Shown here: one piece after another, positions 1-64,000 of the stretch
How positions within the stretch are numbered: the stretch's first letter is position 1
How the letters are laid out: each line of letters starts with the position of its first letter
DNA from: Salinimicrobium tongyeongense
Lineage (GTDB): Bacteria; Bacteroidota; Bacteroidia; Flavobacteriales; Flavobacteriaceae
DNA: 64,000 nt
NCBI RefSeq assembly: GCF_026109735.1
Contig: NZ_CP069620.1
Span: 1,922,001-1,986,000 of the forward strand
Direction of reading: 5' to 3'
The notes under the pieces: generated by a model
What the model saw: the letters and a program-made list of their open reading frames with translations, nothing else
The model's database searches: none
Told to the model about the DNA's origin: nothing
Made by a program: the position numbers and the translations under genes

Positions 1-1
1 A

Positions 2-106
2 TTGGAGCTTCCGCAGTTTGATCATTACCTGCCTTCTGTAGGGAAAGTGATCTCGGCTTCCAAAGTAATGCGCGAGCTGGGAGTGGAATTTGGCGCCGGA
101 ATTTAA
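2..106 (+). CDS. C-terminal end of an unidentified protein (5' partial)
   Basis: An open frame enters from the left edge and ends at TAA 104-106, giving the last 34 residues, which end in GVEFGAGI. The fragment is too short to assign to a family. The frame is open from the edge to the stop and the composition looks coding. It converges with the DUF4256 gene on the other strand, with 70 bp between the two stops and no clear hairpin there. Confidence 0.5.
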   Translation: MELPQFDHYLPSVGKVISASKVMRELGVEFGAGI

Positions 107-176
107 AAGCTTCGGCAATAATTATAAACCCGGGCCATAGAGTTTGGCAAACCTTTAAATTTTAAAAATTGGGGTG

Positions 177-740
177 CTACACCTTCAACATGCCTCTAAA
201 GCCCCGTGCGGCATAGTAAGATTGGGCGCCGTTGTGATATATGAACACTCTGCCAAACCTGAAATCGCCAAAAATAGCTCCTCCTAAATCTCTTATTCCC
301 TGAGGGGTTTTTAACCAGCTGGAGGTTTTGGTGTCAAATTCGCCAAACTGTTGCAGGTGGTGGTAGTCTTCTTCAGTTAGAAGTTCAATTCCCATCTCGG
401 AAGCAAGATCCACTACGTTGTGCTTGGGTTTGTTTGCCTTTCTGGAATTTAGTGCCTCGCGGTCATAACAGAGGCTTCTGCGGCCTTCAGGGCTTTCCTT
501 TGAACAATCCATAAAAACATATTCACTCGATTGTTCATTAAGACTTACCACATCTGGCTCCCCACCAGTGTCTTCCATTTGCTTTAGCGACCATAGTTTT
601 TTTGGGTTAGCACTGAGTTTTTTCTCCACCTTCTCCCATTTTATCTTCTGGTGGCGGGAAGTATGCTCCTCAAACCTTGATTTAAGTTTCTGCAGAAGGT
701 GCGCAGTTTCTTCTGCATTTAATTTGCTGTTCGTTGCCAT
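177..740 (-). CDS. DUF4256 family protein
   Basis: The 187-residue product matches my memory of the DUF4256 family in length and pattern: an N-terminal helical part (residues 1-60), a central GGEPDVV...DCSKESPEGRRSLCYDREAL block (about 60-96) and a C-terminal glycine/aromatic block with GGAIFGDFRFGRVFIYHNGA (about 153-172). It has no signal peptide or membrane segment, so it is probably cytoplasmic. Biochemical function is unknown. The ATG at 740 is the first in the frame. The gene stands alone, convergent with the gene end at the left edge and divergent from the YegP gene. Confidence 0.8.
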   Translation of the reverse strand: MATNSKLNAEETAHLLQKLKSRFEEHTSRHQKIKWEKVEKKLSANPKKLWSLKQMEDTGGEPDVVSLNEQSSEYVFMDCSKESPEGRRSLCYDREALNSRKANKPKHNVVDLASEMGIELLTEEDYHHLQQFGEFDTKTSSWLKTPQGIRDLGGAIFGDFRFGRVFIYHNGAQSYYAARGFRGMLKV

Positions 741-822
741 TGGTGAGCTTAAAAGTTATATTCAAACAAGTTAGGAAGATAATAAATTTATTTCACCGGA
801 CTTACCTGTAAAAAGAGCTCTT

Positions 823-837
823 AAAAATGTCATTTTT
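823..837. repeat. AAAAATGTCATTTTT palindrome, copy 1 of 10
   Basis: A 15-bp palindrome whose core is AAAATGNCATTTT. It lies in the 350-bp divergent intergenic region 741-1092, right after an AGAGCTCT palindrome at 814-821. Nine more exact core copies occur in the window. Function unknown. Confidence 0.8.
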
Positions 838-890
838 GACACCCTGTAGTTAGTTTTCACGAATTTTTGCTGCTGAAGGTTTGATTGATC

Positions 891-922
891 AAAAAGGCTT
901 TTAATTTAAATATTAAAAGCCT
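891..922 (-). terminator. Hairpin with T-run on the minus strand
   Basis: Arms AGGCTTTTAAT (895-905) and ATTAAAAGCCT (912-922) pair perfectly over 11 bp with a 6-nt loop. Read on the minus strand the stem is followed by TTTTTG, as in a Rho-independent terminator. No minus-strand gene reads into it from nearby, since YegP lies on the plus strand, so it may end antisense transcription or do something else. The rest of 741-1092 shows only the 823-837 palindrome and a possible -7 box. Confidence 0.45.
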
Positions 923-1057
923 GGCATGTACTGCAAACATGTACCCTCAGTTTTGTTGCTCATTTGAAATATGGTGCCAGTTTTTGGGTTTATGAACTGG
1001 TATTTTAATCTTGATAACTTTTTGAGATTATGGGGTGGCTTCATACTTCGGTTTTTT

Positions 1058-1065
1058 TAGATTTG
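1058..1065 (+). promoter_or_regulatory. Possible -7 box TAGATTTG upstream of the YegP gene
   Basis: TAGATTTG fits the Bacteroidota -7 consensus TAnnTTTG and lies 27 bp before the ATG at 1093. No clear TTTG -33 element is seen. Confidence 0.35.
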
Positions 1066-1092
1066 AGGTTTTGAAAAATTTGAGGACAGCCT

Positions 1093-1455
1093 ATGAGTGC
1101 ATTTGTGATAAGTAAAAGAGACAATGGAAATTATAAATTCACTTTTGCCTCCCGCAAGGGAAAAACTATCTTCACCAGCATTGCCTGCAGGGAAAAATCT
1201 GATTGCGAAAAGATCATAGAGGCCATCCAGGCCGAACTGGATGCGTTCACCTTTAGGAAGGCCAGAACGGGATCGGGAAAGTATTTTTTCAGGCTTACCC
1301 GCGGCGGATTTGTGCTGGCCACCAGCCGAAAATTCTCAACGGAATTGATGCTCCAAAAAGGTATTGATCAATTCATGAAATATGTTCCGGAAGCTGAGAC
1401 GCTGGATTTTTCTTTGAATGAAGATGTTTTTGCTGAAGTTGAAGCAGAAGAATGA
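1093..1455 (+). CDS. YegP/DUF1508 family protein
   Basis: The 120-residue protein has two tandem copies of the short YegP (DUF1508) beta-beta-alpha unit. The first is near residues 5-50 (FVISKRDNGNYKFTFASRKG, then ACREKSDCEKIIEAIQ) and the second near 58-95 (TGSGKYFFRLTRGGFVLATS, then STELMLQKGIDQFMKY). The tail is acidic (about 100-120). It has no signal peptide. Members of the family are small stress-associated or uncharacterised cytoplasmic proteins and their role is not settled. The ATG at 1093 is preceded by TGAGGACAG, a fair ribosome binding site. The stop lies 12 bp from the stop of the convergent RAYT gene. Confidence 0.85.
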   Translation: MSAFVISKRDNGNYKFTFASRKGKTIFTSIACREKSDCEKIIEAIQAELDAFTFRKARTGSGKYFFRLTRGGFVLATSRKFSTELMLQKGIDQFMKYVPEAETLDFSLNEDVFAEVEAEE

Positions 1456-1466
1456 TGTTTTCTTTC

Positions 1467-2147
1467 TTATAAATGAAATTTATCTTCTTTCCAGTTCATC
1501 GGATTGTTTTTAATGTAGTTTGAAATATTCCTGAAGGCCCTATCATCCCTAATGATAATGTCGTAGAAGCGGGTTTGCCATTCAAATTCAAATCCCAGTC
1601 GGTGGGCATGTTTTGTGGTAGCCGATTTATATGATCTAATGATGGTGGAGATTGAATTTGGTTTGGGGGAAATGTTTGCCATTTGGAGATTTTTGGGGAT
1701 TGGGGATGGTTGCTGAGGGGATGGTTGCTGTGGAGATGGTTGCTGTGGGGATGGTTGCTGTGGAGACGTTGCATGCAACGTCTGTACTTCTTGAATTTTA
1801 TCTTCATTTTCTCTTCTTTCTTCTCCCTTTTCTTTTATATTATCTTCCTCTTTTTCTTCTTTTGGGAGGTAAGGATTGTTGAGGATTAGGATTCCGTGGA
1901 TGTGATTGGGCATCACGATGAAATTTCCTAATTGCAAGGTTGGTGCATGCTGGGGGAGGTCATGCCATAAAATATCTGCAATCGCCCCTGTGGGGGAGAG
2001 TTCCATTTTTTTGTTTTTGATATCCCCGAAGTAGTGTTTCCTGTTGGCAGTGCAAATGGTGATAAAATAAGCTGCATTCCATCTGTAATCCCAGTTTTCC
2101 AATCGGGCAGATTTTATCCGGTATTTGTTCTTAAAAAGATCGGCCAT
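1467..2147 (-). CDS. REP-associated tyrosine transposase (RAYT), Y1_Tnp family
   Basis: This is an IS200-like HUH enzyme of the RAYT branch. The early YFITICTANRKHYFGDI block (about residues 27-43) is followed by the HUH pair in MPNHIHGIL (about 79-87), the nucleophile-bearing IRSYKSATTKHAHRLGFEFE block (about 167-186) and WQTRFYDIIIRDDRAF. The enzymes are single-copy domesticated transposases that act on REP palindromes. Between the two conserved halves the frame contains TLHATS, which is the translation of an 18-bp palindrome (1765-1782), followed by four SPQQP units coded by 15-bp tandem repeats (1705-1764). A second copy of the palindrome lies outside the gene at 3687-3706. The frame is intact, so the enzyme may be active. 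No terminal repeats or target duplication are seen, as expected for RAYTs. Confidence 0.9.
   Translation of the reverse strand: MADLFKNKYRIKSARLENWDYRWNAAYFITICTANRKHYFGDIKNKKMELSPTGAIADILWHDLPQHAPTLQLGNFIVMPNHIHGILILNNPYLPKEEKEEDNIKEKGEERRENEDKIQEVQTLHATSPQQPSPQQPSPQQPSPQQPSPIPKNLQMANISPKPNSISTIIRSYKSATTKHAHRLGFEFEWQTRFYDIIIRDDRAFRNISNYIKNNPMNWKEDKFHL
1705..1764 (-). repeat. Four 15-bp tandem repeats coding for SPQQP
   Basis: Units at 1705-1719, 1720-1734, 1735-1749 and 1750-1764 differ from one another at one or two bases. Each codes for five residues, so the RAYT frame is kept. The array abuts the palindrome at 1764-1783. Confidence 0.9.
1764..1783. repeat. REP-like 20-bp perfect palindrome (copy A, inside RAYT gene)
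   Basis: A GACGTTGCATGCAACGTC core with A/T flanks lies in frame inside the RAYT coding sequence, where it codes for the residues around LHAT. An identical 20-mer is at 3687-3706. Both copies also share G before and GTA after, so the repeat is at least 24 bp. Confidence 0.9.
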
Positions 2148-2312
2148 TGGTGCATGGGATGAGTGATTATGTGGCTAATTTCGGGGGGAGTAAATTTTCT
2201 TCCGAAGAAGTATCAAGATATAAAAAATTAAATATCAATTATTTATAAATAACTTCAGCAAAAATAATTGCTTAAAATGGTCGTAAAAATCTTTTCCGCA
2301 GAAAATTCAGGA

Positions 2313-3539
2313 TTAAGCTTCGAGAACAGGGGCATCACTTTCTTTTTTCACCAGGAAAACGACGTAAATGAGGAGTCTACAGGCAATGAGCGAAAGCAGG
2401 ATCATTAAATTCCAGGTAAGGGTGTACCCAAAATTATTGATCATCTGCATGCCGGAATTATGGCCAAAAATATGTCCTATAGAGAATGCTATACTGTATA
2501 ATGCCATGTAGGAGCCCTGTTTTCCACCTTCGGCTCTTTTAAGGGCGAAGCTGTTTGAAAACGGAAATGCGATCATCTCCCCAATGGTCAAGAAGATCAT
2601 TCCCACAAGTAAAATGCCCACCCATCCTGTGAGGTTGATAAGCAGGAAGCTTATGGCAACCAGGATAGTTCCCGTGATGACGTGGAAAAGCGGGGAACGG
2701 ATTTTCCCTTCCAAATATTTAATGAGCGGCATTTCAAACAGGAAGATGAGGAAGCCGTTAATGCCCAGCAAAATTCCTATTTCAAATTCGGTCAAGAAAT
2801 GTACATCGGCATAATAAAGCGGGATGGTTGAAAAATATTGCAGGAACACAAAACCGAACAGGATCATTGCACCTATAAAAACAAGGTATGGCTTGTCTTT
2901 CATCATAGATTTTGGAATGCTGAGGATCTCTTTGGGGTTTTCCACGGCTTTTTTTGGGTGGAGCAGTTTTAGCAGTAAAAATCCCGCCGTGATGCAGGTA
3001 ATGCCGTCTACCCAAAAGAGTCCGCTGTAGCCGGCACCAGCAATGATGAGACCGCCAACGGCGGGCCCTGCGGAAAATCCGAGGTTAATGGCGAGCCTTA
3101 TGAGGGTGATAGATCGGGTTCGGTTTTGGGGTTTGCTGTAGGCGTTGATAGCCACAAAAACTGCAGGCCTAAAGGTATCGGCTACCAGCATTACGATAAA
3201 GATACCGGCACAAATCCCCCAAAAAGATGTGGGGAACTGCAAAAAGATAAATAAGACTCCTGAAATTAGCAGGCTAAAAGCCATGGTCTTATAATGGCCA
3301 ATTTGGTCGACCAGTTTCCCGCCCAGCCAGGATCCGGCCACAGATCCCAGGCCGAAGAACGTGAGGATCCAGCCTACTTCTTCAAGTGCAAAGCCCCTGT
3401 TTTTGGTCAAATACAGCGACAGGAATGGGATCACCATGGTGCCTGCCCTGTTGATGAAGGTGATGAATGCCAGGAGCCATACTTCCCGCCTCAGGTCACT
3501 AAAAGAGCCAATATAAGCCTTAAATAATCGCTGCAACAT
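2313..3539 (-). CDS. MFS transporter (drug-efflux-like, 12 TM)
   Basis: The 408-residue protein has about 12 hydrophobic segments and the MFS loop 2-3 signature near residues 72-84 (GSWLGGKLVDQIG), so it is an inner-membrane proton-driven facilitator of the MFS_1 type. It resembles the MdtH/YdgF-like multidrug branch more than sugar porters, but the substrate cannot be read from the sequence. The ATG at 3539 is followed by MLQRLFKAYIGSFSDL, an amphipathic cytoplasmic start. The gene stands alone. The 165 bp between it and RAYT (2148-2312) hold nothing recognisable. Promoter elements are not clear in the AT-rich upstream region. Confidence 0.85.
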   Translation of the reverse strand: MLQRLFKAYIGSFSDLRREVWLLAFITFINRAGTMVIPFLSLYLTKNRGFALEEVGWILTFFGLGSVAGSWLGGKLVDQIGHYKTMAFSLLISGVLFIFLQFPTSFWGICAGIFIVMLVADTFRPAVFVAINAYSKPQNRTRSITLIRLAINLGFSAGPAVGGLIIAGAGYSGLFWVDGITCITAGFLLLKLLHPKKAVENPKEILSIPKSMMKDKPYLVFIGAMILFGFVFLQYFSTIPLYYADVHFLTEFEIGILLGINGFLIFLFEMPLIKYLEGKIRSPLFHVITGTILVAISFLLINLTGWVGILLVGMIFLTIGEMIAFPFSNSFALKRAEGGKQGSYMALYSIAFSIGHIFGHNSGMQMINNFGYTLTWNLMILLSLIACRLLIYVVFLVKKESDAPVLEA

Positions 3540-3686
3540 TGCTGAAAAATAAAAGCTGAAATTAAATTAAAAATGGATTGGTTGGGAGGAAATTTAAATA
3601 TGAATTGTTTAAAATGAAAGTTTCTGCAAAGAAAGAGGGTGAATGCCGTTTTTTGAGAGTTTGGCTGGGAGATGGTGTGGCTGCTG

Positions 3687-3706
3687 AGACGTTGCATGCA
3701 ACGTCT
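3687..3706. repeat. REP-like 20-bp palindrome (copy B, intergenic)
   Basis: It is identical to the palindrome at 1764-1783 and lies between the MFS and M13 peptidase genes, 1.5 kb from the RAYT gene. A GATGGT...CTGCTG flank resembles the repeat flank inside the RAYT gene. Confidence 0.9.
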
Positions 3707-3720
3707 GTAGCTTTTTTTGA

Positions 3721-3785
3721 ATAATTCCTGGCGGAATTATTTTTAATCCCTGCGGGATTAATATTCTTTTTTCTGCGGAAAAAAG
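3721..3785. repeat. Row of three small hairpins with TGC-type loops
   Basis: ATAATTCC/GGAATTAT (3721-3740, loop TGGC), TAATCCC/GGGATTA (3744-3760, loop TGC) and a CTTTTTTC/GGAAAAAAG-like pair (3766-3785, loop TGC) follow one another with gaps of a few bases. Together with the REP palindrome and the terminator at 3787-3810 they fill the intergenic region 3540-3832. Confidence 0.65.
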
Positions 3786-3786
3786 A

Positions 3787-3810
3787 AAGCCCCTCCGGAA
3801 AGAGGGGCTT
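3787..3810 (-). terminator. Rho-independent terminator of the M13 peptidase gene
   Basis: AAGCCCCTC pairs with GAGGGGCTT and on the minus strand a T-rich run follows. It lies 23 bp past the peptidase stop. An AAAATGTCATTTT palindrome (3811-3823) sits between the stop and the hairpin. Confidence 0.85.
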
Positions 3811-3832
3811 AAAATGTCATTTTTTAAAGGTA

Positions 3833-5896
3833 TTACCAGATCTTCACCCGGTTTTCGGGAGCTACGTACATTGAATCTCCTTCCTGGATATTGAAGGCTT
3901 CATAGAAAGCATCAATATTCTGAAGTGGCACGTAAGCCCTGTATTCTCCGGGGGAGTGTGGATCTGTCTTGATCCTGTTCCTAAGAGCTTCTTCCCTCAT
4001 CTTGGTTCTCCAAACGGTAGCCCAGCTCATAAAAAATCGCTGCTCGGGGGTGAATCCGTCTATTTTTCCGGGATTTCCATGCTCTTTCAGGTGGATCTGG
4101 AGTCCGTCATAAGCTGCGTTCACTCCTCCAAGGTCACCAATATTCTCACCTAAAGTGAATTTTCCGTTGATATAAACTGAATCCAGTACTTCAATGGCGC
4201 TGTACTGATCGGCCAGTCTTCCGCCAAGGGTTTCAAACTGCTCAAGGTCTTTCTCGCTCCACCAGTTGTTCAGGTTGCCATCGGCGTCAAAACGCGAACC
4301 ACTGTCGTCAAAGCCGTGAGAGATCTCGTGGCCAATCACTGCTCCAATTCCGCCGTAATTCACAGCAGCATCGGCTTTATAATCGTAGAAAGGTGGTTGT
4401 AGAATGGCCGCAGGGAACACGATCTCGTTGTAAAGCGGGTTGTAATAAGCGTTCACAATTTGTGGCGCCATAAACCATTCGCTCTTGTCTACAGGTTTTC
4501 CAAGTTCGGCGATATCTTCTTCAACGCTCCATTTGGCGATGTTGAGCATATTCTGGAAGTATGACCCTCCATTTGCAGGTTCTTTGATCTCTATGCTGCT
4601 GTAGTCTTTCCACTCATCGGGATAACCTACCTTGATCTGGGTAGTGCCCAGTTTTTGCTTGGCCTTTACCTTGGTGCTGTCGCTCATCCAGCTAAGATTG
4701 TCAATCCTGTTCTCGAAGGCTTTTACCACGTTTTCAATCATTTCTTCAGCTTTTTGCTTTGCTTCAGCCGGGAAATGCTCTTCTACATATAGTTTTCCAA
4801 GAGCTTCTCCCACAGTCTGGTTGATTGTGGCAAGGGCACGTTCGTTGCGCGGAAGTTGCTTTTGTGCACCGCGAAGTGTTTTTTCATAGAATTCCCAGTT
4901 GGCATCTTCAATTTCGGTAGTCAGCATTCCTGCTGCATCGTTGAAAAGGGACCATCTAAGATATTCTTTCCAATCCTCCACATTTTGAGAAGCCAATGTC
5001 TTTTGAACGGCTTCCATGTAACGGGGCTGGCTCACAATAATAGTGTCTACGCCGGTAACACCAATGGCTTCAAAATAGCTGTTCCAGTTTACTGCCGGAA
5101 CTTTATTCTGAAGTTCGGCAACGGTCATTGGGTTATAAGTATTTCGGGCGTCACGACGCTCTACTTTGTCCAGCATAGGTTGCGCAAGCGCAGTTTCAAA
5201 CTCGAGGATAGTTTCTGCCTTTTTTGCAGCCTCTTCTTCAGAATCACTTAAGTACTGAAGCATTTTGGTAACATGAGCTACATATTTCTCACGCTTTTCT
5301 TTAGAATCTGCATCTTCAGCAATGTAATAATCCCTGTCTGGCAGGCCAAGACCTCCCGGTGACAGGTAAGCCGCGTTCATGTTGGAATTCTTTGCATCGG
5401 CACCCACGCCAAAGCTGAAGAATCCGCCGCCGCCATACATTTGCATTTCTTCAAGATAATTCTGCACGTCTTCTTTGGTCCTGATAGCCGCAATCTTGTC
5501 GAGGTAAGGCTGAATAGGCTGAATGCCCTGCTCGTTACGGGCCACGGTATCCATGATAGTTTTGTAGAGGTAAACTGCCTTAGCCTGGTCGCTGTTGCCG
5601 TCAAGGCTGTCGCTGTTTGCTGCACCTTCTAAAAGGGCAAGGGCATCGGCATCGGTCTTTTCGCGAAGTTCGTTAAAACTTCCCCATACGGTTTTGTCTT
5701 CAGGGATCTCGTTAGTATCCAGCCAACGGCCGTTCACGTACCTGAAGAAATTTTCCTGCGGAGTCACGGTAGTGTCCATGTAGGCAAGATTGATCCCGCG
5801 TGGTTCTTCGGCTTCAACTTCTTTGTCGTTCTTACAGCTGGTGAAAGCTGCTGTAGCCATAAAAGAAAGGAGAAAACCTTTACTTATTCTGTTCAT
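3833..5896 (-). CDS. M13 family (neprilysin/PepO-like) zinc metallopeptidase, lipoprotein
   Basis: The 687-residue protein has an N-terminal signal with a lipobox (FLLSFMATAAFTSC, Cys about 20), so it is probably a lipid-anchored envelope endopeptidase acting on peptides in the periplasm or at the surface. The M13 N-terminal domain spans about residues 40-430. The catalytic domain has NAYYNPLYNEIVFPAAIL, the zinc motif HEISH (His523, Glu524, His527) and the third ligand in GENIGDLGG (Glu584), with the C-terminal ...PLQNIDAFYEAF pattern complete. The length is typical of bacterial PepO. All catalytic residues are present. It is monocistronic with a strong terminator. Substrates of Bacteroidota homologues are not well known. 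Confidence 0.93.
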   Translation of the reverse strand: MNRISKGFLLSFMATAAFTSCKNDKEVEAEEPRGINLAYMDTTVTPQENFFRYVNGRWLDTNEIPEDKTVWGSFNELREKTDADALALLEGAANSDSLDGNSDQAKAVYLYKTIMDTVARNEQGIQPIQPYLDKIAAIRTKEDVQNYLEEMQMYGGGGFFSFGVGADAKNSNMNAAYLSPGGLGLPDRDYYIAEDADSKEKREKYVAHVTKMLQYLSDSEEEAAKKAETILEFETALAQPMLDKVERRDARNTYNPMTVAELQNKVPAVNWNSYFEAIGVTGVDTIIVSQPRYMEAVQKTLASQNVEDWKEYLRWSLFNDAAGMLTTEIEDANWEFYEKTLRGAQKQLPRNERALATINQTVGEALGKLYVEEHFPAEAKQKAEEMIENVVKAFENRIDNLSWMSDSTKVKAKQKLGTTQIKVGYPDEWKDYSSIEIKEPANGGSYFQNMLNIAKWSVEEDIAELGKPVDKSEWFMAPQIVNAYYNPLYNEIVFPAAILQPPFYDYKADAAVNYGGIGAVIGHEISHGFDDSGSRFDADGNLNNWWSEKDLEQFETLGGRLADQYSAIEVLDSVYINGKFTLGENIGDLGGVNAAYDGLQIHLKEHGNPGKIDGFTPEQRFFMSWATVWRTKMREEALRNRIKTDPHSPGEYRAYVPLQNIDAFYEAFNIQEGDSMYVAPENRVKIW

Positions 5897-5967
5897 AATT
5901 TTGGTAAATTTTAATTGTGGCGAAAATTAGTGAAAAGGAATGAATATTTAGCTTCTGCCACAGCTAC

Positions 5968-6462
5968 TTATTGAGCTCTTAAATGAGACATTAATTTCCT
6001 GTCAAAATCGGCTTTTAGAGAGGTAACGGTATCTACATTCTCATTTGGAATAGCTATGGATAGGACGTAATGTTTGACCTTCCATTTGCCCGACTCATTA
6101 TCAGCGACCCCACTCCCACGGCAAATGCCCATTTGGGTGTCCAGGAGTTCATCGAACCAAGCAATTTCTCCATCTTCAGCAAAAAAGATATTGCGTTCCA
6201 GGGTTGAGAAGCTCCAGGCCTTCCCGCGGTCAAAATATGGCTTTGACCATTGCATGAATTCCTGTTTGTTCCAGTTCTCTGTAGGATCTGTCCCTATAAA
6301 AACAGATTCATCAGCCATTAAGCTGAAGTAGTCTTCATAATTGGCCTGGGCAGCCGCGGCGTGCCAGTGCTCCAGTAACTGGTTCACCTGAGTTTGGGGA
6401 GTTTGCCCAAAAGCAAAGCTTCCGAAGAAAAACAGGAGTGTCAAAAATGGCATTTTACGCAT
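5968..6462 (-). CDS. Secreted NTF2-like (SnoaL/DUF4440-type) protein
   Basis: A signal peptide (PFLTLLFFFGSFAFGQ, cleavage about residue 19) precedes a single NTF2-like alpha+beta domain of about 140 residues with the typical start VNQLLEHWHAAAAQANYEDYF and the WFDELLD strand. Such SnoaL_3 proteins are often annotated as ketosteroid-isomerase-like; the role is unknown. The first codons overlap one copy of the AAAATGNCATTTT palindrome (6444-6456), which codes for KMPFL. It lies 80 bp downstream of the 504-residue protein on the same strand and could share its transcript. Confidence 0.8.
   Translation of the reverse strand: MRKMPFLTLLFFFGSFAFGQTPQTQVNQLLEHWHAAAAQANYEDYFSLMADESVFIGTDPTENWNKQEFMQWSKPYFDRGKAWSFSTLERNIFFAEDGEIAWFDELLDTQMGICRGSGVADNESGKWKVKHYVLSIAIPNENVDTVTSLKADFDRKLMSHLRAQ
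6444..6456. repeat. AAAATGGCATTTT palindrome inside the NTF2-like gene start
   Basis: A 13-bp exact core copy that begins 6 bases into the coding sequence on the minus strand and codes for KMPFL at the head of the signal peptide. Confidence 0.8.
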
Positions 6463-6477
6463 AGATTTTTAAATTTT

Positions 6478-6502
6478 TAGTCTGTAGTCTGTAGTTTGTA
6501 GC
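6478..6502. repeat. Short-word tract built on CTGTAGT
   Basis: TAGTCTGTAGTCTGTAGT followed by TTGTAGC lies in the 79-bp gap between two genes. Tracts of this kind (ACTACAGACTACAG when read on the minus strand) recur between genes in flavobacterial genomes as I recall them. No function is known. Confidence 0.5.
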
Positions 6503-6541
6503 TGGTAGGATAGCTGATAGAGATTGGATAAAATTAAGTTT

Positions 6542-8056
6542 TTATAAATTTTTCTTTTCGGCATCAAGCGCAACGAAATTTTTAATGGCCTCGTTGGGTT
6601 CAATGATATTGTGGCCGCTCCAGAAATCAGCGTTGTAGGTTTTAAAGGTTTTGTATTCAAAATCTTGGATGGCTGGAATATTATCGAGGCTGCCGGCACC
6701 CATGGCTTCGGTTTTGTAGACTACCAGCTGCAGCTTTTCTACCTCGCTCAGCCTTAGATTGAGGTCAAGGTCGAGTTCATTTTGTTTGCGGCGGCCTTTA
6801 ACGTGCTTGTTCTTTTCAATAATGGTGAGCGGCCTTTTTATGCCCACGGTTTCCCCGGTTTCGCGCTCAAGGTAACTAAGGTTGTATTTTCCGGCTTCGT
6901 CTTTCACAAAGATCATTTTTCCGCGGTAAACATCATCGGCAGTACTTATTCCGAAGAGACGGAATTTCTTCAAAGGCTTCACATTCTCGTATTCCAAACG
7001 GTGCACTCCATAATCGAGAGTGTTCACATAGAGCCTGCCTTTAAAATCTGCTCCTCTCTTGGGTTCAAAGTCAATCACGTACACTGTGCTGTTGTCAATG
7101 TAGGCATAGCCGTTGAGCTCATACTTGTATTTATTTGACTTGTCAAAAAGGTTAAAAGTGATGTCTTCTTTCCAGAACATGCCGTTCAAAAGCCTTTTTA
7201 CGTGCTTGCCAGAGCTCTCCTGTAAATATTTCCTGCTCTTAATGCTGTCTTTTTCTTTTTCCTGGGGCGTCTTTTCTTTATTTTCGGTAGTGATCATCAA
7301 GCCTTCTTGCAATTCATCTTCATCTACCTTAAACCCGATGATGCCCGATTTAATCTTGAGGTAAGACCGCTCTTTTATGGTGTTCATGAAGATAGTATTA
7401 AAATGCTGGGTCACTTCCTCAAGGTTTTTCATGCTTTGCGGGTTGTAGAGATTTGCTGCTTTGATGATATTGACCTTCTGGTTGTCGTAATTGCCGTACA
7501 TATCGGCCAGGACTTCCTTGTAGGAGTCGGAGGTTTTGGGGATTTTTTCAGAGATCTCATCCATAAGGTGCTGGTCTATCCCGGCAATGGTACTTTTATC
7601 GACCTCCAGGTCAAAGCGGCGCACGTGGCTGGTGCCCGATTGTCTTAAGAAGACCCTCTTTTTGCTGTTGTCAAAGTTGTAATTGGTACTAACCTTTTCT
7701 TTTACTTTTTCAATGATCTCTTTTGCTGAAAGGTTTTTGCTGGAAAGAAATACCTCGCCGAGTTCTATAGAAGCCGGCTTCAGGTAAACAATTCCTTCGG
7801 AAATATCAGCGGGCGCAATTTCTGTTATTTCATAGCCAAGGGAAGAGATTTTGATAATTTCCGGAAGCCTGCCTTCTTCAGCATTATAACTGAAGAAGCC
7901 TTCTTCATTGGTGACCAGGCCGTGGTTTTCAGCAAAAATGATATTGGCGTAAGGGATAGATTGTTTTGTAGATGCATCGAGCACTCGCGCCTTAATTTCC
8001 TGGGCCTGAACCAATGCTGCCTGGAACAACAGAGTAAGAGTAAAGAGGAATTTCAT
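6542..8056 (-). CDS. Secreted protein with N-terminal carboxypeptidase-regulatory-like domain
   Basis: A signal peptide (residues 1-18, ...AALVQA) is followed by a CarboxypepD_reg-like/CNA-B-type beta domain (about 20-100: VLDASTKQSIPYANIIFAENHGLVTNEEGFFSYN), as found at the start of SusC proteins and many Bacteroidota surface proteins. The remaining 400 residues are beta-rich (LNGYAYIDNSTVYVIDFEPK, FKGRLYVNTLDYGVHRLEYE) and of the type found in DUF5686-related Bacteroidota proteins, but here the outer-membrane barrel part is absent. It is probably periplasmic or peripheral to the outer membrane. Function is unknown. It is divergent from the Rieske operon. Confidence 0.75.
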   Translation of the reverse strand: MKFLFTLTLLFQAALVQAQEIKARVLDASTKQSIPYANIIFAENHGLVTNEEGFFSYNAEEGRLPEIIKISSLGYEITEIAPADISEGIVYLKPASIELGEVFLSSKNLSAKEIIEKVKEKVSTNYNFDNSKKRVFLRQSGTSHVRRFDLEVDKSTIAGIDQHLMDEISEKIPKTSDSYKEVLADMYGNYDNQKVNIIKAANLYNPQSMKNLEEVTQHFNTIFMNTIKERSYLKIKSGIIGFKVDEDELQEGLMITTENKEKTPQEKEKDSIKSRKYLQESSGKHVKRLLNGMFWKEDITFNLFDKSNKYKYELNGYAYIDNSTVYVIDFEPKRGADFKGRLYVNTLDYGVHRLEYENVKPLKKFRLFGISTADDVYRGKMIFVKDEAGKYNLSYLERETGETVGIKRPLTIIEKNKHVKGRRKQNELDLDLNLRLSEVEKLQLVVYKTEAMGAGSLDNIPAIQDFEYKTFKTYNADFWSGHNIIEPNEAIKNFVALDAEKKNL

Positions 8057-8192
8057 TGAACTTGTTTAATTTATAGACGAGCTTCTGAAGAGAACGTTAC
8101 AAAAAATGGAACTTCAGGATTAACAAAATACTAACTTAAAACAATTGGCAGCAGGAAAAGGGCTTATTAACTTTATTAAAAAGACCTTTTCT

Positions 8193-9698
8193 ATGACACG
8201 ATCTATCTGGAAATCAACCGATCCAAAAAATAATTTTCCCAGTTTAAATGAACATATTAATACTGAAATAGCCATAATTGGTGGGGGGATTACGGGAGTT
8301 ACAACGGCCTACCTCCTGGCAAAGTCGGGTAAGAAAGTAGTACTGCTCGAAGCCGGAACCATTAGCGGCGGGACCACCGGAGATTCTACCGGGAACCTTT
8401 ATGCAATGGTAGATAAGCGGCTGCATCACATACAAAGCAAATGGGATGAGGAGACGGCAGCCAATGTTGCGCGGTCGCGTGGGGAAGCGGTAGACCTTGT
8501 TGAGGAGCTGGTAAATAAATACCAGATAGATTGCAGTTTTAAACGGGTGCCCTGGTACCTGTTCAGTGAAACAGATCAGAAAGATGAGACCATAGAGAAG
8601 GAAATAGCTGCAGCTGCCAATTACAGGCTTAAGGTTGAAGAGCTGCAGGAGCTGCCGGTTCCGGTAAAGGTGAGCAAGGCCATAAAGGTAGAAGGCCAGG
8701 CCCAGTTCAATCCCGCGGCTTTTGTGAGGGGGCTGGCAGAAAAAATTGATGATGGGAACTGCCAGATCTATGAGAATTCAGAAGTTTATCACATTCAAAA
8801 AGAGGAAGAGCTGGTGCTCTCTACCATCACCGGGACAGTGACTGCCAAAAAGGTCATTTTAGCCACCCATACGCCCAAAGGCATCTATGGCCTGCAAACC
8901 GCACTTTATCCTTACCGCGAATATGCCATTGCGGCAAAGCTTAATTCGGGTGACTTTCCTGACGGAATCTATTGGGATACCGAAGCCGATTTCCATACTT
9001 CAATGCGTACCTACAGCAAGGGAGGAGATAATTTTGTGCTGGTTTTGGGCGGCCATCACAAGGTGGGCCAGGAGGATGATTACAGCCGTTTCTTCAGGAA
9101 ACTGGAACAGCAGGCGAGAAAATATTTTGATGTTTCCGAAATATCCTATGAGTGGAGTGCACAGCATTATAAGCCTGCCGATGGGCTGCCATATATAGGT
9201 GAAAGTTCAGATGACAATATTTACATCGCCACAGGTTTTTCTACAGATGGGCTTACCTATGGAGTGCTTTCGGCCATGATACTCGACGATTTGCTGAATG
9301 GCAGAAAAAACGAGTGGAGCGATCTTTACAAAGCTTCAAGGTTTACCCCAGTCAAATCGGCAAAGAATTTTATCAATGAAAACCTTAATGTCGCCAAACA
9401 ATATATTAAGGACCTGCCGGGAAAGGCCGAAGCCGGTTCATTTGATGAAATTGCTGCCGGGCAGGGAAAGGTGGTGGAAGTAGATAATGAAAAGTGGGCG
9501 GTATTTAAAGATGATACTGGGCAGGTGCATTGCCAGTCGGCCGTTTGTACTCACATGGATTGTATAGTAGACTGGAATGATGCCGAGAAAAGTTGGGATT
9601 GTCCCTGTCACGGAAGCAGGTTTAAGGCGACGGGAGAAGTGATTGAAGGTCCTGCTTTTTCACCACTGGACAAGAGAAGTATGAACCCTAAAAAGTAA
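8193..9698 (+). CDS. FAD-dependent oxidoreductase with C-terminal Rieske [2Fe-2S] domain
   Basis: The 501-residue protein has an N-terminal FAD-binding Rossmann motif ([21 protein letters not shown], about residues 26-46) of the DAO/glycine-oxidase family, the C-terminal DAO motif ([26 protein letters not shown]) and, from about residue 400, a Rieske domain with ligands Cys452/His454 (CTH) and Cys470/His473 (CPCH). It should oxidise an amine or other small substrate and pass electrons through the Rieske cluster. Substrate is unknown. I chose the ATG at 8193; a TTG at 8145 extends the frame by 16 poorly conserved-looking residues. It is the first gene of a five-gene operon, 6 bp before the next start. 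Confidence 0.88.
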
Positions 9699-9704
9699 TT
9701 TGAG

Positions 9705-10046
9705 ATGGTCATTACCGCTGTTATCTTAATTGGGATTGCTGTTTTTTTAGGTGCATACCTGCTTAGTTACGTACTTCAGCAAAAAATCCCTCCCAAGGGT
9801 ATAGCCATAGCACATGGTACTGCGGCAGTTTTAGGAATAATAATACTGCTCATCTTTGCGCTCACCACGCAACAGCATCACAAACACTGGGACAGCCTGG
9901 TGATCTTTGCTACTGCTGCTGTGGTAGGGCTTTATCTTTTTTCCCGTGATCTAAGACATAAGGTGGTTCCCAAATGGCTGGCTGTGGTTCACGGGGCTGT
10001 AGGCCTGGGAGGTTTAGCCTGGATACTTATTCATGTTCTGCATTAA
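9705..10046 (+). CDS. Four-helix membrane protein with internal duplication
   Basis: The 113-residue protein consists of about four hydrophobic segments in two similar halves. Residues 16-53 and 75-112 align with shared G.YL.S..L..K..PK..A..HG, including one His in each half at the start of a membrane segment (His37 and His96). A His-rich loop (HHKH, 58-61) connects them. I do not recognise a named family. Paired membrane histidines next to a Rieske flavoprotein make heme or metal binding a possibility, which is inference only. It starts 6 bp after the oxidoreductase stop and ends 12 bp before the next gene. Confidence 0.75.
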   Translation: MVITAVILIGIAVFLGAYLLSYVLQQKIPPKGIAIAHGTAAVLGIIILLIFALTTQQHHKHWDSLVIFATAAVVGLYLFSRDLRHKVVPKWLAVVHGAVGLGGLAWILIHVLH

Positions 10047-10058
10047 AAATATTGATAA

Positions 10059-11669
10059 ATGATACGTTGGACCTATCCTGTTTTTGCTCTTTTTATACTT
10101 CTTGTACTAAGCTTTGGAATCCTTCTGACCATAAAGGAGGGGGTGGAAGTGGCCGGACTTGTTGAACCTCATCACAATCCAGAGAAGAGCAGGCTTACCA
10201 TGCACCTTAAAAATACTACTCATATAAGAGGGAATACGGCCGAAATCTTTTCACAATTACAAGAGAGTATTCAGTTTGAAGAGGCAAAATCGGCAGCATT
10301 TGTTCCTACGCAGCAAAACTGGAAGCAATTTGTAAAACAGAGTATTACAGCCAATCCGCAGGCGAAACACGTAGTAGTTATATCAGCCGAAGAGCAGGAG
10401 GCACTGCAGTGGGCACTTCCGGCTATTTTCTATGCGAAATACCACAACTCTCCGCTTTTATTTACTGATGAAGTGGAGCGCAATGCTGAGCGGCTGGAGG
10501 GGAAAAAGATCTTTGCCGTGGGCCCAGGGAATTTTGAACACCTGCAGGGGCTGGAAAATGTAGTTCAGATTACGGCTTCAAGTCCGGCAGAACTGGCTGT
10601 AGAACTCGCAAAATACCGTGATGAAGAGACGGAGGTTGGCTGGGGGAGAAACCACGGCCGGCGCAACGGGTACTTCCACTATGTGGTAACCACACCATCT
10701 GAGGCTTTGAAAGGCCTTGCAGCCTTACCGCTGGCAAAATCGAATGCCGCTGCACTATTGTATGCAGGTGATAATGGCGGCCTGCCTGCAATAACCGATT
10801 CTTACATCTGGTCACAGCGTGCCGACTGGTTCACTACTCCTTCCGAAGGACCTTTTCGGCATTTTTGGGTGGTGACAAAGCAAATGAGCTATAAAGCTTT
10901 TGGAAGGCTCGATTTCTCGGTAGAAAAAGCTCCCTATGCCGACATGGGTGCGGTGGCACTTGGCCCTATGGAAGCCATAGTTATAATATTTATGGCTTTG
11001 GGAATTGCGGGTGCAATTTTCATCCTAATCCATTCCGCTTATACCTTGCCGGGGGTGATGTCGCCAATTAAAATAGCCTGGACCCAGGGTGCAGCATTTT
11101 TACCCATTTTAGGGGTTGTACTTTATTTTAATGCCTATCGCCGCCCTTTTTACTTTGAAGGAATGATGACCCGCTGGTTAAGGCCGCCGGGAATTCAGGC
11201 TGCCGCGGCAACAATGATGGGCTTTGGGTACGGTGCTCCCGCCATGATTGCCGTGGCATACCTCTTTGCTTATTTTGGCTTTCCCATATTCTTTTCTGAA
11301 GGAATAAATGACACCCTCTTTTGGGCAGGAGCAGGAATGCCCATAATGATGTTCGGGATGTACCTGGGAGCCTTGTTGCTTGTGATATTTCTCGTGCAGT
11401 ATCCCATGAAAAATGCTATGATGGAACTTAAAGATGGCATGCTGCTATGGAAGGGGTTAAAAGTGGCATTTTTGAGCATGACTGCCGTGAGTTTGGGAAT
11501 GATGAGCATGAGCTGGTGGATGATGATGGTGCATATTCCCATGATGCCCAAAGAAGATGACATCTTGTGGTTTGGTACGATGTGGATAGCTTCTTTTATA
11601 GGATTCCTGGTGGCCTGGCCCTTAAATTCTCTAATGATAAGAAACAATATTAAACATGGTAATCGCTAG
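10059..11669 (+). CDS. Multi-pass membrane protein: periplasmic CW-binding-2-like part plus DUF4396-like C-terminus
   Basis: The 536-residue protein has one N-terminal membrane anchor (about residues 7-27), a soluble part of some 270 residues, and about seven membrane segments from residue 305 to the end. The soluble part has HVVVISAEEQEALQWALPAI, SPLLFTD and KKIFAVGPG, the pattern of a cell-wall-binding repeat 2 fold (alternating beta-alpha with a glycine turn). The C-terminus is rich in Met and Trp (MMSMSWWMMMVHIPMM) and ends FIGFLVAWPLNSLMIRNNIKHG, which resembles the DUF4396 family often found near multicopper oxidases. Transport or metal handling is possible but unproven. The next gene starts 14 bp before this one stops. 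Confidence 0.7.
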   Translation: MIRWTYPVFALFILLVLSFGILLTIKEGVEVAGLVEPHHNPEKSRLTMHLKNTTHIRGNTAEIFSQLQESIQFEEAKSAAFVPTQQNWKQFVKQSITANPQAKHVVVISAEEQEALQWALPAIFYAKYHNSPLLFTDEVERNAERLEGKKIFAVGPGNFEHLQGLENVVQITASSPAELAVELAKYRDEETEVGWGRNHGRRNGYFHYVVTTPSEALKGLAALPLAKSNAAALLYAGDNGGLPAITDSYIWSQRADWFTTPSEGPFRHFWVVTKQMSYKAFGRLDFSVEKAPYADMGAVALGPMEAIVIIFMALGIAGAIFILIHSAYTLPGVMSPIKIAWTQGAAFLPILGVVLYFNAYRRPFYFEGMMTRWLRPPGIQAAAATMMGFGYGAPAMIAVAYLFAYFGFPIFFSEGINDTLFWAGAGMPIMMFGMYLGALLLVIFLVQYPMKNAMMELKDGMLLWKGLKVAFLSMTAVSLGMMSMSWWMMMVHIPMMPKEDDILWFGTMWIASFIGFLVAWPLNSLMIRNNIKHGNR

Positions 11670-12900
11670 AAATCCAATTTTGATCGCCTTTATTTCGATT
11701 TTCATTTTTTCCTGCGGAAAATCTGAAGGTCCGCCGGTAGATTCGGCTTTTCCATTACAGGAAGAGGCCAGTGTAACGGCATATACGGTAAGGCTGCCCG
11801 GTAGTGATCCCGAAACCCAGGCTATTATTTTATCCCAGACCGTGTATGCAGCCACAAGGGAAGATAATGCCGTGGGCGCTGTTATTTTGGTGCCACAGGA
11901 TGAAGAAATTGCCTTTACTGCCATGCACAGGGTGACCCATATGCCCGTTAATGCCCCAATGCTGTATCTTGACGGCAACGGGCAAATATCTGATGCCACT
12001 TTTGAAGAATTGAAGCGTCTCAAGCCCGACGGGGTAATGCCCGATGGCCGAAACCAGGTTTATGCAGTAAACGTGCCGACAGCTGAGGTTGAACGGATTA
12101 GAAAAGAACTTAACTATAAAGTGCGGACTTTCAATGAGGAAGATCCTATTCTTCTGGCCGAATTGCTTGACCGGTGGCAGGCAGCCCTAAAATCAGACCA
12201 CCCCGATGAGGTTTTGATCTCGGCTATTGATCATGAGGATGGTATTAAGCACGGTATGGGAGCTATGGGGTGGAACGCCCACATGGGTAAGGGCTTTGCC
12301 TGGGTATATAAAGACAGTATTCCGGCAGCCACCAAAGAGATCCTCAAAAGAAGGTTTGGAGACCATGGGGCTTATATGTACGTGACCGGCAATTCTAATG
12401 TTGTTTCAGACAAAGTGGTGAAGGAATTAGGCCGTTACGGACTGGTTCGGCGTATTGCAGGACCCACTGTATTTGCTTCCAGTACGGTGAATGCCGGTTA
12501 CAAAGACTACGGAAGGAATTTTGGCTGGGGCTGGGATTGGGTAGCTCGTGATTTTGGCTGGGGAATTGCCCAGGCAGGCCATAATTATATTTTTTCAAAT
12601 GCAGAAAATGTGCTGGGAACCATCCCTGCGGCTGTGTTGGGGCATATGGGAAAACACGGCCCCATCCTGCTGGTAGAAGAAGATAATATGCCGGGAGCAG
12701 TGAAGAGTTACCTGGAGATGGTAAAACCATTTCCCACAAATCCGCAGGAGACTATTCTGAATTTTGGCTGGATAATAGGAGATGATCAAATATTAACCCG
12801 AGACCTGCAAATGCAAATAGACAGTTATCTGTCCCCATTCCCATTGCGAGAGAGACAGGTAGTAGTTACCGACAGCACTAATCTAAATCTTGAACAATGA
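11656..12900 (+). CDS. Lipoprotein with about three cell-wall-binding-repeat-2-like modules
   Basis: The 414-residue protein has a lipoprotein signal (ILIAFISIFIFSC, Cys20). The mature part appears to hold three similar modules, near residues 35-165, 175-285 and 300-400. The second has AYMYVTGNSNVVSDKVVKEL then GLVRRIAGPTVFASSTVNA, and the third has HGPILLVEEDNMPGAVKSYL then FGWIIGDDQILTRDL. This is the pattern of the cell-wall-binding repeat 2 family (IYVVGG..VS....EL...G..V.RI.G...Y.TA). That family is known mainly from Gram-positive and archaeal surface proteins. The region 285-300 is Trp/Gly-rich (GRNFGWGWDWVARDFGWGIA). It overlaps its neighbours by 14 and 4 bp. Function is unknown; a substrate-binding partner for the upstream membrane protein is a reasonable guess. 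Confidence 0.75.
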   Translation: MVIARNPILIAFISIFIFSCGKSEGPPVDSAFPLQEEASVTAYTVRLPGSDPETQAIILSQTVYAATREDNAVGAVILVPQDEEIAFTAMHRVTHMPVNAPMLYLDGNGQISDATFEELKRLKPDGVMPDGRNQVYAVNVPTAEVERIRKELNYKVRTFNEEDPILLAELLDRWQAALKSDHPDEVLISAIDHEDGIKHGMGAMGWNAHMGKGFAWVYKDSIPAATKEILKRRFGDHGAYMYVTGNSNVVSDKVVKELGRYGLVRRIAGPTVFASSTVNAGYKDYGRNFGWGWDWVARDFGWGIAQAGHNYIFSNAENVLGTIPAAVLGHMGKHGPILLVEEDNMPGAVKSYLEMVKPFPTNPQETILNFGWIIGDDQILTRDLQMQIDSYLSPFPLRERQVVVTDSTNLNLEQ

Positions 12901-13217
12901 AAGAGACAAACAGGAGAGAAGAAGATTTAAAAGCCGGATATACCAATGAAGGGCCACAGGTAGTAGTTTACCGGCCTGTTATTTTGCATGCTGCTCTTAT
13001 TGGGGCTCTAATATTTGGCGTTGTTCTGGCCATTGCAGGATACCTTATTGCAAACGGTACCTGGGCAATTGTAGACCTGGGGCAAATCTCGGCCCCATTT
13101 CCGGGTACCACAGCTGTCACTTTTGGAGGCGTGGGAATGGCATTGGGTGGATTAATAGGGGGGCTTTACGGTCTTTCCAGAATGTTGAGGGAACATAAAA
13201 AGAGCCGTAAATACTAA
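12897..13217 (+). CDS. Small two-helix membrane protein, last gene of the Rieske operon
   Basis: The 106-residue protein has a charged N-terminus (1-27), a membrane segment at about 30-52, a short loop with TWAIVDLGQISAPFPG, a glycine-rich second membrane segment (about 72-92: VTFGGVGMALGGLIGGLYGL) and a basic tail. No family is recognised. The start codon overlaps the previous stop (ATGA), which shows translational coupling to the lipoprotein gene. Confidence 0.75.
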   Translation: MKETNRREEDLKAGYTNEGPQVVVYRPVILHAALIGALIFGVVLAIAGYLIANGTWAIVDLGQISAPFPGTTAVTFGGVGMALGGLIGGLYGLSRMLREHKKSRKY

Positions 13218-13244
13218 GTTAAAAATTATAAGGGTGGGGTGGGA

Positions 13245-13820
13245 TTAAATTCCGCTGTCCCTAAAGAGTGGAATGGTTCCGGTGCTGTCGGGTTCCAGGG
13301 ACTCTTCAAACTCACGGTCGAGCTCTGTTTCAAAATTTTCGGGGGTCTTCAGGAAAAGTTCGTTAAGCTGCAGCTTAAAATTTTCAAACTCGGTGACCAT
13401 GTCTTCAGCAAGATCAAAGATCTCGTCGGGGTTTTTTTGTTTTTTGTTTGAGAGTTGGTGAAGTACCTGGGCTTTGGTGTAAAGTACATTTGTGCGTGCT
13501 TCTACAGCCGTACTCTGCAAAGAATCAGGAATGGTAGAGCGTAAGTTGTCCATGATCTGTACAAGATTATTGGCAGAAGTTACTATTTCCTGGCCTGTGC
13601 TGTTTTTCAATGCCTGTATTTCATTTTGTGCAGTGGCATAAGCCAGCCACTCTCCCGCAAGCTCCCGGGCTTGTGGAGATAGATTTACTACCCGGGTGGT
13701 ATTCACCTCTAGCGGATCTAAAAATGATTTTTCAGAAGTAATTGTAGGAACCTGTGCTTCCTGTTTTTCCCCGCAGGAAAAGAAGAAGACCAGACTGAGG
13801 ATGATAAAAATTTTTCTCAT
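13245..13820 (-). CDS. Predicted lipoprotein of unknown function
   Basis: The 191-residue product has a lipobox (IILSLVFFFSC, Cys16). The mature part is largely helical and acidic (for example LVQIMDNLRSTIPDSLQSTA and NPDEIFDLAEDMVTEFENFK), with no recognised domain. It converges with the Rieske operon, with 27 bp between stops and no clear hairpin. Confidence 0.7.
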   Translation of the reverse strand: MRKIFIILSLVFFFSCGEKQEAQVPTITSEKSFLDPLEVNTTRVVNLSPQARELAGEWLAYATAQNEIQALKNSTGQEIVTSANNLVQIMDNLRSTIPDSLQSTAVEARTNVLYTKAQVLHQLSNKKQKNPDEIFDLAEDMVTEFENFKLQLNELFLKTPENFETELDREFEESLEPDSTGTIPLFRDSGI

Positions 13821-13918
13821 TTTCTAAAGGTATGCTTTTCACGCAGTTTTTAAGCCATTATTCGGCAAACGCCCCAGGTTTTTAAGACCGGGGAATTTCT
13901 CATCTTTCCTGAATTGAA

Positions 13919-13926
13919 TATCTTTG
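13919..13926 (+). promoter_or_regulatory. -7 box TATCTTTG of the SDR gene
   Basis: TATCTTTG fits the Bacteroidota -7 consensus and predicts transcription starting near 13932. That rules out the upstream TTG at 13924 and supports the ATG at 13951. Confidence 0.7.
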
Positions 13927-13950
13927 CTGCTACTTAAAAAAGGAACATTT

Positions 13951-14904
13951 ATGGCTTCAAAGATATTGATAATTGGTGCTTGCGGGCAAATAGGAACCGA
14001 ACTTACCATGGCCTTGCGGGAAAAGCAGGGGAAAGACAGCGTAATTGCCTGTGATATCAGGGAAGGAAGCGCGGAGTTAATGGCGTCGGGGCCTTTTGAG
14101 ATCGCCGATGCTACCAATTACCACCAGATTGAAGACCTGGTCATTCAATATGAGATTGATGAAGTTTATTTAATGGCAGCCATGCTTAGTGCTACCGCCG
14201 AAAAATTTCCCATGAAAGGCTGGGCTCTCAATATGGATTCCCTGTTCCACGTGCTTAACCTGGCAAAAGAGGGAAAAATAGCAAAGGTTTTCTGGCCTTC
14301 AAGTATAGCTGTGTTTGGACCTAGCACACCCAAGCAGGAGACGCCACAAACCACCGTTATGGAACCTTCTACCGTCTATGGAATCAGCAAACAGGCGGGA
14401 GAACGCTGGTGTGAGTATTACCACAGAAAATATGGGGTTGATGTGAGAAGCATTCGCTACCCGGGCCTGATAAGTTATAAAACCCTTCCCGGTGGAGGTA
14501 CTACAGACTATGCTGTTGAGATATATCATGAGGCTTTAAAAACAGGAAAATACACTTCTTTCCTGAAAGAAGATACCGAGCTGCCAATGATGTATATGGA
14601 TGATGCCATTAGAGCTACTATTTCCCTTATGGAAGCGCCGGCAGAAAATATTAAGATAAGGTCTTCCTATAATCTTTCTGCCCTCAACTTTACTCCCCAT
14701 ACACTGGCTGCTTCGATAAAACAACATGTTCCGGAATTTGAGATCTCTTATGCTCCCGATTTTAGACAGGCCATAGCCGATTCCTGGCCTTCAAGCATAG
14801 ATGATTCTGCCGCCCGTGAAGACTGGGGCTGGGATCATGAATTTGACCTTGAGAAAATGACTTCCCAGATGCTCGAGGGCATTAAAGAAGTTCACCAGGT
14901 ATAA
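13951..14904 (+). CDS. NAD-dependent epimerase/dehydratase, L-threonine 3-dehydrogenase type
   Basis: The 317-residue SDR has the NAD-binding motif ILIIGACGQIGTEL (about residues 5-18), the acidic residue after strand 2 (VIACDIREG), the catalytic Ser/Tyr/Lys set (WPSSIAVFGP; YGISK) and the family-specific LSATAEKFPMKGWALNMDSL block. This pattern is that of the SDR-type threonine dehydrogenases of cold-adapted Flavobacterium, which oxidise L-threonine to 2-amino-3-ketobutyrate. AAAAAAGGAAC precedes the ATG. The gene is monocistronic with its own promoter and terminator. No kbl-like partner is adjacent, so the exact substrate is inferred from family only. Confidence 0.85.
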   Translation: MASKILIIGACGQIGTELTMALREKQGKDSVIACDIREGSAELMASGPFEIADATNYHQIEDLVIQYEIDEVYLMAAMLSATAEKFPMKGWALNMDSLFHVLNLAKEGKIAKVFWPSSIAVFGPSTPKQETPQTTVMEPSTVYGISKQAGERWCEYYHRKYGVDVRSIRYPGLISYKTLPGGGTTDYAVEIYHEALKTGKYTSFLKEDTELPMMYMDDAIRATISLMEAPAENIKIRSSYNLSALNFTPHTLAASIKQHVPEFEISYAPDFRQAIADSWPSSIDDSAAREDWGWDHEFDLEKMTSQMLEGIKEVHQV

Positions 14905-14908
14905 AAAT

Positions 14909-14941
14909 AAAAAAGTCCTGCACAGCGTGCAGGACTTTTTG
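14909..14941 (+). terminator. Rho-independent terminator after the SDR gene
   Basis: AAAAGTCCTGCAC pairs with GTGCAGGACTTTT around a 3-nt loop and a T-run follows. The A-run on the other side makes it a likely bidirectional terminator, also serving the convergent cold-shock gene. Confidence 0.92.
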
Positions 14942-14970
14942 GTTGAATAAAACTAATATACTATATATAA

Positions 14971-15165
14971 TTAGTTGATCACGCGCACTCTGGTTGCGGT
15001 CAATCCTTTTCTTCCTTCTTCTTCAACGTACTCGACTTTGTCACCTTCGTTAATGGTTTCCCCATTAAGACCTGTAACGTGTACGAAGATGTCTCTTCCT
15101 GTCTCGTCGTTAGTAATGAATCCGTAACCTTTTGATTCATTGAAAAATTTAACTGTACCTTCCAT
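14971..15165 (-). CDS. CspA-family cold-shock protein
   Basis: The 64-residue product is a single cold-shock (OB-fold) domain with RNP1 (KGYGFI) and RNP2 (DIFVHV) and the canonical MEGTVKFFNESKGYGFI start. It binds single-stranded RNA/DNA as an RNA chaperone. The ATG at 15165 gives the standard length; an upstream ATG at 15195 would place the start at the predicted transcription start and is rejected. The 5' leader of about 25-30 nt is short, unlike the long leaders of enterobacterial cspA. Confidence 0.93.
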   Translation of the reverse strand: MEGTVKFFNESKGYGFITNDETGRDIFVHVTGLNGETINEGDKVEYVEEEGRKGLTATRVRVIN

Positions 15166-15192
15166 TGTAAAAAAATAATAATTAATAAAGTA

Positions 15193-15200
15193 CAAACATA
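15193..15200 (-). promoter_or_regulatory. -7 box TATGTTTG of the cold-shock gene
   Basis: TATGTTTG on the minus strand fits TAnnTTTG and lies 28 bp before the chosen ATG. Confidence 0.6.
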
Positions 15201-15266
15201 GGTGAATTATTGAAACAGGAGTTAATCAAATTGTTATTTATTTCTAAAAATTTTAAAACGTGGAAG

Positions 15267-15512
15267 TTACTTCTTTTTCCGATCGTTCATTTTTTTCAAA
15301 TTTTCTTCGGAAAGGGTGTAATCTTTCAATTTTTTTCCGCGCCAGCGAAGCACCAGGAACATGGGCAAAAGAAAGAAAACAGTGGCAAGAACAGAGAGCC
15401 CGATAATCCTGTCTCCCAATGCCTGGTCATCCTGCATGATGTAGAACCCCACTAAAAAGGAGATTCCAATTAAAACGGCTACTATCTGCGTGAGAATTGA
15501 TAAGATTTTCAT
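15267..15512 (-). CDS. Small two-helix membrane protein coupled to the ClC gene
   Basis: The 81-residue protein has two membrane segments (about 3-26 and 35-56) and a basic, charged tail ending NDRKKK. No family is recognised. Its start overlaps the stop of the ClC gene (ATGA), so the two are translated together. A role with the channel is possible but is inference. Confidence 0.7.
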   Translation of the reverse strand: MKILSILTQIVAVLIGISFLVGFYIMQDDQALGDRIIGLSVLATVFFLLPMFLVLRWRGKKLKDYTLSEENLKKMNDRKKK

Positions 15513-17302
15513 ACGGTTACTTCTATTAATTTCCTCCTGTATGCTGTAAGGAGTTTAGATTTAGATACAAACCCAAGATACTTATTCTTTCGCACTACCG
15601 GAAGGTTCCAGGCATCACTTTCCTGGAATTTTTTCATGATTGTTTTTGGGCTGTCTTTTTCTTCATCAATAATATCGGGTGCAGCCTGCATGAGCTCTTC
15701 AATCTTCACGATGTCATAGAGCTTTTTGTCAAACATGATGGGCCTTATGTCATCAAGCAAAAGAATTCCCATAAAATTATTGTCGCTGTCAACTACAGGA
15801 AAAATATTCCGCGAAGACTTTACCACCCCTTCCTTTACAATCTCACCCAGGGTCATGCCTGTTTTTAAAGGAATAAAGTTTCTTTCTATGACCTGCTTAA
15901 TATTCATAAGGGTGAGCACGGCGTGGTCTTTATTATGGGTGATCAATTCCCCGCGTTTAGCCAGTTCACTTGTATATACTGAATGTGGCAGGAACCGGGT
16001 TGTGATCATAAAAGATATGGCTGCAGTGATCATGAGGGGTACAAAAAGTTCATACCCGTGAGTGAGTTCAGCAATAAGGAAGATAGCAGTAAGGGGCGCC
16101 TGCAGCACTCCTGCCATAAGCCCTGCCATTCCCACCAGGGTAAAATTACTTACCGAAAGTGGATTTTTTAACACGTTGATGTGGTTCATGAACAAGGCGA
16201 AACAATGCCCCATGGTGCTTCCCATGAAAAGAACAGGTGCAAATATGCCGCCAATCCCTCCGGCATTAAAAGTGAGCGAGGTCGCTACAATTTTAAAGAT
16301 CACCAGGCCGGCCAGAAGGGCAATAATCACCCAGAAATTATCAAGATATTCATTAAAAAGGCTGCTCCCCAAAGCTTCGAGATAATCTTCCTGCAGCAAA
16401 TTGTTGATCACGTTATAACCTTCCCCATACAGTGGCGGAATAAGAAACAGAAGCACACCCAGTGCTCCTCCTCCAACAAGTAGCCGGTGAAAGGGAGATT
16501 CTAAACGTTTAAATTGTGTATTAATCCAGAAGTAAACTTTTGTGAAATAGATGGAGCAGAGGCTTGCCAGTACTCCCAGAAGGATATAGTAAGGCACATC
16601 GCTCATCTCGAAACTGTCCTTGAGGCTGAAAGGCAGAATAATATCTGATCCAAAGAAGAAATACGAAGTGAGGATTGCAGAAACCGAAGCCAGCAATAAG
16701 GGCAGGAGCGAGGCCAGGGTAAGGTCAAGGCTGAACACTTCAATCGCAAAAATGATAGCCGCAATAGGAGCTTTAAAGATGCTTGACATGGCTCCGGCTG
16801 CCGCGCAACCAATAAGCAGGGTGCGGGTGGCCTGGTTCATGTTAAATGCTCTCGAAATATTTGACCCCAGGGAGGCACCGGTGGCCACCGTGGGCCCTTC
16901 CAACCCCACAGACCCTCCAAAACCTACTGTGATAGGGGCTGTAAGAAGCGAGGCATACATTTGCATGGGCTTCATAAGCCCTTTTTTCTTGGAGATAGCG
17001 TATAAAGTAGAAGGGATGCCGTGCCCAATGGGCTGTCTTATTCCATATCTCACTATAAGCAGGGTAAGTGCAAGCCCTACAATTGGAAAGATGAAATAGA
17101 ATGCGTGGTGATAGTTAACAATCAACTCCCCTTCAAGCAAACGCTGAATAAAGTGGGTGAGGTTCTTTATCAATACCGCTGCCAGCCCGGCGGTAAAGCC
17201 TATGAGTGCCGCCAGTATCATTACGAACTGCTGCAAAGAAAGGTGTTTGGTTCTCCAAATCAAAAACCTTGTAAATAAAGGGTTCCTGCTCTTAGCATTC
17301 AT
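15509..17302 (-). CDS. ClC-type chloride channel/antiporter with C-terminal CBS pair
   Basis: The 597-residue protein has the ClC membrane core (about residues 25-440) with the three chloride-site loops: GHGIPS, GLEGPTV with the gating Glu, and GGIGGIFAPVLFMG. Two CBS domains follow (about 455-510 and 535-590: VVKSSRNIFPVVDSDNNFMG; ESDAPNLP-like WNLPVVRKNKYLGFVSKSKL), which in homologues bind adenine nucleotides and regulate gating. I chose the ATG at 17302. An in-frame ATG at 17329 lies inside the terminator hairpin of aspS. The gene is translationally coupled to the 81-residue membrane protein. Confidence 0.92.
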   Translation of the reverse strand: MNAKSRNPLFTRFLIWRTKHLSLQQFVMILAALIGFTAGLAAVLIKNLTHFIQRLLEGELIVNYHHAFYFIFPIVGLALTLLIVRYGIRQPIGHGIPSTLYAISKKKGLMKPMQMYASLLTAPITVGFGGSVGLEGPTVATGASLGSNISRAFNMNQATRTLLIGCAAAGAMSSIFKAPIAAIIFAIEVFSLDLTLASLLPLLLASVSAILTSYFFFGSDIILPFSLKDSFEMSDVPYYILLGVLASLCSIYFTKVYFWINTQFKRLESPFHRLLVGGGALGVLLFLIPPLYGEGYNVINNLLQEDYLEALGSSLFNEYLDNFWVIIALLAGLVIFKIVATSLTFNAGGIGGIFAPVLFMGSTMGHCFALFMNHINVLKNPLSVSNFTLVGMAGLMAGVLQAPLTAIFLIAELTHGYELFVPLMITAAISFMITTRFLPHSVYTSELAKRGELITHNKDHAVLTLMNIKQVIERNFIPLKTGMTLGEIVKEGVVKSSRNIFPVVDSDNNFMGILLLDDIRPIMFDKKLYDIVKIEELMQAAPDIIDEEKDSPKTIMKKFQESDAWNLPVVRKNKYLGFVSKSKLLTAYRRKLIEVTV

Positions 17303-17316
17303 ATCAATAATGACAA

Positions 17317-17341
17317 AAATGTCCTGCACTGCAGGACATTT
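17317..17341 (-). terminator. Rho-independent terminator of aspS
   Basis: AATGTCCTGCA and TGCAGGACATT form a perfect 11-bp stem with a 1-nt centre (318-340), followed on the minus strand by TTTTTG. It lies 11 bp past the aspS stop. Confidence 0.85.
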
Positions 17342-17351
17342 TATTTAAGTG

Positions 17352-19100
17352 TTAACTTATAACTTCTAAGTTTAGCTCTTTCAGCTGGTCTTCGCTTATT
17401 CTTGCCGGAGCATCGATCATTACATCCCGGCCCGAATTATTCTTTGGGAAAGCGATATAATCGCGTATGGTTTCCTGGCCACCTAAGATAGCAACTAACC
17501 TATCAAAACCAAAAGCTATTCCTCCATGCGGGGGTGCCCCATACTGAAAAGCGTCCATGAGAAAACCGAACTGTGCCTTCGCTTCTTCGGGAGTAAATCC
17601 AAGGTGGTTGAACATCATGGCCTGGGTATTCTTATTGTGAATTCTTATTGAACCTCCCCCAATCTCATTTCCATTAAGAACCAAGTCGTAGGCATTTGCC
17701 CGTACTTTGCCAGGTTCGGTGTCAAGTAATTTGATGTCTTCAGGTTTTGGGGAAGTGAACGGGTGGTGCATGGCGTGGTATCGCCCTGTTTCTTCATCCC
17801 ATTCTAAAAGGGGAAAATCAACCACCCATAAGGGCGCAAACTCGTCGGCTTTCCTTAAGCCCAGTTCATTACCCAGGTGCATGCGCAGTGTACTTAACCG
17901 GGTACGGGTCTTATCGGCATCACCGGCCATTACCAGGACAAGGTCACCGGCTTTTGCTCCTGTTCTCTCTGCCCAGGTTTTAAGGTCTTCTTCCGAATAA
18001 AATTTGTCAACCGAAGATTTTAAAGTGCCATCTTCATTGTATTTTGCCCAAACCAGTCCGTTGGCACCAATCTGGGGCCTTTTTACCCATTCAATCAGTT
18101 TATCGATCTCTTTCCTTGTGTACGAAGCCGCACCCGGAACCGCGATTCCCACTACCAGTTCCTGCTGGTCAAAAACATTAAAGCCTTTGTGCTTTGCAAG
18201 ATCGTTCAGCTCACCGAATTCCATTCCAAAGCGAATGTCGGGTTTGTCATTTCCGTATTTCTTCATGGCCTGCTCGTAAGTCATGCGTGGGAATTCAGTA
18301 ATCTCAACGCCTTTCACTGCTTTGATGAGCCTGCGTGTAAAATCTTCAAAAGTGTTTAAAATATCTTCCTGCTCCACAAAAGCCATTTCACAGTCAATTT
18401 GTGTGAATTCCGGCTGCCTGTCTGCACGCAAATCTTCGTCTCTAAAACATTTTACGATCTGGAAATATTTATCCATTCCGCCTACCATAAGCAGTTGCTT
18501 AAAGGTTTGTGGCGACTGGGGCAGGGCGTAAAACTGCCCTTCGTTCATGCGGCTGGGAACCACAAAATCTCTCGCACCTTCGGGCGTCGATTTTATTAAA
18601 ACCGGCGTTTCAACTTCAATAAATTCTTTTTCTGATAGAAGTTTGCGTACTTCCATAGCCACTTTACTTCGGAAGATGAGCTTGTTCTTTACCGGGTTAC
18701 GTCTTATATCAAGGTAGCGGTATTTCATCCTGAGGTCTTCGCCCCCGTCAGTTTCATCTTCTATGGTAAACGGCGGAAGTTGAGCCGAATTGAGGATAGT
18801 TAATTCTGAAACCAGGATCTCCACATCCCCTGTTGGCATGTTTGGGTTTTTCGATTCCCTTTCTATCACTTCCCCCTTAACCTGAATCACAAACTCCCTA
18901 CCCAGCTGTGTGGCTTTCTCCATGATTTCTTTGGGAGTTCGCTGCTCGTCAAAAATAAGCTGGGTAAGACCATACCTGTCCCGTAGATCAACCCATATCA
19001 TAAAGCCTTTATCCCTTGTCTTTTGCACCCATCCCGAGAGGGTTACTTGCTTTCCTTGGTCTTCAATTCTTAATTCCCCGCAGGTATGACTTCTGTACAT
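17352..19100 (-). CDS. aspS: Aspartate--tRNA ligase
   Basis: The 582-residue class IIb synthetase has an N-terminal OB-fold anticodon-binding domain (about 1-110, [27 protein letters not shown]), class II motif 2 ([18 protein letters not shown], about 217-234), the bacterial GAD insertion (about 290-410) and motif 3 ([13 protein letters not shown]). It charges tRNA-Asp in the cytoplasm. The length and GAD insertion are those of bacterial-type AspRS. It is monocistronic, with a -7 box upstream and a terminator downstream. Confidence 0.97.
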
Positions 19101-19124
19101 AGTGGTTTTGATCTTTTAGAGGGG

Positions 19125-19132
19125 CAAAAATA
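19125..19132 (-). promoter_or_regulatory. -7 box TATTTTTG of aspS
   Basis: It lies 25 bp upstream of the aspS ATG and fits TAnnTTTG. A TTTC at the -33 position (19151-19154) is one base from the TTTG consensus. Confidence 0.55.
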
Positions 19133-19207
19133 AGAAGAACTCACGGGATTGAAAGAAGAATGGAATAAGTAATCGATAAAATTTAAAACTAAATTTGAAG
19201 AAGGGTC

Positions 19208-19222
19208 AAAAATGGCATTTTT
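19208..19222. repeat. AAAAATGGCATTTTT palindrome, copy
   Basis: A 15-bp member of the AAAATGNCATTTT set lying between aspS and the 19260-19701 repeats, 76 bp upstream of the aspS -7 box. Confidence 0.8.
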
Positions 19223-19259
19223 GGAAGGGAATATTAAAAATGGAGTTACCACGACTCAC

Positions 19260-19701
19260 GAATGTTTTTTCTGAAGGATTTGTAAATCCCTGCCACAGTT
19301 ACCTGGGAACTTCAATTTCCTCCCTGCCAAACAGGGGTAAATTGGAATTTGGTGCTTGGATATTTCATTTTTACCACGTGTGTTAGTTTTTGCCACAAAT
19401 CCATGAATTTTTTTCTGAAGGTTTTGTAAATCCCTGCCACAGATGCACAGATGTTTTTTACCTGGGAACTTCTATTTCGTCCCTGCCAAACAGGCGCAGA
19501 TTGGAATTTGGTGCTTGGATATTTCATTTTTATCACGTGTGTTAGTTTTTGCCACAAATCCACGAATGTTTTTTCTGAAGTTTTTGTAAATCCCTGCCAC
19601 AGATGCACAGATGTTTTTTACCTGGGAATTTCAATTTCCTCCCTGCCAAACAGGCGTAAATTGGAATTTGGTGCTTGGGTATTTCATTTTTACCACGTGT
19701 G
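19260..19701. repeat. Three tandem copies of a ~145-159-bp repeat
   Basis: Copies lie at 19260-19404, 19405-19563 and 19564-19701. Each starts GAAT...TTTTCTGAAG and holds GTAAATCCCTGCCACAG, CCTGGGAA, CCCTGCCAAACAGG and ends in CACGTGTG. Copy 1 lacks about 15 bp after CCCTGCCACAG; copy 3 stops before the GTTAGTTTTTGCCACAAATC link. CCTGCCAAACAGG and CACGTG are small palindromes inside the unit. An ORF on the minus strand across the repeats (19312-19608) has no start signal and reads as repeated junk. The array fills most of the 680-bp gap between aspS and proB. Confidence 0.92.
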
Positions 19702-19731
19702 AACTGATTTCTTCAGCTAAAATTTCAGCAT

Positions 19732-19764
19732 AAAAAAAGCTGCACATCGCTGCGCAGCTTTTCT
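19732..19764 (-). terminator. Rho-independent terminator of proB
   Basis: AAGCTGC pairs with GCAGCTT around a loop, and a T-run follows on the minus strand. It lies about 20 bp past the proB stop. Confidence 0.85.
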
Positions 19765-19782
19765 TCAAATTTATTTCTAGTC

Positions 19783-20604
19783 TTAGTGATGGATTCTTGT
19801 AAAATGTACTTTATCGTTAATCGCATTAAGGATAAAATTCTCGTCAAGACCATTCACGATCCAGGTTTCAATTTTGGCTTTCTGGGTGATTTCGGCAGCC
19901 GAAACTTTTGATTCCATTCCGCCGGTACCGTGGGTGGATTTGGTTTCGCTCATCACTTCTTTCTTAAGCTCTTCCAAATCGCTCACCTTGCGGATGGTCT
20001 CCGGGGTTTTTGCCTCAATTGTACCTTTTTTGTAAACCCCATGCGTGTTTGTCGCAATGATAAAAAGGTCTACATCGAGCAAGGCTGCTGTTTGTGCAGC
20101 AAGATTATCGTTATCACCAAACTTGATGGCATCGGTAGAAGAGGTGTCATTCTCGTTTATAATTGGAATGTAGTCGTTCTTCACCAGCACATTTACGGTG
20201 TTAATGATGTTTTGACGGGAATCTTCATTGCTAAAGTCGTTGGGCGACAGCAAACACTGGCCTATTAGCAATCCAAGTTCCCTGAAGCTTTCCTGGAAAA
20301 TTCGCATGAGGTGCGGCTGCCCAATGGAGGCCAAAGCCTGCTTTACATCTATATTCTCGCCGCTGCGTTCAAGGTTCACAAATTGCTTGGCTACAGCTAC
20401 AGCCCCCGAACTGATGATCACGAACTCGTAATCGTCTTTTAAGGCGGCAATCTGCCGGCCTATATCCTCAATTTTTCCTCTCGAAATATGGTCGGTTTCT
20501 CTGGTTAGCGTATTAGAACCTAATTTTAAAAGTATCCTCTTTTTCTTCTTTGGAGTTTCCATTTGTATATTATTCTGTTCTAAAATTTTATCGAGTTTGT
20601 CCAT
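19783..20604 (-). CDS. proB: Glutamate 5-kinase
   Basis: The 273-residue enzyme phosphorylates L-glutamate in the first step of proline synthesis. It has the amino-acid kinase fold: KRILLKLGSNTLT (about residues 21-33), the ISSGAVAVAKQ glycine/serine turn, IPIINENDTSSTD for substrate binding, and HGTGGMESKVSAAEI near the C-terminus. It lacks the C-terminal PUA domain of the E. coli protein, so it is the short form. The ATG at 20604 overlaps the proA end by 17 bp; an ATG at 20562 inside the frame is a possible alternative start. The order proA-proB with overlap shows a single transcript. Confidence 0.95.
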   Translation of the reverse strand: MDKLDKILEQNNIQMETPKKKKRILLKLGSNTLTRETDHISRGKIEDIGRQIAALKDDYEFVIISSGAVAVAKQFVNLERSGENIDVKQALASIGQPHLMRIFQESFRELGLLIGQCLLSPNDFSNEDSRQNIINTVNVLVKNDYIPIINENDTSSTDAIKFGDNDNLAAQTAALLDVDLFIIATNTHGVYKKGTIEAKTPETIRKVSDLEELKKEVMSETKSTHGTGGMESKVSAAEITQKAKIETWIVNGLDENFILNAINDKVHFTRIHH

Positions 20605-21784
20605 TTCCGTGAATATACCATTTATTGGTTACTAAATGCTGAAGGCCAATGGGCCCACGCTGGTGTAGTTTATCTGTACTAATGGCAAGCTCTCCACCAA
20701 GTCCTAATTGTCCGCCATCAGTAAATCTGGTCGAAGCATTGTGGTAAACTGCTGCGTTATCTACATTTTCCATGAATTTTTGCGCAGCCTTGTCGTCTTT
20801 TGAAATAATGGAAGCCGAATGCCCGCCAGAATATTTGTTGATCTTGGCAATAGCTTCAGTTACCGAATCTACTTCCCCTATCAATGCTTTATAGTCGAGA
20901 AATTCCTCATACCACTCATCTTCGCTCTTAAGAGGTCTTGTTCCGTCAAGATCTTCAAGAGACCTGTCGGCAATAATCTCTACATTGTGCTCCTTCAGGG
21001 TGTCTAAAAGCTCATTTATGAACTCTTTTTTATTCGGAAGCCTTGAATCGATCAATACTTTATCTACGGCGTTACAGGCCGAAATTTTTCCTGTTTTACC
21101 GTTTAAGATCACATCAAGGGCAATATTGGTATCGGCATTTTCGTGGATGTAAACGAAGTTGTTTCCGCGTCCGCTCACTATCACCTGTGCCGAAGAATTT
21201 TCTTTAACGAATTTAATAAGGCGTTCTCCCCCACGTGGTACCACAAGGTCTACCTGCTGATTTGGGTTGGCGAGAAACTCCTGAGTCTGTTTTCTGTCAA
21301 ACTGAAGGTATTCTACCCAGTTTGGAGAAATATTGTTCTCTTCAAGGGCCTGGTGCCAAAGTTTTACAATTTCCAGGTTTGAATTAAGGGATTCTTTTCC
21401 TCCTTTAAGAAGGATCTTGTTGCCCGATTTAAAGGCAATCCCTGCAGCCTCGACAGTTACATCGGGCCTTGATTCATAAATGATCATTACGGTTCCAAAA
21501 GATGCGGTTCTGTTGTAAACCTGCATGCCGTTTTCATGCTTAAAGCTGAATCTTTCCACTCCTACCGGGTCTTCCTGGGAAGCCAGGTGCTTTAAAGAGC
21601 TTATCATGCCTTCAATTTTGGCATCATCAACTTTTAACCGGTCTTCCATGGCCAGATCATCCCCCGAATAACTGTCGAGGTCGATCTTATTTGCTTTTAA
21701 AATATTGTCTTTTTCCTTTTCCACAAGATTTGCCATTGAGACCAAAACTGCGTTACGTTCATCAATGGTTAACTGAGTGTTCAT
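20588..21784 (-). CDS. proA: Glutamate-5-semialdehyde dehydrogenase (gamma-glutamyl phosphate reductase)
   Basis: The 398-residue ALDH-superfamily enzyme reduces gamma-glutamyl phosphate to the semialdehyde with NADPH, the step after ProB. The SFGTVMIIYESRPDVTVEA block (about residues 95-113) and the catalytic Cys region KISACNAVDKVLID (about 232-245) are intact, and the C-terminus has HQRGPIGLQHLVTNKWYIHG. It is the first gene of proA-proB. An inverted repeat (21824-21839) lies 40 bp upstream. Confidence 0.96.
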   Translation of the reverse strand: MNTQLTIDERNAVLVSMANLVEKEKDNILKANKIDLDSYSGDDLAMEDRLKVDDAKIEGMISSLKHLASQEDPVGVERFSFKHENGMQVYNRTASFGTVMIIYESRPDVTVEAAGIAFKSGNKILLKGGKESLNSNLEIVKLWHQALEENNISPNWVEYLQFDRKQTQEFLANPNQQVDLVVPRGGERLIKFVKENSSAQVIVSGRGNNFVYIHENADTNIALDVILNGKTGKISACNAVDKVLIDSRLPNKKEFINELLDTLKEHNVEIIADRSLEDLDGTRPLKSEDEWYEEFLDYKALIGEVDSVTEAIAKINKYSGGHSASIISKDDKAAQKFMENVDNAAVYHNASTRFTDGGQLGLGGELAISTDKLHQRGPIGLQHLVTNKWYIHGNGQTR

Positions 21785-21823
21785 TCGTTGAATTTTAATT
21801 AATAATTAAATTGTTCTGCCCTT

Positions 21824-21839
21824 AAGTGTCCAAACACTT
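21824..21839. promoter_or_regulatory. Inverted repeat AAGTGT-N4-ACACTT upstream of proA
   Basis: Six-base arms around CCAA lie 40 bp before the proA ATG. The size and place suit an operator, but no regulator is known and no -7 box is clear next to it. Confidence 0.35.
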
Positions 21840-21856
21840 TGCCAGACTGCCTATAT

Positions 21857-21888
21857 ATAAAAAAACCTCCAGTTTTATCTGGAGGTTT
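21857..21888 (-). terminator. Rho-independent terminator of the RND efflux operon
   Basis: AAACCTCCAG pairs with CTGGAGGTTT around a 6-nt loop, and a T-run follows on the minus strand. It lies about 28 bp past the RND stop. Confidence 0.92.
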
Positions 21889-21903
21889 CCCATATTAAGG
21901 CTC

Positions 21904-21917
21904 AAAAATGGCATTTT
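21904..21917. repeat. AAAAATGGCATTTT palindrome, copy overlapping the RND stop
   Basis: A member of the AAAATGNCATTTT set that includes the first two bases of the RND gene's stop region (stop at 21916-21918). Confidence 0.8.
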
Positions 21918-24900
21918 AGGAAGACGATTTTTCCCTCCTGTTTCGCACTTTTACACGACCTCTGTTCACAAGGTAAAGCATGGCCGGAACCACCACCAGG
22001 GTTAGGAAGGTAGCGAAAATAAGGCCAAAGATAACCGTCCAGGCCAGTGGCCCCCAAAAGATTACGTTGTCCCCTCCAATATAGACCTGGGGGGCATAAT
22101 CTGTAAAAAGGGAGAAGAAATCTATGTTTAGTCCTATTGCGAGGGGGATAAGGCCCAAAACTGTCGTAATGGCAGTTAAAAGCACAGGCCGCAATCTTGA
22201 CTTGCCTCCCTCCACAATCATCTCAAAATACTGGCCTTTTGTCAGTAGGTCCTTGTCGTCTATTCCAAGACTGTTTTTTTTGCGGTCAATAAGAATCTGG
22301 GTGTAATCTACCAGTACAATGGCATTGTTCACCACAATTCCCGCGAGGGAGATGATACCCATCATGGTCATAATGATGATAAAATCCATTTGGAAAACAA
22401 CCAGCCCAAAGAACACTCCTGCCAAAGACAGGAATACGGCTATGAGAATAATCAATGGTTTTGGAATGGAGTTGAACTGGGCAACCAGGATGAGGAGAAT
22501 TCCGCCCAGGCCTATTAAAAGGGCTTTGAGCAGGAATGACATATTTTCCTGTTGCTTTTCCTGTTCTCCTGTAAATTCCAGGGAAATGTTTTCGGGTAGT
22601 TCATAAGAAGCGAGTTCTTTTTGAAGCTGCTCTACAATGGCATTTCCGTTGTAGCCTTCCAGGACATTTGAGTAAAGCGTGATCACACGTTTTAGGTCCT
22701 TCCTCTTAATTGCACTAAAGGAAGAGGTAAGTTGGGTTTTGGTGACCGAAGAAATAGGCACCTGTACAATATTCCCGGTGCTTTGGTTTTTGAAAGTGAC
22801 AGGCTGGTTAAAGAGCGCATTTTCATTGTACCGCAAATCTTCATTGAACCTCACATTTATAGGGTAATCTTCATCACCCTCCTTAAAAGTGGAAATTTCT
22901 TCCCCGTAAATCGCCCTTCTTAAGGTTTGTCCCACCGCACCTGTAGAGACGCCAAGTTGCCCTGCCTTCACGCGATCTACCTGCACATTGAGCTCAGGTT
23001 TTGATTTGTTCACGTCTATTTGCAGCTCTTCAATACCCGGGATGTTCATTTCTTCGATATGCTTTCTCAGGTCTTCGGCGGTTATGAGCATTTGCTCATA
23101 ATCTTCTCCTTTCAATTCGATATTGATAGGATAACCTACCGGTGGCCCTGCAGCGTCTTTTTCAACGATTACAGAAGCGCCGGGGAAACCCTGCACGGCA
23201 TCACGCACCTCCGAAAGTACATGGCTGCTCCTCACGCCGCGCCTGTCTTTGAACTCGCGCATGGTGAGCGTAACCTTTCCCTTGTGCGGCATGTCATTTT
23301 GCTGGCCACCATCGGTTTGCGGATTTCCGGCACCGCGACCCACTTGTGAGATAGCCGACTCTACCATGAAATTGTAACCGTCTTCGTCCTCGTACTTCTC
23401 TATCACGTCAAAAACCCGCTGCTCAATTTGTTTGGTGATCTTATTGGTCTTTTCAATATCGGTCCCTTCGGGCAGTTCTATATAAGTGATGATCTGGTTG
23501 GGCTCATTTTCGGGGAAAAAGAGCACCTTCGGCTGTACAATGCTCACCAGGATAAAAGACAGAATGAGCATGGCCAGTGTTCCGAAGAAAACCAGGTAAG
23601 AATTCTTTCCGCGGAGAGAAAAACGCAGGGTAGCTTCATACTTTTTCTCCAGCTTTTTCAAAGCCCTGTACTGGAAGAAATCTACCCAGCTGCTCAAAAA
23701 ATATTTGTAGGCCCACATTAAAATGGCTGCGAGTACAGAGAGATTTCCGGCTGCCCTAAGAGCACCCATGTCAAGTACAAACCCGGCAATGAGGAGTATT
23801 ATTCCCACCCCCGTCAAAATAGCGCTTATGCGGATAAGTTTTTTCCTTGTGAGTTCCTTTTCTTCAGTCTTCATGAATTCTGAAGTCAGCATCGAGTTGA
23901 TGATAAGGGCAACAAAGAGGGAAGAGCCCAGCACAATAGATAAGGTAATGGGGAAGTAGACCATGAACTTTCCTATGGTTCCCGGCCACAATGCCAGTGG
24001 GAAAAAGGCTGCAAGTGTCGTCGCGGTAGAAGCAATAATGGGCCAGGCAATCTCGCCCACCCCCTGTTTTGCCGCTTTGATCCTGGGCACTCCCTGGTCC
24101 ATGAGGCTGTACACGTTTTCTACCACCACAATCCCGTTATCTACCAGCATTCCCAGCCCCATTACCAGGGCAAACAGCACCATGGTGTTAAGGGTAAAGC
24201 CTATGCTCGATAATATGATAAAGGAGAGGAACATAGAAAGCGGGATGGCAAAGCCCACAAAAAGGGCATTGCGGAAGCCCAGGAAAAACATGAGCACCAG
24301 TACCACCAGGATGACCCCAAAAACGATGTTGTTCACCAGGTCGTCTACCATATTCCTGGTAGTGGTAGACTGGTCGTTTGAGTAAGAGATGTGAAGATCG
24401 TCGGGGAGGCTTGTTTCCTGCTCTTCTTTAACTATGGCCTTAATATTCTCAATGGCCTCGATCATATTTTTTCCGCCGCGCTTCTTGATATCGAGCATCA
24501 CCACAGGCTGCCCGTACTCACGTGCGAAAGTGGTAGGTTCCTGTTCCTGGAAATTGATTTCGGCTATATCCCTTAAAAAGACATTCCCGTCTTCCCTTTT
24601 TACAATGACGTTCCTGAGTTCATCGGGATCGGTTACTTCGCCCAGTATCCTGATATTCTTCTGAATACCGCCGGTTACCACATTGCCGCCCGAGATGGTC
24701 TGGTTCTCTGAGCTCACGGCATTAATAATGTCCTGGAAGCTCACTTTTGAAGCCGTCATCTTGTAGATATCTACAGCGATCTCCACCTCTTTTTCTTCGG
24801 CACCCCTCACAGAAGCTTCTTTTATCTGCGGAAGAAGCTCAATCCTGTCCTGCAGGTATTCAGCGTATTCCTTTAATTTTTGCACCGGGTAGTCGCCCGT

Positions 24901-25368
24901 AAGGTTGACGTTGAGGATAGGCATTTCTTCGGAAATATTGAGGTCGAACACGTTAGGCTCTACTTTGGCACCATTGTCGAGCGTGGGCCAGGTGGTTGCT
25001 GCCTTTTGCTGGTCAACTTTGTCTTTTACCTTTTGTTTTGCGGCATCTACCGAAATATCTTCGTCAAATTCAACGATCACCAGCGAGTAATCCTGGAGGG
25101 TAGTTGAAGAAATATCCTGCACCCCGGCAATATTGTTGAATTCTTCTTCGAGCGGCTCTGTGATGAATTTTTCAACATCTTCGGCTGAATTACCGGGGTT
25201 TACCGAGCTCACGTAGATCTTGGTCTCCACAACTTCAGGAAAAGATTCCCGCGGCATGCTGTAGTATGACATGAGGCCGCCAATAAAAATGATGGCGACG
25301 ATGACATACACCGTCATGCGGTTATCAATGGCCCAGGAAGAAAGTTTAAATTCTTTGTCTAATTTCAT
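21916..25368 (-). CDS. RND efflux pump permease (AcrB/HAE-1-like)
   Basis: The 1150-residue inner-membrane pump has the RND plan: one membrane helix at 17-37, a porter loop, helices 2-6 (about 355-500), a cytoplasmic stretch with two extra hydrophobic segments (about 515-565), helix 7, a second porter loop and helices 8-12. VMGLGMLVDNGIVVVENV carries the TM4 acidic residue; the usual adjacent Asp pair is D-N here. It should export hydrophobic compounds by proton antiport with the adaptor and TolC proteins of the same operon. The start is one base after the adaptor stop. Substrate range cannot be told. Confidence 0.93.
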   Translation of the reverse strand: MKLDKEFKLSSWAIDNRMTVYVIVAIIFIGGLMSYYSMPRESFPEVVETKIYVSSVNPGNSAEDVEKFITEPLEEEFNNIAGVQDISSTTLQDYSLVIVEFDEDISVDAAKQKVKDKVDQQKAATTWPTLDNGAKVEPNVFDLNISEEMPILNVNLTGDYPVQKLKEYAEYLQDRIELLPQIKEASVRGAEEKEVEIAVDIYKMTASKVSFQDIINAVSSENQTISGGNVVTGGIQKNIRILGEVTDPDELRNVIVKREDGNVFLRDIAEINFQEQEPTTFAREYGQPVVMLDIKKRGGKNMIEAIENIKAIVKEEQETSLPDDLHISYSNDQSTTTRNMVDDLVNNIVFGVILVVLVLMFFLGFRNALFVGFAIPLSMFLSFIILSSIGFTLNTMVLFALVMGLGMLVDNGIVVVENVYSLMDQGVPRIKAAKQGVGEIAWPIIASTATTLAAFFPLALWPGTIGKFMVYFPITLSIVLGSSLFVALIINSMLTSEFMKTEEKELTRKKLIRISAILTGVGIILLIAGFVLDMGALRAAGNLSVLAAILMWAYKYFLSSWVDFFQYRALKKLEKKYEATLRFSLRGKNSYLVFFGTLAMLILSFILVSIVQPKVLFFPENEPNQIITYIELPEGTDIEKTNKITKQIEQRVFDVIEKYEDEDGYNFMVESAISQVGRGAGNPQTDGGQQNDMPHKGKVTLTMREFKDRRGVRSSHVLSEVRDAVQGFPGASVIVEKDAAGPPVGYPINIELKGEDYEQMLITAEDLRKHIEEMNIPGIEELQIDVNKSKPELNVQVDRVKAGQLGVSTGAVGQTLRRAIYGEEISTFKEGDEDYPINVRFNEDLRYNENALFNQPVTFKNQSTGNIVQVPISSVTKTQLTSSFSAIKRKDLKRVITLYSNVLEGYNGNAIVEQLQKELASYELPENISLEFTGEQEKQQENMSFLLKALLIGLGGILLILVAQFNSIPKPLIILIAVFLSLAGVFFGLVVFQMDFIIIMTMMGIISLAGIVVNNAIVLVDYTQILIDRKKNSLGIDDKDLLTKGQYFEMIVEGGKSRLRPVLLTAITTVLGLIPLAIGLNIDFFSLFTDYAPQVYIGGDNVIFWGPLAWTVIFGLIFATFLTLVVVPAMLYLVNRGRVKVRNRREKSSS

Positions 25369-25369
25369 C

Positions 25370-26542
25370 TTAGTTCAATGCATTGGGATTAGCAATCTCT
25401 ACCTCTTCACCTTCCTGAATGCCACGGGCGCCACTGGTGATGAGTAAGTCTCCCGCCTGCAGGCCAGAAAGTACTTCCACCGAATTGTCATACGCCATTC
25501 CTGTTTTAAGGACCCTCTTTTGAGCTACGCCTGTAGAGTCGGTTTCTTTTTCAACCACAAAAGCCACATTCTCGCCGGCAGAATTTTTCTGGATCAGGTT
25601 TTCAGGAACAATAATGGCATTTTCGGAAGTGTAATCATTGATCCTAACGGTGGCGATGAGGTTGGGTTTTACCTGTTCCTGGCTGGGCGGTACTGCGACC
25701 TGGATCTCGAAGGTGCGGTTGTCGGGATTTACAAAATTCCCTACCTGGCGCACGGTGCTGGTAAAGGAAGTGCCGGTAGCCGCAATGTCTACCATCACTT
25801 CGGTTCCTTTTTCAATGCTTCCCAGGTAAGATTCGGGTACTGCGGCGGTAATGTACATGTCAGACAAATTTATGAGCCTGAAAAGCCTGCTCTGCCCGGG
25901 GCTCACTACTTCTCCCTGTTCTGTAAAAATCTCATCTATCACGCCGCTAAAAGGGGCCCTAACCACTGTTTTTGCCAGTTGCGAACGCATCTGGTTCACC
26001 GAATTTTGCAGGGCCTCATAATTGGTTTTTGCTTCCAGGTACTGTATCTCGCTGCCTATATTTTGTTCCCACAATCTTTGCTGCCTTTCAAAAGTGGTTT
26101 TGGCGAGGGCTGCCTGGGCTTCCATTTGTGCCAGCTGACTCGACAAGCCGCCTTCGTCAATTCTTGCCAGAATTTGCCCTTTTTGAACCCTGTCGCCTTC
26201 CTCTACCCTAATATTCTGAAGAATTCCCGAATATTCAGGATAAATAATGATATTCTGGCGGGTTTCCACGTCCCCGGGCAGTTCAACATAGTGTTTGAAG
26301 AGAGAATCGGAGATCTTTTTAGTGCTTACCAGGGCATAAGCCTTATTTTCGGCCAGTTTTTCGATGGCTGCATCCAATTTTGCGATTTGCGAGGAGAGCT
26401 CACTTTGCCGGGCACTTAAATCGGCTTTTTTGGCCCTTATCTCACTCAGGTCGCCATTTTCAATAATTCCTTCAACAGAATCACTTTTTCCGCAGGAAAC
26501 AAGGAGGAGGAGAATTACGGGGATGAGGTTTATCTTTTTCAT
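25370..26542 (-). CDS. RND efflux periplasmic adaptor (HlyD/AcrA family) lipoprotein
   Basis: The 390-residue protein has a lipobox (VILLLLVSC, Cys17), a coiled-coil hairpin (about 120-190), lipoyl/barrel-sandwich halves (NIRVEEGDRVQKGQILARID; VVRAPFSGVIDEIFTEQGEV) and a C-terminal beta-barrel and membrane-proximal domain. An extra N-terminal coiled coil (about 28-65, LSEIRAKKADLSARQSELSS) precedes the hairpin. It joins the pump to the outer-membrane channel. It is the third gene of the tetR-tolC-adaptor-pump operon. Confidence 0.93.
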   Translation of the reverse strand: MKKINLIPVILLLLVSCGKSDSVEGIIENGDLSEIRAKKADLSARQSELSSQIAKLDAAIEKLAENKAYALVSTKKISDSLFKHYVELPGDVETRQNIIIYPEYSGILQNIRVEEGDRVQKGQILARIDEGGLSSQLAQMEAQAALAKTTFERQQRLWEQNIGSEIQYLEAKTNYEALQNSVNQMRSQLAKTVVRAPFSGVIDEIFTEQGEVVSPGQSRLFRLINLSDMYITAAVPESYLGSIEKGTEVMVDIAATGTSFTSTVRQVGNFVNPDNRTFEIQVAVPPSQEQVKPNLIATVRINDYTSENAIIVPENLIQKNSAGENVAFVVEKETDSTGVAQKRVLKTGMAYDNSVEVLSGLQAGDLLITSGARGIQEGEEVEIANPNALN

Positions 26543-26564
26543 TTTTTTGACAATTCGTTGTTGA

Positions 26565-27926
26565 TTATTCTTCTTCAGAATAAGTTTTGGTGCTAAGTAC
26601 GTTTTCCAGTTCTACTTTGGCGTTGATCACCTCAAGCATGGCCTGTAGCAGCTCTTGTTGCGCGGTGTAGAGTTGCCGCTGTGCCTCGCTAAACTCAAAG
26701 CTGCTGGCAAGGCCTTCAAAGAATTTGATCTGGTTCTTGTTCTCAATTCTTTCGGCCAGGGCGAGGCTTTCCTGCCGGGTTTCAAAATTTTCGAGGCTGT
26801 AGCGGTAGTCGGCTTTTGCGGCATCAATTTCCAAAGAGATCTGGTTGCGGGTTTCCTCGAGTTCCAGCATGGCCTGCTCGTATTCCAGTTGTTTTTGCTT
26901 GGTGCGCGAGTTTCTCATCCCGCTGCTAAACACAGGTACGTTAAGGCTTATCCCCAAAACCGACTGTTGGTAATACACCTGGTCATCATTAAAGAAGGTG
27001 AAAGAATCGCTGTTGCCGGTGGTGCCGTAGTTTACGAAGCCGGTTAAGCTTGGCAAAGCCTTGGCCTTTTCAAGCCTCACATAGATCTTGGCGGCTTCTG
27101 CGGAATTTTGAGCGATGCGCACATCTATATTTTCTTCTACCGGAATGCTTTCTTCCAGCAATTGTAGATCATAAAACTGAAGTGCCAGTGTGTTGAGGTC
27201 ATCTGTTGGGATAATTTTCCGTTCTACCGGAAGGCCCATAGCCATATTGAGCAACTGGTAAGAGATGTTGAGCATTCTCTTGTTGCGGTTCAGGTTGTTC
27301 TCCAGGCTGAGGCGGGTGATTTTTAGCTGCTCTACGTCTTCCTCTTCGGTAAGGCCGTTCTCAAAGATCTTTTGGGTATCGTTGAGGTTTTTTGTCACAT
27401 TCTCCAGGTTGTCCTCAAGGATTTCTACACTTTCTCTGGCCATAAGCACATTGCCGTAGGCGTTGATAATAGCTTTTCTCACCTCTAAATCGGTCTTGAT
27501 TTTGGCATTTTTGGAGATTTGGAGCAGGGTGCGGGCCGACTGTACACCCACAATATAAGAACCGTCAAAAATGAGTTGAGACCAGGTGGCCGTGGCACTC
27601 AGGTTTTGTTGGGTGCCAAAACGCACCGGAACAAAAGATCCGGGTTCGCCTCCGCCAATCTCCCCCGGAATGAGCGTCACCGGCTGCTTCAAAAAGTTCT
27701 GATAATCGGCGTTGGCCGAAATCTGCGGCAGCCCCTGTGAAATGATCTCCCATTTTTGGGCCAGTGCTATTTCAACTTCTTTTTCAGACCTAAGGGAAGA
27801 ATAGTTGTTCTCCAGGCCTATGGCGATAGCTTCTTCAAGCGACAGGGCCAGGGGCTGCGTCTGGGTTTCCTGGGCCGGGCTGTTGAGGTAAAGCAGACTG
27901 CTGAATAAGAATATCAATTTTTTCAT
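26565..27926 (-). CDS. TolC-family outer-membrane efflux protein
   Basis: The 453-residue protein has a signal peptide (about 1-18, SSLLYLNSPAQ) and two TolC repeats of long helices with short barrel strands (SLEEAIAIGLENNYSSLRSEKE at the start; the second repeat from about residue 235). It forms the trimeric outer-membrane exit duct. Its ATG overlaps the TetR stop (ATGA), and 22 bp separate it from the adaptor gene. Confidence 0.92.
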   Translation of the reverse strand: MKKLIFLFSSLLYLNSPAQETQTQPLALSLEEAIAIGLENNYSSLRSEKEVEIALAQKWEIISQGLPQISANADYQNFLKQPVTLIPGEIGGGEPGSFVPVRFGTQQNLSATATWSQLIFDGSYIVGVQSARTLLQISKNAKIKTDLEVRKAIINAYGNVLMARESVEILEDNLENVTKNLNDTQKIFENGLTEEEDVEQLKITRLSLENNLNRNKRMLNISYQLLNMAMGLPVERKIIPTDDLNTLALQFYDLQLLEESIPVEENIDVRIAQNSAEAAKIYVRLEKAKALPSLTGFVNYGTTGNSDSFTFFNDDQVYYQQSVLGISLNVPVFSSGMRNSRTKQKQLEYEQAMLELEETRNQISLEIDAAKADYRYSLENFETRQESLALAERIENKNQIKFFEGLASSFEFSEAQRQLYTAQQELLQAMLEVINAKVELENVLSTKTYSEEE

Positions 27927-28555
27927 GTTGTGCTGCTTGCGGTTAAATAATTTTCCAGTTTTTGGAGACCTTTTTGGCTTACAATGGCCCTCAGGTGGTA
28001 TTCTAAATGCATATTTGTGAGTTGATGAGGGGAGAATTGAGGTTCGGGGAAAAATTCGTGATCTTTGGTTCCCAGAATCCCTACAAAATAAATACGGCTA
28101 ATGAACTCCACGGGAAGCTCACTGCGATAAATGCCTTTTTCAATCCCCTTTTTAAGGTTGTCTCTTGTAATAGCCTTGAGCATTTCCCCTTGCTTTTCCC
28201 TCACTTTTAAGAAAACCTTCGGGTAGTATTTCTGCAATTGGTGCTGAGGGGAAGTTTTTTCGTGCTTTAAATGGGTACAGGCAAATTCTTTAATGGCGTA
28301 TAATTCGGCTATGGGATCTTTGTCTTCAGCTTTAATCTGCTCAATCCCTTCAGCAATATTTTGAAATACAAAGTCGGCCGTGGCGTCTATCAACTTAATT
28401 TTTGTGGGAAAGTGGGCATAAATGGTCTTTTTTGAAATCCCGAGTTCCGCAGCGATCTCATCCATGGTAACGCTTTTCACGCCCAGGCTGATAAACATAT
28501 CGGCTGCCTTTTCTACGATCTTATCTTTCAAGGTTTTGCGCTTATGAAGCTGCAA
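27923..28555 (-). CDS. TetR/AcrR-family repressor of the efflux operon
   Basis: The 210-residue regulator has an N-terminal HTH (about residues 24-52: VKSVTMDEIAAELGISKKTIYAHFPTK spread over the helices) and a helical ligand domain. It leads the efflux operon and overlaps tolC by 4 bp, so it most likely represses its own operon. The frame offers only a TTG at 28555 upstream of the HTH, but a -7 box overlaps that codon (28553-28560). Translation may therefore start at the TTG at 28531. An 8-bp inverted repeat at 28566-28593 is the likely operator. Confidence 0.88.
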   Translation of the reverse strand: MQLHKRKTLKDKIVEKAADMFISLGVKSVTMDEIAAELGISKKTIYAHFPTKIKLIDATADFVFQNIAEGIEQIKAEDKDPIAELYAIKEFACTHLKHEKTSPQHQLQKYYPKVFLKVREKQGEMLKAITRDNLKKGIEKGIYRSELPVEFISRIYFVGILGTKDHEFFPEPQFSPHQLTNMHLEYHLRAIVSQKGLQKLENYLTASSTT

Positions 28556-28593
28556 AGATAAAAACGGAAACTTAAAAAACAGTTAAAGTTTCC
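28553..28593 (-). promoter_or_regulatory. Promoter and candidate TetR operator of the efflux operon
   Basis: On the minus strand the -7 box TATCTTTG (28560-28553) is preceded by arms GGAAACTT and AAGTTTCC (28566-28573 and 28586-28593) with a 12-nt spacer. The repeat covers the -33 region, where a repressor would block the polymerase. Confidence 0.6.
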
Positions 28594-28679
28594 TTAGTTT
28601 TCTAAATGCCCAAAAAAGTAAATTTTAGCGCGGTTTATATATTTATTCCTGTTTTGGTATTTTAGCACAAAATCTATTT

Positions 28680-29654
28680 ATGCTCTCAGTAGACCGCTAT
28701 CAACAGGAATTTGAAGATTACCTTTCCCAAAATATCACAAAACAGGAACCTGCAAACCTCTATGATCCTATGGTTTACATTTTGGGCCTGAGAGGAAAAA
28801 GGGTAAGGCCGGTGCTGGTTTTGATGGCGGCAGAGATTTTTGGCAGTGACTACAAAAAAGCCCTTGATGCTGCACTTGCCATTGAGGTTTTTCACAATTT
28901 TTCGCTGGTACACGACGATATTATGGATGATGCGCCCTTAAGGCGTGGCGAACAAACCGTGCACGAGCGCTGGGATATCAATACCGGGATACTCTCGGGT
29001 GATGCCATGCTCATCAAGGCTTACCAGTTGTTCGAAAATTATCCCGGGGAAACCTTCAGGCGGCTTGCCGAGTTGTTTTCGAGCACTGCAATAAAGGTTT
29101 GTGAAGGGCAGCAGTATGATATGGATTTTGAGCTGCGGGAAAAAGTGAGCATTGAGGAGTACCTTAAAATGATAGAATACAAGACCGCTGTGCTGGTGGG
29201 GGCTTCCCTGAAGATGGGTGCTATTGTTGCTGAAGCTTCCGCAGAAAACTGCGACAGGATCTATGAATTCGGGAGGTTGCTGGGAATCGCATTCCAGTTG
29301 CAGGACGATTATCTAGACGCTTTTGGCGACCCCGATTCCTTCGGAAAACAGGTGGGGGGAGACATTATTGAGAACAAAAAGACCTTTTTGTACCTCACCT
29401 CCTTACAGCAGGCAGCTTCAAAAGAAGCGACACAGCTGGAACATCTGTATTCTATTAATCCGCCAGATCCTTCAGCAAAAGTGGAGACCGTAAAAGGCCT
29501 TTTTGAGAGTAGTGGTGCGGCTGAACTTACCCGTAAAGAAATTCAGAAATACACCACAAAGGCATTTGAGGTGCTCGAGGAATTGCAAATTTCGGAGGAA
29601 AGAAAAAAACCGCTCTACAATTTTGGAAAAGGTTTGATGAACCGGCAGGTTTAA
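28680..29654 (+). CDS. Polyprenyl (trans-isoprenyl) diphosphate synthase
   Basis: The 324-residue enzyme has both Asp-rich motifs of class I prenyltransferases: DDIMD within LVHDDIMDDAPLRRG (about residues 78-92) and DDYLD within FQLQDDYLDAFGD (about 205-217), plus GLRGKRVRPVL at the start. It condenses isopentenyl diphosphate with allylic diphosphates to make longer prenyl chains, for quinones or similar lipids. Product length cannot be settled from motif inspection alone. The stop is 5 bp from the stop of the convergent outer-membrane gene. Confidence 0.93.
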   Translation: MLSVDRYQQEFEDYLSQNITKQEPANLYDPMVYILGLRGKRVRPVLVLMAAEIFGSDYKKALDAALAIEVFHNFSLVHDDIMDDAPLRRGEQTVHERWDINTGILSGDAMLIKAYQLFENYPGETFRRLAELFSSTAIKVCEGQQYDMDFELREKVSIEEYLKMIEYKTAVLVGASLKMGAIVAEASAENCDRIYEFGRLLGIAFQLQDDYLDAFGDPDSFGKQVGGDIIENKKTFLYLTSLQQAASKEATQLEHLYSINPPDPSAKVETVKGLFESSGAAELTRKEIQKYTTKAFEVLEELQISEERKKPLYNFGKGLMNRQV

Positions 29655-29659
29655 AAATA

Positions 29660-30196
29660 TCAAAAATATATAGTGACAAACGGCATTAAGGCATTTGCAT
29701 AAATACTTTTCTCGTCGTCATGCAGCACATCATACCGCAAACCTATGCTCACAGGGCCTGTGACATAACCCAAACCCAGAAAAAGCCCCGGGTACCAGTA
29801 GGAATCGGTCTTATTTGCCCCGTCAAGTTTGAAATCCCGCGAAACATAATGTTCTTCAAATTCTGCGGAAAGCTGTAAAGGGTTTACGGGCCGCAGTAAA
29901 CCAATAAGGCTGCCGCCAATGGTGTAAGAAGAGTGGCGGGAAGTATTATTATAGGAGCCAAGGAGGCCAACTCCGCCAGAAGCAAAAGCGTTGAAATCGT
30001 AGATGGCTTTTGGGGCCACGTATCCGCTGAAGTAGCCATTATTAACATTTAATCCCAAACTTCCCCCAAAATGAACATCTTCCCAAAATGCCCTTTTTGG
30101 CACCTCCCTCACCTGTGCAACCAAATATGAATGAGTGGGATAAAGAGCCAACATTAAAAGCAAAAGCTTCTTTTTGTTAAGGAGAAAGAAGTTCAT
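29660..30196 (-). CDS. Predicted outer-membrane beta-barrel protein
   Basis: The 178-residue product has a signal peptide (about 1-27, LLLLMLALYPTHSYLVAQ) and then alternating aromatic/glycine strands (HFGGSLGLNVNNGYFSGYVAP, SSYTIGGSLIGLLRP, WYPGLFLGLGYVTGPVSIGL), ending in IYF with a terminal Phe as in barrel proteins. No named family is recognised. In flavobacteria this kind of gene lies next to sucA and has been called after it, but nothing in the protein suggests a dehydrogenase role. Confidence 0.7.
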   Translation of the reverse strand: MNFFLLNKKKLLLLMLALYPTHSYLVAQVREVPKRAFWEDVHFGGSLGLNVNNGYFSGYVAPKAIYDFNAFASGGVGLLGSYNNTSRHSSYTIGGSLIGLLRPVNPLQLSAEFEEHYVSRDFKLDGANKTDSYWYPGLFLGLGYVTGPVSIGLRYDVLHDDEKSIYANALMPFVTIYF

Positions 30197-30264
30197 AATG
30201 TTAAAAGTTTTTAAGGTATAAGGTAAATATATTAAATGCTCCTGTGCTTCTTTTTTAAAAATTG

Positions 30265-30272
30265 TACTTTTG
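30265..30272 (+). promoter_or_regulatory. -7 box TACTTTTG of sucA
   Basis: It fits TAnnTTTG and lies 37 bp before the sucA ATG. Confidence 0.6.
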
Positions 30273-30309
30273 TAACGTTTTACAAAAAAGAAACAGGTAG
30301 TTTCATCTT

Positions 30310-33105
30310 ATGGATAAATTTTCATTTTTAAATGCCGCACATACAGCGTATTTCGCTGAGCTCTATGATCAATACCTACAATATCCCGACAGTGTAGAAC
30401 CAAGCTGGAGAGCTTTTTTTCAGGGATTTGATTTTGGTCTGGAAACTTCAGGAAATGGGCAAACCTATATTGAACACCCCGAGAGCGGGGAGCCGGTAGA
30501 AATGTCAGATCAGGTTCTCAAAGAATTCAGGGTGGTAAAACTAATTGAAGGTTATCGCAGTCGCGGCCATCTTTTTACAAGGACCAATCCGGTACGGGAA
30601 AGAAGAAAATACAGCCCCACGCTGGATATTCAGAATTTTGATCTCGAGGAGAGTGACCTTGATACCGTGTTCAATGCGGGAGATATACTAGGCCTAGGCC
30701 CTTCTACCCTCAGGCAAATTGTACAGCATTTGCGCAAGGTGTACTGCGATTCTATTGGGGTGGAATACATGTTCATTAGAAACCCCGAACAGGTTAAGTG
30801 GATACAGGACAGGCTGAATATTAATGAGAACCAGCCTGCATTTACTGCAGATCAAAAGAAACATATTCTCAAGAAGCTCAACGAAGCAGTTTCATTTGAG
30901 AACTTTTTACATACCAAATACGTCGGGCAGAAAAGGTTTTCGCTGGAAGGAGGCGAAAGTTTAATTCCGGCGCTTGATGCTATCATTGAAAGGGCGGCCG
31001 ACTTGGGTGTGAAAGATTTTGTGATGGGAATGGCCCACAGGGGTCGTCTTAGTACCCTCACAAATATCTTCGGAAAAAGTGCAAAAGACATCTTTACCGA
31101 ATTTGACGGAAAAGATTATGAGGAGGATGTTTTTGACGGGGATGTGAAATACCACCTTGGATGGACTTCCTGCCGCAAAACCGACAGCGGGAAAGAGATC
31201 AATATAAATATTGCGCCCAACCCATCCCACCTGGAAACTGTTGGGGCGGTAGTACAGGGAATTACCCGCGGTAAGCAAGACCGTCACTACCAGAATAAAG
31301 CCGATGCCGTGCTTCCTATCATTGTTCACGGGGATGCGGCAATTGCCGGGCAGGGTATAGTTTATGAGATTGTGCAAATGTCACAGCTGGAAGGCTACAC
31401 TACCGGAGGTACCATTCACATTGTGGTAAATAACCAGATTGGGTTTACTACCAACTATCTTGACGGGCGTTCGTCTACATATTGTACAGATGTGGCCAAG
31501 GTCACCAAATCTCCCGTGCTGCACGTAAATGCCGATGATGTTGAAGCTGTGGTGCACGCCGTGTTATTTGCGCTCGACTTCAGGATGAAGTTTGGAAAAG
31601 ATGTGTTTATAGACCTGCTTGGCTATAGAAAATACGGGCATAACGAAGGGGATGAGCCAAGATTTACCCAGCCCAAACTTTACAAGGCTATTGCCAGCCA
31701 CAGTAACCCGCGGGATATTTATGCCAAGAAGTTGCAGGAGCAGGGGGTTATTGATGACTCTCATGTGCAAAAGCTGGAAGAAGAATACAAAGCTAAGCTC
31801 GAAGAGAACCTGGAAGATTCCCGTAAGGAAGAAAAAACCAGGATCACTCCATTTATGCAGGATGAATGGGAAGGTTTTGAGCATGTAGATGAGTCCCGAA
31901 TGATGGAAGATGTAGATACTACCATAGATATGGAGGTACTTACTGAAGTAGCCCAGGCAGTATCGGAACTTCCTTCAGATAAAAAATTCCTTAGAAAAAT
32001 AAAGAAACTGGTAGAGCTTCGCCGCACCATGTTCTTTGAAAACAACAGCCTTGACTGGAGTATGGCCGAATTACTGGCTTACGGTACTCTTATCAAAGAA
32101 GGTTACTATGTAAGAATGAGCGGACAGGATGTGGAAAGAGGAACTTTTTCTCACCGTCACGCTGTGGTTAAGGTAGAAGACAGCGAAGAAGAGATCATCT
32201 TGCTTAACCAGATTAAAGGCACCATTTGCGATACCAAGAAAGGTTCGTCTTGTGACCTTAAGATCTATAACTCTCTTTTGTCTGAGTATGGTGTGGTTGG
32301 GTTTGATTATGGCTATGCCATGGCAAGCCCCAACTGTCTTACTATTTGGGAAGCGCAGTTTGGAGACTTTAGCAATGGAGCCCAAATAATGATTGACCAG
32401 TATATTTCGGCAGCCGAAGATAAATGGAAGCTTCAGAACGGATTGGTGATGTTCCTGCCTCATGGTTACGAAGGGCAGGGGGCAGAACACTCTTCGGGAA
32501 GAATGGAGCGATACCTGCAGCTATGCGCCAAAGACAATATGTTTGTTGCCGATGTTACCACGCCTGCAAACATGTTTCACCTGTTGAGAAGGCAAATGAA
32601 GGTGAACTACAGGAAACCTTTGATTATCTTTACTCCTAAGAGTTTGTTGAGGCATCCAAAAGTTGTCTCTACAAAAGAAGAGTTCGCAAATGGCACTTTC
32701 CAGCCTCTGCTTGACGATGCCTCTGCCAATAGTAGTAAGATTATATCCCTTGTGTTCTGTACCGGGAAATTCTACTATGACCTGCTTGAGCGCAGGGAAG
32801 AATTAGGGCGTGATGACGTGGCGCTGGTGCGCATTGAGCAGTTGTTCCCCTTGCCGTATGAGCAGATAAGAGCAGTGCTTGCGAAGTATGAAAATGCCGA
32901 AGACGTGGTGTGGGCACAGGAAGAGCCAAGAAATATGGGCGCTTATAGCCATTTGTTACTACATTTGGATGAAGCAAAGAGCTTTAGGGTGTGCAGCAGG
33001 AAGTTCTATGGTTCGCCTGCGGCAGGAAGTTCTGTGAGGTTCAAGAAGCGTCACGAAAAAGTTATAGAATCTGTTTTTGATAAGACCTCAGAGGTCACTG
33101 TTTAA
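30310..33105 (+). CDS. sucA: 2-oxoglutarate dehydrogenase E1 component
   Basis: The 931-residue thiamine-diphosphate enzyme decarboxylates 2-oxoglutarate and transfers succinyl to the lipoyl group of SucB in the citric acid cycle. Seen are the N-terminal YFAELYDQYLQYPDSVEPSW motif (about residues 14-33) typical of SucA, MAHRGRLSTL, HGDAAIAGQG, the ThDP region with NNQIGFTT, and PHGYEGQGAEHSSGRMER near 725. The length is normal. sucB follows 56 bp downstream on the same strand, so they form one operon. The E3 subunit is not in this window. Confidence 0.97.
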   Translation: MDKFSFLNAAHTAYFAELYDQYLQYPDSVEPSWRAFFQGFDFGLETSGNGQTYIEHPESGEPVEMSDQVLKEFRVVKLIEGYRSRGHLFTRTNPVRERRKYSPTLDIQNFDLEESDLDTVFNAGDILGLGPSTLRQIVQHLRKVYCDSIGVEYMFIRNPEQVKWIQDRLNINENQPAFTADQKKHILKKLNEAVSFENFLHTKYVGQKRFSLEGGESLIPALDAIIERAADLGVKDFVMGMAHRGRLSTLTNIFGKSAKDIFTEFDGKDYEEDVFDGDVKYHLGWTSCRKTDSGKEININIAPNPSHLETVGAVVQGITRGKQDRHYQNKADAVLPIIVHGDAAIAGQGIVYEIVQMSQLEGYTTGGTIHIVVNNQIGFTTNYLDGRSSTYCTDVAKVTKSPVLHVNADDVEAVVHAVLFALDFRMKFGKDVFIDLLGYRKYGHNEGDEPRFTQPKLYKAIASHSNPRDIYAKKLQEQGVIDDSHVQKLEEEYKAKLEENLEDSRKEEKTRITPFMQDEWEGFEHVDESRMMEDVDTTIDMEVLTEVAQAVSELPSDKKFLRKIKKLVELRRTMFFENNSLDWSMAELLAYGTLIKEGYYVRMSGQDVERGTFSHRHAVVKVEDSEEEIILLNQIKGTICDTKKGSSCDLKIYNSLLSEYGVVGFDYGYAMASPNCLTIWEAQFGDFSNGAQIMIDQYISAAEDKWKLQNGLVMFLPHGYEGQGAEHSSGRMERYLQLCAKDNMFVADVTTPANMFHLLRRQMKVNYRKPLIIFTPKSLLRHPKVVSTKEEFANGTFQPLLDDASANSSKIISLVFCTGKFYYDLLERREELGRDDVALVRIEQLFPLPYEQIRAVLAKYENAEDVVWAQEEPRNMGAYSHLLLHLDEAKSFRVCSRKFYGSPAAGSSVRFKKRHEKVIESVFDKTSEVTV

Positions 33106-33161
33106 ATAATTGGAAAATTTGTCAGCAGTAGTTGGCGTATAAAAATAAAAAAGAAGAAATC

Positions 33162-34448
33162 ATGGCTTTAGAAATGAAAGTCCCTTCTCCGGGAGAATCA
33201 ATTACCGAAGTAGAAATCGCACAGTGGCTGGTTTCAGACGGAGATTATGTAGAAAAAGATCAGGCAATTGCCGAAGTAGACAGCGACAAAGCGACCCTTG
33301 AACTTCCGGCAGAAGCCAGCGGGATCATCACCCTTAAGGCAGAAGAAGGCGATGCCGTAGCTGTAGGGCAGGTGGTTTGCCTTATTGATACCGATGCTCC
33401 AAAACCCGGAGTTGGAGAGAGTGATTCTAAAGAAGTGGTAAAAGAAGAGAAGCAGGCAACTTCAGCTAAAGAAGAAGAGCTTGAATCTTCAGAAAAAGAC
33501 AATAAAAAGGCGGAGGCCAAAACCGAATCGTCTTCAAAACCAAGTACTCCGGCTCAACAGCAGGATACTTATGCTACAGGCAGCCCTTCACCCGCAGCCA
33601 GGAAAATCCTGGATGAGAAAGGAATGGATGCAAAGTCGGTTAAAGGTACAGGCCGTGATGGCAGGATCACCAAAGAAGATGCTGCAAATGCAAAACCCTC
33701 CATGGGTACTCCGGGTAATGGTAAGCGCGGGGAAGAGCGCAAGAAAATGTCTATGTTGCGCCGCCGTTTGGCCGAGCGTTTGGTAGATGTTAAGAATGAA
33801 ACCGCTATGCTTACTACTTTTAACGAAGTAGACATGTCGGCGATCTTCTCGCTTCGCAAGCAGTACAAAGATGAATTTAAAGACAGGCACGGGGTAAGCC
33901 TCGGCTTTATGTCTTTCTTTACTCTTGCGGTAGTGAGAGCCCTTGATCTTTATCCCGGTGTGAATTCAATGATCGATGGAGATTACCAGGTAAAGTATGA
34001 CTACAAAGACATAAGTATTGCCGTATCTGGGCCAAAAGGTTTGATGGTGCCGGTTTTGAGAAATGCCGAAAATATGAGCTTTAGGGCTGTAGAGGCCGAG
34101 ATCAAGCGTCTTGCCATCAAGGTGCGCGACGGTCAAATCACTGTTGATGAAATGACCGGAGGTACCTTTACCATTACCAATGGCGGGGTGTTTGGATCTA
34201 TGCTTTCTACGCCAATCATCAATCCTCCGCAAAGCGGAATCCTCGGAATGCACAATATTGTAGACCGCCCTGTTGCTATTGACGGGCATGTGGAGATTCG
34301 TCCTATCATGTATGTTGCCCTTTCCTACGATCACAGGATCATTGATGGTAAAGAATCTGTAGGTTTCCTTGTGGCAGTAAAAGAAGCCCTTGAAAACCCT
34401 GAAGAACTGCTGATGGATAACGACGTGAAAAGAGCTCTGGAGCTCTAG
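33162..34448 (+). CDS. sucB: 2-oxoglutarate dehydrogenase E2 (dihydrolipoyllysine succinyltransferase)
   Basis: The 428-residue protein has one lipoyl domain (about 1-76) with the lipoylated Lys in [10 protein letters not shown], a charged Lys/Glu/Ser linker (about 85-145), a peripheral-subunit-binding domain (about 148-185, [12 protein letters not shown]...[11 protein letters not shown]) and the catalytic acyltransferase domain (about 195-428) with the HRIIDG active site. I chose the ATG at 33162, which is preceded by AAGAAGAAAT; a TTG at 33132 gives a non-family extension. A strong terminator follows. Confidence 0.96.
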
Positions 34449-34463
34449 GGTCTTTAAAATAGT

Positions 34464-34508
34464 AAAAAAGAAAGGCAATGATTTCAAAAATCATTGCCTT
34501 TCTTTTTT
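34464..34508 (+). terminator. Rho-independent terminator after sucB
   Basis: AAAGAAAGGCAATGATTT pairs with AAATCATTGCCTTTCTTT around a short loop and a T-run follows. The A-rich left side would also allow termination on the minus strand, after the small gene at 34512-34616. Confidence 0.92.
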
Positions 34509-34511
34509 GTG

Positions 34512-34616
34512 CTAATAGGCCAACAGGGTGTAGATGTTGAGCAACAGCACAAAAATTATGAATACTGCCATCAAAGCCGGAAACACCGGCAGGTGCTTTA
34601 GGTTTAAGAAATTCAT
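34512..34616 (-). CDS. Putative 34-residue single-helix membrane protein
   Basis: An ATG at 34614-34616 opens a 34-codon frame that reads MNFLNLKHLPVF, then a hydrophobic helix of about 20 residues (ALMAVFIIFVLLLNIYTLLA), and ends in Tyr-stop. A bidirectional terminator follows directly. This is a common size for Bacteroidota small membrane proteins that gene callers miss. The upstream sequence holds no clear Shine-Dalgarno site and only an A/T-rich leader. Conservation alone can settle it. Confidence 0.4.
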   Translation of the reverse strand: MNFLNLKHLPVFPALMAVFIIFVLLLNIYTLLAY

Positions 34617-34694
34617 AGCGGTAGATTTTTTTGGTAACTGTAAGTTAGAAAAAACACTGCCGCTCCCATATGGGGGGAATCCCCCAATTTTTAC

Positions 34695-35132
34695 TTATTT
34701 TAGATAGAGGTTCATTGATTTGTAGTCAATAATCGCTTTTCCTTTTTTAAGGATGTCGGCACCAATAATTCCCTGTACCTTTTCGGCTTTGTGTTTAACC
34801 AGGGCATCATTCACATGGCGCAGGTCGAAAAGCACCAGATCTACCTTCTTCTTTTTCCAGCCTTTAATTTCAATAATGTTTTTTTGGGCGATTTGGGTCA
34901 TCATATTCGTAGCCCCCGCACCGGCTGCTTTGATGTCGCTGTCTTCGGCCAGGAGTTCAAAATGGGAAACGGCTTCAAGCCCCACGCAGGTGCTGGATGC
35001 CCCGGTGTCGAGAATGAAATTTCCTTCTATCTGGTTTATTTTCGCTTTTAATTCTAAATGCTGAGTGGCTGTATAGGTTAGTGGAATTTTTTTATATCCT
35101 TTTTCTTTCAGTAACTTCTTAAGGGATGCCAT
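34695..35132 (-). CDS. Retropepsin-like aspartic protease domain protein
   Basis: The 145-residue product has a single pepsin-like half domain with the catalytic DTG in NFILDTGASSTCVG (about residues 40-53) and the second conserved block IIGADILKKGKAIIDYKSMNLYL near the C-terminus. Such proteins act as dimers in retroviruses, whereas the bacterial members (Asp_protease_2 type) are little studied. It has no signal peptide, so it is probably cytoplasmic. I chose the ATG at 35132 because a -7 box lies at 35148-35155, downstream of the alternative start at 35186. Confidence 0.82.
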   Translation of the reverse strand: MASLKKLLKEKGYKKIPLTYTATQHLELKAKINQIEGNFILDTGASSTCVGLEAVSHFELLAEDSDIKAAGAGATNMMTQIAQKNIIEIKGWKKKKVDLVLFDLRHVNDALVKHKAEKVQGIIGADILKKGKAIIDYKSMNLYLK

Positions 35133-35147
35133 TCTTTTCTTTTTTGA

Positions 35148-35155
35148 CAAAGATA
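35148..35155 (-). promoter_or_regulatory. -7 box TATCTTTG of the aspartic protease gene
   Basis: It fits TAnnTTTG exactly and predicts a leader of about 9 nt for the start at 35132. Confidence 0.6.
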
Positions 35156-35171
35156 GCTGTATAAAATAAAT

Positions 35172-35179
35172 TAATTTTG
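35172..35179 (+). promoter_or_regulatory. -7 box TAATTTTG of the tatD-like gene
   Basis: It fits TAnnTTTG and ends 5 bp before the ATG at 35185, which would give a nearly leaderless mRNA. It is divergent from, and 16 bp away from, the protease -7 box. Confidence 0.45.
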
Positions 35180-35184
35180 CCCTC

Positions 35185-35952
35185 ATGACAATTACCGATA
35201 CGCATACGCACCTCTACAGCGAATCTTTTGATGACGACCGTAAGGAAATGATTGAAAGAGCCATAGCTGCCAATATTACAAGATTCTTTATTCCGGCAAT
35301 AGATTCGGCATATATCCAGGATATGTACGCCCTGGAAAAGGCATTTCCGGAACATATTTTTCTTATGGCCGGTTTGCATCCCACTCATGTGAAGGAGAAT
35401 TATATGGAAGAACTGGCCATAGTTGAGAAGCAGCTTGAGGAGAGAAAATTTTATGCCGTTGGCGAGACCGGGGTTGATTTATATTGGGATAAATCTACAC
35501 TAAAAATTCAGCAGGAAGCCTTCAGGTATCAAATCCAGCTTGCAAAAAAGCATAAATTGCCAATTGTGATCCACTGCCGTGAGGCTTTTGATGAAGTTTT
35601 TGAAGTCCTGGAACAGGAGAAAGGCGACGGACTTTTTGGTATCTTTCATTGCTTTACCGGCACCTATGAGCAGGCCCAAAAAGCTCTTTCTTACAACATG
35701 AAGCTGGGGATTGGCGGGGTATTAACCTTCAAAAATGGCAAAATTGACCGGTTTTTAAGTAAAATTCCGCTTAGTGAAATTGTGCTTGAGACCGATGCGC
35801 CTTACCTGGCTCCAGTGCCGTACAGGGGCAAAAGAAATGAGAGCCTTTACATTGTAGAAGTGCTTAATAAAGCGGCAGAGGTTTATAACACCACCCCCAA
35901 AGAGGTTGCCGAGGTTACTACCCGCAACTCCCGGGAGATTTTTGGGATATAG
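35185..35952 (+). CDS. TatD-family metal-dependent hydrolase/DNase
   Basis: The 255-residue TIM-barrel hydrolase has the metal ligands DTHTHL (residues 4-9), GETGVDLYWD (Glu about 94), IHCREAFDE, HCFTGTYEQA and ETDAPYLAP near the end. The family comprises 3'-5' exonucleases and deacylases that act in the cytoplasm on DNA and modified substrates. It starts 53 bp from the divergent protease gene. The acyltransferase gene follows 53 bp downstream. Confidence 0.92.
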   Translation: MTITDTHTHLYSESFDDDRKEMIERAIAANITRFFIPAIDSAYIQDMYALEKAFPEHIFLMAGLHPTHVKENYMEELAIVEKQLEERKFYAVGETGVDLYWDKSTLKIQQEAFRYQIQLAKKHKLPIVIHCREAFDEVFEVLEQEKGDGLFGIFHCFTGTYEQAQKALSYNMKLGIGGVLTFKNGKIDRFLSKIPLSEIVLETDAPYLAPVPYRGKRNESLYIVEVLNKAAEVYNTTPKEVAEVTTRNSREIFGI

Positions 35953-36004
35953 CAGAGACTTGTGCTTATAATTTTGTTTTTTTGCTAACTCTAATGATGA
36001 AACA

Positions 36005-37147
36005 GTGACAAATTACGACGATATTCGGTTTTATGAGGATGATGAAGTGCAGGATGCTCTTAAAGAGTATATAAGGCACCCCATGATAAAGGGGCTTTTA
36101 AACTACACTTTTCCGAATGTTGCTTTTGAAAAGATAGAGGAGAAGGTTGTAAAGTGCAACTCCATACGGGATTTTCAAACTGAAATTATTTACCACACCG
36201 TTCAAAAAGTGCTGAGTAAAAGTTCTGAAGGTTTAAGTTATTCAGGTTTCGACCTACTAAAAAAAGACGAATCTTATCTTTATATTTCCAACCACCGCGA
36301 TATCGTTCTCGATACTTCTCTCTTAAACTGTGTGTTGTATGAGAGTGATCTGCGAATGACTGCTTCAGCCATTGGTGATAACCTCGTAAAAAAACCGTTT
36401 TTGCTTGCCCTTTCACGCCTCAATCGAAATTTTCTTGTAAAAAGAGGAATTAGTCCGAGGGAAATGCTGAAGAGTTCTCAAAAACTTTCAGAATATATAA
36501 GAAAGCTGCTGCTTGAAGATAAACGCTCAGTTTGGATGGCGCAGCGGGAAGGGCGAACCAAAGACGGAAATGACAATACCCAGCAGGGAGTGTTGAAGAT
36601 GCTGGCCATGGCTAAAGGAGATGACTCTGTAGCCGAATATTTTACTAAACTGAAGATAGTGCCTGTGTCGATCTCTTATGAATTTGATCCTACAGATGTG
36701 CTTAAGCTGCCCGAAATTCTCGCCAAAAGGATGGAGCAGATCTATATAAAATCGGCTAACGAAGATTTTAAATCTATACTTAAAGGCGCGCTTGGGAATA
36801 AGGGAAGAATACATATTTCGGCCGGGGAGCCTATTAGTGCAGCGGCCCTTGGCGAAATTGAAGCAACAGCAGGTTCAATGAACGAGCAGCTTCAGAAGAT
36901 AACCGCCAGTATAGATTCTCGCGTGCACCAGAACTACAAGCTCTGGCCTGCCAACTACATAGCTTTTGACCTGCTGAACGGTAGCAGCATGTTTCAGGAA
37001 AAATATACTTCAAAGCAAAAGCGGCAATTTGAAAGGCGTCTTACCCGGCGGGTCAACTTTAAAAATGCCCTTGAGGTGAACAGTTACCTCCTCATGTATG
37101 CCAATCCGGTAATAAATCAGAAGAATCAGCATGAAAACCAGCGCTAA
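36005..37147 (+). CDS. PlsC-type acyltransferase
   Basis: The 380-residue protein has a phospholipid/glycerol acyltransferase core with ISNHRDIVLDTSLLN (about residues 96-110), carrying the catalytic His, and the downstream AQREGRTKDGNDN block with the substrate-binding Arg. It lacks a signal peptide. Acyl chain and acceptor are not known. The frame starts at a GTG (36005); an ATG-ATG pair just upstream (35995-36000) is out of frame with a stop after four codons. It overlaps the asparaginase gene by 17 bp. Confidence 0.82.
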   Translation: MTNYDDIRFYEDDEVQDALKEYIRHPMIKGLLNYTFPNVAFEKIEEKVVKCNSIRDFQTEIIYHTVQKVLSKSSEGLSYSGFDLLKKDESYLYISNHRDIVLDTSLLNCVLYESDLRMTASAIGDNLVKKPFLLALSRLNRNFLVKRGISPREMLKSSQKLSEYIRKLLLEDKRSVWMAQREGRTKDGNDNTQQGVLKMLAMAKGDDSVAEYFTKLKIVPVSISYEFDPTDVLKLPEILAKRMEQIYIKSANEDFKSILKGALGNKGRIHISAGEPISAAALGEIEATAGSMNEQLQKITASIDSRVHQNYKLWPANYIAFDLLNGSSMFQEKYTSKQKRQFERRLTRRVNFKNALEVNSYLLMYANPVINQKNQHENQR

Positions 37148-38159
37148 TATTCTCCTTATTTACACCGGGGGAACCATTGGTATGGTGAAAGATTTTGAGA
37201 CAGGAGCGCTCAAAGCTTTCAACTTTAGTGAGCTGCTTCAAAATATCCCCGAATTAAAACTCCTGGAGCACAATATTGATACGGTGAGTTTTGAGCGGCC
37301 CATAGACTCTTCCAACATGAACCCTGCTTCCTGGTTGCATTTGGCAGAGATCATCGAGGAGAACTATGATATATACGACGGCTTTGTGGTGTTACATGGC
37401 AGTGACACCATGTCTTACAGTGCTTCGGCCCTCAGTTTTATGTTTGAGAACCTGTCTAAGCCCGTAATTTTTACCGGCTCTCAGTTGCCTATTGGAGACC
37501 TGAGGACAGACGCTAAAGAAAACCTTATTACCAGTATACAAATTGCGGGACTTCAAAAAAACGGCAAACCTGTAATTACCGAGGTGGGGCTTTATTTTGA
37601 ATACAAGCTTTACCGGGGCAACCGTACGTCTAAGATAAATGCCGAACACTTTCAGGCTTTTGCCTCGCCTAATTATCCGCCACTGGTAAATTCGGGGGTG
37701 CACCTTGCCGTTAATGATGCTTACTTATGGCAGCCGCACAACCGGCGAAAGATGAAACTTCACAAGGGGCTAAAGGATGAGATCGCTTTAATAAAGATTT
37801 TTCCGGGAATAAACAGGAGCTTGCTGGAGTATATCTTGGCCAAAGAAGGATTAAAAGGAGTGATCCTGGAAACCTATGGCAGCGGCAATGCCCCCACGCA
37901 AGATTGGTTTGTGCAGCTGTTAAAAGATGCTATTTCCCGCGGAGTGGTCATTGTCAATGTTACCCAGTGTATTGGGGGCAGTGTGGCTATGGGGCAGTAT
38001 GAAACCAGTACCCAGCTCAAAAAGATTGGTGTGGTTTCGGGTAAAGACATTACAACAGAGGCAGCTGTGACAAAAATGATGTATTTACTGGCAAAGGAAC
38101 TTAGTCCAAAAGTTTTTCGAACAATTTTTGAAACATCTTTACGAGGGGAAATGTCGTAA
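37131..38159 (+). CDS. ansA: Type I L-asparaginase
   Basis: The 342-residue enzyme hydrolyses L-asparagine to aspartate and ammonia. It has the two threonine motifs of the family, IYTGGTIGMV (about residues 9-18) and VLHGSDTMSYSASAL (about 87-101), and no signal peptide, so it is the cytoplasmic type. Its start lies inside the end of the acyltransferase gene (17 bp overlap). Confidence 0.95.
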   Translation: MKTSANILLIYTGGTIGMVKDFETGALKAFNFSELLQNIPELKLLEHNIDTVSFERPIDSSNMNPASWLHLAEIIEENYDIYDGFVVLHGSDTMSYSASALSFMFENLSKPVIFTGSQLPIGDLRTDAKENLITSIQIAGLQKNGKPVITEVGLYFEYKLYRGNRTSKINAEHFQAFASPNYPPLVNSGVHLAVNDAYLWQPHNRRKMKLHKGLKDEIALIKIFPGINRSLLEYILAKEGLKGVILETYGSGNAPTQDWFVQLLKDAISRGVVIVNVTQCIGGSVAMGQYETSTQLKKIGVVSGKDITTEAAVTKMMYLLAKELSPKVFRTIFETSLRGEMS

Positions 38160-38254
38160 ATTTTGCTGCTGTTACTTGACCGGCTTCTCTTTTTTTTCGT
38201 TATTTGGCGAACTGTTCAGAAAAAGTTAAAAAAGCGCTGGAGAGTTTTGATAAT

Positions 38255-38342
38255 AGAGAGGTGGCCGAGTGGTCGAAGGCGCACGCCTGGAAAGTGTGTA
38301 TACCCCACAAGGGTATCGAGGGTTCGAATCCCTTCCTCTCTG
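38255..38342 (+). tRNA. tRNA-Ser (anticodon GGA)
   Basis: The acceptor arms AGAGAGG (38255-38261) and CCTCTCT (38335-38341) pair over 7 bp, followed by the discriminator G (38342). The anticodon arm CACGC-CTGGAAA-GTGTG has GGA at positions 34-36, a long variable arm (TATACCCC...GGGTATC) marks a class II tRNA, and the T arm is GAGGG-TTCGAAT-CCCTT. CCA is not encoded. It lies 95 bp after ansA and 70 bp before exbB. Confidence 0.95.
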
Positions 38343-38412
38343 CTAGTTATTTTTATTTGAATAAATATTTATATCTTTAACCCGTTAACTAATTAAATTA
38401 AGACAAAAAGTA

Positions 38413-39207
38413 ATGAAAAGATTATTTTCAATTTTGGTGATCGCTACAATTATGGTGTTCGGAGCCGTAGATGTGAATGCGACAAATAACGTGAATGCCC
38501 TGCCGGCTACCATGGTGAACTTTGTTCAGGATGAAGATCAGGCGGTTGCTGAAGAAACTCAAGATGTAGGATTTCACCAGGAGCTGAAAAGGCGCTTCAT
38601 CGAAGGTGGTCCAGGTTTTATGGGAATCGTACTTCTTTGTTTGATCCTTGGTCTGGCAATTGCAATTGAAAGAATTATATACCTTAACCTTGCTACTACC
38701 AATACAAAAAAATTGGCACAAGATGTTGAGGATGCACTAAATACTGGAGGTATTGAAGCTGCCAAGGATGTTTGTCGTAACACAAAAGGTCCTGTTGCTT
38801 CTATTTATTACCAGGGTCTTGACCGTGCTGAAGAAGGTACTGAAGCTGCTGAGAAAGCTGTTGTGGCTTACGGTGGTGTTCAAATGGGGCTTCTTGAAAA
38901 GAACGTTTCCTGGGTATCTCTGTTTATCGCTCTTGCTCCTATGCTTGGGTTCATGGGTACGGTAATTGGTATGATCGAAGCCTTCGATAGAATTGAAGCA
39001 GCGGGAGATATGCAGCCTTCACTTGTTGCAGGTGGTATTAAGATCGCACTTCTTACTACAGTATTTGGTTTGATCGTAGCTATTATCCTTCAAATCTTCT
39101 ACAACTATATCATCGCTAAAATTGACCGTATTGTAAACGATATGGAAGATGCTTCTATCACTTTGATGGATATCCTTGTAGAGTACAAGAATAAAAGAAG
39201 AGTATAA
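38413..39207 (+). CDS. exbB: ExbB/TolQ/MotA-family proton channel protein
   Basis: The 264-residue protein has an N-terminal signal-like segment (about 5-25), then membrane helices near 70-90, 160-190 and 205-230. The helix with MLGFMGTVIGMIEAFDRIEA (about 178-197) is the conserved channel block of the family. With ExbD it uses the proton-motive force to drive TonB or gliding-type machinery in the inner membrane. It is followed by an unknown membrane protein and two ExbD genes. Confidence 0.9.
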   Translation: MKRLFSILVIATIMVFGAVDVNATNNVNALPATMVNFVQDEDQAVAEETQDVGFHQELKRRFIEGGPGFMGIVLLCLILGLAIAIERIIYLNLATTNTKKLAQDVEDALNTGGIEAAKDVCRNTKGPVASIYYQGLDRAEEGTEAAEKAVVAYGGVQMGLLEKNVSWVSLFIALAPMLGFMGTVIGMIEAFDRIEAAGDMQPSLVAGGIKIALLTTVFGLIVAIILQIFYNYIIAKIDRIVNDMEDASITLMDILVEYKNKRRV

Positions 39208-39225
39208 TAATACCAAGATTTAATT

Positions 39226-39663
39226 ATGACCTTACATAAAATATTAAAATATCTAGCGCTCGTCATTGGAGTGGTTGGGCTCATCCTTTGGGGGAGAGTT
39301 CTCATGGCCGGTGATGATGCTATAGAAAATTCAGCCGATGTACAGGCAAGCGTGGTATCTCCATTCTTATATGTGGCATATCTTGTGTTTGCTATTATTG
39401 TGCTGCTGGTTGTGTTCTTTGTAATAAAAGGATTGTTCTCTGGCGATATTAAAAGAACCCTTATTGCAGTAGGATCTTTTATACTCGTAGTGGCAATTGC
39501 CTATGTGCTTACCGATGGTACAGAGAAACAACTAAGAGACGGAACAATGCTTTCAGCAAATACAGACCACTGGGTGGGTGCAGGTCTTGTGACCTTCTAT
39601 ATACTTGCCGCAGCTGCAGTATTGCTAATGGTACTTTCGGGAGTAAGAAAACTTATAAAGTAA
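39226..39663 (+). CDS. Four-helix membrane protein in the exbB-exbD cluster
   Basis: The 145-residue product has hydrophobic segments near 9-28, 45-68, 80-98 and 118-140. No named family is recognised. It lies between exbB and exbD with 18-bp and 9-bp gaps, so it is co-transcribed. A supporting role in the ExbB/ExbD complex is inferred from position only. Confidence 0.78.
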   Translation: MTLHKILKYLALVIGVVGLILWGRVLMAGDDAIENSADVQASVVSPFLYVAYLVFAIIVLLVVFFVIKGLFSGDIKRTLIAVGSFILVVAIAYVLTDGTEKQLRDGTMLSANTDHWVGAGLVTFYILAAAAVLLMVLSGVRKLIK

Positions 39664-39672
39664 TAAAAAGCT

Positions 39673-40281
39673 ATGGCCAGACGATCTACACCTGAAGTAA
39701 ATGCCGGTTCATTGGCCGACATCGCGTTCTTGCTTTTGATTTTCTTCCTGGTGACCACAACTATTGAGACCGATAGCGGTATCAGCAGAAAGTTACCTCC
39801 AATGCAGGATGAAAACGTTGAACCACCAATTATCAAAGAAAAGAATATTTTCAAGGTAATTGTAAACCGTAATAACGATCTGTTAGTAGAAGATGAGCTC
39901 ATGGAGCTTAAAGATCTTAGAGACGCTGCCATTGCCTTTTTGGACAACGGTGGCGGAGTAGGCCCCGAGGCATGTGATTATTGCCAGGGTGCCGGAGATC
40001 CAACTTCTTCAGATAACCCGATCAAAGCGGTAATTATGCTGGTAAATGACAGGCAAACAGAGTATGGAACTTATATTGCAGTTCAAAACGAACTTGTAGG
40101 TGCATATAATGAGTTGCGTGATCGTACCGCCCAAAGGTTGTACGGCAGGTCCTTTGCTCAAATGGAAGCAGATTACAACAGCGTGACTTTTACAGGAAAT
40201 AAGGACAGGTTAAAAGAGCAAATTGAGGAAGTGAAAGATATGTGGCCTCAAAAACTCTCTGAAGCCGATCCTAAAAATTAA
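39673..40281 (+). CDS. exbD: ExbD/TolR-family protein (first copy)
   Basis: The 202-residue protein has a short cytoplasmic N-terminus (ARRSTPEVNAGSLAD), one membrane helix (about 18-36, IAFLLLIFFLVTTTI) with the conserved Asp of the family just before it, and a periplasmic domain. An unusual insert with CDYCQGAGD (about 98-106) carries two cysteines. It lies 18 bp before the second ExbD. Confidence 0.9.
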   Translation: MARRSTPEVNAGSLADIAFLLLIFFLVTTTIETDSGISRKLPPMQDENVEPPIIKEKNIFKVIVNRNNDLLVEDELMELKDLRDAAIAFLDNGGGVGPEACDYCQGAGDPTSSDNPIKAVIMLVNDRQTEYGTYIAVQNELVGAYNELRDRTAQRLYGRSFAQMEADYNSVTFTGNKDRLKEQIEEVKDMWPQKLSEADPKN

Positions 40282-40299
40282 TCGCGAAAATTAAAAACT

Positions 40300-40782
40300 A
40301 TGGCAAAATTCAATAAGAAAAAAAGTAGTGAACTACCCGCGATCAATACTTCGGCCCTGCCAGATATCGTATTTATGCTGCTTTTCTTCTTCATGGTTGC
40401 TACAACAATGAGGGAGACCACCCTGAAGGTGCAAAACACTTTGCCTTATGCCGACCAGGTGGAAAAACTTGACAAAAAAGATCTTGTAATGTACATCTAT
40501 GCTGGTAAACCCAGTGAGAGGTTTCAACAAAACTTTGGTACAGAAGCAAGGATACAATTAAATGACAATTTCGCAGAGGTTACTGATATCCAGCAGTTCA
40601 TTTATGCTGAAAGAGAAACAAAAAGGGAAGAACTTGTTCCTTTCCTTACCACAGCTCTTAAAGTAGACCACGAAACCAACATGGGGCTGGTATCTGATAT
40701 TAAGATGGAACTTAGAAAAGCTGAAGCTCTTAAGATCAACTACACCACCCGTACAGGTGACGCGTCACAGAATTTAAATTAA
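40300..40782 (+). CDS. exbD: ExbD/TolR-family protein (second copy)
   Basis: The 160-residue protein has the same plan as the first copy: INTSALPDIVFMLLFFFMVATTM (about 15-37) with the membrane Asp, then a periplasmic part. Two ExbD copies in a row after one exbB is common in Bacteroidota TonB-energising clusters. A strong terminator follows (40805-40840). Confidence 0.9.
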   Translation: MAKFNKKKSSELPAINTSALPDIVFMLLFFFMVATTMRETTLKVQNTLPYADQVEKLDKKDLVMYIYAGKPSERFQQNFGTEARIQLNDNFAEVTDIQQFIYAERETKREELVPFLTTALKVDHETNMGLVSDIKMELRKAEALKINYTTRTGDASQNLN

Positions 40783-40804
40783 AATCAATTCATTATTTTT
40801 TGAA

Positions 40805-40840
40805 GATCCCCTTTCAGGTTCATGAAAGGGGATTTTTTTT
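40805..40840 (+). terminator. Rho-independent terminator after the exb cluster
   Basis: GATCCCCTTTCA pairs with TGAAAGGGGATT around a 9-nt loop and a run of eight T follows. Confidence 0.94.
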
Positions 40841-40861
40841 GAATGCTGTTTAGCTTCGCAT

Positions 40862-40869
40862 TATCTTTG
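40862..40869 (+). promoter_or_regulatory. -7 box TATCTTTG of the PorT-like gene
   Basis: It fits TAnnTTTG and ends 14 bp before the ATG at 40884, giving a short leader and separating this gene from the exb operon. Confidence 0.6.
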
Positions 40870-40883
40870 ATTAAAATATTTTA

Positions 40884-41591
40884 ATGCACCACATCCAAAA
40901 ATGGCATTTTCTCCTTTTGTTATTCTTGCCTTTTTTTCTGAAAGCGCAGGAGAAGAATGATATCCCGGCTGTTGTAGATAGCTTGTATCGCGAAGATCAG
41001 GTTTATGTGAGCTTTACCTATAACATTGTTAGCGGTGGTCCTTCTGAAATAAAGAGCTCACAATTTTCCGGGGGCTTTCACACCGGTTTTATAAGGGACT
41101 TTCCTCTCAATTCACGCCGGAATGTGGCCCTGGGGGTTGGCCTGGGCTGGTCTCTTGATACCTATGGCCAAAACCTGTTCATAGGGGAAGCCACAGAGGG
41201 GGAAGGAACGCGTTTTACAGTACTCAACAGAGACAGGGTGGACTTCGATGCAAATCGCTTTACCACGCAGTCTATAGATCTCCCTATCCAGTTTAGATGG
41301 CGCACTTCAACTCCCGAAAGTTATAAATTCTGGCGCATCTATACCGGGATCCGTCCCGCCTATGTTTACCATTTTCAGTCTAAGTTTGTGCAGGATGGCA
41401 ACAGCTTTAGGGAGACGAACATTCCTGAATTTGAAAAACTACGGTTAGGCGCAACCTTTACTTTTGGTTATAACACCTTTAATTTTTCTTTTTATTACAG
41501 CCTCAACTCTTTCTTTAAAGATGCCGCGGTGAATAATGAAGATCTCGATCTTCGCACTTTCCAGGTGGGGCTTACTTTCTACTTGTTATAA
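40884..41591 (+). CDS. PorT-like outer-membrane beta-barrel protein
   Basis: The 235-residue protein has a signal peptide (about 1-21, LLLLFLPFFLKA) and a barrel-like body of Gly/aromatic strands (ALGVGLGWSLDTYGQNLFIG, FWRIYTGIRPAYVYHFQS, LGATFTFGYNTFNFSFYYSL) ending in FQVGLTFYLL. It matches the PorT family, one of whose members is needed for the type IX secretion system; not every PorT-like protein is. The palindrome AAAAATGGCATTTT (40897-40910) codes for part of the signal sequence. The stop overlaps the convergent PAP2-like gene by 6 bp. Confidence 0.82.
   Translation: MHHIQKWHFLLLLFLPFFLKAQEKNDIPAVVDSLYREDQVYVSFTYNIVSGGPSEIKSSQFSGGFHTGFIRDFPLNSRRNVALGVGLGWSLDTYGQNLFIGEATEGEGTRFTVLNRDRVDFDANRFTTQSIDLPIQFRWRTSTPESYKFWRIYTGIRPAYVYHFQSKFVQDGNSFRETNIPEFEKLRLGATFTFGYNTFNFSFYYSLNSFFKDAAVNNEDLDLRTFQVGLTFYLL
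40897..40910. repeat. AAAAATGGCATTTT palindrome inside the signal sequence of the PorT-like gene
   Basis: A member of the AAAATGNCATTTT set starting 13 bases after the start codon, in the same position as the copy in the NTF2-like gene (6444-6456). Confidence 0.8.
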
Positions 41592-42191
41592 CCACACAAT
41601 GGCCGCGATAGCCTGTGGGAGAATTCCCAGTATCAGGCCTGTAAATAATTCGGAATAGGAATGTGCCCCATAAAACAGCCGGGAAGTAGCAGTAAGTCCG
41701 GTGATGGCTACAAGAAAACTTATGCTGTAAACCAGGTTCAGGTGGAAGTGTATACTAAGCAGGACCAAAAACCCGATGAGGCCGCCTAAGCCTATCATGT
41801 GCAGGCTCGCTTTGATCTTTGCAAACAATAAGAACAGTGCCATAACTGATGAAGCCATTACTCCTGCAAAAAAGTAGTAGAGGGCCGGGTAATCAAAAGT
41901 ATTTATGACGTACTTTAGAACTACAAAATCCAGCCCGGCATAGAGGAGCAGGGGCCATTTTCTTTCCCTTAGCTCATTTAGATAATGATCTTTCACCTTC
42001 CCCAAAGTTCTCAGCATATAGACATATACAATGGGGATGAATATAGTGATGATTGCCACGGCCAAAAGCTTGGCTTTAATCACTTCTAAGGGGAAAAACC
42101 TTGGGGTTACCAGGAAATAGATCAAAGTGCCAGCAAATGGCATCCAAACCGGATGGAAGAGGAAGGAAGCCGACCTTAGAAGAAGCTTCAT
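41586..42191 (-). CDS. PAP2-like membrane phosphatase homologue (divergent)
   Basis: The 201-residue protein has about five or six membrane segments. Its order of conserved blocks follows the PAP2 family: LRERKWP (about 75-81) at the place of motif 1, ASLHMIG at motif 2 and SRLFYGAHSYSE (about 170-181) at motif 3, where the usual final Asp is Glu and the PSGH Pro-Ser is lost. It may be a lipid phosphatase with altered active site or a non-enzymatic relative. Its ATG overlaps the rpoN stop (TAATG), so it is co-translated with it. Confidence 0.65.
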   Translation of the reverse strand: MKLLLRSASFLFHPVWMPFAGTLIYFLVTPRFFPLEVIKAKLLAVAIITIFIPIVYVYMLRTLGKVKDHYLNELRERKWPLLLYAGLDFVVLKYVINTFDYPALYYFFAGVMASSVMALFLLFAKIKASLHMIGLGGLIGFLVLLSIHFHLNLVYSISFLVAITGLTATSRLFYGAHSYSELFTGLILGILPQAIAAIVWL

Positions 42192-43651
42192 TAAATTTCT
42201 TTTCGAAGACGGGCAACGGGAATATCCAGCTGCTCCCGGTATTTGGCTACTGTACGTCGTGCAATAGGATATCCTTTCTCCTTCAGGATCTTCGCCAGTT
42301 TCTCGTCGGTTAATGGTTTTCTCTTGTTTTCATCCTCAATGGTCATCTCCAGGATCTTCTTGATCTCACGGGTAGACACGTCTTCCCCCTGGTCATTTTT
42401 CATAGATTCAGAAAAGAACTCTTTAATGAGTTTAGTCCCATAGGGAGTGTCAACATACTTGCTGTTGGCCACACGGGAAACGGTTGACACATCCATGTCG
42501 ATCTCGTCGGCAATATCTTTTAAGATCATTGGCCTGAGGTTCCTTTCATCACCGGTGAGAAAATACTCTTTCTGATAGTTCATGATAGCGCTCATTGTAA
42601 CAAACAGCGTTGTTTGCCGCTGCTTAATAGCTTCTATGAACCATTTTGCAGCATCGAGCTTTTGTTTGATGAACATCACCGCATCCTTCTGCGCCTTGCT
42701 CTTTTCTCTCGACTCCTTATAGCCTTTCAGCATTTCACTGTAGTCTTTTGAGACGTGCATTTCGGGTGCATTTCGGCCGTTAAGGCTCAATTCCAGTTCA
42801 CCTTCAGAGATCTTGATCGTAAAATCGGGGATCACGTGCTCCACAGCCCTGGTATTGCCTGCATAGGCACCACCGGGTTTAGGGTTGAGATGTTCAATGA
42901 CATCTATGGCGTTGCGAAGTTCTTCTTCAGAAATATCGTGCTTTGAAAGTAGTTTCTGGTAATGTTTTTTACTGAACTGGTCAAAAGACTTTTCTATAAT
43001 GTCTTTTGCGAGGCTTACCGGCCGGGTTTGTTCCTTCCGGTTTAACTGAATGAGCAAACACTCCTGAAGGCTTCTTGCCCCCACCCCGGCAGGATCCAGT
43101 TCATGAACGTATTTTAATACTTTTTCAACAGTTTCTTCATCGGTATAAATGTTTTGCGTAAAAGCCAGGTCGTCTACTATATCCTGAACCGACCTTCGTA
43201 TATATCCGCTTTCATCCACGCTTCCCACCAAAAATTCGGCAATCTCTTCTTCAGATTCATTGAGCCTTAAAGTGCTCAACTGCGTCTTTAAATACTGGGT
43301 AAAAGAAGTGCCCGAGGCATAAGGTACCTGCCTGTCTTCGTCATCGGCGCTGTAATTGTTGGCCTGTAAACGATAGCTGGGAATCTCGTCGTCGCTTAAA
43401 TATTCATCTACATCAATATCGGTGTCTATGCTTTCATTTCCGGGATCGTCTTCCTGGTAATCGTCTGTCTTGAAATCTTCTTCGTACTCGTCGCTCTCCT
43501 CCTTGCCGCCTTCAAGGGCAGGATTTTCCTCCATTTCTTGCTTAAGCCGTTGCTCAAAAGCCTGTGTAGGCAGCTGGATAAGCTTCATCAACTGAATTTG
43601 CTGAGGGGAAAGCTTTTGAGATAATTTGAAATTTAACTGCTGTTTTAGCAT
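42191..43651 (-). CDS. rpoN: RNA polymerase sigma-54 factor
   Basis: The 486-residue protein has the N-terminal Gln-rich activator region (QQLNFKLSQKLSPQQIQLMK), an acidic linker (about 50-105, with EESDEYEEDFKTDDYQEDD), the core-binding and DNA-binding regions and the C-terminal RpoN box ARRTVAKYRE (about 466-475). It directs polymerase to -24/-12 promoters that need enhancer-binding activators. Upstream, a terminator separates it from asnS. Confidence 0.96.
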   Translation of the reverse strand: MLKQQLNFKLSQKLSPQQIQLMKLIQLPTQAFEQRLKQEMEENPALEGGKEESDEYEEDFKTDDYQEDDPGNESIDTDIDVDEYLSDDEIPSYRLQANNYSADDEDRQVPYASGTSFTQYLKTQLSTLRLNESEEEIAEFLVGSVDESGYIRRSVQDIVDDLAFTQNIYTDEETVEKVLKYVHELDPAGVGARSLQECLLIQLNRKEQTRPVSLAKDIIEKSFDQFSKKHYQKLLSKHDISEEELRNAIDVIEHLNPKPGGAYAGNTRAVEHVIPDFTIKISEGELELSLNGRNAPEMHVSKDYSEMLKGYKESREKSKAQKDAVMFIKQKLDAAKWFIEAIKQRQTTLFVTMSAIMNYQKEYFLTGDERNLRPMILKDIADEIDMDVSTVSRVANSKYVDTPYGTKLIKEFFSESMKNDQGEDVSTREIKKILEMTIEDENKRKPLTDEKLAKILKEKGYPIARRTVAKYREQLDIPVARLRKEI

Positions 43652-43679
43652 ATACTTACTGGCTTTTTATAAAAATAAA

Positions 43680-43719
43680 AAAAACAATCTACAAACGTAA
43701 ACGAACGCAGATTGTTTTA
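43680..43719 (-). terminator. Rho-independent terminator of asnS
   Basis: AAAACAATCT (43681-43690) pairs with AGATTGTTTT (43709-43718). On the minus strand a run of T follows, 26 bp past the asnS stop and before rpoN. Confidence 0.85.
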
Positions 43720-43744
43720 TGAGTACTTTAGGATGTAAAGGTTT

Positions 43745-45187
43745 TTAGAACTCGGCGTTTAGTGGTGTTCTTGGGTAAGGGATCACGTCTCTAATGTTCC
43801 CCATACCTGTGGCAAACTGTACCAGCCTTTCAAAACCTAAACCAAACCCGCTGTGTACGCAGGTACCAAATTTACGGGTGTCCAGGTACCACCAGAGTTC
43901 TTTTTCATCAATATCCAAAGCCTGCATCTTCTGCTTCAAAACATCGAGGCGTTCTTCCCGTTGTGAACCTCCCACAATCTCTCCAATTCCGGGGAAGAGG
44001 ATGTCCATGGCACGAACTGTTTTTCCGTCTTCATTTAAACGCATGTAAAAGGCTTTTATGTTGGCAGGGTAATCAAATAAGATCACCGGGCATTTAAAAT
44101 GCTTTTCTACCAGGTAGCGTTCATGCTCACTTTGCAGGTCGGCTCCCCATTCTTCTATGATATAGCTGAATTTCTTCTTTTTGTTGGGTTTTGAACTTTT
44201 TAAAATGTCTATGGCTTCGGTATAGCTCACTCTCTTAAAGTTGTTTTCAACAACAAACTTCAGCTTGTCGGTAAGGCTCATTGCGCTGCGTTCGGCTTCG
44301 GGCTTTGCCTTATCTTCATTTGCCTGGCGCTCTTCCAAAAATGCCAAATCATCCTTGCAATTGTCCAGCACATACTTCAGCACATACTTTATAAAATCTT
44401 CGGCTATGTCCATGTTGCCGGCAAGGTCGCAAAATGCCATTTCGGGCTCTACCATCCAGAATTCAGCAAGATGGCGGGAAGTGTTTGAATTTTCGGCTCT
44501 AAAAGTGGGGCCAAAAGTGTAGATCTGCCCCAGGCCTAAGGCGTAAGTTTCCCCCTCAAGCTGCCCCGATACGGTAAGGTTGGTTTCCTTTCCGAAGAAA
44601 TCTTCTTTGTAATCTATAGATCCGTCTTCTTTCCGCGGGATATTATCAAGGTCAAAAGATGTCACTTTGAACATTTCCCCTGCACCTTCGGCGTCACTGC
44701 CCGTAATGATAGGGGTGTTCACATAGTGGAAATTATTTTGCTGAAAATAGCTGTGAATGGCAAAAGCAAGCTTAGACCTTAGCCTCATTACCGCGCCAAA
44801 AGTGTTGGTTCTCACCCTAAGGTGCGCCTGCTCCCTAAGCTTCTCTAAAGAATGCCTTTTTGGTGACAAAATGGTGTATTTTACTTCTTCGGGATCGGCA
44901 TCTCCAAGAATTTCAACTGCATTTGCCTGTACTTCCACTTTTTGCCCGCTCCCCTGACTCTCCACCAGGGTTCCGGTTATTTTTATGGCCGCACCAACAG
45001 TGATGCGTTTCAAAGTATTTTCGCTTAGCTGCTCGTAATCTACCACGCATTGCATGTTGTTAATGGTAGAGCCGTCGTTAAGGGCAATAAACCGGTTGCT
45101 CCTAAAGGAGCGTACCCAACCTTTTACTTCAACTTCCTGTAGATACTGAGTGCTTTCTAAAAGTTCTGCAACTTTTCCTGTGATCAT
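43745..45187 (-). CDS. asnS: Asparagine--tRNA ligase
   Basis: The 480-residue class IIb synthetase has an OB-fold domain ([22 protein letters not shown]), motif 2 [21 protein letters not shown] (about 228-248) and motif 3 [15 protein letters not shown] near the end. It charges tRNA-Asn. The -7 box TATCTTTG lies 19 bp upstream of the ATG. Confidence 0.96.
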
Positions 45188-45205
45188 CTTTTTCTATTTG
45201 AAGAG

Positions 45206-45213
45206 CAAAGATA
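45206..45213 (-). promoter_or_regulatory. -7 box TATCTTTG of asnS
   Basis: It fits TAnnTTTG on the minus strand, with CTTG in the -33 position (45234-45237), one base from TTTG. Confidence 0.6.
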
Positions 45214-45277
45214 ATTTTTCCGCACTTGCCTTACAAGTAATAAAATAAAGGCTTCTGGCAAAAAGATCTCTCAAAAA

Positions 45278-47698
45278 TCACATTTTTGAGCCCCCGTCTT
45301 CCTGATTCTCTTCGGAATCTTCTTCCTCCGGAATAATATCTATGGCTGGTTCCCGCAGTACATCTTTGTTGGCGATTTCTTTCTGAAGTGAAAGAAGTAA
45401 AGCCGGAAGCAGCATGAGGTTAGAGAGCATGGCAAATAAGAGGGTGGCCGAAACCAGCCCGCCCAGGGCCACGGTGCCGCCAAAACTGCTTATCATAAAC
45501 ACCGAAAAGCCAAAGAAAAGCACAATTGATGTGTAAAACATGCTCACCCCGGTTTCCCTAAGTGCTGCATAGACCGATCTTTTGACCTTCCAGTTATTGG
45601 CCTTGAGCTCCTGCCGGTACTTGGCGAGAAAGTGTATGGTGTCATCTACCGAAATTCCGAAGGCAATGCTAAAAACAAGTATGGTAGAAGGTTTTATTGG
45701 AACACCAAGGAAGCCCATCATTCCCGCTGTTACCAGTAATGGCAGTAAATTGGGAATAAGCGATACCAGGATCATCTTGAACGAACGGAACATCCAGGCC
45801 ATGATCAAGGCAATAAGAAAGATGGCAAGGCTCAGGGAAATGACCAGGTTCTTGACCAGGTAATTTGTTCCTTTCTGAAAAATTAATGCCTTCCCGGTCA
45901 TTTCTACCGAAAACCGGTCTTCAGGAAAGATCTGGTTGATCTTTGGCCACAGGTCTTCTTCAATTTCTTCCATTTCCTGGGTGCCAATATCTTTCATAAA
46001 TGTGGTCATGCGCGCATACTGGCCGGTGCTGTCTACAAAAGAAGTTAGCAGGTTGCTGCCACCGGCGTCCAGGCCTTTTGCATAGGGCAGGATAAAGGTC
46101 CTCTCCTGGGAAGTGGGCAACTGGTAATATTTTGGATTGCCATTGTAGTAAGCCTGTTTGGCATATTTTACCAGGTTCACGATCGAGACGGGCGGTGAAA
46201 GCTGTTCTTCTTCAGCAATAAGCTCCTGAAGTTCTTCCATTTTCTTCAGGGTAGGCAGCTTCATCACACCCTGTTCCCGTTTGGTGTCGATGAGAATTTC
46301 CAGGGGCATCACGCCGTCAAATTCCTCTTCAAAGAACTTGATATCTTTAAAGAATGCTGCTTCCTGAGGCATATCCTCCAGCAGGCTACCCGAAACTTTT
46401 ATGGTGTAAATGCCAATGATGCTTGTTACCAGCAAGACCAGCGAAATAATAAAGATGGCAATGCGGTGGTGCTTTACCATTCTTTCCATCCAGTCTACGA
46501 AGCCGCCAATCCACTTTTTATTGAGGTGCTTGAGGTGTTTTTCCCGCGGCACATTCATATAGCTGTAAATAATTGGAATAATGAGCAGGCTCAAAATAAA
46601 GATCGCAATGATATTTATGGAAGCTACAATCCCGAATTCCTTGAGCAGGGTACTTTCGGTAAGTATAAAAGTGGCAAAGCCCGAAGCTGTGGTAAGGTTG
46701 GTCATTAAGGTGGCATTCCCCACTTTAGTGATCACGCGTTGCAAAGATTTTGCCTGGTTACCGTGTTTCTTGATTTCCTGCTGGTATTTGTTGATAAGGA
46801 ATATGCAGTTGGGGATGCCTATCACGATTATTAAAGGCGGAATGATGGCGGTGAGCACGGTGATCTCGTAATGCAACAGCCCAAGTACCCCAAAAGCCCA
46901 CATTACCCCAATAATTACGGTGATCATTGAAATTACTGTAGCGCGAACACTTCGGAAGAAAAAGAAGAAAATAAGCGAGGTCACCAGCAAAGCGGCACCA
47001 ATGAACAGGCCTATTTCGTCAATAATATTCTGCGAATTGAGCGTGCGTATATAGGGCATCCCCGATACGTAAACATTGAGCCCGTATTGCTCTTCAAAAT
47101 TTTCAACTAACGGAATGAGGTCTTCTACCACAAATTTTTTCCGTTTGCCGGTGTTGACGATATCCTTGTCCAGGTAAATTGCGGTTTGTACCGTGTTGGA
47201 ATGCCTGCTGTAAACCAGACCTTCGTAAAATGGCAAATCCTGAAATAATTTTTCCCGGTACTCTTTTACCTGACCTTCGCCGGGCTCATCTTCTGAAATG
47301 AACGGAACCATTTCAAAGCGGCCGGGATCTTCAAATTTTTCCAGCTTTTGTAAGTTGCCTACTGCCACAGTGAATTCAACTTCAGGGAAGTTGTTAAGGC
47401 TGTCGGCCAGTTTGTTCCAGGCGGTGAAGTTTTCGGGCGTGAAGAGGGCTGTATCATTAACGGCCATGACAATAACATTGCCTTCTTCCCCAAATTTCTT
47501 CAGGAATTCCTGGTATTGCAGGTTAATGGGATCATCATCTGGCAGCAGGTTGGCTTCAGTATAGGAAAACTTCATGTTTTTCCACTGTAGCGCCAGGAAA
47601 ACAGTGCATGCGGCAATCAGGGTCAGGATGAGGATCCTGTTCCGAAGAATAGTGCGCGCAACAGTATTCCAGAACTCAAAGCCGAGGATTTTAGACAT
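45278..47698 (-). CDS. RND-superfamily exporter (MMPL/patched-like)
   Basis: The 806-residue inner-membrane protein has the 6+6 helix plan of the RND family in a short form: one helix (about 19-38), an extracytoplasmic loop, five helices (about 225-370), a second half starting near 405-430, a loop, and helices near 620-780. ILVFSIAFGISVDDTIHFLAKYR (about 680-702) carries the TM Asp pair. MMPL proteins move lipids or hydrophobic compounds; no adaptor or outer-membrane gene is adjacent. The C-terminal tail is acidic. Confidence 0.85.
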   Translation of the reverse strand: MSKILGFEFWNTVARTILRNRILILTLIAACTVFLALQWKNMKFSYTEANLLPDDDPINLQYQEFLKKFGEEGNVIVMAVNDTALFTPENFTAWNKLADSLNNFPEVEFTVAVGNLQKLEKFEDPGRFEMVPFISEDEPGEGQVKEYREKLFQDLPFYEGLVYSRHSNTVQTAIYLDKDIVNTGKRKKFVVEDLIPLVENFEEQYGLNVYVSGMPYIRTLNSQNIIDEIGLFIGAALLVTSLIFFFFFRSVRATVISMITVIIGVMWAFGVLGLLHYEITVLTAIIPPLIIVIGIPNCIFLINKYQQEIKKHGNQAKSLQRVITKVGNATLMTNLTTASGFATFILTESTLLKEFGIVASINIIAIFILSLLIIPIIYSYMNVPREKHLKHLNKKWIGGFVDWMERMVKHHRIAIFIISLVLLVTSIIGIYTIKVSGSLLEDMPQEAAFFKDIKFFEEEFDGVMPLEILIDTKREQGVMKLPTLKKMEELQELIAEEEQLSPPVSIVNLVKYAKQAYYNGNPKYYQLPTSQERTFILPYAKGLDAGGSNLLTSFVDSTGQYARMTTFMKDIGTQEMEEIEEDLWPKINQIFPEDRFSVEMTGKALIFQKGTNYLVKNLVISLSLAIFLIALIMAWMFRSFKMILVSLIPNLLPLLVTAGMMGFLGVPIKPSTILVFSIAFGISVDDTIHFLAKYRQELKANNWKVKRSVYAALRETGVSMFYTSIVLFFGFSVFMISSFGGTVALGGLVSATLLFAMLSNLMLLPALLLSLQKEIANKDVLREPAIDIIPEEEDSEENQEDGGSKM

Positions 47699-47715
47699 GG
47701 GAGTAAATTGTTTTG

Positions 47716-47723
47716 CAAAGGTA
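47716..47723 (-). promoter_or_regulatory. -7 box TACCTTTG of the MMPL exporter gene
   Basis: TACCTTTG on the minus strand fits TAnnTTTG and lies 18 bp before the ATG. No TTTG at -33. Confidence 0.5.
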
Positions 47724-47771
47724 AGAAAGCATGTAAACTTTTGGCAGTGCAGCCGTGCCGAAAAAGGACAA

Positions 47772-47799
47772 AAAAAGCGGCTTAAAAAGCCGCTTTTTG
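47772..47799 (-). terminator. Rho-independent terminator of frr
   Basis: AAAAGCGGCTT pairs with AAGCCGCTTTT, and a T-run follows on the minus strand. It lies about 22 bp past the frr stop. Confidence 0.88.
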
Positions 47800-47821
47800 A
47801 AAGGTATTGATCGTCTTTGGG

Positions 47822-48376
47822 TTAGACGGTCATGATCTCTTTTTCTTTGATAACAAGGATCTTGTCTATCTTTTCAATATAGGCATCGGTAAGTTTCTGG
47901 ATTTCTGTTTCTCCCGATTTTTGAAGGTCTTCAGAAATATCGAGCTTCTTGATGTCCTGGTTTGCGTTCTTACGATCGTTGCGAACCCCTACTTTTGCAT
48001 CTTCAGCTTCGGCTTTTGCCTGTTTTGCCAGTTCACGACGACGTTCTTCGGTTAAGGGCGGAACATTGATGATCACGCTGTCTCCGTTGTTCATTGGGTT
48101 AAAGCCGAGGTTGGCCTGCATTATGCCTTTTTCAATGGCTGTGATCATGCTTTTTTCAAATGGCTGAATGGTAAGCGTGCGCGCATCGGGCGTATTCACG
48201 TTGGCCACCTGGTTGAGCGGCGTCTGGCTTCCGTAGTAATCTACTCTTACGCTGCCAAGCATTGCCGGAGTGGCTTTCCCGGCCCTGATGTTGAGAAGTT
48301 GCTTCTCTAGGTGAACAATGGCCTTATCCATTGCTTCTTTTGTGCTATCAATGATAAAATCTAACTCGTCGTCCAT
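47822..48376 (-). CDS. frr: Ribosome recycling factor
   Basis: The 184-residue factor has the tRNA-like helical bundle with the conserved RAGKATPAMLGSVRVDYYGS (about 31-50), LTIQPFEKSMITAIEKGI and VPPLTEERRRELAKQAKAEAE blocks. With EF-G it splits post-termination ribosomes. It lies 42 bp downstream of pyrH, as in many bacteria, and ends at a strong terminator. Confidence 0.97.
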   Translation of the reverse strand: MDDELDFIIDSTKEAMDKAIVHLEKQLLNIRAGKATPAMLGSVRVDYYGSQTPLNQVANVNTPDARTLTIQPFEKSMITAIEKGIMQANLGFNPMNNGDSVIINVPPLTEERRRELAKQAKAEAEDAKVGVRNDRKNANQDIKKLDISEDLQKSGETEIQKLTDAYIEKIDKILVIKEKEIMTV

Positions 48377-48418
48377 TTCTAAAAATTAATTTTTAAAAAC
48401 TATATAAGTCTGGTTCGT

Positions 48419-49126
48419 CTAAAAATTTACTTTGGTGCCTATCTTTTCTCCGGTTACCACTTTTTCAAGATTGCCGGGTTTGTTCATGTCAAAGACAATT
48501 ATTGGCAATTTGTTTTCCTGGCTAAGGGTAAAAGCAGTAGTGTCCATCACCTTCAATCCTTTGGTAAGCACATCGTCAAAGCTGATAAAGTCAAATTTCT
48601 TGGCTTTTTTGTCAATTTCGGGATCTGCAGTATAGATACCATCAACCCGAGTGCCTTTTAGAATAACATCGGCGTGAATTTCAATAGCGCGTAAGACTGC
48701 TGCGGAATCTGTGGTGAAATATGGGTTCCCTGTACCTCCTCCAAAAATGACCACCCGGCCTTTTTCGAGGTGCCTCATGGCTTTTCTTCTAATGAAAGGT
48801 TCGGCTACTTCATTGATCTTTATGGCCGATTGAAGCCGGGTTTGGATGCCGGTATCTTCAAGGGCCGATTGCAGTGCGAGGCCGTTAATTACCGTGGCCA
48901 GCATTCCCATGTGGTCTCCGGTCACGCGGTCCATCCCGCGGCTGGCACCTGCAACACCCCTAAAGATATTGCCGCCGCCAATGACTATGGCTACTTCCAC
49001 CCCCTTGTCTGTCACGGCTTTTATTTCCCTGGCATATTCGGCTAAACGTTCGGGATCGATCCCGTATTGACGAGAGCCCATTAGAGCCTCGCCCGAAAGT
49101 TTTAGTAAAATTCTTTTGTAATGCAT
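48419..49126 (-). CDS. pyrH: UMP kinase
   Basis: The 235-residue hexameric amino-acid-kinase-fold enzyme makes UDP from UMP. The start [14 protein letters not shown] (about 5-18), [13 protein letters not shown] (about 45-57) and [20 protein letters not shown] are the standard blocks. It heads the pyrH-frr operon. A -7 box lies upstream at 49149-49156. Confidence 0.97.
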
Positions 49127-49148
49127 CTGCGTGATTTGATGGGTTGTG

Positions 49149-49156
49149 CAAAACTA
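49149..49156 (-). promoter_or_regulatory. -7 box TAGTTTTG of pyrH
   Basis: It fits TAnnTTTG on the minus strand and lies 23 bp before the ATG. Confidence 0.5.
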
Positions 49157-49275
49157 AGGAAATTATCTTTGTGTTACAGGCTGCTTAATTCCAAAAAACA
49201 TTAAAAGCTTTACAAAATGTGGAAATGCTTAAGGGATGAATCATTATTGTGGTTGAGCTGATAAAAATGAGGTTG

Positions 49276-49288
49276 AAAATGCCATTTT
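49276..49288. repeat. AAAATGCCATTTT palindrome, copy
   Basis: A 13-bp exact member of the palindrome set in the 423-bp gap between pyrH and tsf (49127-49549). Confidence 0.8.
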
Positions 49289-49305
49289 AAAGAGGTATGG
49301 GAAAT

Positions 49306-49339
49306 GAAGAGTCAAGAGGCAAGAGTCAAGAGCCAAGAT
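49306..49339. repeat. Short-word tract built on GAGTCAAGAGCCAAG
   Basis: GAGTCAAGAGGCAA is followed directly by GAGTCAAGAGCCAA, so about 14 bp occurs twice with one change. It lies in the pyrH-tsf gap, which also holds the palindrome above and the AACCTATAAG...CTTGCAGG repeat (49440-49470). Confidence 0.55.
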
Positions 49340-49439
49340 GAATGAAAATAATTCTTCCGCTGTTTTGAACTTTGAAAGATTTTTTCAGCATTTAAAGATG
49401 CAGGTTTTTTTTGGAGAGCTATTGGGTTTAACACAAAAA

Positions 49440-49470
49440 AACCTATAAGTTTTTAAAACCTTGCAGGTCT
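49440..49470. repeat. Intergenic inverted repeat ACCTATAAG...CTTGCAGGT
   Basis: ACCTATAAGTTTT and AAAACCTTGCAGGT form an imperfect inverted repeat. Repeats of this pattern (accttataggttttgaaaacctataaggt-like) are common between Bacteroidota genes, as I recall them. Confidence 0.45.
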
Positions 49471-49501
49471 GCTTCAGTTCAACCGCTGAAGGGTATAACA
49501 A

Positions 49502-49531
49502 AAAACCCGCTCCTTTTCAGAAGCGGGTTTT
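49502..49531 (-). terminator. Rho-independent terminator of tsf
   Basis: AAAACCCGCT pairs with AGCGGGTTTT around an 8-10-nt loop, with T after the stem on the minus strand. It lies about 20 bp past the tsf stop. Confidence 0.9.
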
Positions 49532-49549
49532 GATATAAAAAGTTAGTGC

Positions 49550-50374
49550 TTATCCTAAAGCAACTCTTTCAAAAGCTACCACCTTAAGGTTGGCATCTTC
49601 AGATTTTACGTATTCAGCAACAGACATTTTGCTGTCTTTGATGTAATCCTGGTTTACAAGTGTGTTGTCTTTGAAGAAACGCTTGATTTTACCTTTGGCG
49701 ATATTGTCAAGCATGCCTTCCGGTTTGCCTTCCTGTCTAAGCTGATCTTTGGCAATCTCGATTTCTTTCTCGATGATAGACTGGTCAACTCCTTCTTCGT
49801 TAAGGGCCACAGGGTTCATTGCAGCTGCCTGCATAGAAACGTTCTTGGCGATTTCTTCGGCTCCTGCAGTTTGTTCAGAAAGTCCTGTAAGAACAGCAAT
49901 CTTGTTTCCGGCGTGGATGTAAGAACCTACGAAAGGAGCTTCAAGGGTTCTAAAGTCCCCAATTTCGATTTTCTCACCTATAACTCCGGTTTGCTCAGTA
50001 AGTTTTTCCTGAACTGTAATGCCTTTGTAATCCTTTGCAAGTAATTCTTCTTTAGAATTTACGTTCAAAGCAAGATCGGCGAAATCTTGTGCAAGTTGAA
50101 TGAATGATTCGTTCTTAGCCACGAAATCTGTTTCACAGTTAAGGGAAACGATCACACCTCTGGTGCTGCCTTCGTTTACTGTAGCGATCACGGCTCCTTC
50201 AGAAGATTCTCTGTCGGCACGGTTCGCAGCAACTTTTTGGCCTTTTTTACGAAGTACTTCAATAGCTTTATCGTAATCTCCTTCGGCTTCAACCAGTGCT
50301 TTTTTACAATCCATCATACCGGCACCGGTAGCTTTTCTCAATTTATTTACTTCTGCGGCGGTTATATTAGCCAT
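49550..50374 (-). CDS. tsf: Translation elongation factor Ts
   Basis: The 274-residue nucleotide exchange factor of EF-Tu has the N-terminal UBA-like VNKLRKATGAGMMDCKKALVEA (about 9-30) and the core with NCETDFVAKNESFIQLAQDFADLAL (about 79-103). It is downstream of rpsB with a 92-bp spacer that holds a terminator hairpin. Confidence 0.97.
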   Translation of the reverse strand: MANITAAEVNKLRKATGAGMMDCKKALVEAEGDYDKAIEVLRKKGQKVAANRADRESSEGAVIATVNEGSTRGVIVSLNCETDFVAKNESFIQLAQDFADLALNVNSKEELLAKDYKGITVQEKLTEQTGVIGEKIEIGDFRTLEAPFVGSYIHAGNKIAVLTGLSEQTAGAEEIAKNVSMQAAAMNPVALNEEGVDQSIIEKEIEIAKDQLRQEGKPEGMLDNIAKGKIKRFFKDNTLVNQDYIKDSKMSVAEYVKSEDANLKVVAFERVALG

Positions 50375-50390
50375 AGTCTTAAATGTTTTT

Positions 50391-50444
50391 TATTAAAAAA
50401 ATAAGTCGTTTAGTCAAATTCAAAGGGAATGCAACCAAACGACT
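50391..50444 (-). terminator. Intercistronic hairpin between rpsB and tsf
   Basis: On the minus strand AGTCGTTTGGT (50444-50434) pairs with ACTAAACGACT (50414-50404) and is followed by TATTTTTTTAA. It would end or attenuate transcription from rpsB, so tsf may be expressed at a lower level or from its own promoter. Confidence 0.7.
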
Positions 50445-50466
50445 CACAGATCAATGTTATAAACTT

Positions 50467-51363
50467 CTATTCTTCTTCGTCGTTAGAGTCTGCATCGGCC
50501 AAAGTCTCTTTTTTAGACTTTAGTCTTACATCTTCCTGAGCTTCTTTCATGTCTTTTTGATCTTGTGGATCTGATGAAACAGCTTCGGTCTCTAATCTCG
50601 GCTTTCTTGCTTTAGGAGCTTTTTTTGGCTTGTCTTCTCCCTGGTCTTCATCTTTAGAATCTTTTCCTGAAGCTTTTCTGTCAGAAAGACCTTCTACGAT
50701 AGAATCGGCCACGTAAGAAACTACTTTACTAATTGATTTAGAAGCATCATCGTTTGCAGGGATCACATAATCCACATCTCTTGGATCTGAATTGGTGTCT
50801 ACCATTGCAAAAATTGGAATGTTTAATTTTTGAGCTTCTTTAACCGCGATGTGTTCACGAGTGATGTCTACCACGAATAGGGCACCTGGAAGGCGGCTCA
50901 TATCGGCAATAGAACCTAAGTTTTTATCTAACTTAGCTCTTAAACGATCTACTTGTAAGCGTTCTTTTTTAGAAAGGGTGTTGAAGGTACCGTCTTTCTT
51001 CATTCTGTCAATAGAAGCCATTTTCTTAACAGCTTTACGAATAGTAACGAAGTTGGTCAACATACCCCCTGGCCATCTTTCGGTGATGTAAGGCATGTTA
51101 GCTTTTTCGGCTTGTTCAGCAACAATTTCTTTTGCTTGTTTTTTGGTAGCTACGAAGAGTATCTTTCTACCGCTGGCTGCAATTTTGCTAAGGGCCTCAC
51201 CGGCTTCCTGCATTTTAGCAGCACTCTTGTATAGGTTGATGATGTGAATCCCGTTGCGCTCCATGTATATGTAAGGCGCCATGTTTGGGTTCCATCTTCT
51301 TGTGAGGTGTCCAAAATGTACACCTGCATCAAGTAATTCTTTTACTTCTACTTTGTTTGCCAT
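50467..51363 (-). CDS. rpsB: 30S ribosomal protein S2
   Basis: The S2 core (about residues 1-225) is normal: VKELLDAGVHFGHLTRRWNPNMAPYIYMERNGIHIINL at the start and ITREHIAVKEAQKLNIPIFAMVDTNSDP. It is followed by about 73 residues of charged low-complexity tail (DSKDEDQGEDKPKKAPKARKPR...), as is common in Flavobacteriaceae S2. The gene is the first of rpsB-tsf and follows a structured leader (51370-51500). Confidence 0.97.
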   Translation of the reverse strand: MANKVEVKELLDAGVHFGHLTRRWNPNMAPYIYMERNGIHIINLYKSAAKMQEAGEALSKIAASGRKILFVATKKQAKEIVAEQAEKANMPYITERWPGGMLTNFVTIRKAVKKMASIDRMKKDGTFNTLSKKERLQVDRLRAKLDKNLGSIADMSRLPGALFVVDITREHIAVKEAQKLNIPIFAMVDTNSDPRDVDYVIPANDDASKSISKVVSYVADSIVEGLSDRKASGKDSKDEDQGEDKPKKAPKARKPRLETEAVSSDPQDQKDMKEAQEDVRLKSKKETLADADSNDEEE

Positions 51364-51369
51364 TTTTGT

Positions 51370-51500
51370 AATAGTTTACGTTCTGTTGAATTAGCAACAA
51401 CCAGGTGGCGATATCATATCAGGCCCTGACCGTTTAGATGCTAAACTAACCACCGGCACTTCGTCAAGCTTAGTGTGACTCCGGAGTAACAACAAAAATC
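51370..51500 (-). promoter_or_regulatory. Candidate structured leader of rpsB (autogenous control element)
   Basis: The 183 bp between rpsI and rpsB hold no ORF and no clear -7 box. On the minus strand CCGGTGG (51456-51450) can pair with CCACC-T-GG (51408-51401), enclosing a perfect GTTTAG-CAT-CTAAAC hairpin (51446-51432) and a palindromic TCAGGGCCTGA stretch (51429-51419). GTTGTTACTCCGG further out can also pair with nearby CAACAA. It suits an S2-binding leader, but no known family has been matched. Confidence 0.45.
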
Positions 51501-51546
51501 TAATGATTTAAATGAACTTTTTGGCGCTTTAAAACACCAAATAATA

Positions 51547-51933
51547 TTAACGTTTAGAGAACTGGAATTTCTTACGGGCTTTCTTCTGACCGAATTTCTT
51601 ACGCTCAACCATTCTCGGGTCTCTTGTAAGTAGTCCTTCCGGCTTAAGAGTGCTTCTGTTCTCGGCGTCTACTTCTACCATAGCTCTTGAAAGGGCAAGG
51701 CGAATAGCTTCTGCCTGTCCTGTAATTCCGCCACCGTAAACATTTACTTTGATGTCAAAGCTCTCACCGTTCCCGGTCATGTTTAGAGGCTGTCTTACTT
51801 TGTACTGTAGCGTGCTTGTAGAGAAGTAATCCTTAACGTCTTTTTTGTTTACAGTGATGTTCCCGCTTCCTGTAGAAACGTACACACGTGCAACAGCCGT
51901 TTTTCTACGGCCAATTTTGTGAATAACTTCCAT
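51547..51933 (-). CDS. rpsI: 30S ribosomal protein S9
   Basis: The 128-residue protein has the S9 start IGRRKTAVARVYVSTGSGNI, GGGITGQAEAIRLALSRAM and the basic tail ending KKARKKFQFSKR, whose last Arg reaches the P-site tRNA. The ATG overlaps the rplM stop by one base (TAATG), the standard rplM-rpsI operon. Confidence 0.97.
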   Translation of the reverse strand: MEVIHKIGRRKTAVARVYVSTGSGNITVNKKDVKDYFSTSTLQYKVRQPLNMTGNGESFDIKVNVYGGGITGQAEAIRLALSRAMVEVDAENRSTLKPEGLLTRDPRMVERKKFGQKKARKKFQFSKR

Positions 51934-52388
51934 TACTTAAGATCGTTTAAGTTAATAGTTTTTGGCTTTTGCGCCTGAACGTCGTGTTCAGCTCCTGCAA
52001 AAACTCTTAGGTTTCGGAAAAGATCTGCTCCAAGTTTGTTTTTTGGTAGCATTCCTTTTACTGCATTTTCCACAAGTCTCTCTGGACCTTTAGTGAATAA
52101 TTCCGAAGCAGTAAGGCTTCTTTGACCCCCAGGATAGCCGGTGTGGCGAATGTACTCTTTTGAGTCCCATTTCTTTCCTGTTAAGTTGATCTTCTCGGCA
52201 TTGATAACAACTACGTTATCACCGCAATCAACGTGTGGGGTAAAATTAGCTTTGTACTTTCCTCTTAGCAGCTTTGCTACTACAGAAGAAAGGCGGCCAA
52301 GGGCCTGTCCTTCAGCGTCTACAACAACCCACTCCTTGTTTACAGTGGCTTTGTTGGCAGAAACCGTTTTGTAGCTTAATGTGTCCAC
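51933..52388 (-). CDS. rplM: 50S ribosomal protein L13
   Basis: The 151-residue protein has WVVVDAEGQALGRLSSVVAKLLRGK (about 20-44), NAEKINLTGKKWDSKEYIRHTGYPG and the ...VENAVKGMLPKNKLG block. It leads the rplM-rpsI operon from a well-formed promoter upstream. Confidence 0.97.
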   Translation of the reverse strand: MDTLSYKTVSANKATVNKEWVVVDAEGQALGRLSSVVAKLLRGKYKANFTPHVDCGDNVVVINAEKINLTGKKWDSKEYIRHTGYPGGQRSLTASELFTKGPERLVENAVKGMLPKNKLGADLFRNLRVFAGAEHDVQAQKPKTINLNDLK

Positions 52389-52444
52389 ACTAATTAAATT
52401 TACTTAATAATTAAACATTCCATTCCCTGCATAAAACAGGGGTG

Positions 52445-52475
52445 CAAATGTACAACTATAAATTTATATTGCAAA
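52445..52475 (-). promoter_or_regulatory. Promoter of rplM-rpsI: TTTG-N19-TACATTTG
   Basis: On the minus strand TTTG (52475-52472) is 19 bp from TACATTTG (52452-52445), the best match in the window to the Bacteroidota housekeeping promoter TTTG-N19-TAnnTTTG. Transcription would start near 52438, 50 bp before the rplM ATG. Confidence 0.8.
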
Positions 52476-52733
52476 TGGCACTTTCATTAATTTATTGGGT
52501 TTGAATAAACTGATTTTCAGTAAGATTTGGTTTTGCCTCCAAACAGGCATTTTATCCTATTATAAGAGAGCCTGAATCTTCTTCTTTTATTTTTCTTTTC
52601 TATTCTTTTTTTCTGAAGGAATTCTCGATAGTACAGCCCCCGTATTCAAAAGGCTTAATCGATAAAGAACACAAAATCACCGACTAACGGAATATTTTGT
52701 GTTAAAAAATTATTAAAAAAGATTAACTGAAAT

Positions 52734-52741
52734 TATCTTTG
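52734..52741 (+). promoter_or_regulatory. -7 box TATCTTTG of the lipocalin-like gene
   Basis: It fits TAnnTTTG and predicts transcription from about 52748. That leaves only about 6 nt before the ATG at 52754, which favours the ATG at 52778. The rest of the gap 52389-52733 shows nothing but AT-rich sequence. Confidence 0.6.
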
Positions 52742-52777
52742 CCACCTGTTTCAATGAAAAAGAAAAAAGAAGACGAA

Positions 52778-53377
52778 ATGAAAAAGTATTTACAAAGAGT
52801 GATGATGGGCGGAGTAGGTTTAGGTATGTTAATGTCCTGTACTGCAGAGAGTGTAAGTGACGATGCGCTTTCCCTTAATGCCACAACTTCTACCGTGCCT
52901 ACACAGGATCTTAGCATGAACGACCTTGCCGGAACCTGGAACATGTATTCCATGACCTCAATTGGCGAAGGAAAAACCGTAGATTTTGACGGAGATGGTA
53001 ATTATACCTATAACCTTCTTGAAGAAACCGACTGTTTTGACAATATGTTTTTTGTTTTTGAAACCAACGGAGATGTATTAACCGAACAGGCCAGGTTGTA
53101 TTTTGACGCTTCAGGAAAATTTACCTGTTCAACAACAGGTCGTTATGCTGCTACATACCAGATTAATGGGAATGAACTTACAGTTACTTTCACAGTGAAC
53201 GGCATAGCATACACACAGTCTAAAACCGTTTCCCGCTATAGTGAAAATGGAAAGGAATATTTGAAAGTTACACTAACTGAAGCCGAGACCGATTCGGCTG
53301 TTTATGTGGCTGATGACCCGGGGAACACCGTAGCGTCAGATATTAAACAAATTGATATGGTGTATCAAAGACAGTAA
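52778..53377 (+). CDS. Lipocalin-like lipoprotein
   Basis: From the ATG at 52778 the product is 199 residues with a lipoprotein signal (RVMMGGVGLGMLMSC, Cys18-19). The mature part has the GTWNMYSMTSI start of a lipocalin-like fold (about residues 42-52) and alternating beta strands (YAATYQINGNELTVTFTVNG) of the type seen in Bacteroidota lipocalin_4/5 family lipoproteins. Ligand is unknown. ATGs at 52739 (TTG) and 52754 extend the frame upstream; the -7 box excludes the first and makes the second unlikely. It converges with polA on a shared terminator. Confidence 0.8.
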   Translation: MKKYLQRVMMGGVGLGMLMSCTAESVSDDALSLNATTSTVPTQDLSMNDLAGTWNMYSMTSIGEGKTVDFDGDGNYTYNLLEETDCFDNMFFVFETNGDVLTEQARLYFDASGKFTCSTTGRYAATYQINGNELTVTFTVNGIAYTQSKTVSRYSENGKEYLKVTLTEAETDSAVYVADDPGNTVASDIKQIDMVYQRQ

Positions 53378-53393
53378 AAGTAATTTTCACCCT

Positions 53394-53440
53394 TAAAAAA
53401 AGAATCCCCAAAAATGTCATTTTTGGGGATTCTTTTTTTA
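53394..53440. terminator. Bidirectional terminator with AAAATGTCATTTT in its loop
   Basis: AAAAAAGAATCCCC pairs with GGGGATTCTTTTTT around the palindrome AAAAATGTCATTTTT (53410-53424). It serves the lipocalin-like gene and polA, which end on either side. An inverted repeat TCTAAGGA/TCCTTAGA (53444-53475) follows. Confidence 0.9.
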
Positions 53441-53496
53441 AGGTCTAAGGATTAATGAATTTAATAGTCCTTAGATCTTAGCCCTTAATCCTTCCC

Positions 53497-56322
53497 CTAG
53501 TGTGCTTCCAGCCAGTTTTCTCCAAGGCCAAGCTCTACTTCTAAAGGAACTTCCATCTTAAAGGCGTTTTCCATCTCGTGCTTCACCATTTTCTGAATGT
53601 CCTGCAATTCGGGGCGGTACACGTCAAAAACAAGTTCATCATGCACCTGCAACAGCATTTTTGTGCGGTAGTTGCCTTCCTGTAGTTTCTGGTGAATATT
53701 AATCATGGCCAGCTTGATGATATCGGCGGCACTACCCTGTATTGGGGCGTTCACGGCATTTCTTTCTGCGGCACTGCGCACCATCTGGTTGCGGGAATTA
53801 ATGTCACGCAAATACCTTCTTCTGCCCAATACGGTTTGCACATAACCGTGTTCCCGGGCAAATTCTACCTGTTCGCTTATGAAATTCCGAAGTTTTGGAT
53901 AGGTTTTGTAATAGGTGTCTATAAGTTCTTTTGCTTCTCCTCTGGAAAGTTCGGTTTGATTGCTAAGCCCAAAAGCCGAAACCCCGTAAACAATTCCGAA
54001 GTTTACCGTTTTAGCGTTGCTGCGCTGCTCCCTGGTTACTTCTTCTATAGGAACATTAAAGACTTTTGCAGCAGTAGAAGCGTGAATGTCCTGGTTTTGT
54101 TGAAAAGCAGAGATCATGTTGTCTTCCTTGCTCAAAGCGGCAATAATTCTCAGTTCTATCTGTGAATAATCGGCGGCCAGCAGCACGTGATCAGGGTCTC
54201 TGGGAACAAAGGCTTTTCGCACCTGTCTTCCCCTTTCGGTCCTAATGGGGATATTCTGCAGGTTCGGGTTGTTGGAACTCAGCCTTCCGGTGGCGGCAAC
54301 CGTCTGCATATAATCGGTATGTACCCGGCCGGTAGTGGCGTCTACCTGTAGTGGCAGGGCATCAATATAAGTGTTCTTCAGTTTTACGAGTCCGCGGTAA
54401 TCCAGTACCTGCCGTACTATCTTATGCTGCGGAGCCAGGGCCGAGAGGATCTCTTCTCCCGTAGAATACTGCCCCGACTTTGTTTTCTTTGGTTTCTCCA
54501 CCAGTTTCAGCTTTTCAAATAAAATGATGCCAAGCTGTTTTGGGGATCCAATATTAAACTCTTCGCCCGAGGTCTCAAAAATGTCATTTTCGAGCTGCTT
54601 TATATCTTTATCTAATGCTTCGGAAAGGCTGGCAAGAAAATCTTTGTCCAGTTTTATCCCTTCCAGTTCCATATCGGCCAGTACGCGTACCAGCGGGATT
54701 TCGATGTCATTGAAGAGCTTTTCGGTATTTGCTTCCTTTAATTCGGGGGTAAAATGCTGTTTCAGCTGGAGGATCACATCGGCATCTTCTACACTGAATT
54801 CAGTTTGCTGCTCCAGCGGAATTTCGCGCATGGATTTTTGGTTCTTTCCTTTTCCCAGCAATTCTTCCGCAAAAACAGGAGAATAATTAAGGTAGGTTTC
54901 TGAAAGTACATCCAGGCTGTGGCGCATATCGGGGTTGATAAGGTAATGCGCGATCATGGTGTCAAAAAGCGGCCCTTTAAACCTGATGTTGTACTTGGCC
55001 AGTACCTTAATATCGTGTTTTAGGTTTTGCCCCACTTTTTCAATGTCTTCAGCTTCAAAGAAAGGGCGAAGTTTCTCCATCACCTGCATGGCTTCGGTTT
55101 TATCTTCGGGAACCGGCACATAAAAACCTTTCCCGGCTTCCCATGAAAATGCCACGCCGATTATTTCTGCGGAAAAAGGGTTGAGACCGGTGGTGGTGAA
55201 TTCAAAACACACACATTTTTGCTTCATTAAATTCTGAAGGAAAAGCTCTGTGGCCATACCTGAATTTACGCTTTGATAAACATGGGGCACATCTTTTATG
55301 GTCTTTCTGCCCGAAAATTTTTCCACACTTTCGGATGCTTCAGCTCCAAAAAGGGAAAATTGCCCGGCTCCTGCCTGGCGTTCCTGGGCTTTTGCGGTAG
55401 CTGTGCTCGTTACCTGTGTGGGCCGCGCTGTTTCCTCGCCAGAAAATAGCTTCAGAAATTGCTCTTTTAGACGCCTGAATTCAAGCTCCTCGAAGATCTC
55501 CTGTACCTTTTCGGCATCGGGCATGGAGAGTTCGTAATCTTCAGCATGAAACCGCACATCACAATCGGTCATAATGGCGGCGAGTTTTTTGGAGATCATG
55601 CCCTGTTCGGCATGGGCCTCTACTTTTTCGCGCATTTTGCCTTTGAGCTTGTCGGTATTTGCCAGCAGGTTTTCCATGCTGCCAAACTCCTTCAGGAATT
55701 TTTTGGCAGTCTTTTCGCCCACCCCGGGAAGTCCCGGAATATTGTCTACGGCATCGCCCATCATTCCAAGAAAGTCTATTACCTGCTCGGGCCGTTCCAC
55801 GGCAAATTTCTTCTGAACTTCGGGGATGCCCCAAATTTCAATCCCGTTACCCATGCGGGCAGGGCGGTACATAAAGATATTTTCAGAAACAAGTTGCGCA
55901 AAATCCTTATCGGGCGTTACCATGAAGACTTTATAGCCTTCTTTTTCTGCCTGTTTTGCCAGGGTGCCAATAATATCATCGGCCTCACAGCCGGGCAGCA
56001 CTACCACCGGGATATGCATGGCGGTCAATATCTCCTGGATGTAAGGAATGGCTTTTAAAATGGGTTCGGGCGTGGCATCGCGGTGCGCCTTGTAGGCTTC
56101 AAACAATTCGGTGCGGGCGGCACTGCCTTCCTTGTCAAAACAAACGGCTAAATGATCGGGTTGTTCCCGCCTAATTACATCAAAAAGGGAATTCATGAAC
56201 CCCATAATCGCCGAGGTGTCAAGGCCTTTTGAGTTGACTATGGGATTGTTGATAAAAGCGTAATATCCCCTAAAAATAAGGGCGTAAGCATCGAGAAGGA
56301 ACAGGCGTTTTTGTTCGGGCAT
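53497..56322 (-). CDS. polA: DNA polymerase I
   Basis: The 941-residue enzyme has the 5'-3' exonuclease domain (about 1-290, LFLLDAYALIFRGYYAF and VTPDKDFAQLV), a linker (about 295-340), the 3'-5' exonuclease-like domain (about 350-530) and the polymerase domain with motif A DYSQIELRI, motif B NAKTVNFGIVYGVSAFGL and motif C VHDELVFDV. In the exonuclease domain the usual Asp-x-Glu pair of Exo I is Glu-Phe-Thr (FEFTTTGL), while the Exo II Asp (KHDIK) and Exo III Asp (DADV) remain; proofreading may be lost. Two AAAATGNCATTTT-like sites lie inside or beside the gene. Confidence 0.96.
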   Translation of the reverse strand: MPEQKRLFLLDAYALIFRGYYAFINNPIVNSKGLDTSAIMGFMNSLFDVIRREQPDHLAVCFDKEGSAARTELFEAYKAHRDATPEPILKAIPYIQEILTAMHIPVVVLPGCEADDIIGTLAKQAEKEGYKVFMVTPDKDFAQLVSENIFMYRPARMGNGIEIWGIPEVQKKFAVERPEQVIDFLGMMGDAVDNIPGLPGVGEKTAKKFLKEFGSMENLLANTDKLKGKMREKVEAHAEQGMISKKLAAIMTDCDVRFHAEDYELSMPDAEKVQEIFEELEFRRLKEQFLKLFSGEETARPTQVTSTATAKAQERQAGAGQFSLFGAEASESVEKFSGRKTIKDVPHVYQSVNSGMATELFLQNLMKQKCVCFEFTTTGLNPFSAEIIGVAFSWEAGKGFYVPVPEDKTEAMQVMEKLRPFFEAEDIEKVGQNLKHDIKVLAKYNIRFKGPLFDTMIAHYLINPDMRHSLDVLSETYLNYSPVFAEELLGKGKNQKSMREIPLEQQTEFSVEDADVILQLKQHFTPELKEANTEKLFNDIEIPLVRVLADMELEGIKLDKDFLASLSEALDKDIKQLENDIFETSGEEFNIGSPKQLGIILFEKLKLVEKPKKTKSGQYSTGEEILSALAPQHKIVRQVLDYRGLVKLKNTYIDALPLQVDATTGRVHTDYMQTVAATGRLSSNNPNLQNIPIRTERGRQVRKAFVPRDPDHVLLAADYSQIELRIIAALSKEDNMISAFQQNQDIHASTAAKVFNVPIEEVTREQRSNAKTVNFGIVYGVSAFGLSNQTELSRGEAKELIDTYYKTYPKLRNFISEQVEFAREHGYVQTVLGRRRYLRDINSRNQMVRSAAERNAVNAPIQGSAADIIKLAMINIHQKLQEGNYRTKMLLQVHDELVFDVYRPELQDIQKMVKHEMENAFKMEVPLEVELGLGENWLEAH
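54577..54590. repeat. AAAAATGTCATTTT palindrome inside polA
   Basis: The only copy of the palindrome set deep inside a coding sequence; it codes for part of ENDIFE on the minus strand. Confidence 0.8.
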
Positions 56323-56389
56323 GGATAAAATTTTAAGAGGATAAATTTACGAAACTCAAATTAGTATTGGGTAGTGAGTATGATGATCA

Positions 56390-56407
56390 GTTAACAGTTA
56401 ACAATGA
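56390..56407. repeat. Short-word tract AGTTAACAGTTAACAATG
   Basis: AGTTAACAGTTAAC lies in the gap between the sugar transporter gene and polA. It is the same class of short-word intergenic tract as at 6478 and 49306. Confidence 0.5.
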
Positions 56408-56462
56408 TAATGGATCAGGAATTAAATTTTATAAATACCATCTAATGTTCAGGAATAATAAT

Positions 56463-56503
56463 AAAGCCCTCTCAGTTTTCAAAAAAATCTGTGAGGGCTT
56501 AAA
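56463..56503 (-). terminator. Rho-independent terminator of the sugar transporter gene
   Basis: AAGCCCTCTCAG pairs with CTGTGAGGGCTT with one mismatch; a T-rich stretch follows on the minus strand. Confidence 0.78.
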
Positions 56504-56528
56504 TTTTTATGGTAGTTATAGCTGAACG

Positions 56529-57839
56529 CTAAACCGCTACTTCTCTGTTCTTGTTTTTGAAACCGTAGAAAAAGATATAAGCGTAGCACAACATCACAAG
56601 GATAAGTGCGAGATTAAATCCGAAGGAATCTGTGAGGTATCCAAAGGCGGGAGGAATTATGGCTCCACCTACGATCATGGTGCAAAGTACCCCCGATCCC
56701 TGTGGTTTGTTGTCGCCAAGCCCGTCAAGTGCCAAACTGAAAATTGTGGGGAACATGATAGAATTGAACAGCCCTACTGCGATAAGCGTCCACATGGCCA
56801 CAAGGCCTGTTGTAAGGTTAGAGATCAATACCAGCCCAATAGCACAGGCCGCAAAAGTGCTAAGTACCACTGCCGGGTTGAGGATCTTGGTGAGGTAAGA
56901 CCCAATAAAGCGGCCAATCATGGCCCCGGTCCAGTAAAACGTCACAAATACACCCACTACAGCCATATCTGTAGAAGTGGTCACGCCCGAAGACAGGATC
57001 AACTCGGCGAGGGTTCGCATAAAAGGGGTTTCCCTAATCACATCGGGCAGGTTTAGGCTTAAGAAATAGTTTACCATGTAAGAACCAATGGCAACTTCGG
57101 CACCCACGTAAAAGAAAAGTCCGAAGGCACCCATTACCAGGTTCCGGTCTTTGAGCACCACGCCGTAATCATTCGAAGCTTCGGTATCTGTTACCTTCGG
57201 AAGGTTCACAAAAAGGAAAACCAGCGCAATCAATATGATAAAAATGGCAATTCCGAGGAAAGGCGTTTGTACGGCTGCAGCTTCCGAAGCATAATATTTG
57301 ATCTGTTCGGCTTCGGTCATGTAGGCAATCTCTTCTTTGGTCATCACTTTGTCGCTAAGGATGAACAAAGCACCCAGGGCCGGCGCGATGGCAGTTCCCA
57401 GGGAATTAAATGCCTGGGAAAGGTTAAGCCGGCTCGAAGCGGTTTTTGCCGGCCCCAGTATAGTGACATATGGATTGGCCGCCACCTGCAGGATGGTGAT
57501 CCCGCCCGCCAGGATAAAATAACCCAGCATAAACACACCAAACACCCGGTAAGATGCCGCAGGCCAAAACAGGAGGCAGCCCGTGGCCATGGTGAATAAT
57601 CCCAGTACAATCCCTTTTTTATATCCTATTTTGGAGAGCAGCCAGCCCGCCGGGATTGACAATAAGAAATAGGCACCAAAAAAGGCAAATTGAACCATCC
57701 CTGCCTGGAAGTACGAAAGCGTAAAGACTTCTCGTAACCTGGGGATAAGCGAGTCAACCAGCACGGTAATAAAGCCCCACAAAAAGAAGAGGACGGTAAG
57801 AAAAATAAATGCGGTGCGATAGGATTTTTTTTGTTCCAT
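56529..57839 (-). CDS. FHS-family sugar:proton symporter (FucP/GluP-like MFS)
   Basis: The 436-residue protein has about 12 membrane segments with the FHS pattern: FLWGFITVLVDSLIPRLREVF (about 18-38), GAYFLLSIPAGWLLSKIGYKKG and ILQVAANPYVTILG (about 116-129). FHS porters import L-fucose, glucose or galactose with protons. No sugar-catabolic gene is next to it. The long gap upstream (57840-58420) holds no supported gene; an ORF at 57856-58077 lacks family signs. Confidence 0.88.
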   Translation of the reverse strand: MEQKKSYRTAFIFLTVLFFLWGFITVLVDSLIPRLREVFTLSYFQAGMVQFAFFGAYFLLSIPAGWLLSKIGYKKGIVLGLFTMATGCLLFWPAASYRVFGVFMLGYFILAGGITILQVAANPYVTILGPAKTASSRLNLSQAFNSLGTAIAPALGALFILSDKVMTKEEIAYMTEAEQIKYYASEAAAVQTPFLGIAIFIILIALVFLFVNLPKVTDTEASNDYGVVLKDRNLVMGAFGLFFYVGAEVAIGSYMVNYFLSLNLPDVIRETPFMRTLAELILSSGVTTSTDMAVVGVFVTFYWTGAMIGRFIGSYLTKILNPAVVLSTFAACAIGLVLISNLTTGLVAMWTLIAVGLFNSIMFPTIFSLALDGLGDNKPQGSGVLCTMIVGGAIIPPAFGYLTDSFGFNLALILVMLCYAYIFFYGFKNKNREVAV

Positions 57840-58394
57840 TTTTTAAATGTAGTGTTTAGTAGGAATGTTTGCTATTGGTGGCCCTGTTTTGCCATACTGC
57901 TTTCAGGGCATGAAAATCTTGTAGCAAAGGCCGAAAAAGATATTCCCCGGTGGGGGTGTCGTAAACAGATCGGCAATTTGCCATTTTTGACAGGTTAGGG
58001 CAATCATTATCAGGGGAAACTGTAGCTGCTCTGGCTGCACCACGGGAGGTGTTTTTTATGAAATGTTGTGTTTCCAAGTCAGCTAAAGCACAGTTAAAGA
58101 AAAATTTGCCGTAAATGTATGAAAACTGATCCAGAAACCGGCTGCCTGTAAGGCTGGGCCTGTATGAGAATGCTCAGGTTTTCTGCTGAAAATTTACTGG
58201 TCTGTTTTATACCCTTTTACAAAGCCCAAACATAGAATTTTTCCTGAAGGCAGCCTGATGGGATCCTCTTCCGAAGAAATTTTGAACTAGATCTTAACAT
58301 TTTATAACTACCGAAGTACCTGCTTATGCAAAAGTTCAATTGTGCTATAAATGAAAGATTTGGCAGGCCGCAATTTTTGGCAGGGCTTTAGCAG

Positions 58395-58402
58395 TATCTT
58401 TG
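58395..58402 (+). promoter_or_regulatory. -7 box TATCTTTG of the metallophosphoesterase gene
   Basis: It fits TAnnTTTG, with TTTG 15 bp upstream (58376-58379), a short spacer. The ATG at 58421 lies 18 bp after it. The TTG at 58400 is inside the box and is rejected as a start. Confidence 0.65.
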
Positions 58403-58420
58403 CAGCTTAAAAATTTTTAC

Positions 58421-59641
58421 ATGCGCTGGATCATTTTTGTAATCATTTACCTCATTCTCGATATATACGCCTACCAGGCTTTTAAAACCGTTACCCGCCA
58501 ATCCTGGATCTACTTTATCTACCTCGCCCTTTCGCTTGGGGTTTTGGGGTATTTGTTGTACCAGTTCAATGTGCCCGAAAAACAGGGTCTTACCGGGGCA
58601 CGGAGTTATGCCATAGGTTTCTTTCTGGCCTTTTTCGCCCCCAAGCTCATCCTTTTCTTTCTGCTTTTTGGCGAAGATCTCGTTCGGCTGGTGGTTAGCG
58701 GATTTCAGAAACTGGCGCACACCAAAACCGAATATTCCCTGCCTTCACGCCGCAAATTCGTGAGCCAGGTGGCCCTGGGGATAGCCGCCATTCCGTTTGC
58801 TTCGCTGCTCTACGGAATGTATCGCGGGCGCTACAACTATAAGGTGCTTAAGTATGTGCTGCATTTTGACGACCTGCCCGATGCCTTCGACGGCTACAGG
58901 ATAACCCAGATTAGCGATGTGCACTCCGGAAGTTTTGACAATCCTGAAAAAATAAGCTACGGGATAGCACTTATTAACGAGCAAAAAAGCGATGCCGTGA
59001 TGTTTACCGGAGACCTGGTGAACAACACGGCCTCTGAGATGGACCCCTGGAAGGAAGTTTTTTCGGGGATTTCGGCACCCGACGGGGTTTATTCGGTGTT
59101 GGGAAATCACGATTACGGCGACTATGTGCACTGGGAATCTGCAGCGGCAAAAAAGGCAAATTTAGAGGCTCTTAAAGCTGTGCACCGGGAAATGGGCTGG
59201 AACCTTTTGCTCGATGAACACAAAAAAATTACCCGCGGCAGCGATACTATCGCCATAGTGGGCGTGGAGAACTGGGGCGCCGGTTTTAAACAGGTGGGCG
59301 ATCTTGGCAAGGCTGCAAGCGGACTTTCTGCCGGGGAGTTCAAGATCCTCCTGTCGCACGACCCGTCTCACTGGGAACAAAAAGTTAAAAAGGATGAGAA
59401 GAAATTCCAGCTTACGTTAAGCGGGCACACCCACGGGATGCAGTTTGGAATAGAAATTCCCGGCTGGTTCAAATGGAGTCCGGCGCAGTACAGGTATGAG
59501 CACTGGGCTGGAATTTACAACGAAGCCGGCCGCTTTCTCAATGTGAACCGTGGCTTCGGATTCCTGGCTTACCCGGGCAGGGTAGGGATATGGCCCGAAG
59601 TTTCGGTAATTGAACTTCGGAAAGGGCCAAAACCCGCATAG
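58421..59641 (+). CDS. Membrane-anchored metallophosphoesterase (YaeI-like)
   Basis: The 406-residue protein has about three or four membrane segments (about 3-20, 30-48, 68-92, 120-137) and then a calcineurin-like phosphoesterase domain with all metal-site blocks: ISDVHSG (about 167-173), FTGDLVN, GNHDYGD, LSHDP and SGHTHGMQFG near 346. Relatives act on lipid head groups or nucleotides at the membrane. The catalytic part faces the cytoplasm or periplasm depending on helix count, which cannot be fixed here. Confidence 0.88.
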   Translation: MRWIIFVIIYLILDIYAYQAFKTVTRQSWIYFIYLALSLGVLGYLLYQFNVPEKQGLTGARSYAIGFFLAFFAPKLILFFLLFGEDLVRLVVSGFQKLAHTKTEYSLPSRRKFVSQVALGIAAIPFASLLYGMYRGRYNYKVLKYVLHFDDLPDAFDGYRITQISDVHSGSFDNPEKISYGIALINEQKSDAVMFTGDLVNNTASEMDPWKEVFSGISAPDGVYSVLGNHDYGDYVHWESAAAKKANLEALKAVHREMGWNLLLDEHKKITRGSDTIAIVGVENWGAGFKQVGDLGKAASGLSAGEFKILLSHDPSHWEQKVKKDEKKFQLTLSGHTHGMQFGIEIPGWFKWSPAQYRYEHWAGIYNEAGRFLNVNRGFGFLAYPGRVGIWPEVSVIELRKGPKPA

Positions 59642-59655
59642 AACAAACTTTTGAC

Positions 59656-59663
59656 TATATTTG
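59656..59663 (+). promoter_or_regulatory. -7 box TATATTTG of the thioredoxin-fold gene
   Basis: It fits TAnnTTTG and lies 51 bp before the ATG at 59715. It rules out the TTG at 59661 as a start. Confidence 0.5.
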
Positions 59664-59714
59664 AGAAAGGCTGCAGAAACCCATGTTCCTGTGGCTTGCT
59701 ATAAATTTCAAAAT

Positions 59715-60011
59715 ATGTCGAAATTTGGAGAATTAATCGATCTGCAGGTGCCGGTCCTGCTTGAGTTCTACACCCAATGGCACGAAGCTTCCAAAGCTAT
59801 GCAACCGGTTTTGAAAGAAGTGGCCTCGGCCCTGGGAGACAAGGCCAGGATCATTAAAATTGATGTAGATAAGAATTCTGAACTTGCTGAAGCCCTGCGT
59901 GTTAAAGGTCTGCCTACCCTTATGATCTATAAGACAGGGGAGATGAAGTGGAGGCAAAGCGGCGAACAGGATGCCGAAACACTAATAGGCCTTATTAATG
60001 AATATGTGTAA
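59715..60011 (+). CDS. Thioredoxin-fold protein lacking the CXXC motif
   Basis: The 98-residue product is a clear thioredoxin fold: VPVLLEFYTQWHEASKAMQP (about 12-31), IIKIDVDKNSELAEALRVKGLPTLMIYKTG with the cis-Pro of the family, and a C-terminal helix. The active-site WCGPC is WHEAS here, so both cysteines are gone (His23-Glu24-Ala25-Ser26). It cannot work as a disulfide reductase by the usual route and may be a binding or chaperone-type relative. Nothing else follows on its transcript before the terminator. Confidence 0.9.
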   Translation: MSKFGELIDLQVPVLLEFYTQWHEASKAMQPVLKEVASALGDKARIIKIDVDKNSELAEALRVKGLPTLMIYKTGEMKWRQSGEQDAETLIGLINEYV

Positions 60012-60048
60012 AAAAGGTTCCAAAAATGACATTTTCGGAACCTTTTTT
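60010..60048 (+). terminator. Rho-independent terminator with AAAATGACATTTT in its loop
   Basis: AAAAAAGGTTCC pairs with GGAACCTTTTTT around the palindrome AAAAATGACATTTT (60022-60035). It ends the thioredoxin-fold gene. Confidence 0.9.
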
Positions 60049-60160
60049 AGTTTCAGCTTTACTTCGGAAAAAAAACCGCTGTTCTTGAGTTGCTGAAGGC
60101 GATCTTCCGCAGCAAAAAATCGGTTCAGCAATTAGTTTTCAGCAAAAACTTTGCAATAAC

Positions 60161-62002
60161 TTAGATTTGCTCCACAAATTCTGAGAACACCTGTTTGTGG
60201 CGTTCAAGATCTAAATGGGGGGATACAGATACCCTGGCAATGTAATCTTTGTCGGCTTCTTTGGTGGTTCCCTGGGTAGAAGTTGCGGGAATGGTCCAGT
60301 AGCAGCCTTTTAACTGGCCGTAGCTCACACAGTATTTGCTTTCGTTCGGGATTTTGGTGATCATCATCCCGATGAGTTTCTGGTTTAAAGCGCGTTTGTA
60401 AGTTTCCCTTTCTTCGGCAGTCTCGCCTTTTGTAGGAAGATCGAGTGAAAATACAGATGGCGTGAACCCCTGGTCTGCAAGCTCTTCTGAAACGAAATTT
60501 ATTCTGGCCGCAGGTAAAGCCTGCTGGATAAAATTCACAAACTCACGGGTGTTTTTGTAGGCGTCTTTTATCCTTTGGTTCATGGAAGGGAGTTGTTCAG
60601 CCAGTATTTCTACCTGTAGATTGGTAGCTTCATTGTCGCAAAGCTTCAGGTGAAGGGCTATGTCTTCCAGCAATTTTTCAGCTTTTTCATTGGCTACGCA
60701 GTAACCTGCAGTACACTTTCCTCCGCTAGGGAATTTTGATCCGCTAACATAAGATATGACCCGGGTGTTAGAGAGGATCCCATCTTTAGCCGAAAACCGG
60801 ACATTGGGGCAAAAAGTCTGGTCCAAAATAAAAACCGGATCAATAGCAGGCTGCCCGGTGGCGGTTTGGCGCGCTTTGCCCAAAGCTTCTTTTAAATTCT
60901 CTAGGTTTGGAACCTCCACCCGCGGATTGGTAGGAATTTCAGCAATAATATAAGGAACGGCATCCTGCTGCGCGATCTCGTTCAGGACCTTATCAATACT
61001 GTCTACCATATTGTTTTTTCCGTCTACCAGCAGGTCGACTACCTCAACCTGGTCAAGGCAGGCGGCAACCCGTCTTGCCTGGTCGTTGGTGCCTCCATAG
61101 CAGTTTGGGGGCACAATGAACTTAATATTTTTTCCGGGGTGGTTTTGTATGGCATTGTCAACGAGGCCCATCATGATGGCGTACTGCATAGAAAGTCCCG
61201 AGGAGGCTAAAAGCGCAGGCGAATTGGTGGCGGTGATCTCTCGAATTGATTTGAGCACACTGGCTTTGGCTGCTTCGGATTTTTTTTGTGAAGGGCCGGA
61301 AACTCTTCCGGTGAGCTGCTGTAAGGCAGTAAAAGCATCGGCCGGGGTCATGGCGATGGTTTCCCTTCTTCGCACGTGCTGGATTTCAGGTACGTAATCG
61401 TCATTTTGATCTCCATTTACGAGTAAGATACTGCCAAGCTGTGGATGGATCTGTATAAAAAAGTCGACTGTAGCCGGAAGGTCAACACTTCCAAAATCGG
61501 TTTTTTGGGAAATGAGGATTGTGCTGCCGTCAAATTCAGTGATTTCTTTCAGGTTCGCAACCTGCTCCAATTCGAAGTTATAGCCGTAAACCCGTTTAAT
61601 GATTTCAGCATCAAAAAAACCGGGTAAGGCTTCAGTATAAAGAATTCGGGTGTTTTTTTCAGCAAAAAGGTTTTTCCTGAGAACAGCTAATACCGGGACA
61701 GTGCGTGACGAAAAACTGATCACGTTTTGAGGCTTAAGGTCGTTTAGCCGGGCAATGGCCCATTCCAGAACGCTGGAAAGCGGATGCCCCAGCCTTATAT
61801 AATCGAAAGCGGTGGGCAGGGCGGCCAGTGCTTCCTGCCTGGCGTTGTTCTTTTGATATAAAGTTTCAAACTGATCTAAAAATTGAGTTTTGGCCAGCTC
61901 TTCATTGTAGATATCGAGCCGGTGCGTGGTGAGCTTAAGCCAGTCATTGGGCATATTTTGCAGTACCTCTTCTATGTAACTTAGCAGGTTTTTCTCTTTC
62001 AT
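60161..62002 (-). CDS. Large PLP-dependent enzyme of the Cys/Met metabolism type
   Basis: The 613-residue protein has an N-terminal part of about 220 residues with no recognised motif and then a fold-type I PLP domain. SGLSMQYAIMMGLVDNAI and PPNCYGGTNDQARRVA match the cofactor-phosphate and ring regions, IPTNPRVEVPNLE is the family's TNP block, and the PLP Lys is in YVSGSKFPSGGK (about 428-439). It resembles cystathionine gamma-synthase/lyase proteins but is 200 residues longer than they are. The reaction is unknown. I chose the ATG at 62002; a TTG at 62029 would add nine residues. Confidence 0.82.
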   Translation of the reverse strand: MKEKNLLSYIEEVLQNMPNDWLKLTTHRLDIYNEELAKTQFLDQFETLYQKNNARQEALAALPTAFDYIRLGHPLSSVLEWAIARLNDLKPQNVISFSSRTVPVLAVLRKNLFAEKNTRILYTEALPGFFDAEIIKRVYGYNFELEQVANLKEITEFDGSTILISQKTDFGSVDLPATVDFFIQIHPQLGSILLVNGDQNDDYVPEIQHVRRRETIAMTPADAFTALQQLTGRVSGPSQKKSEAAKASVLKSIREITATNSPALLASSGLSMQYAIMMGLVDNAIQNHPGKNIKFIVPPNCYGGTNDQARRVAACLDQVEVVDLLVDGKNNMVDSIDKVLNEIAQQDAVPYIIAEIPTNPRVEVPNLENLKEALGKARQTATGQPAIDPVFILDQTFCPNVRFSAKDGILSNTRVISYVSGSKFPSGGKCTAGYCVANEKAEKLLEDIALHLKLCDNEATNLQVEILAEQLPSMNQRIKDAYKNTREFVNFIQQALPAARINFVSEELADQGFTPSVFSLDLPTKGETAEERETYKRALNQKLIGMMITKIPNESKYCVSYGQLKGCYWTIPATSTQGTTKEADKDYIARVSVSPHLDLERHKQVFSEFVEQI

Positions 62003-62184
62003 GGTCTTTACTTTCAAATGGACCGGCAAGATAGACCGAATTGGACTTATTACAAAAGGGATGAAGGAGAATTGTGCTTGTGGGTTAGTGCCGAACAGTC
62101 TTTTGAAGAGGTCCCTGAAATTTGTGGGTGGATGTCCTGTTTAGCCGGAATTTGAAGTATTTAAATATGACCTGAAATAATTGT

Positions 62185-62862
62185 CTAAACATTTTTGGCA
62201 ATTCTGCTTTGTAATGCATTTCTAATTTTAGAAATCCTCTGTTTATTCTCTTCCAGTTTTTGAATATTTGATTTATATGTTTTGATGTTCTTGAGATTGG
62301 GAAAGGATAATTTTTTATTTGCAAAAGACCTGGTGAAAACTAAGTTTGGATAATTTAAGATCAGGATGATAAGTTGTGCCGGCTTCGTTTTTTGGACTTC
62401 AAATCCAATTTTATTTGCCGTTCTCGGGTTCAGTATATATGTAGTGCCGGTTATTTCTAAATTGGGTTTTTCATTGTTCGATGCTACTAAGTTCAGGATT
62501 CCGTTTAAGTATTCTGATAGGATAAAATTCCTCCTGTTTTTTCCATTATCGTCTTTGTTTAAGACAAAGTAATAATCAAACAAGGTGCCTCCATGAATTG
62601 TTATCTGATGATCTTTTTCTTTCTCGGAAATTAAAAGTGAAGATTCGTATTGTAATTTTCCATTTTTTATCATCGATGGCATATCGAAAAATGAAGCTAT
62701 AACTGAAAGTACAATCCAGAAAGTAATTGGTGCGAGGAAATAAATTTTAAAATAAAACGAAATAAAAAATATTGGTATTAGAAGAGATAAAACAATTGAA
62801 ATCAGCTTTATATAAAATCTTCTTTTCTGTTTTGATGATAATTCAAAAAATTTATTTCGCAA
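62185..62862 (-). CDS. AT-rich orphan membrane protein
   Basis: The 225-residue product has two membrane segments (about 18-37 and 42-62) and a soluble C-terminal part rich in Lys, Asn and Ile (FANKKLSFPNLKNIKTYKSN). No family is recognised. Its base composition is visibly richer in A+T than its neighbours, and it lies between a long imperfect inverted repeat and the PLP gene, close to a tyrosine recombinase, so it is probably foreign DNA. Confidence 0.65.
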   Translation of the reverse strand: MRNKFFELSSKQKRRFYIKLISIVLSLLIPIFFISFYFKIYFLAPITFWIVLSVIASFFDMPSMIKNGKLQYESSLLISEKEKDHQITIHGGTLFDYYFVLNKDDNGKNRRNFILSEYLNGILNLVASNNEKPNLEITGTTYILNPRTANKIGFEVQKTKPAQLIILILNYPNLVFTRSFANKKLSFPNLKNIKTYKSNIQKLEENKQRISKIRNALQSRIAKNV

Positions 62863-62886
62863 TTCGAATCTCTGTTTAAATATAAT

Positions 62887-63025
62887 TGCCGACGGTTTGC
62901 GGTTATGGACAAGTAGCGGGAGTAGGGATGAGCCCCTGTCGGCTTAGTTGGTTTTTAATTGGTATCTAAAATAGCACTTTTCAGCGGACTGCCCGCTATT
63001 TGCTCGTAAGCGATGTTAGCTGCCG
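62887..63025. repeat. Long imperfect inverted repeat between orphan gene and recombinase (attC-like or attachment-site candidate)
   Basis: GTTATGGACAAGTAGCGGG (62902-62920) and the reverse complement of CCCGCTATTTGCTCGTAAG (62992-63010) agree at 14 of 19 positions. GCCGAC/GTCGGC (62888-62893, 62938-62943) adds an inner pair. The structure spans about 110-140 bp and ends in a GTTAGC, as attC sites of integrons do in outline. The consensus GTTRRRY is not met exactly. Confidence 0.5.
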
Positions 63026-63104
63026 TTATTATTGAACTAAATCAAAAAACCTTTTGCGGATAGATATTGTATATTTTCATTGATAACCATGTGAAAAATA
63101 ATTG

Positions 63105-63125
63105 CGCATAACATGTTATACCTCC
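63105..63125. repeat. Palindrome ATAACATGTTAT next to the recombinase stop
   Basis: A 12-bp perfect palindrome (63110-63121) lies 7 bp past the recombinase stop and shares TAACAT with the inverted-repeat element at 63010-63020. It could be a recombination core site. Confidence 0.45.
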
Positions 63126-63127
63126 CA

Positions 63128-64000
63128 CTAATATAGTTGTTTATCAGCAATATGCTGTGGTGGCAGCAACAGGTGGTCTTCTTCTATGTCAGATTTGTAG
63201 ATTTGCTTGACCATCACGTCTAAGGGACTCTCAATTTTCAGCATGTCCTTTCGGGAGACGTGGGTGTAGATCATAGTGGTTTCGGGTTTTGAATGTCCCA
63301 ACAGCTCCTGGATGTAGCGTATGTCTACGCCGTTCTCCAACATATGTGTGGCATAGGAATGCCTCAGGGTGTGCGGGGTAACTCTCTTTTTGATTTTGGC
63401 GCGGCAGCAGGAGTCGGCCAAAAAGGCGCGTACACTTTGCTGGCTGTAAGGTCCGCCGTAAAGGCCTTCCGCAAAAAATACCCGCGGGCTATAGGTGTTA
63501 AGGTAGTTTTTCAGTAAAGGCAAAATGCTCTCTGCCAGCACCACCATCCTGTCTTTCCGGCCTTTGGAATTTTTAATAAAAATCTGTCTCCTGTGAATGT
63601 CAATATGGGCGAGTTCCAGGTTGAGCACCTCGCCTATACGCAGCCCGCCCGAGTAGATCATGGCTAATATGGCGCGGTGCTTCAGGTTTCGGGTGGCCTG
63701 CAGCAGCCTCATAATCTCCTGGCTTGACAATACCACGGGCAAATACCTGCTTTTTGAAGGTCGTTTAATTTCGTTGACATCTATGTGTTCACTGTTGTAC
63801 AGCTGCAAAAAATGCTTTAGCGCACTTATGCACTGGCGGTGGGTGCTAAGGGCATAATTTTCGGCTGCGATATGCTGCTCAATAAACAATTCGATATCCC
63901 TTTTTCTCAAATCTGAAACCTGCCTGATTCCAATAAAATGGACGAACTTCAGCACAAAACTGTAGTACGTGCGCACGCTGCTTTCACTAAGCCGCCGGCC
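63128..64000 (-). CDS. Tyrosine recombinase/integrase (5' partial)
   Basis: The 290 residues seen include an N-terminal SAM-like core-binding part (about 1-95) and the catalytic domain with the Arg in GGLRIGEVLNL, Lys in KGRKDRMVV, HTLRH, the His in LGHSKPETT and the nucleophile Tyr in MIYTHV. All six residues of the site are there. The frame is open to the right edge, upstream of the GTG at 63976, with RRLSESS in frame, so the true start lies outside. Homology to chromosomal XerC/D or to mobile integrases cannot be split here, but the position beside an AT-rich gene favours the latter. Confidence 0.88.
   Translation of the reverse strand, partial: GRRLSESSVRTYYSFVLKFVHFIGIRQVSDLRKRDIELFIEQHIAAENYALSTHRQCISALKHFLQLYNSEHIDVNEIKRPSKSRYLPVVLSSQEIMRLLQATRNLKHRAILAMIYSGGLRIGEVLNLELAHIDIHRRQIFIKNSKGRKDRMVVLAESILPLLKNYLNTYSPRVFFAEGLYGGPYSQQSVRAFLADSCCRAKIKKRVTPHTLRHSYATHMLENGVDIRYIQELLGHSKPETTMIYTHVSRKDMLKIESPLDVMVKQIYKSDIEEDHLLLPPQHIADKQLY

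Follow-up and report, generated by a model that had tools for sequence, protein, structure and literature searches.

A genus-specific palindrome repeated across Salinimicrobium genomes that may label self-DNA

Ten copies of a palindrome in the window

The window, a stretch of 64,000 nucleotides from the Salinimicrobium tongyeongense chromosome, encodes DNA polymerase I (polA), EF-Ts, a class II tRNA synthetase, a thioredoxin and an outer-membrane beta-barrel protein, among others. It holds ten exact copies of the 13-base palindrome AAAATGNCATTTT. An earlier note on this DNA had all ten start positions and all ten of the varying central bases right, and put G+C at ~42%, where 44.0% is measured. 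The sites are listed with their state in related genomes, which carry handles such as G003.

824..836, strand., centre T: between divergent genes, DUF4256 (177-740, -) and DUF1508 (1093-1455, +)
3811..3823, strand., centre T: just 3' of the stop of a gene at 3833-5860 (-), adjoining an inverted repeat of terminator-like form; also exact in G003 and G005
6444..6456, strand., centre G: 5' of a SnoaL-like gene as called by coding score (5968-6387, -), but within the longest ORF; G003 differs at one position
19209..19221, strand., centre G: flanked by a class II tRNA synthetase gene (17352-19028, -) and a gene at 19783-20604 (-); exact in G003, G006, G007 and G008
21905..21917, strand., centre G: shares bases with the stop codon of a gene at 21916-25368 (-); exact in 5/9 relatives, one mismatch in 2/9
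40898..40910, strand., centre G: a short way 5' of the outer-membrane beta-barrel gene called by coding score (40926-41591, +), but within the longest ORF; exact in 2/9 relatives, one mismatch in 5/9
49276..49288, strand., centre C: between a gene at 48419-49126 (-) and the EF-Ts gene (49550-50374, -); present in 0/9 relatives
53411..53423, strand., centre T: occupies the middle of a terminator-like hairpin that separates a gene at 52754-53377 (+) from the convergent polA (53497-56322, -); aligned relatives carry different loops
54578..54590, strand., centre T: within the DNA polymerase I coding sequence (polA); exact in G003 only, accompanying a Lys-to-Asn difference in the protein
60023..60035, strand., centre A: occupies the middle of a terminator-like hairpin that separates a thioredoxin gene (59715-60011, +) from a convergent gene at 60161-62017 (-); G003 also has the exact site, its arms having co-varied

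How many of these sites are coding depends on how genes are called. The earlier count of seven noncoding or stop-codon sites holds by longest ORF, which places 6444 and 40898 inside, and gives way to nine of ten under coding-score gene calls, by which only 54578 lies within a gene (polA) and the remaining nine are noncoding or on a stop.

Sites originate by substitution, with one of them altering a residue of DNA polymerase I. Eight sites were examined in alignments with relatives; three (6444, 21905 and 54578) are gap-free and 40898 is nearly so. Two species have a gap across site 19209, the terminator loops aligned at 53411 are of unequal length, and the alignment at 60023 is with G003 only. 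A sequence-specific force, strong enough to accompany a changed DNA polymerase I residue and with no known agent, acts genome-wide.

Abundance, frame and distribution

The whole-genome count lies far beyond chance, which passes the first of the two tests set by the earlier note. The 3.51 Mb genome contains 424 exact sites (about one per 8 kb) against 1 for a reversed-pattern control, and 530 one-mismatch sites against 57. Exact and one-mismatch sites together number 954 against 58, an over-representation of the kind seen for DNA uptake sequences (DUS). None of 100 dinucleotide shuffles of the window held a match, and in 864 kb of sampled sequence the next commonest palindrome of the same shape, TTCTTCNGAAGAA, has 14 copies versus 125 for AAAATGNCATTTT. 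In a literal-string literature search, AAAATGNCATTTT was in none of the matches listed, which by title were parasitology or vector papers, and among the matches listed on Salinimicrobium genome repeats no title concerned a palindrome.

Almost every part of the chromosome that was sampled carries sites; their spacing is clustered, and their central base has no clear bias by replichore. One site-free stretch of 159 kb contains a TraG-type conjugation gene. Outside this gap there are further 20-kb stretches without sites, one carrying an EF-G gene, so foreign origin does not follow from a lack of sites.

The extension of the core to (T)CAAAAATGNCATTTTTG(A), as earlier proposed, is real, and the full motif is longer still. 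The AT-rich core of 12 fixed bases is embedded in a degenerate symmetric frame of ~39 bp, in which G and C are interchangeable at two positions of the outer arms and A-runs lie outside. Each arm holds its own consensus, genic sites included, and genic sites show no consistent excess of arm pairing within the 39-bp frame. The central base varies freely, with 58% identity between species, and the inner positions are the most variable, with 62 of 118 one-mismatch copies deviating at the two positions adjoining the centre. The arm consensus without consistent genic pairing, the free centre and the retained core support the earlier suggestion, which committed to no function, of a putative twofold-symmetric protein site outside the recognised families.

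Among the genomes sampled, the site is restricted to the genus Salinimicrobium. Ten of the 11 other Salinimicrobium genomes have 19-460 sites each, and sampled genomes outside the genus have at most 14 each. Within the genus, counts broadly increase toward the S. tongyeongense lineage (0, 19, 34, 118-225, then 424 and 460). A search of ~265 kb each of the site-poor G002 and G004 (half-sites of 5 or 6, gaps of 0-8) revealed no replacement palindrome; both carry weaker copies of the same site.

Conservation among close relatives, the second test of the earlier note, is clear in one direction. When relatives' alignable sites are looked up in S. tongyeongense, 29 of 40 are exact, against ~19% expected from half-words. 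Looked up in relatives, window sites are exact in only 11 of 38 pairs, and their per-base identity equals that of half-words (85% vs 85%; flanks 74% vs 79%). This asymmetry, a clear retention signal only for relatives' sites in the S. tongyeongense genome, fits a net gain of sites in its lineage.

Genomic placement and rival explanations

Of 108 classed sites, 38 lie inside genes at scattered positions and 46 in tandem or divergent intergenic DNA. Densities per kb are 0.94 in convergent regions, 0.52 in tandem, 0.44 in divergent and 0.05 in genes. Some sites are reused as terminator loops, and DUS likewise occur in terminators, as described in PMC3630211. There is no link of the sites to promoters. 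As read from sequence, the pattern fits a putative protein-read site in double-stranded DNA, and not a repeat element, a terminator or a promoter operator.

What might such a protein be? The main rival to a self-DNA label, though we think it somewhat unlikely, is a genus-specific chromosome-organising or nucleoid protein (MatP-, SlmA- or Noc-like) that would bind as a dimer over ~39 bp, with selection on chromosome structure keeping the sites. Such a protein would suit the twofold symmetry, the degenerate outer arms flanked by A-runs, the retained core and the presence of sites across nearly all sampled chromosome parts, but the sampled stretches show no restriction to a single macrodomain, and ParB_N was found once in the S. 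tongyeongense genome and once in each of the 28 others, among 30 genomes, that showed it, with no Noc-type paralogue seen. The matS site of MatP in Enterobacteria is likewise a 13-bp palindrome, scattered on the chromosome and, as in AAAATGNCATTTT, with a free centre. However, matS is described as having 23 copies in an 800-kb Ter domain (PMC3330122), whereas the palindrome here has another sequence and 424 copies chromosome-wide, a third of the classed sites being genic, which exceeds the compared organising sites. Two specific candidates are disfavoured: matS/MatP, as confinement to the terminus domain was not found and sites lie nearly throughout the sampled chromosome, and a Noc-binding site, as the single ParB_N match in the S. 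tongyeongense genome gives no sign of a second ParB-family protein. Should the palindrome organise the chromosome instead, it would be such a site with more than 400 exact copies, in a phylum, Bacteroidota, from which we know of no chromosome-organising site.

It is improbable that the sites are operators through which one global transcription regulator controls hundreds of targets. A palindromic core with a free centre is what an operator would have, and the 46 tandem or divergent intergenic sites are possible promoter locations. However, more than a third of those classed fall in genes at scattered positions, distances to start codons are scattered, the densest regions are convergent ones, where promoters are not needed, and the genes adjoining window sites have no obvious common pathway. 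The location of the sites thus disfavours a promoter operator.

Less probable still is generation of the palindrome by methylation-dependent repair, as proposed for HIP1 of cyanobacteria. Both are highly iterated palindromes of a single clade, and the one here is present inside as well as between genes, but as described in PMC4390886 HIP1 is GC-rich, tied to methyltransferases and deviates at its outermost bases. The core here is AT-rich with its mismatches concentrated next to the centre, a pattern that disfavours a HIP1-like origin.

That the palindrome is an RNA hairpin element, such as a terminator, is very improbable. Near-perfect extended hairpins, with at least 8 of the 9 arm positions paired, occur at 13 of the 70 classed intergenic sites, 11 of the 13 being convergent (11/24 convergent sites). 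They are absent from genic (0/38) and divergent (0/11) sites, and genic arms hold their consensus without consistent pairing, for which reason termination was rejected as the primary function.

A mobile repeat of the REP or MITE type, the least probable explanation, would account for the repetition and for a local tandem array (25-bp unit, 13 exact AAAATGNCATTTT copies), but flanks are unrelated past the frame, orthologous loci are gap-free at 6444, 21905 and 54578, and no long unit or insertions are shared, the exceptions being that one array and the gaps of two species at 19209; REP elements, also short, palindromic, repeated and mostly intergenic, are defined by rare gene overlap and stem-loops in the account of PMC12306157, whereas most AAAATGNCATTTT sites lack extended hairpins, and a third of those classed are genic.

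A possible label of self-DNA

So, does the palindrome mark DNA as the cell's own? The leading reading, to which we assign a probability of about 0.4, is an uptake-signal-like self-DNA label, a genus-specific double-stranded DNA site read by a twofold-symmetric protein, and the tests favour it over a promoter operator. Cells may thereby recognise their own DNA. The transformation machinery of these flavobacteria would prefer site-bearing DNA released by lysed sister cells, and by recombination that DNA would bring in new copies and make good lost ones, such that the site would accumulate wherever the sequence tolerates it.

DUS and USS are non-palindromic and denser, at about one per kb. Like the DUS of Neisseriaceae and the USS of Pasteurellaceae, the palindrome has hundreds of near-perfect copies in a clade-specific form, occurs in genes and between them, is reused in terminators, and is absent from a stretch that includes a conjugation gene. 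Unlike them, it is palindromic, sits in a degenerate 39-bp frame with ~1 exact site per 8 kb, has a putative uptake role, and comes from a genome with no pilus-type ATPase above the cut-off.

Long open frames of comEC and dprA are kept in S. tongyeongense, as DUS hosts keep their channel and processing genes. Within the genus, to which the comEC search was confined, ten genomes with 34-460 sites have long open frames of both. In G004 (99% complete, 19 sites), the one genome in which loss is clearly tested, both are broken between intact neighbours. Neither was seen in G001, but this genome is only 74% complete, and G002 has both genes open, yet only 34 exact sites. G001 and G004 are also the most distant members of the genus by polA, so their low counts could be a matter of phylogeny alone. 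The low-site genomes with the comEC and dprA breakage in G004, and the site-free stretch with a conjugation gene, from which the uptake reading derives, are only suggestive of a role in uptake or self-recognition, as low counts also track phylogeny.

No match to the T2SSE family of pilus-type ATPases lay above the cut-off in the S. tongyeongense genome, so there seems to be no classical pilus route there, and the site is not classed with the pilus-read DUS of the Neisseriaceae type; G003 has one strong match. Transformation of Riemerella anatipestifer is described as requiring eight essential genes, four of them unlike known machinery, and the set as listed there includes no pilus gene (PMC8459023). 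R. columbina is described as preferring its own DNA, a flavobacterial preference for which no convincing signal sequence was reported (PMC7965970). We tentatively envisage a Bacteroidota uptake or self-recognition sequence that is palindromic and genus-specific, would be served by machinery without a classical pilus, and may have spread from a few degenerate copies in early branches to >400 perfect ones in one lineage. If it is an uptake signal, the palindrome would provide a probe for the DNA receptor, and the genus a graded series of species showing how such a signal emerges.

Separately, 21 stretches of viral contigs carry a single AAAATGNCATTTT site each.

Copy number and placement on the chromosome

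Ten exact copies of the 13-bp palindrome with a free centre base, AAAATGNCATTTT, had been noted in the window (G000:C1:1922001-1986000), and all ten are present where the earlier note placed them; the pattern is absent from 100 of 100 shuffles of the same DNA. A genome-wide count, which the note had proposed as a check, gives 424 exact sites in the single contig of 3,509,958 bases, against 1 for the core pattern read backwards (the control), and 954 against 58 when up to one mismatch is allowed. Detailed reading covered about a quarter of the genome. An 864-kb sample holds 125 exact sites (1.3 expected from a second-order Markov model), of which a single tandem array contributes 13; sites with one mismatch number 119 (13.4 expected). 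Sixteen stretches (320 kb) picked as having no previously listed sites hold 44. In this sampled DNA none of fifteen control palindromes is found more than once, and the next commonest palindrome of the same shape, TTCTTCNGAAGAA, occurs 14 times in the 864 kb. We put at about 0.9 the probability that the site is read by a protein genome-wide.

Notable stretches of the chromosome
G000:C1:428490-428802 (L042 8490-8802): tandem array of thirteen head-to-tail 25-bp units, an exact core in each
G000:C1:550844-709706: site-free stretch of ~159 kb, G+C 39-41% in four sampled parts

The array is flanked by the stop of an M16-peptidase-like gene on one side and by a convergent phoU-like gene's end on the other (names from sequence), and is followed by a terminator-like repeat. 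With the array entered once and genes called by a simple coding score, 113 sites were classed as genic (38), between tandem (35), convergent (24) or divergent (11) genes, or adjoining stretch ends (5). Genes make up 86% of the sampled DNA and carry 0.05 sites per kb, compared with 0.52 in tandem, 0.94 in convergent and 0.44 in divergent intergenic DNA. Distances to gene starts and stops are scattered, and genic sites occupy all three frames (15, 19 and 4).

In the first 1.01 Mb, where the site listing is complete and to which the spacing test was limited, sites are clustered, and 10,000 random placements never produced a gap as long as the one of 158,862 bases. Eight proteins from this gap were tested at E 1e-10. 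They include a TraG-type conjugation ATPase, two AcrB-family proteins, a P-type ATPase, a GH65 and an M16 protein; the remaining two had no match at that threshold. Elsewhere, four 20-kb stretches (L039, L049, L053 and L054) are site-free, L053 including an EF-G gene.

The word TTCCGAAG / CTTCGGAA is also over-represented in the 864-kb sample, with 295 copies in genes (46 expected, both strands) and 42 between genes (4.6 expected), and shows no clear replichore bias there. In the stretches sampled, GC skew switches sign at about 1.6 Mb and again at about 3.3 Mb, possible positions of the origin and terminus.

Arms and hairpins

Around the core, 113 sites define a symmetric 39-bp frame, in which the preferred bases outward from the core are A, C, T/C, G/T/C, T/C/G, G/C, A, any, and AAAA. 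At the 38 genic sites this preference persists with no consistent excess of pairing between arms inside the frame. Some arm positions of intergenic sites do pair more often than expected, because some of these sites lie in terminators. At least 8 of the 9 arm positions pair in 11 of 24 convergent and 2 of 35 tandem sites and in 3 of the 5 adjoining stretch ends; no divergent (0 of 11) or genic (0 of 38) site reaches this level. Since genic arms keep their preference without consistent pairing, and pairing traces to terminators, the motif appears to be read as double-stranded DNA that is at times built into a terminator. The DNA uptake sequences (DUS) of Neisseriaceae are likewise described as occurring in terminators (PMC3630211).

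Another family of palindromes, approximately AAACCT(C/A)ACAGGTYTNNNARACCTGT(G/T)AGGTTT, occurs at 13 places in the 864 kb (for example L046 5939 and L052 2780), all 13 intergenic, and its outer pair co-varies as in a hairpin. Its exact core is found 21 times in the whole genome, 2-30 times in ten other genomes of the genus and 0 times in the eleventh (G001); three genomes outside the genus (G013, G023 and G040) have 10, 6 and 9.

Spread, gain and retention

In named genomes, at least 120 stretches match TCAAAAATGNCATTTTTGA; among the 80 matches listed by title, Salinimicrobium (Flavobacteriaceae, Bacteroidota) accounts for 65, and the other 15 come from scattered bacteria outside it. Exact sites number 0-8 in each of 48 further genomes counted in the same way and 0-14 in each of 295 additional genomes, so that counts outside the genus about equal the control-pattern level. 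Within it, the count broadly drops as DNA polymerase I identity to G000, the genome of the window, drops.

Exact sites and DNA polymerase I identity to G000 in eleven other genus genomes (G001 and G009 assemblies 74-75% complete)
G003: 460 sites, 96%
G006, G008: 207, 225 sites, 93%
G005, G010, G007, G011: 201, 191, 121, 118 sites, 90-91%
G009: 164 sites, match spanning only 361 of 941 residues
G002: 34 sites, 85%
G004: 19 sites, 81%
G001: 0 sites, 74%

Weaker copies are present in G002 and G004, because their one-mismatch sites (totals at up to one mismatch, minus exact) exceed the control, at 204 against 34 and 142 against 81. In the samples read, the arms of such sites are nearer the G000 consensus than control arms are (one-sided p 0.03, n=18, and 0.014, n=12, respectively).

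The comparison with relatives spans one region of up to 67 kb, together with 8-kb loci picked for having a site; eight of the ten window sites were aligned.

Window sites (start) in relatives
6444: one base different in G003
19209: gap across the site in two species; three intervals too long for alignment
21905: exact in 5 of 9, one mismatch in 2 of 9; flanks differ, centre base changes
40898: exact in 2, one mismatch in 5
49276: site in no relative
53411: other terminator loops at the same place
54578, inside polA: exact in G003, intermediate forms in others, gap in no relative
60023: G003 alone aligned; exact, arms co-varied

The polA site accompanies Asn in G000 and G003, and relatives have Lys (six), Gln (one) or Ile (one). 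Over 78 aligned pairs, identity is 91% at the twelve core positions, 76% in flanks, 74% in arms and 58% at the centre. Conservation among close relatives, on which the earlier note had let its claim depend, is evident in one direction: 29 of 40 relatives' sites (28 under stricter gap treatment) are exact in G000, against 19% predicted by squaring the rate for single half-words outside sites, the 40 being those of 219 that align to the sampled quarter of G000. The reverse direction is weak, with 11 of 38 own-site pairs exact and per-base identity the same as for half-words (85% each; flanks poorer, 74% vs 79%). This asymmetry suggests that older sites are kept and that the G000/G003 lineage acquired many new ones.

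Likeness to uptake sequences and the transformation genes

As to function, an uptake-like signal of self-DNA is a real possibility, if somewhat short of an even bet; service to a putative chromosome-organising protein is less likely, though it is the main rival. By analogy, uptake sequences are a closer match to the site than operators or the known organising sites are: it is numerous, near-perfect, clade-specific, spread by substitution and tolerated in genes, is densest where promoters would not be disturbed, and is lacking in a stretch that carries a conjugation gene. Conjugative elements of Neisseriaceae are reported to have been found through atypical DUS distributions (PMC7371117).

Transformation genes were examined because of this resemblance. 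Among the twelve genus genomes, comEC is a long open frame in G000 and nine others, and dprA is open in the same ten. In G004 (99% complete), comEC at its conserved locus consists of fragments in different frames and dprA is split over several, each with intact neighbours. In G001 neither gene scored above the cut-off, in a 74% complete assembly whose examined contig is not syntenic.

Broken genes of G004
L274 about 6721-7565: comEC
L279 about 3468-4544: dprA

G001 and G004 rank lowest of the twelve in sites (chance 1 in 66 by rank) and are also the most distant members by polA, so the evidence from gene loss is not independent of phylogeny. In G002 both genes are open, yet it has 34 exact sites only. 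No pilus-type ATPase scored above the cut-off in G000. Riemerella anatipestifer, placed in Flavobacteriaceae by the authors concerned, is described as transforming with ComEC, DprA, ComF, RecA and four further proteins that do not resemble known machinery (PMC8459023), and we infer a route that needs no pilus. R. columbina is reported to favour its own DNA; the candidate signals given in that account are A/T-rich k-mers only, and it records no transformation found for Flavobacterium johnsoniae (PMC7965970).

ComEC identity is 84% in G003 and 52% in G002 (L278 6515-8449 vs L275 and L276); the protein diverges faster than most neighbours, and the product of the adjoining NlpC/P60 gene is alike in this (85% and 48%).
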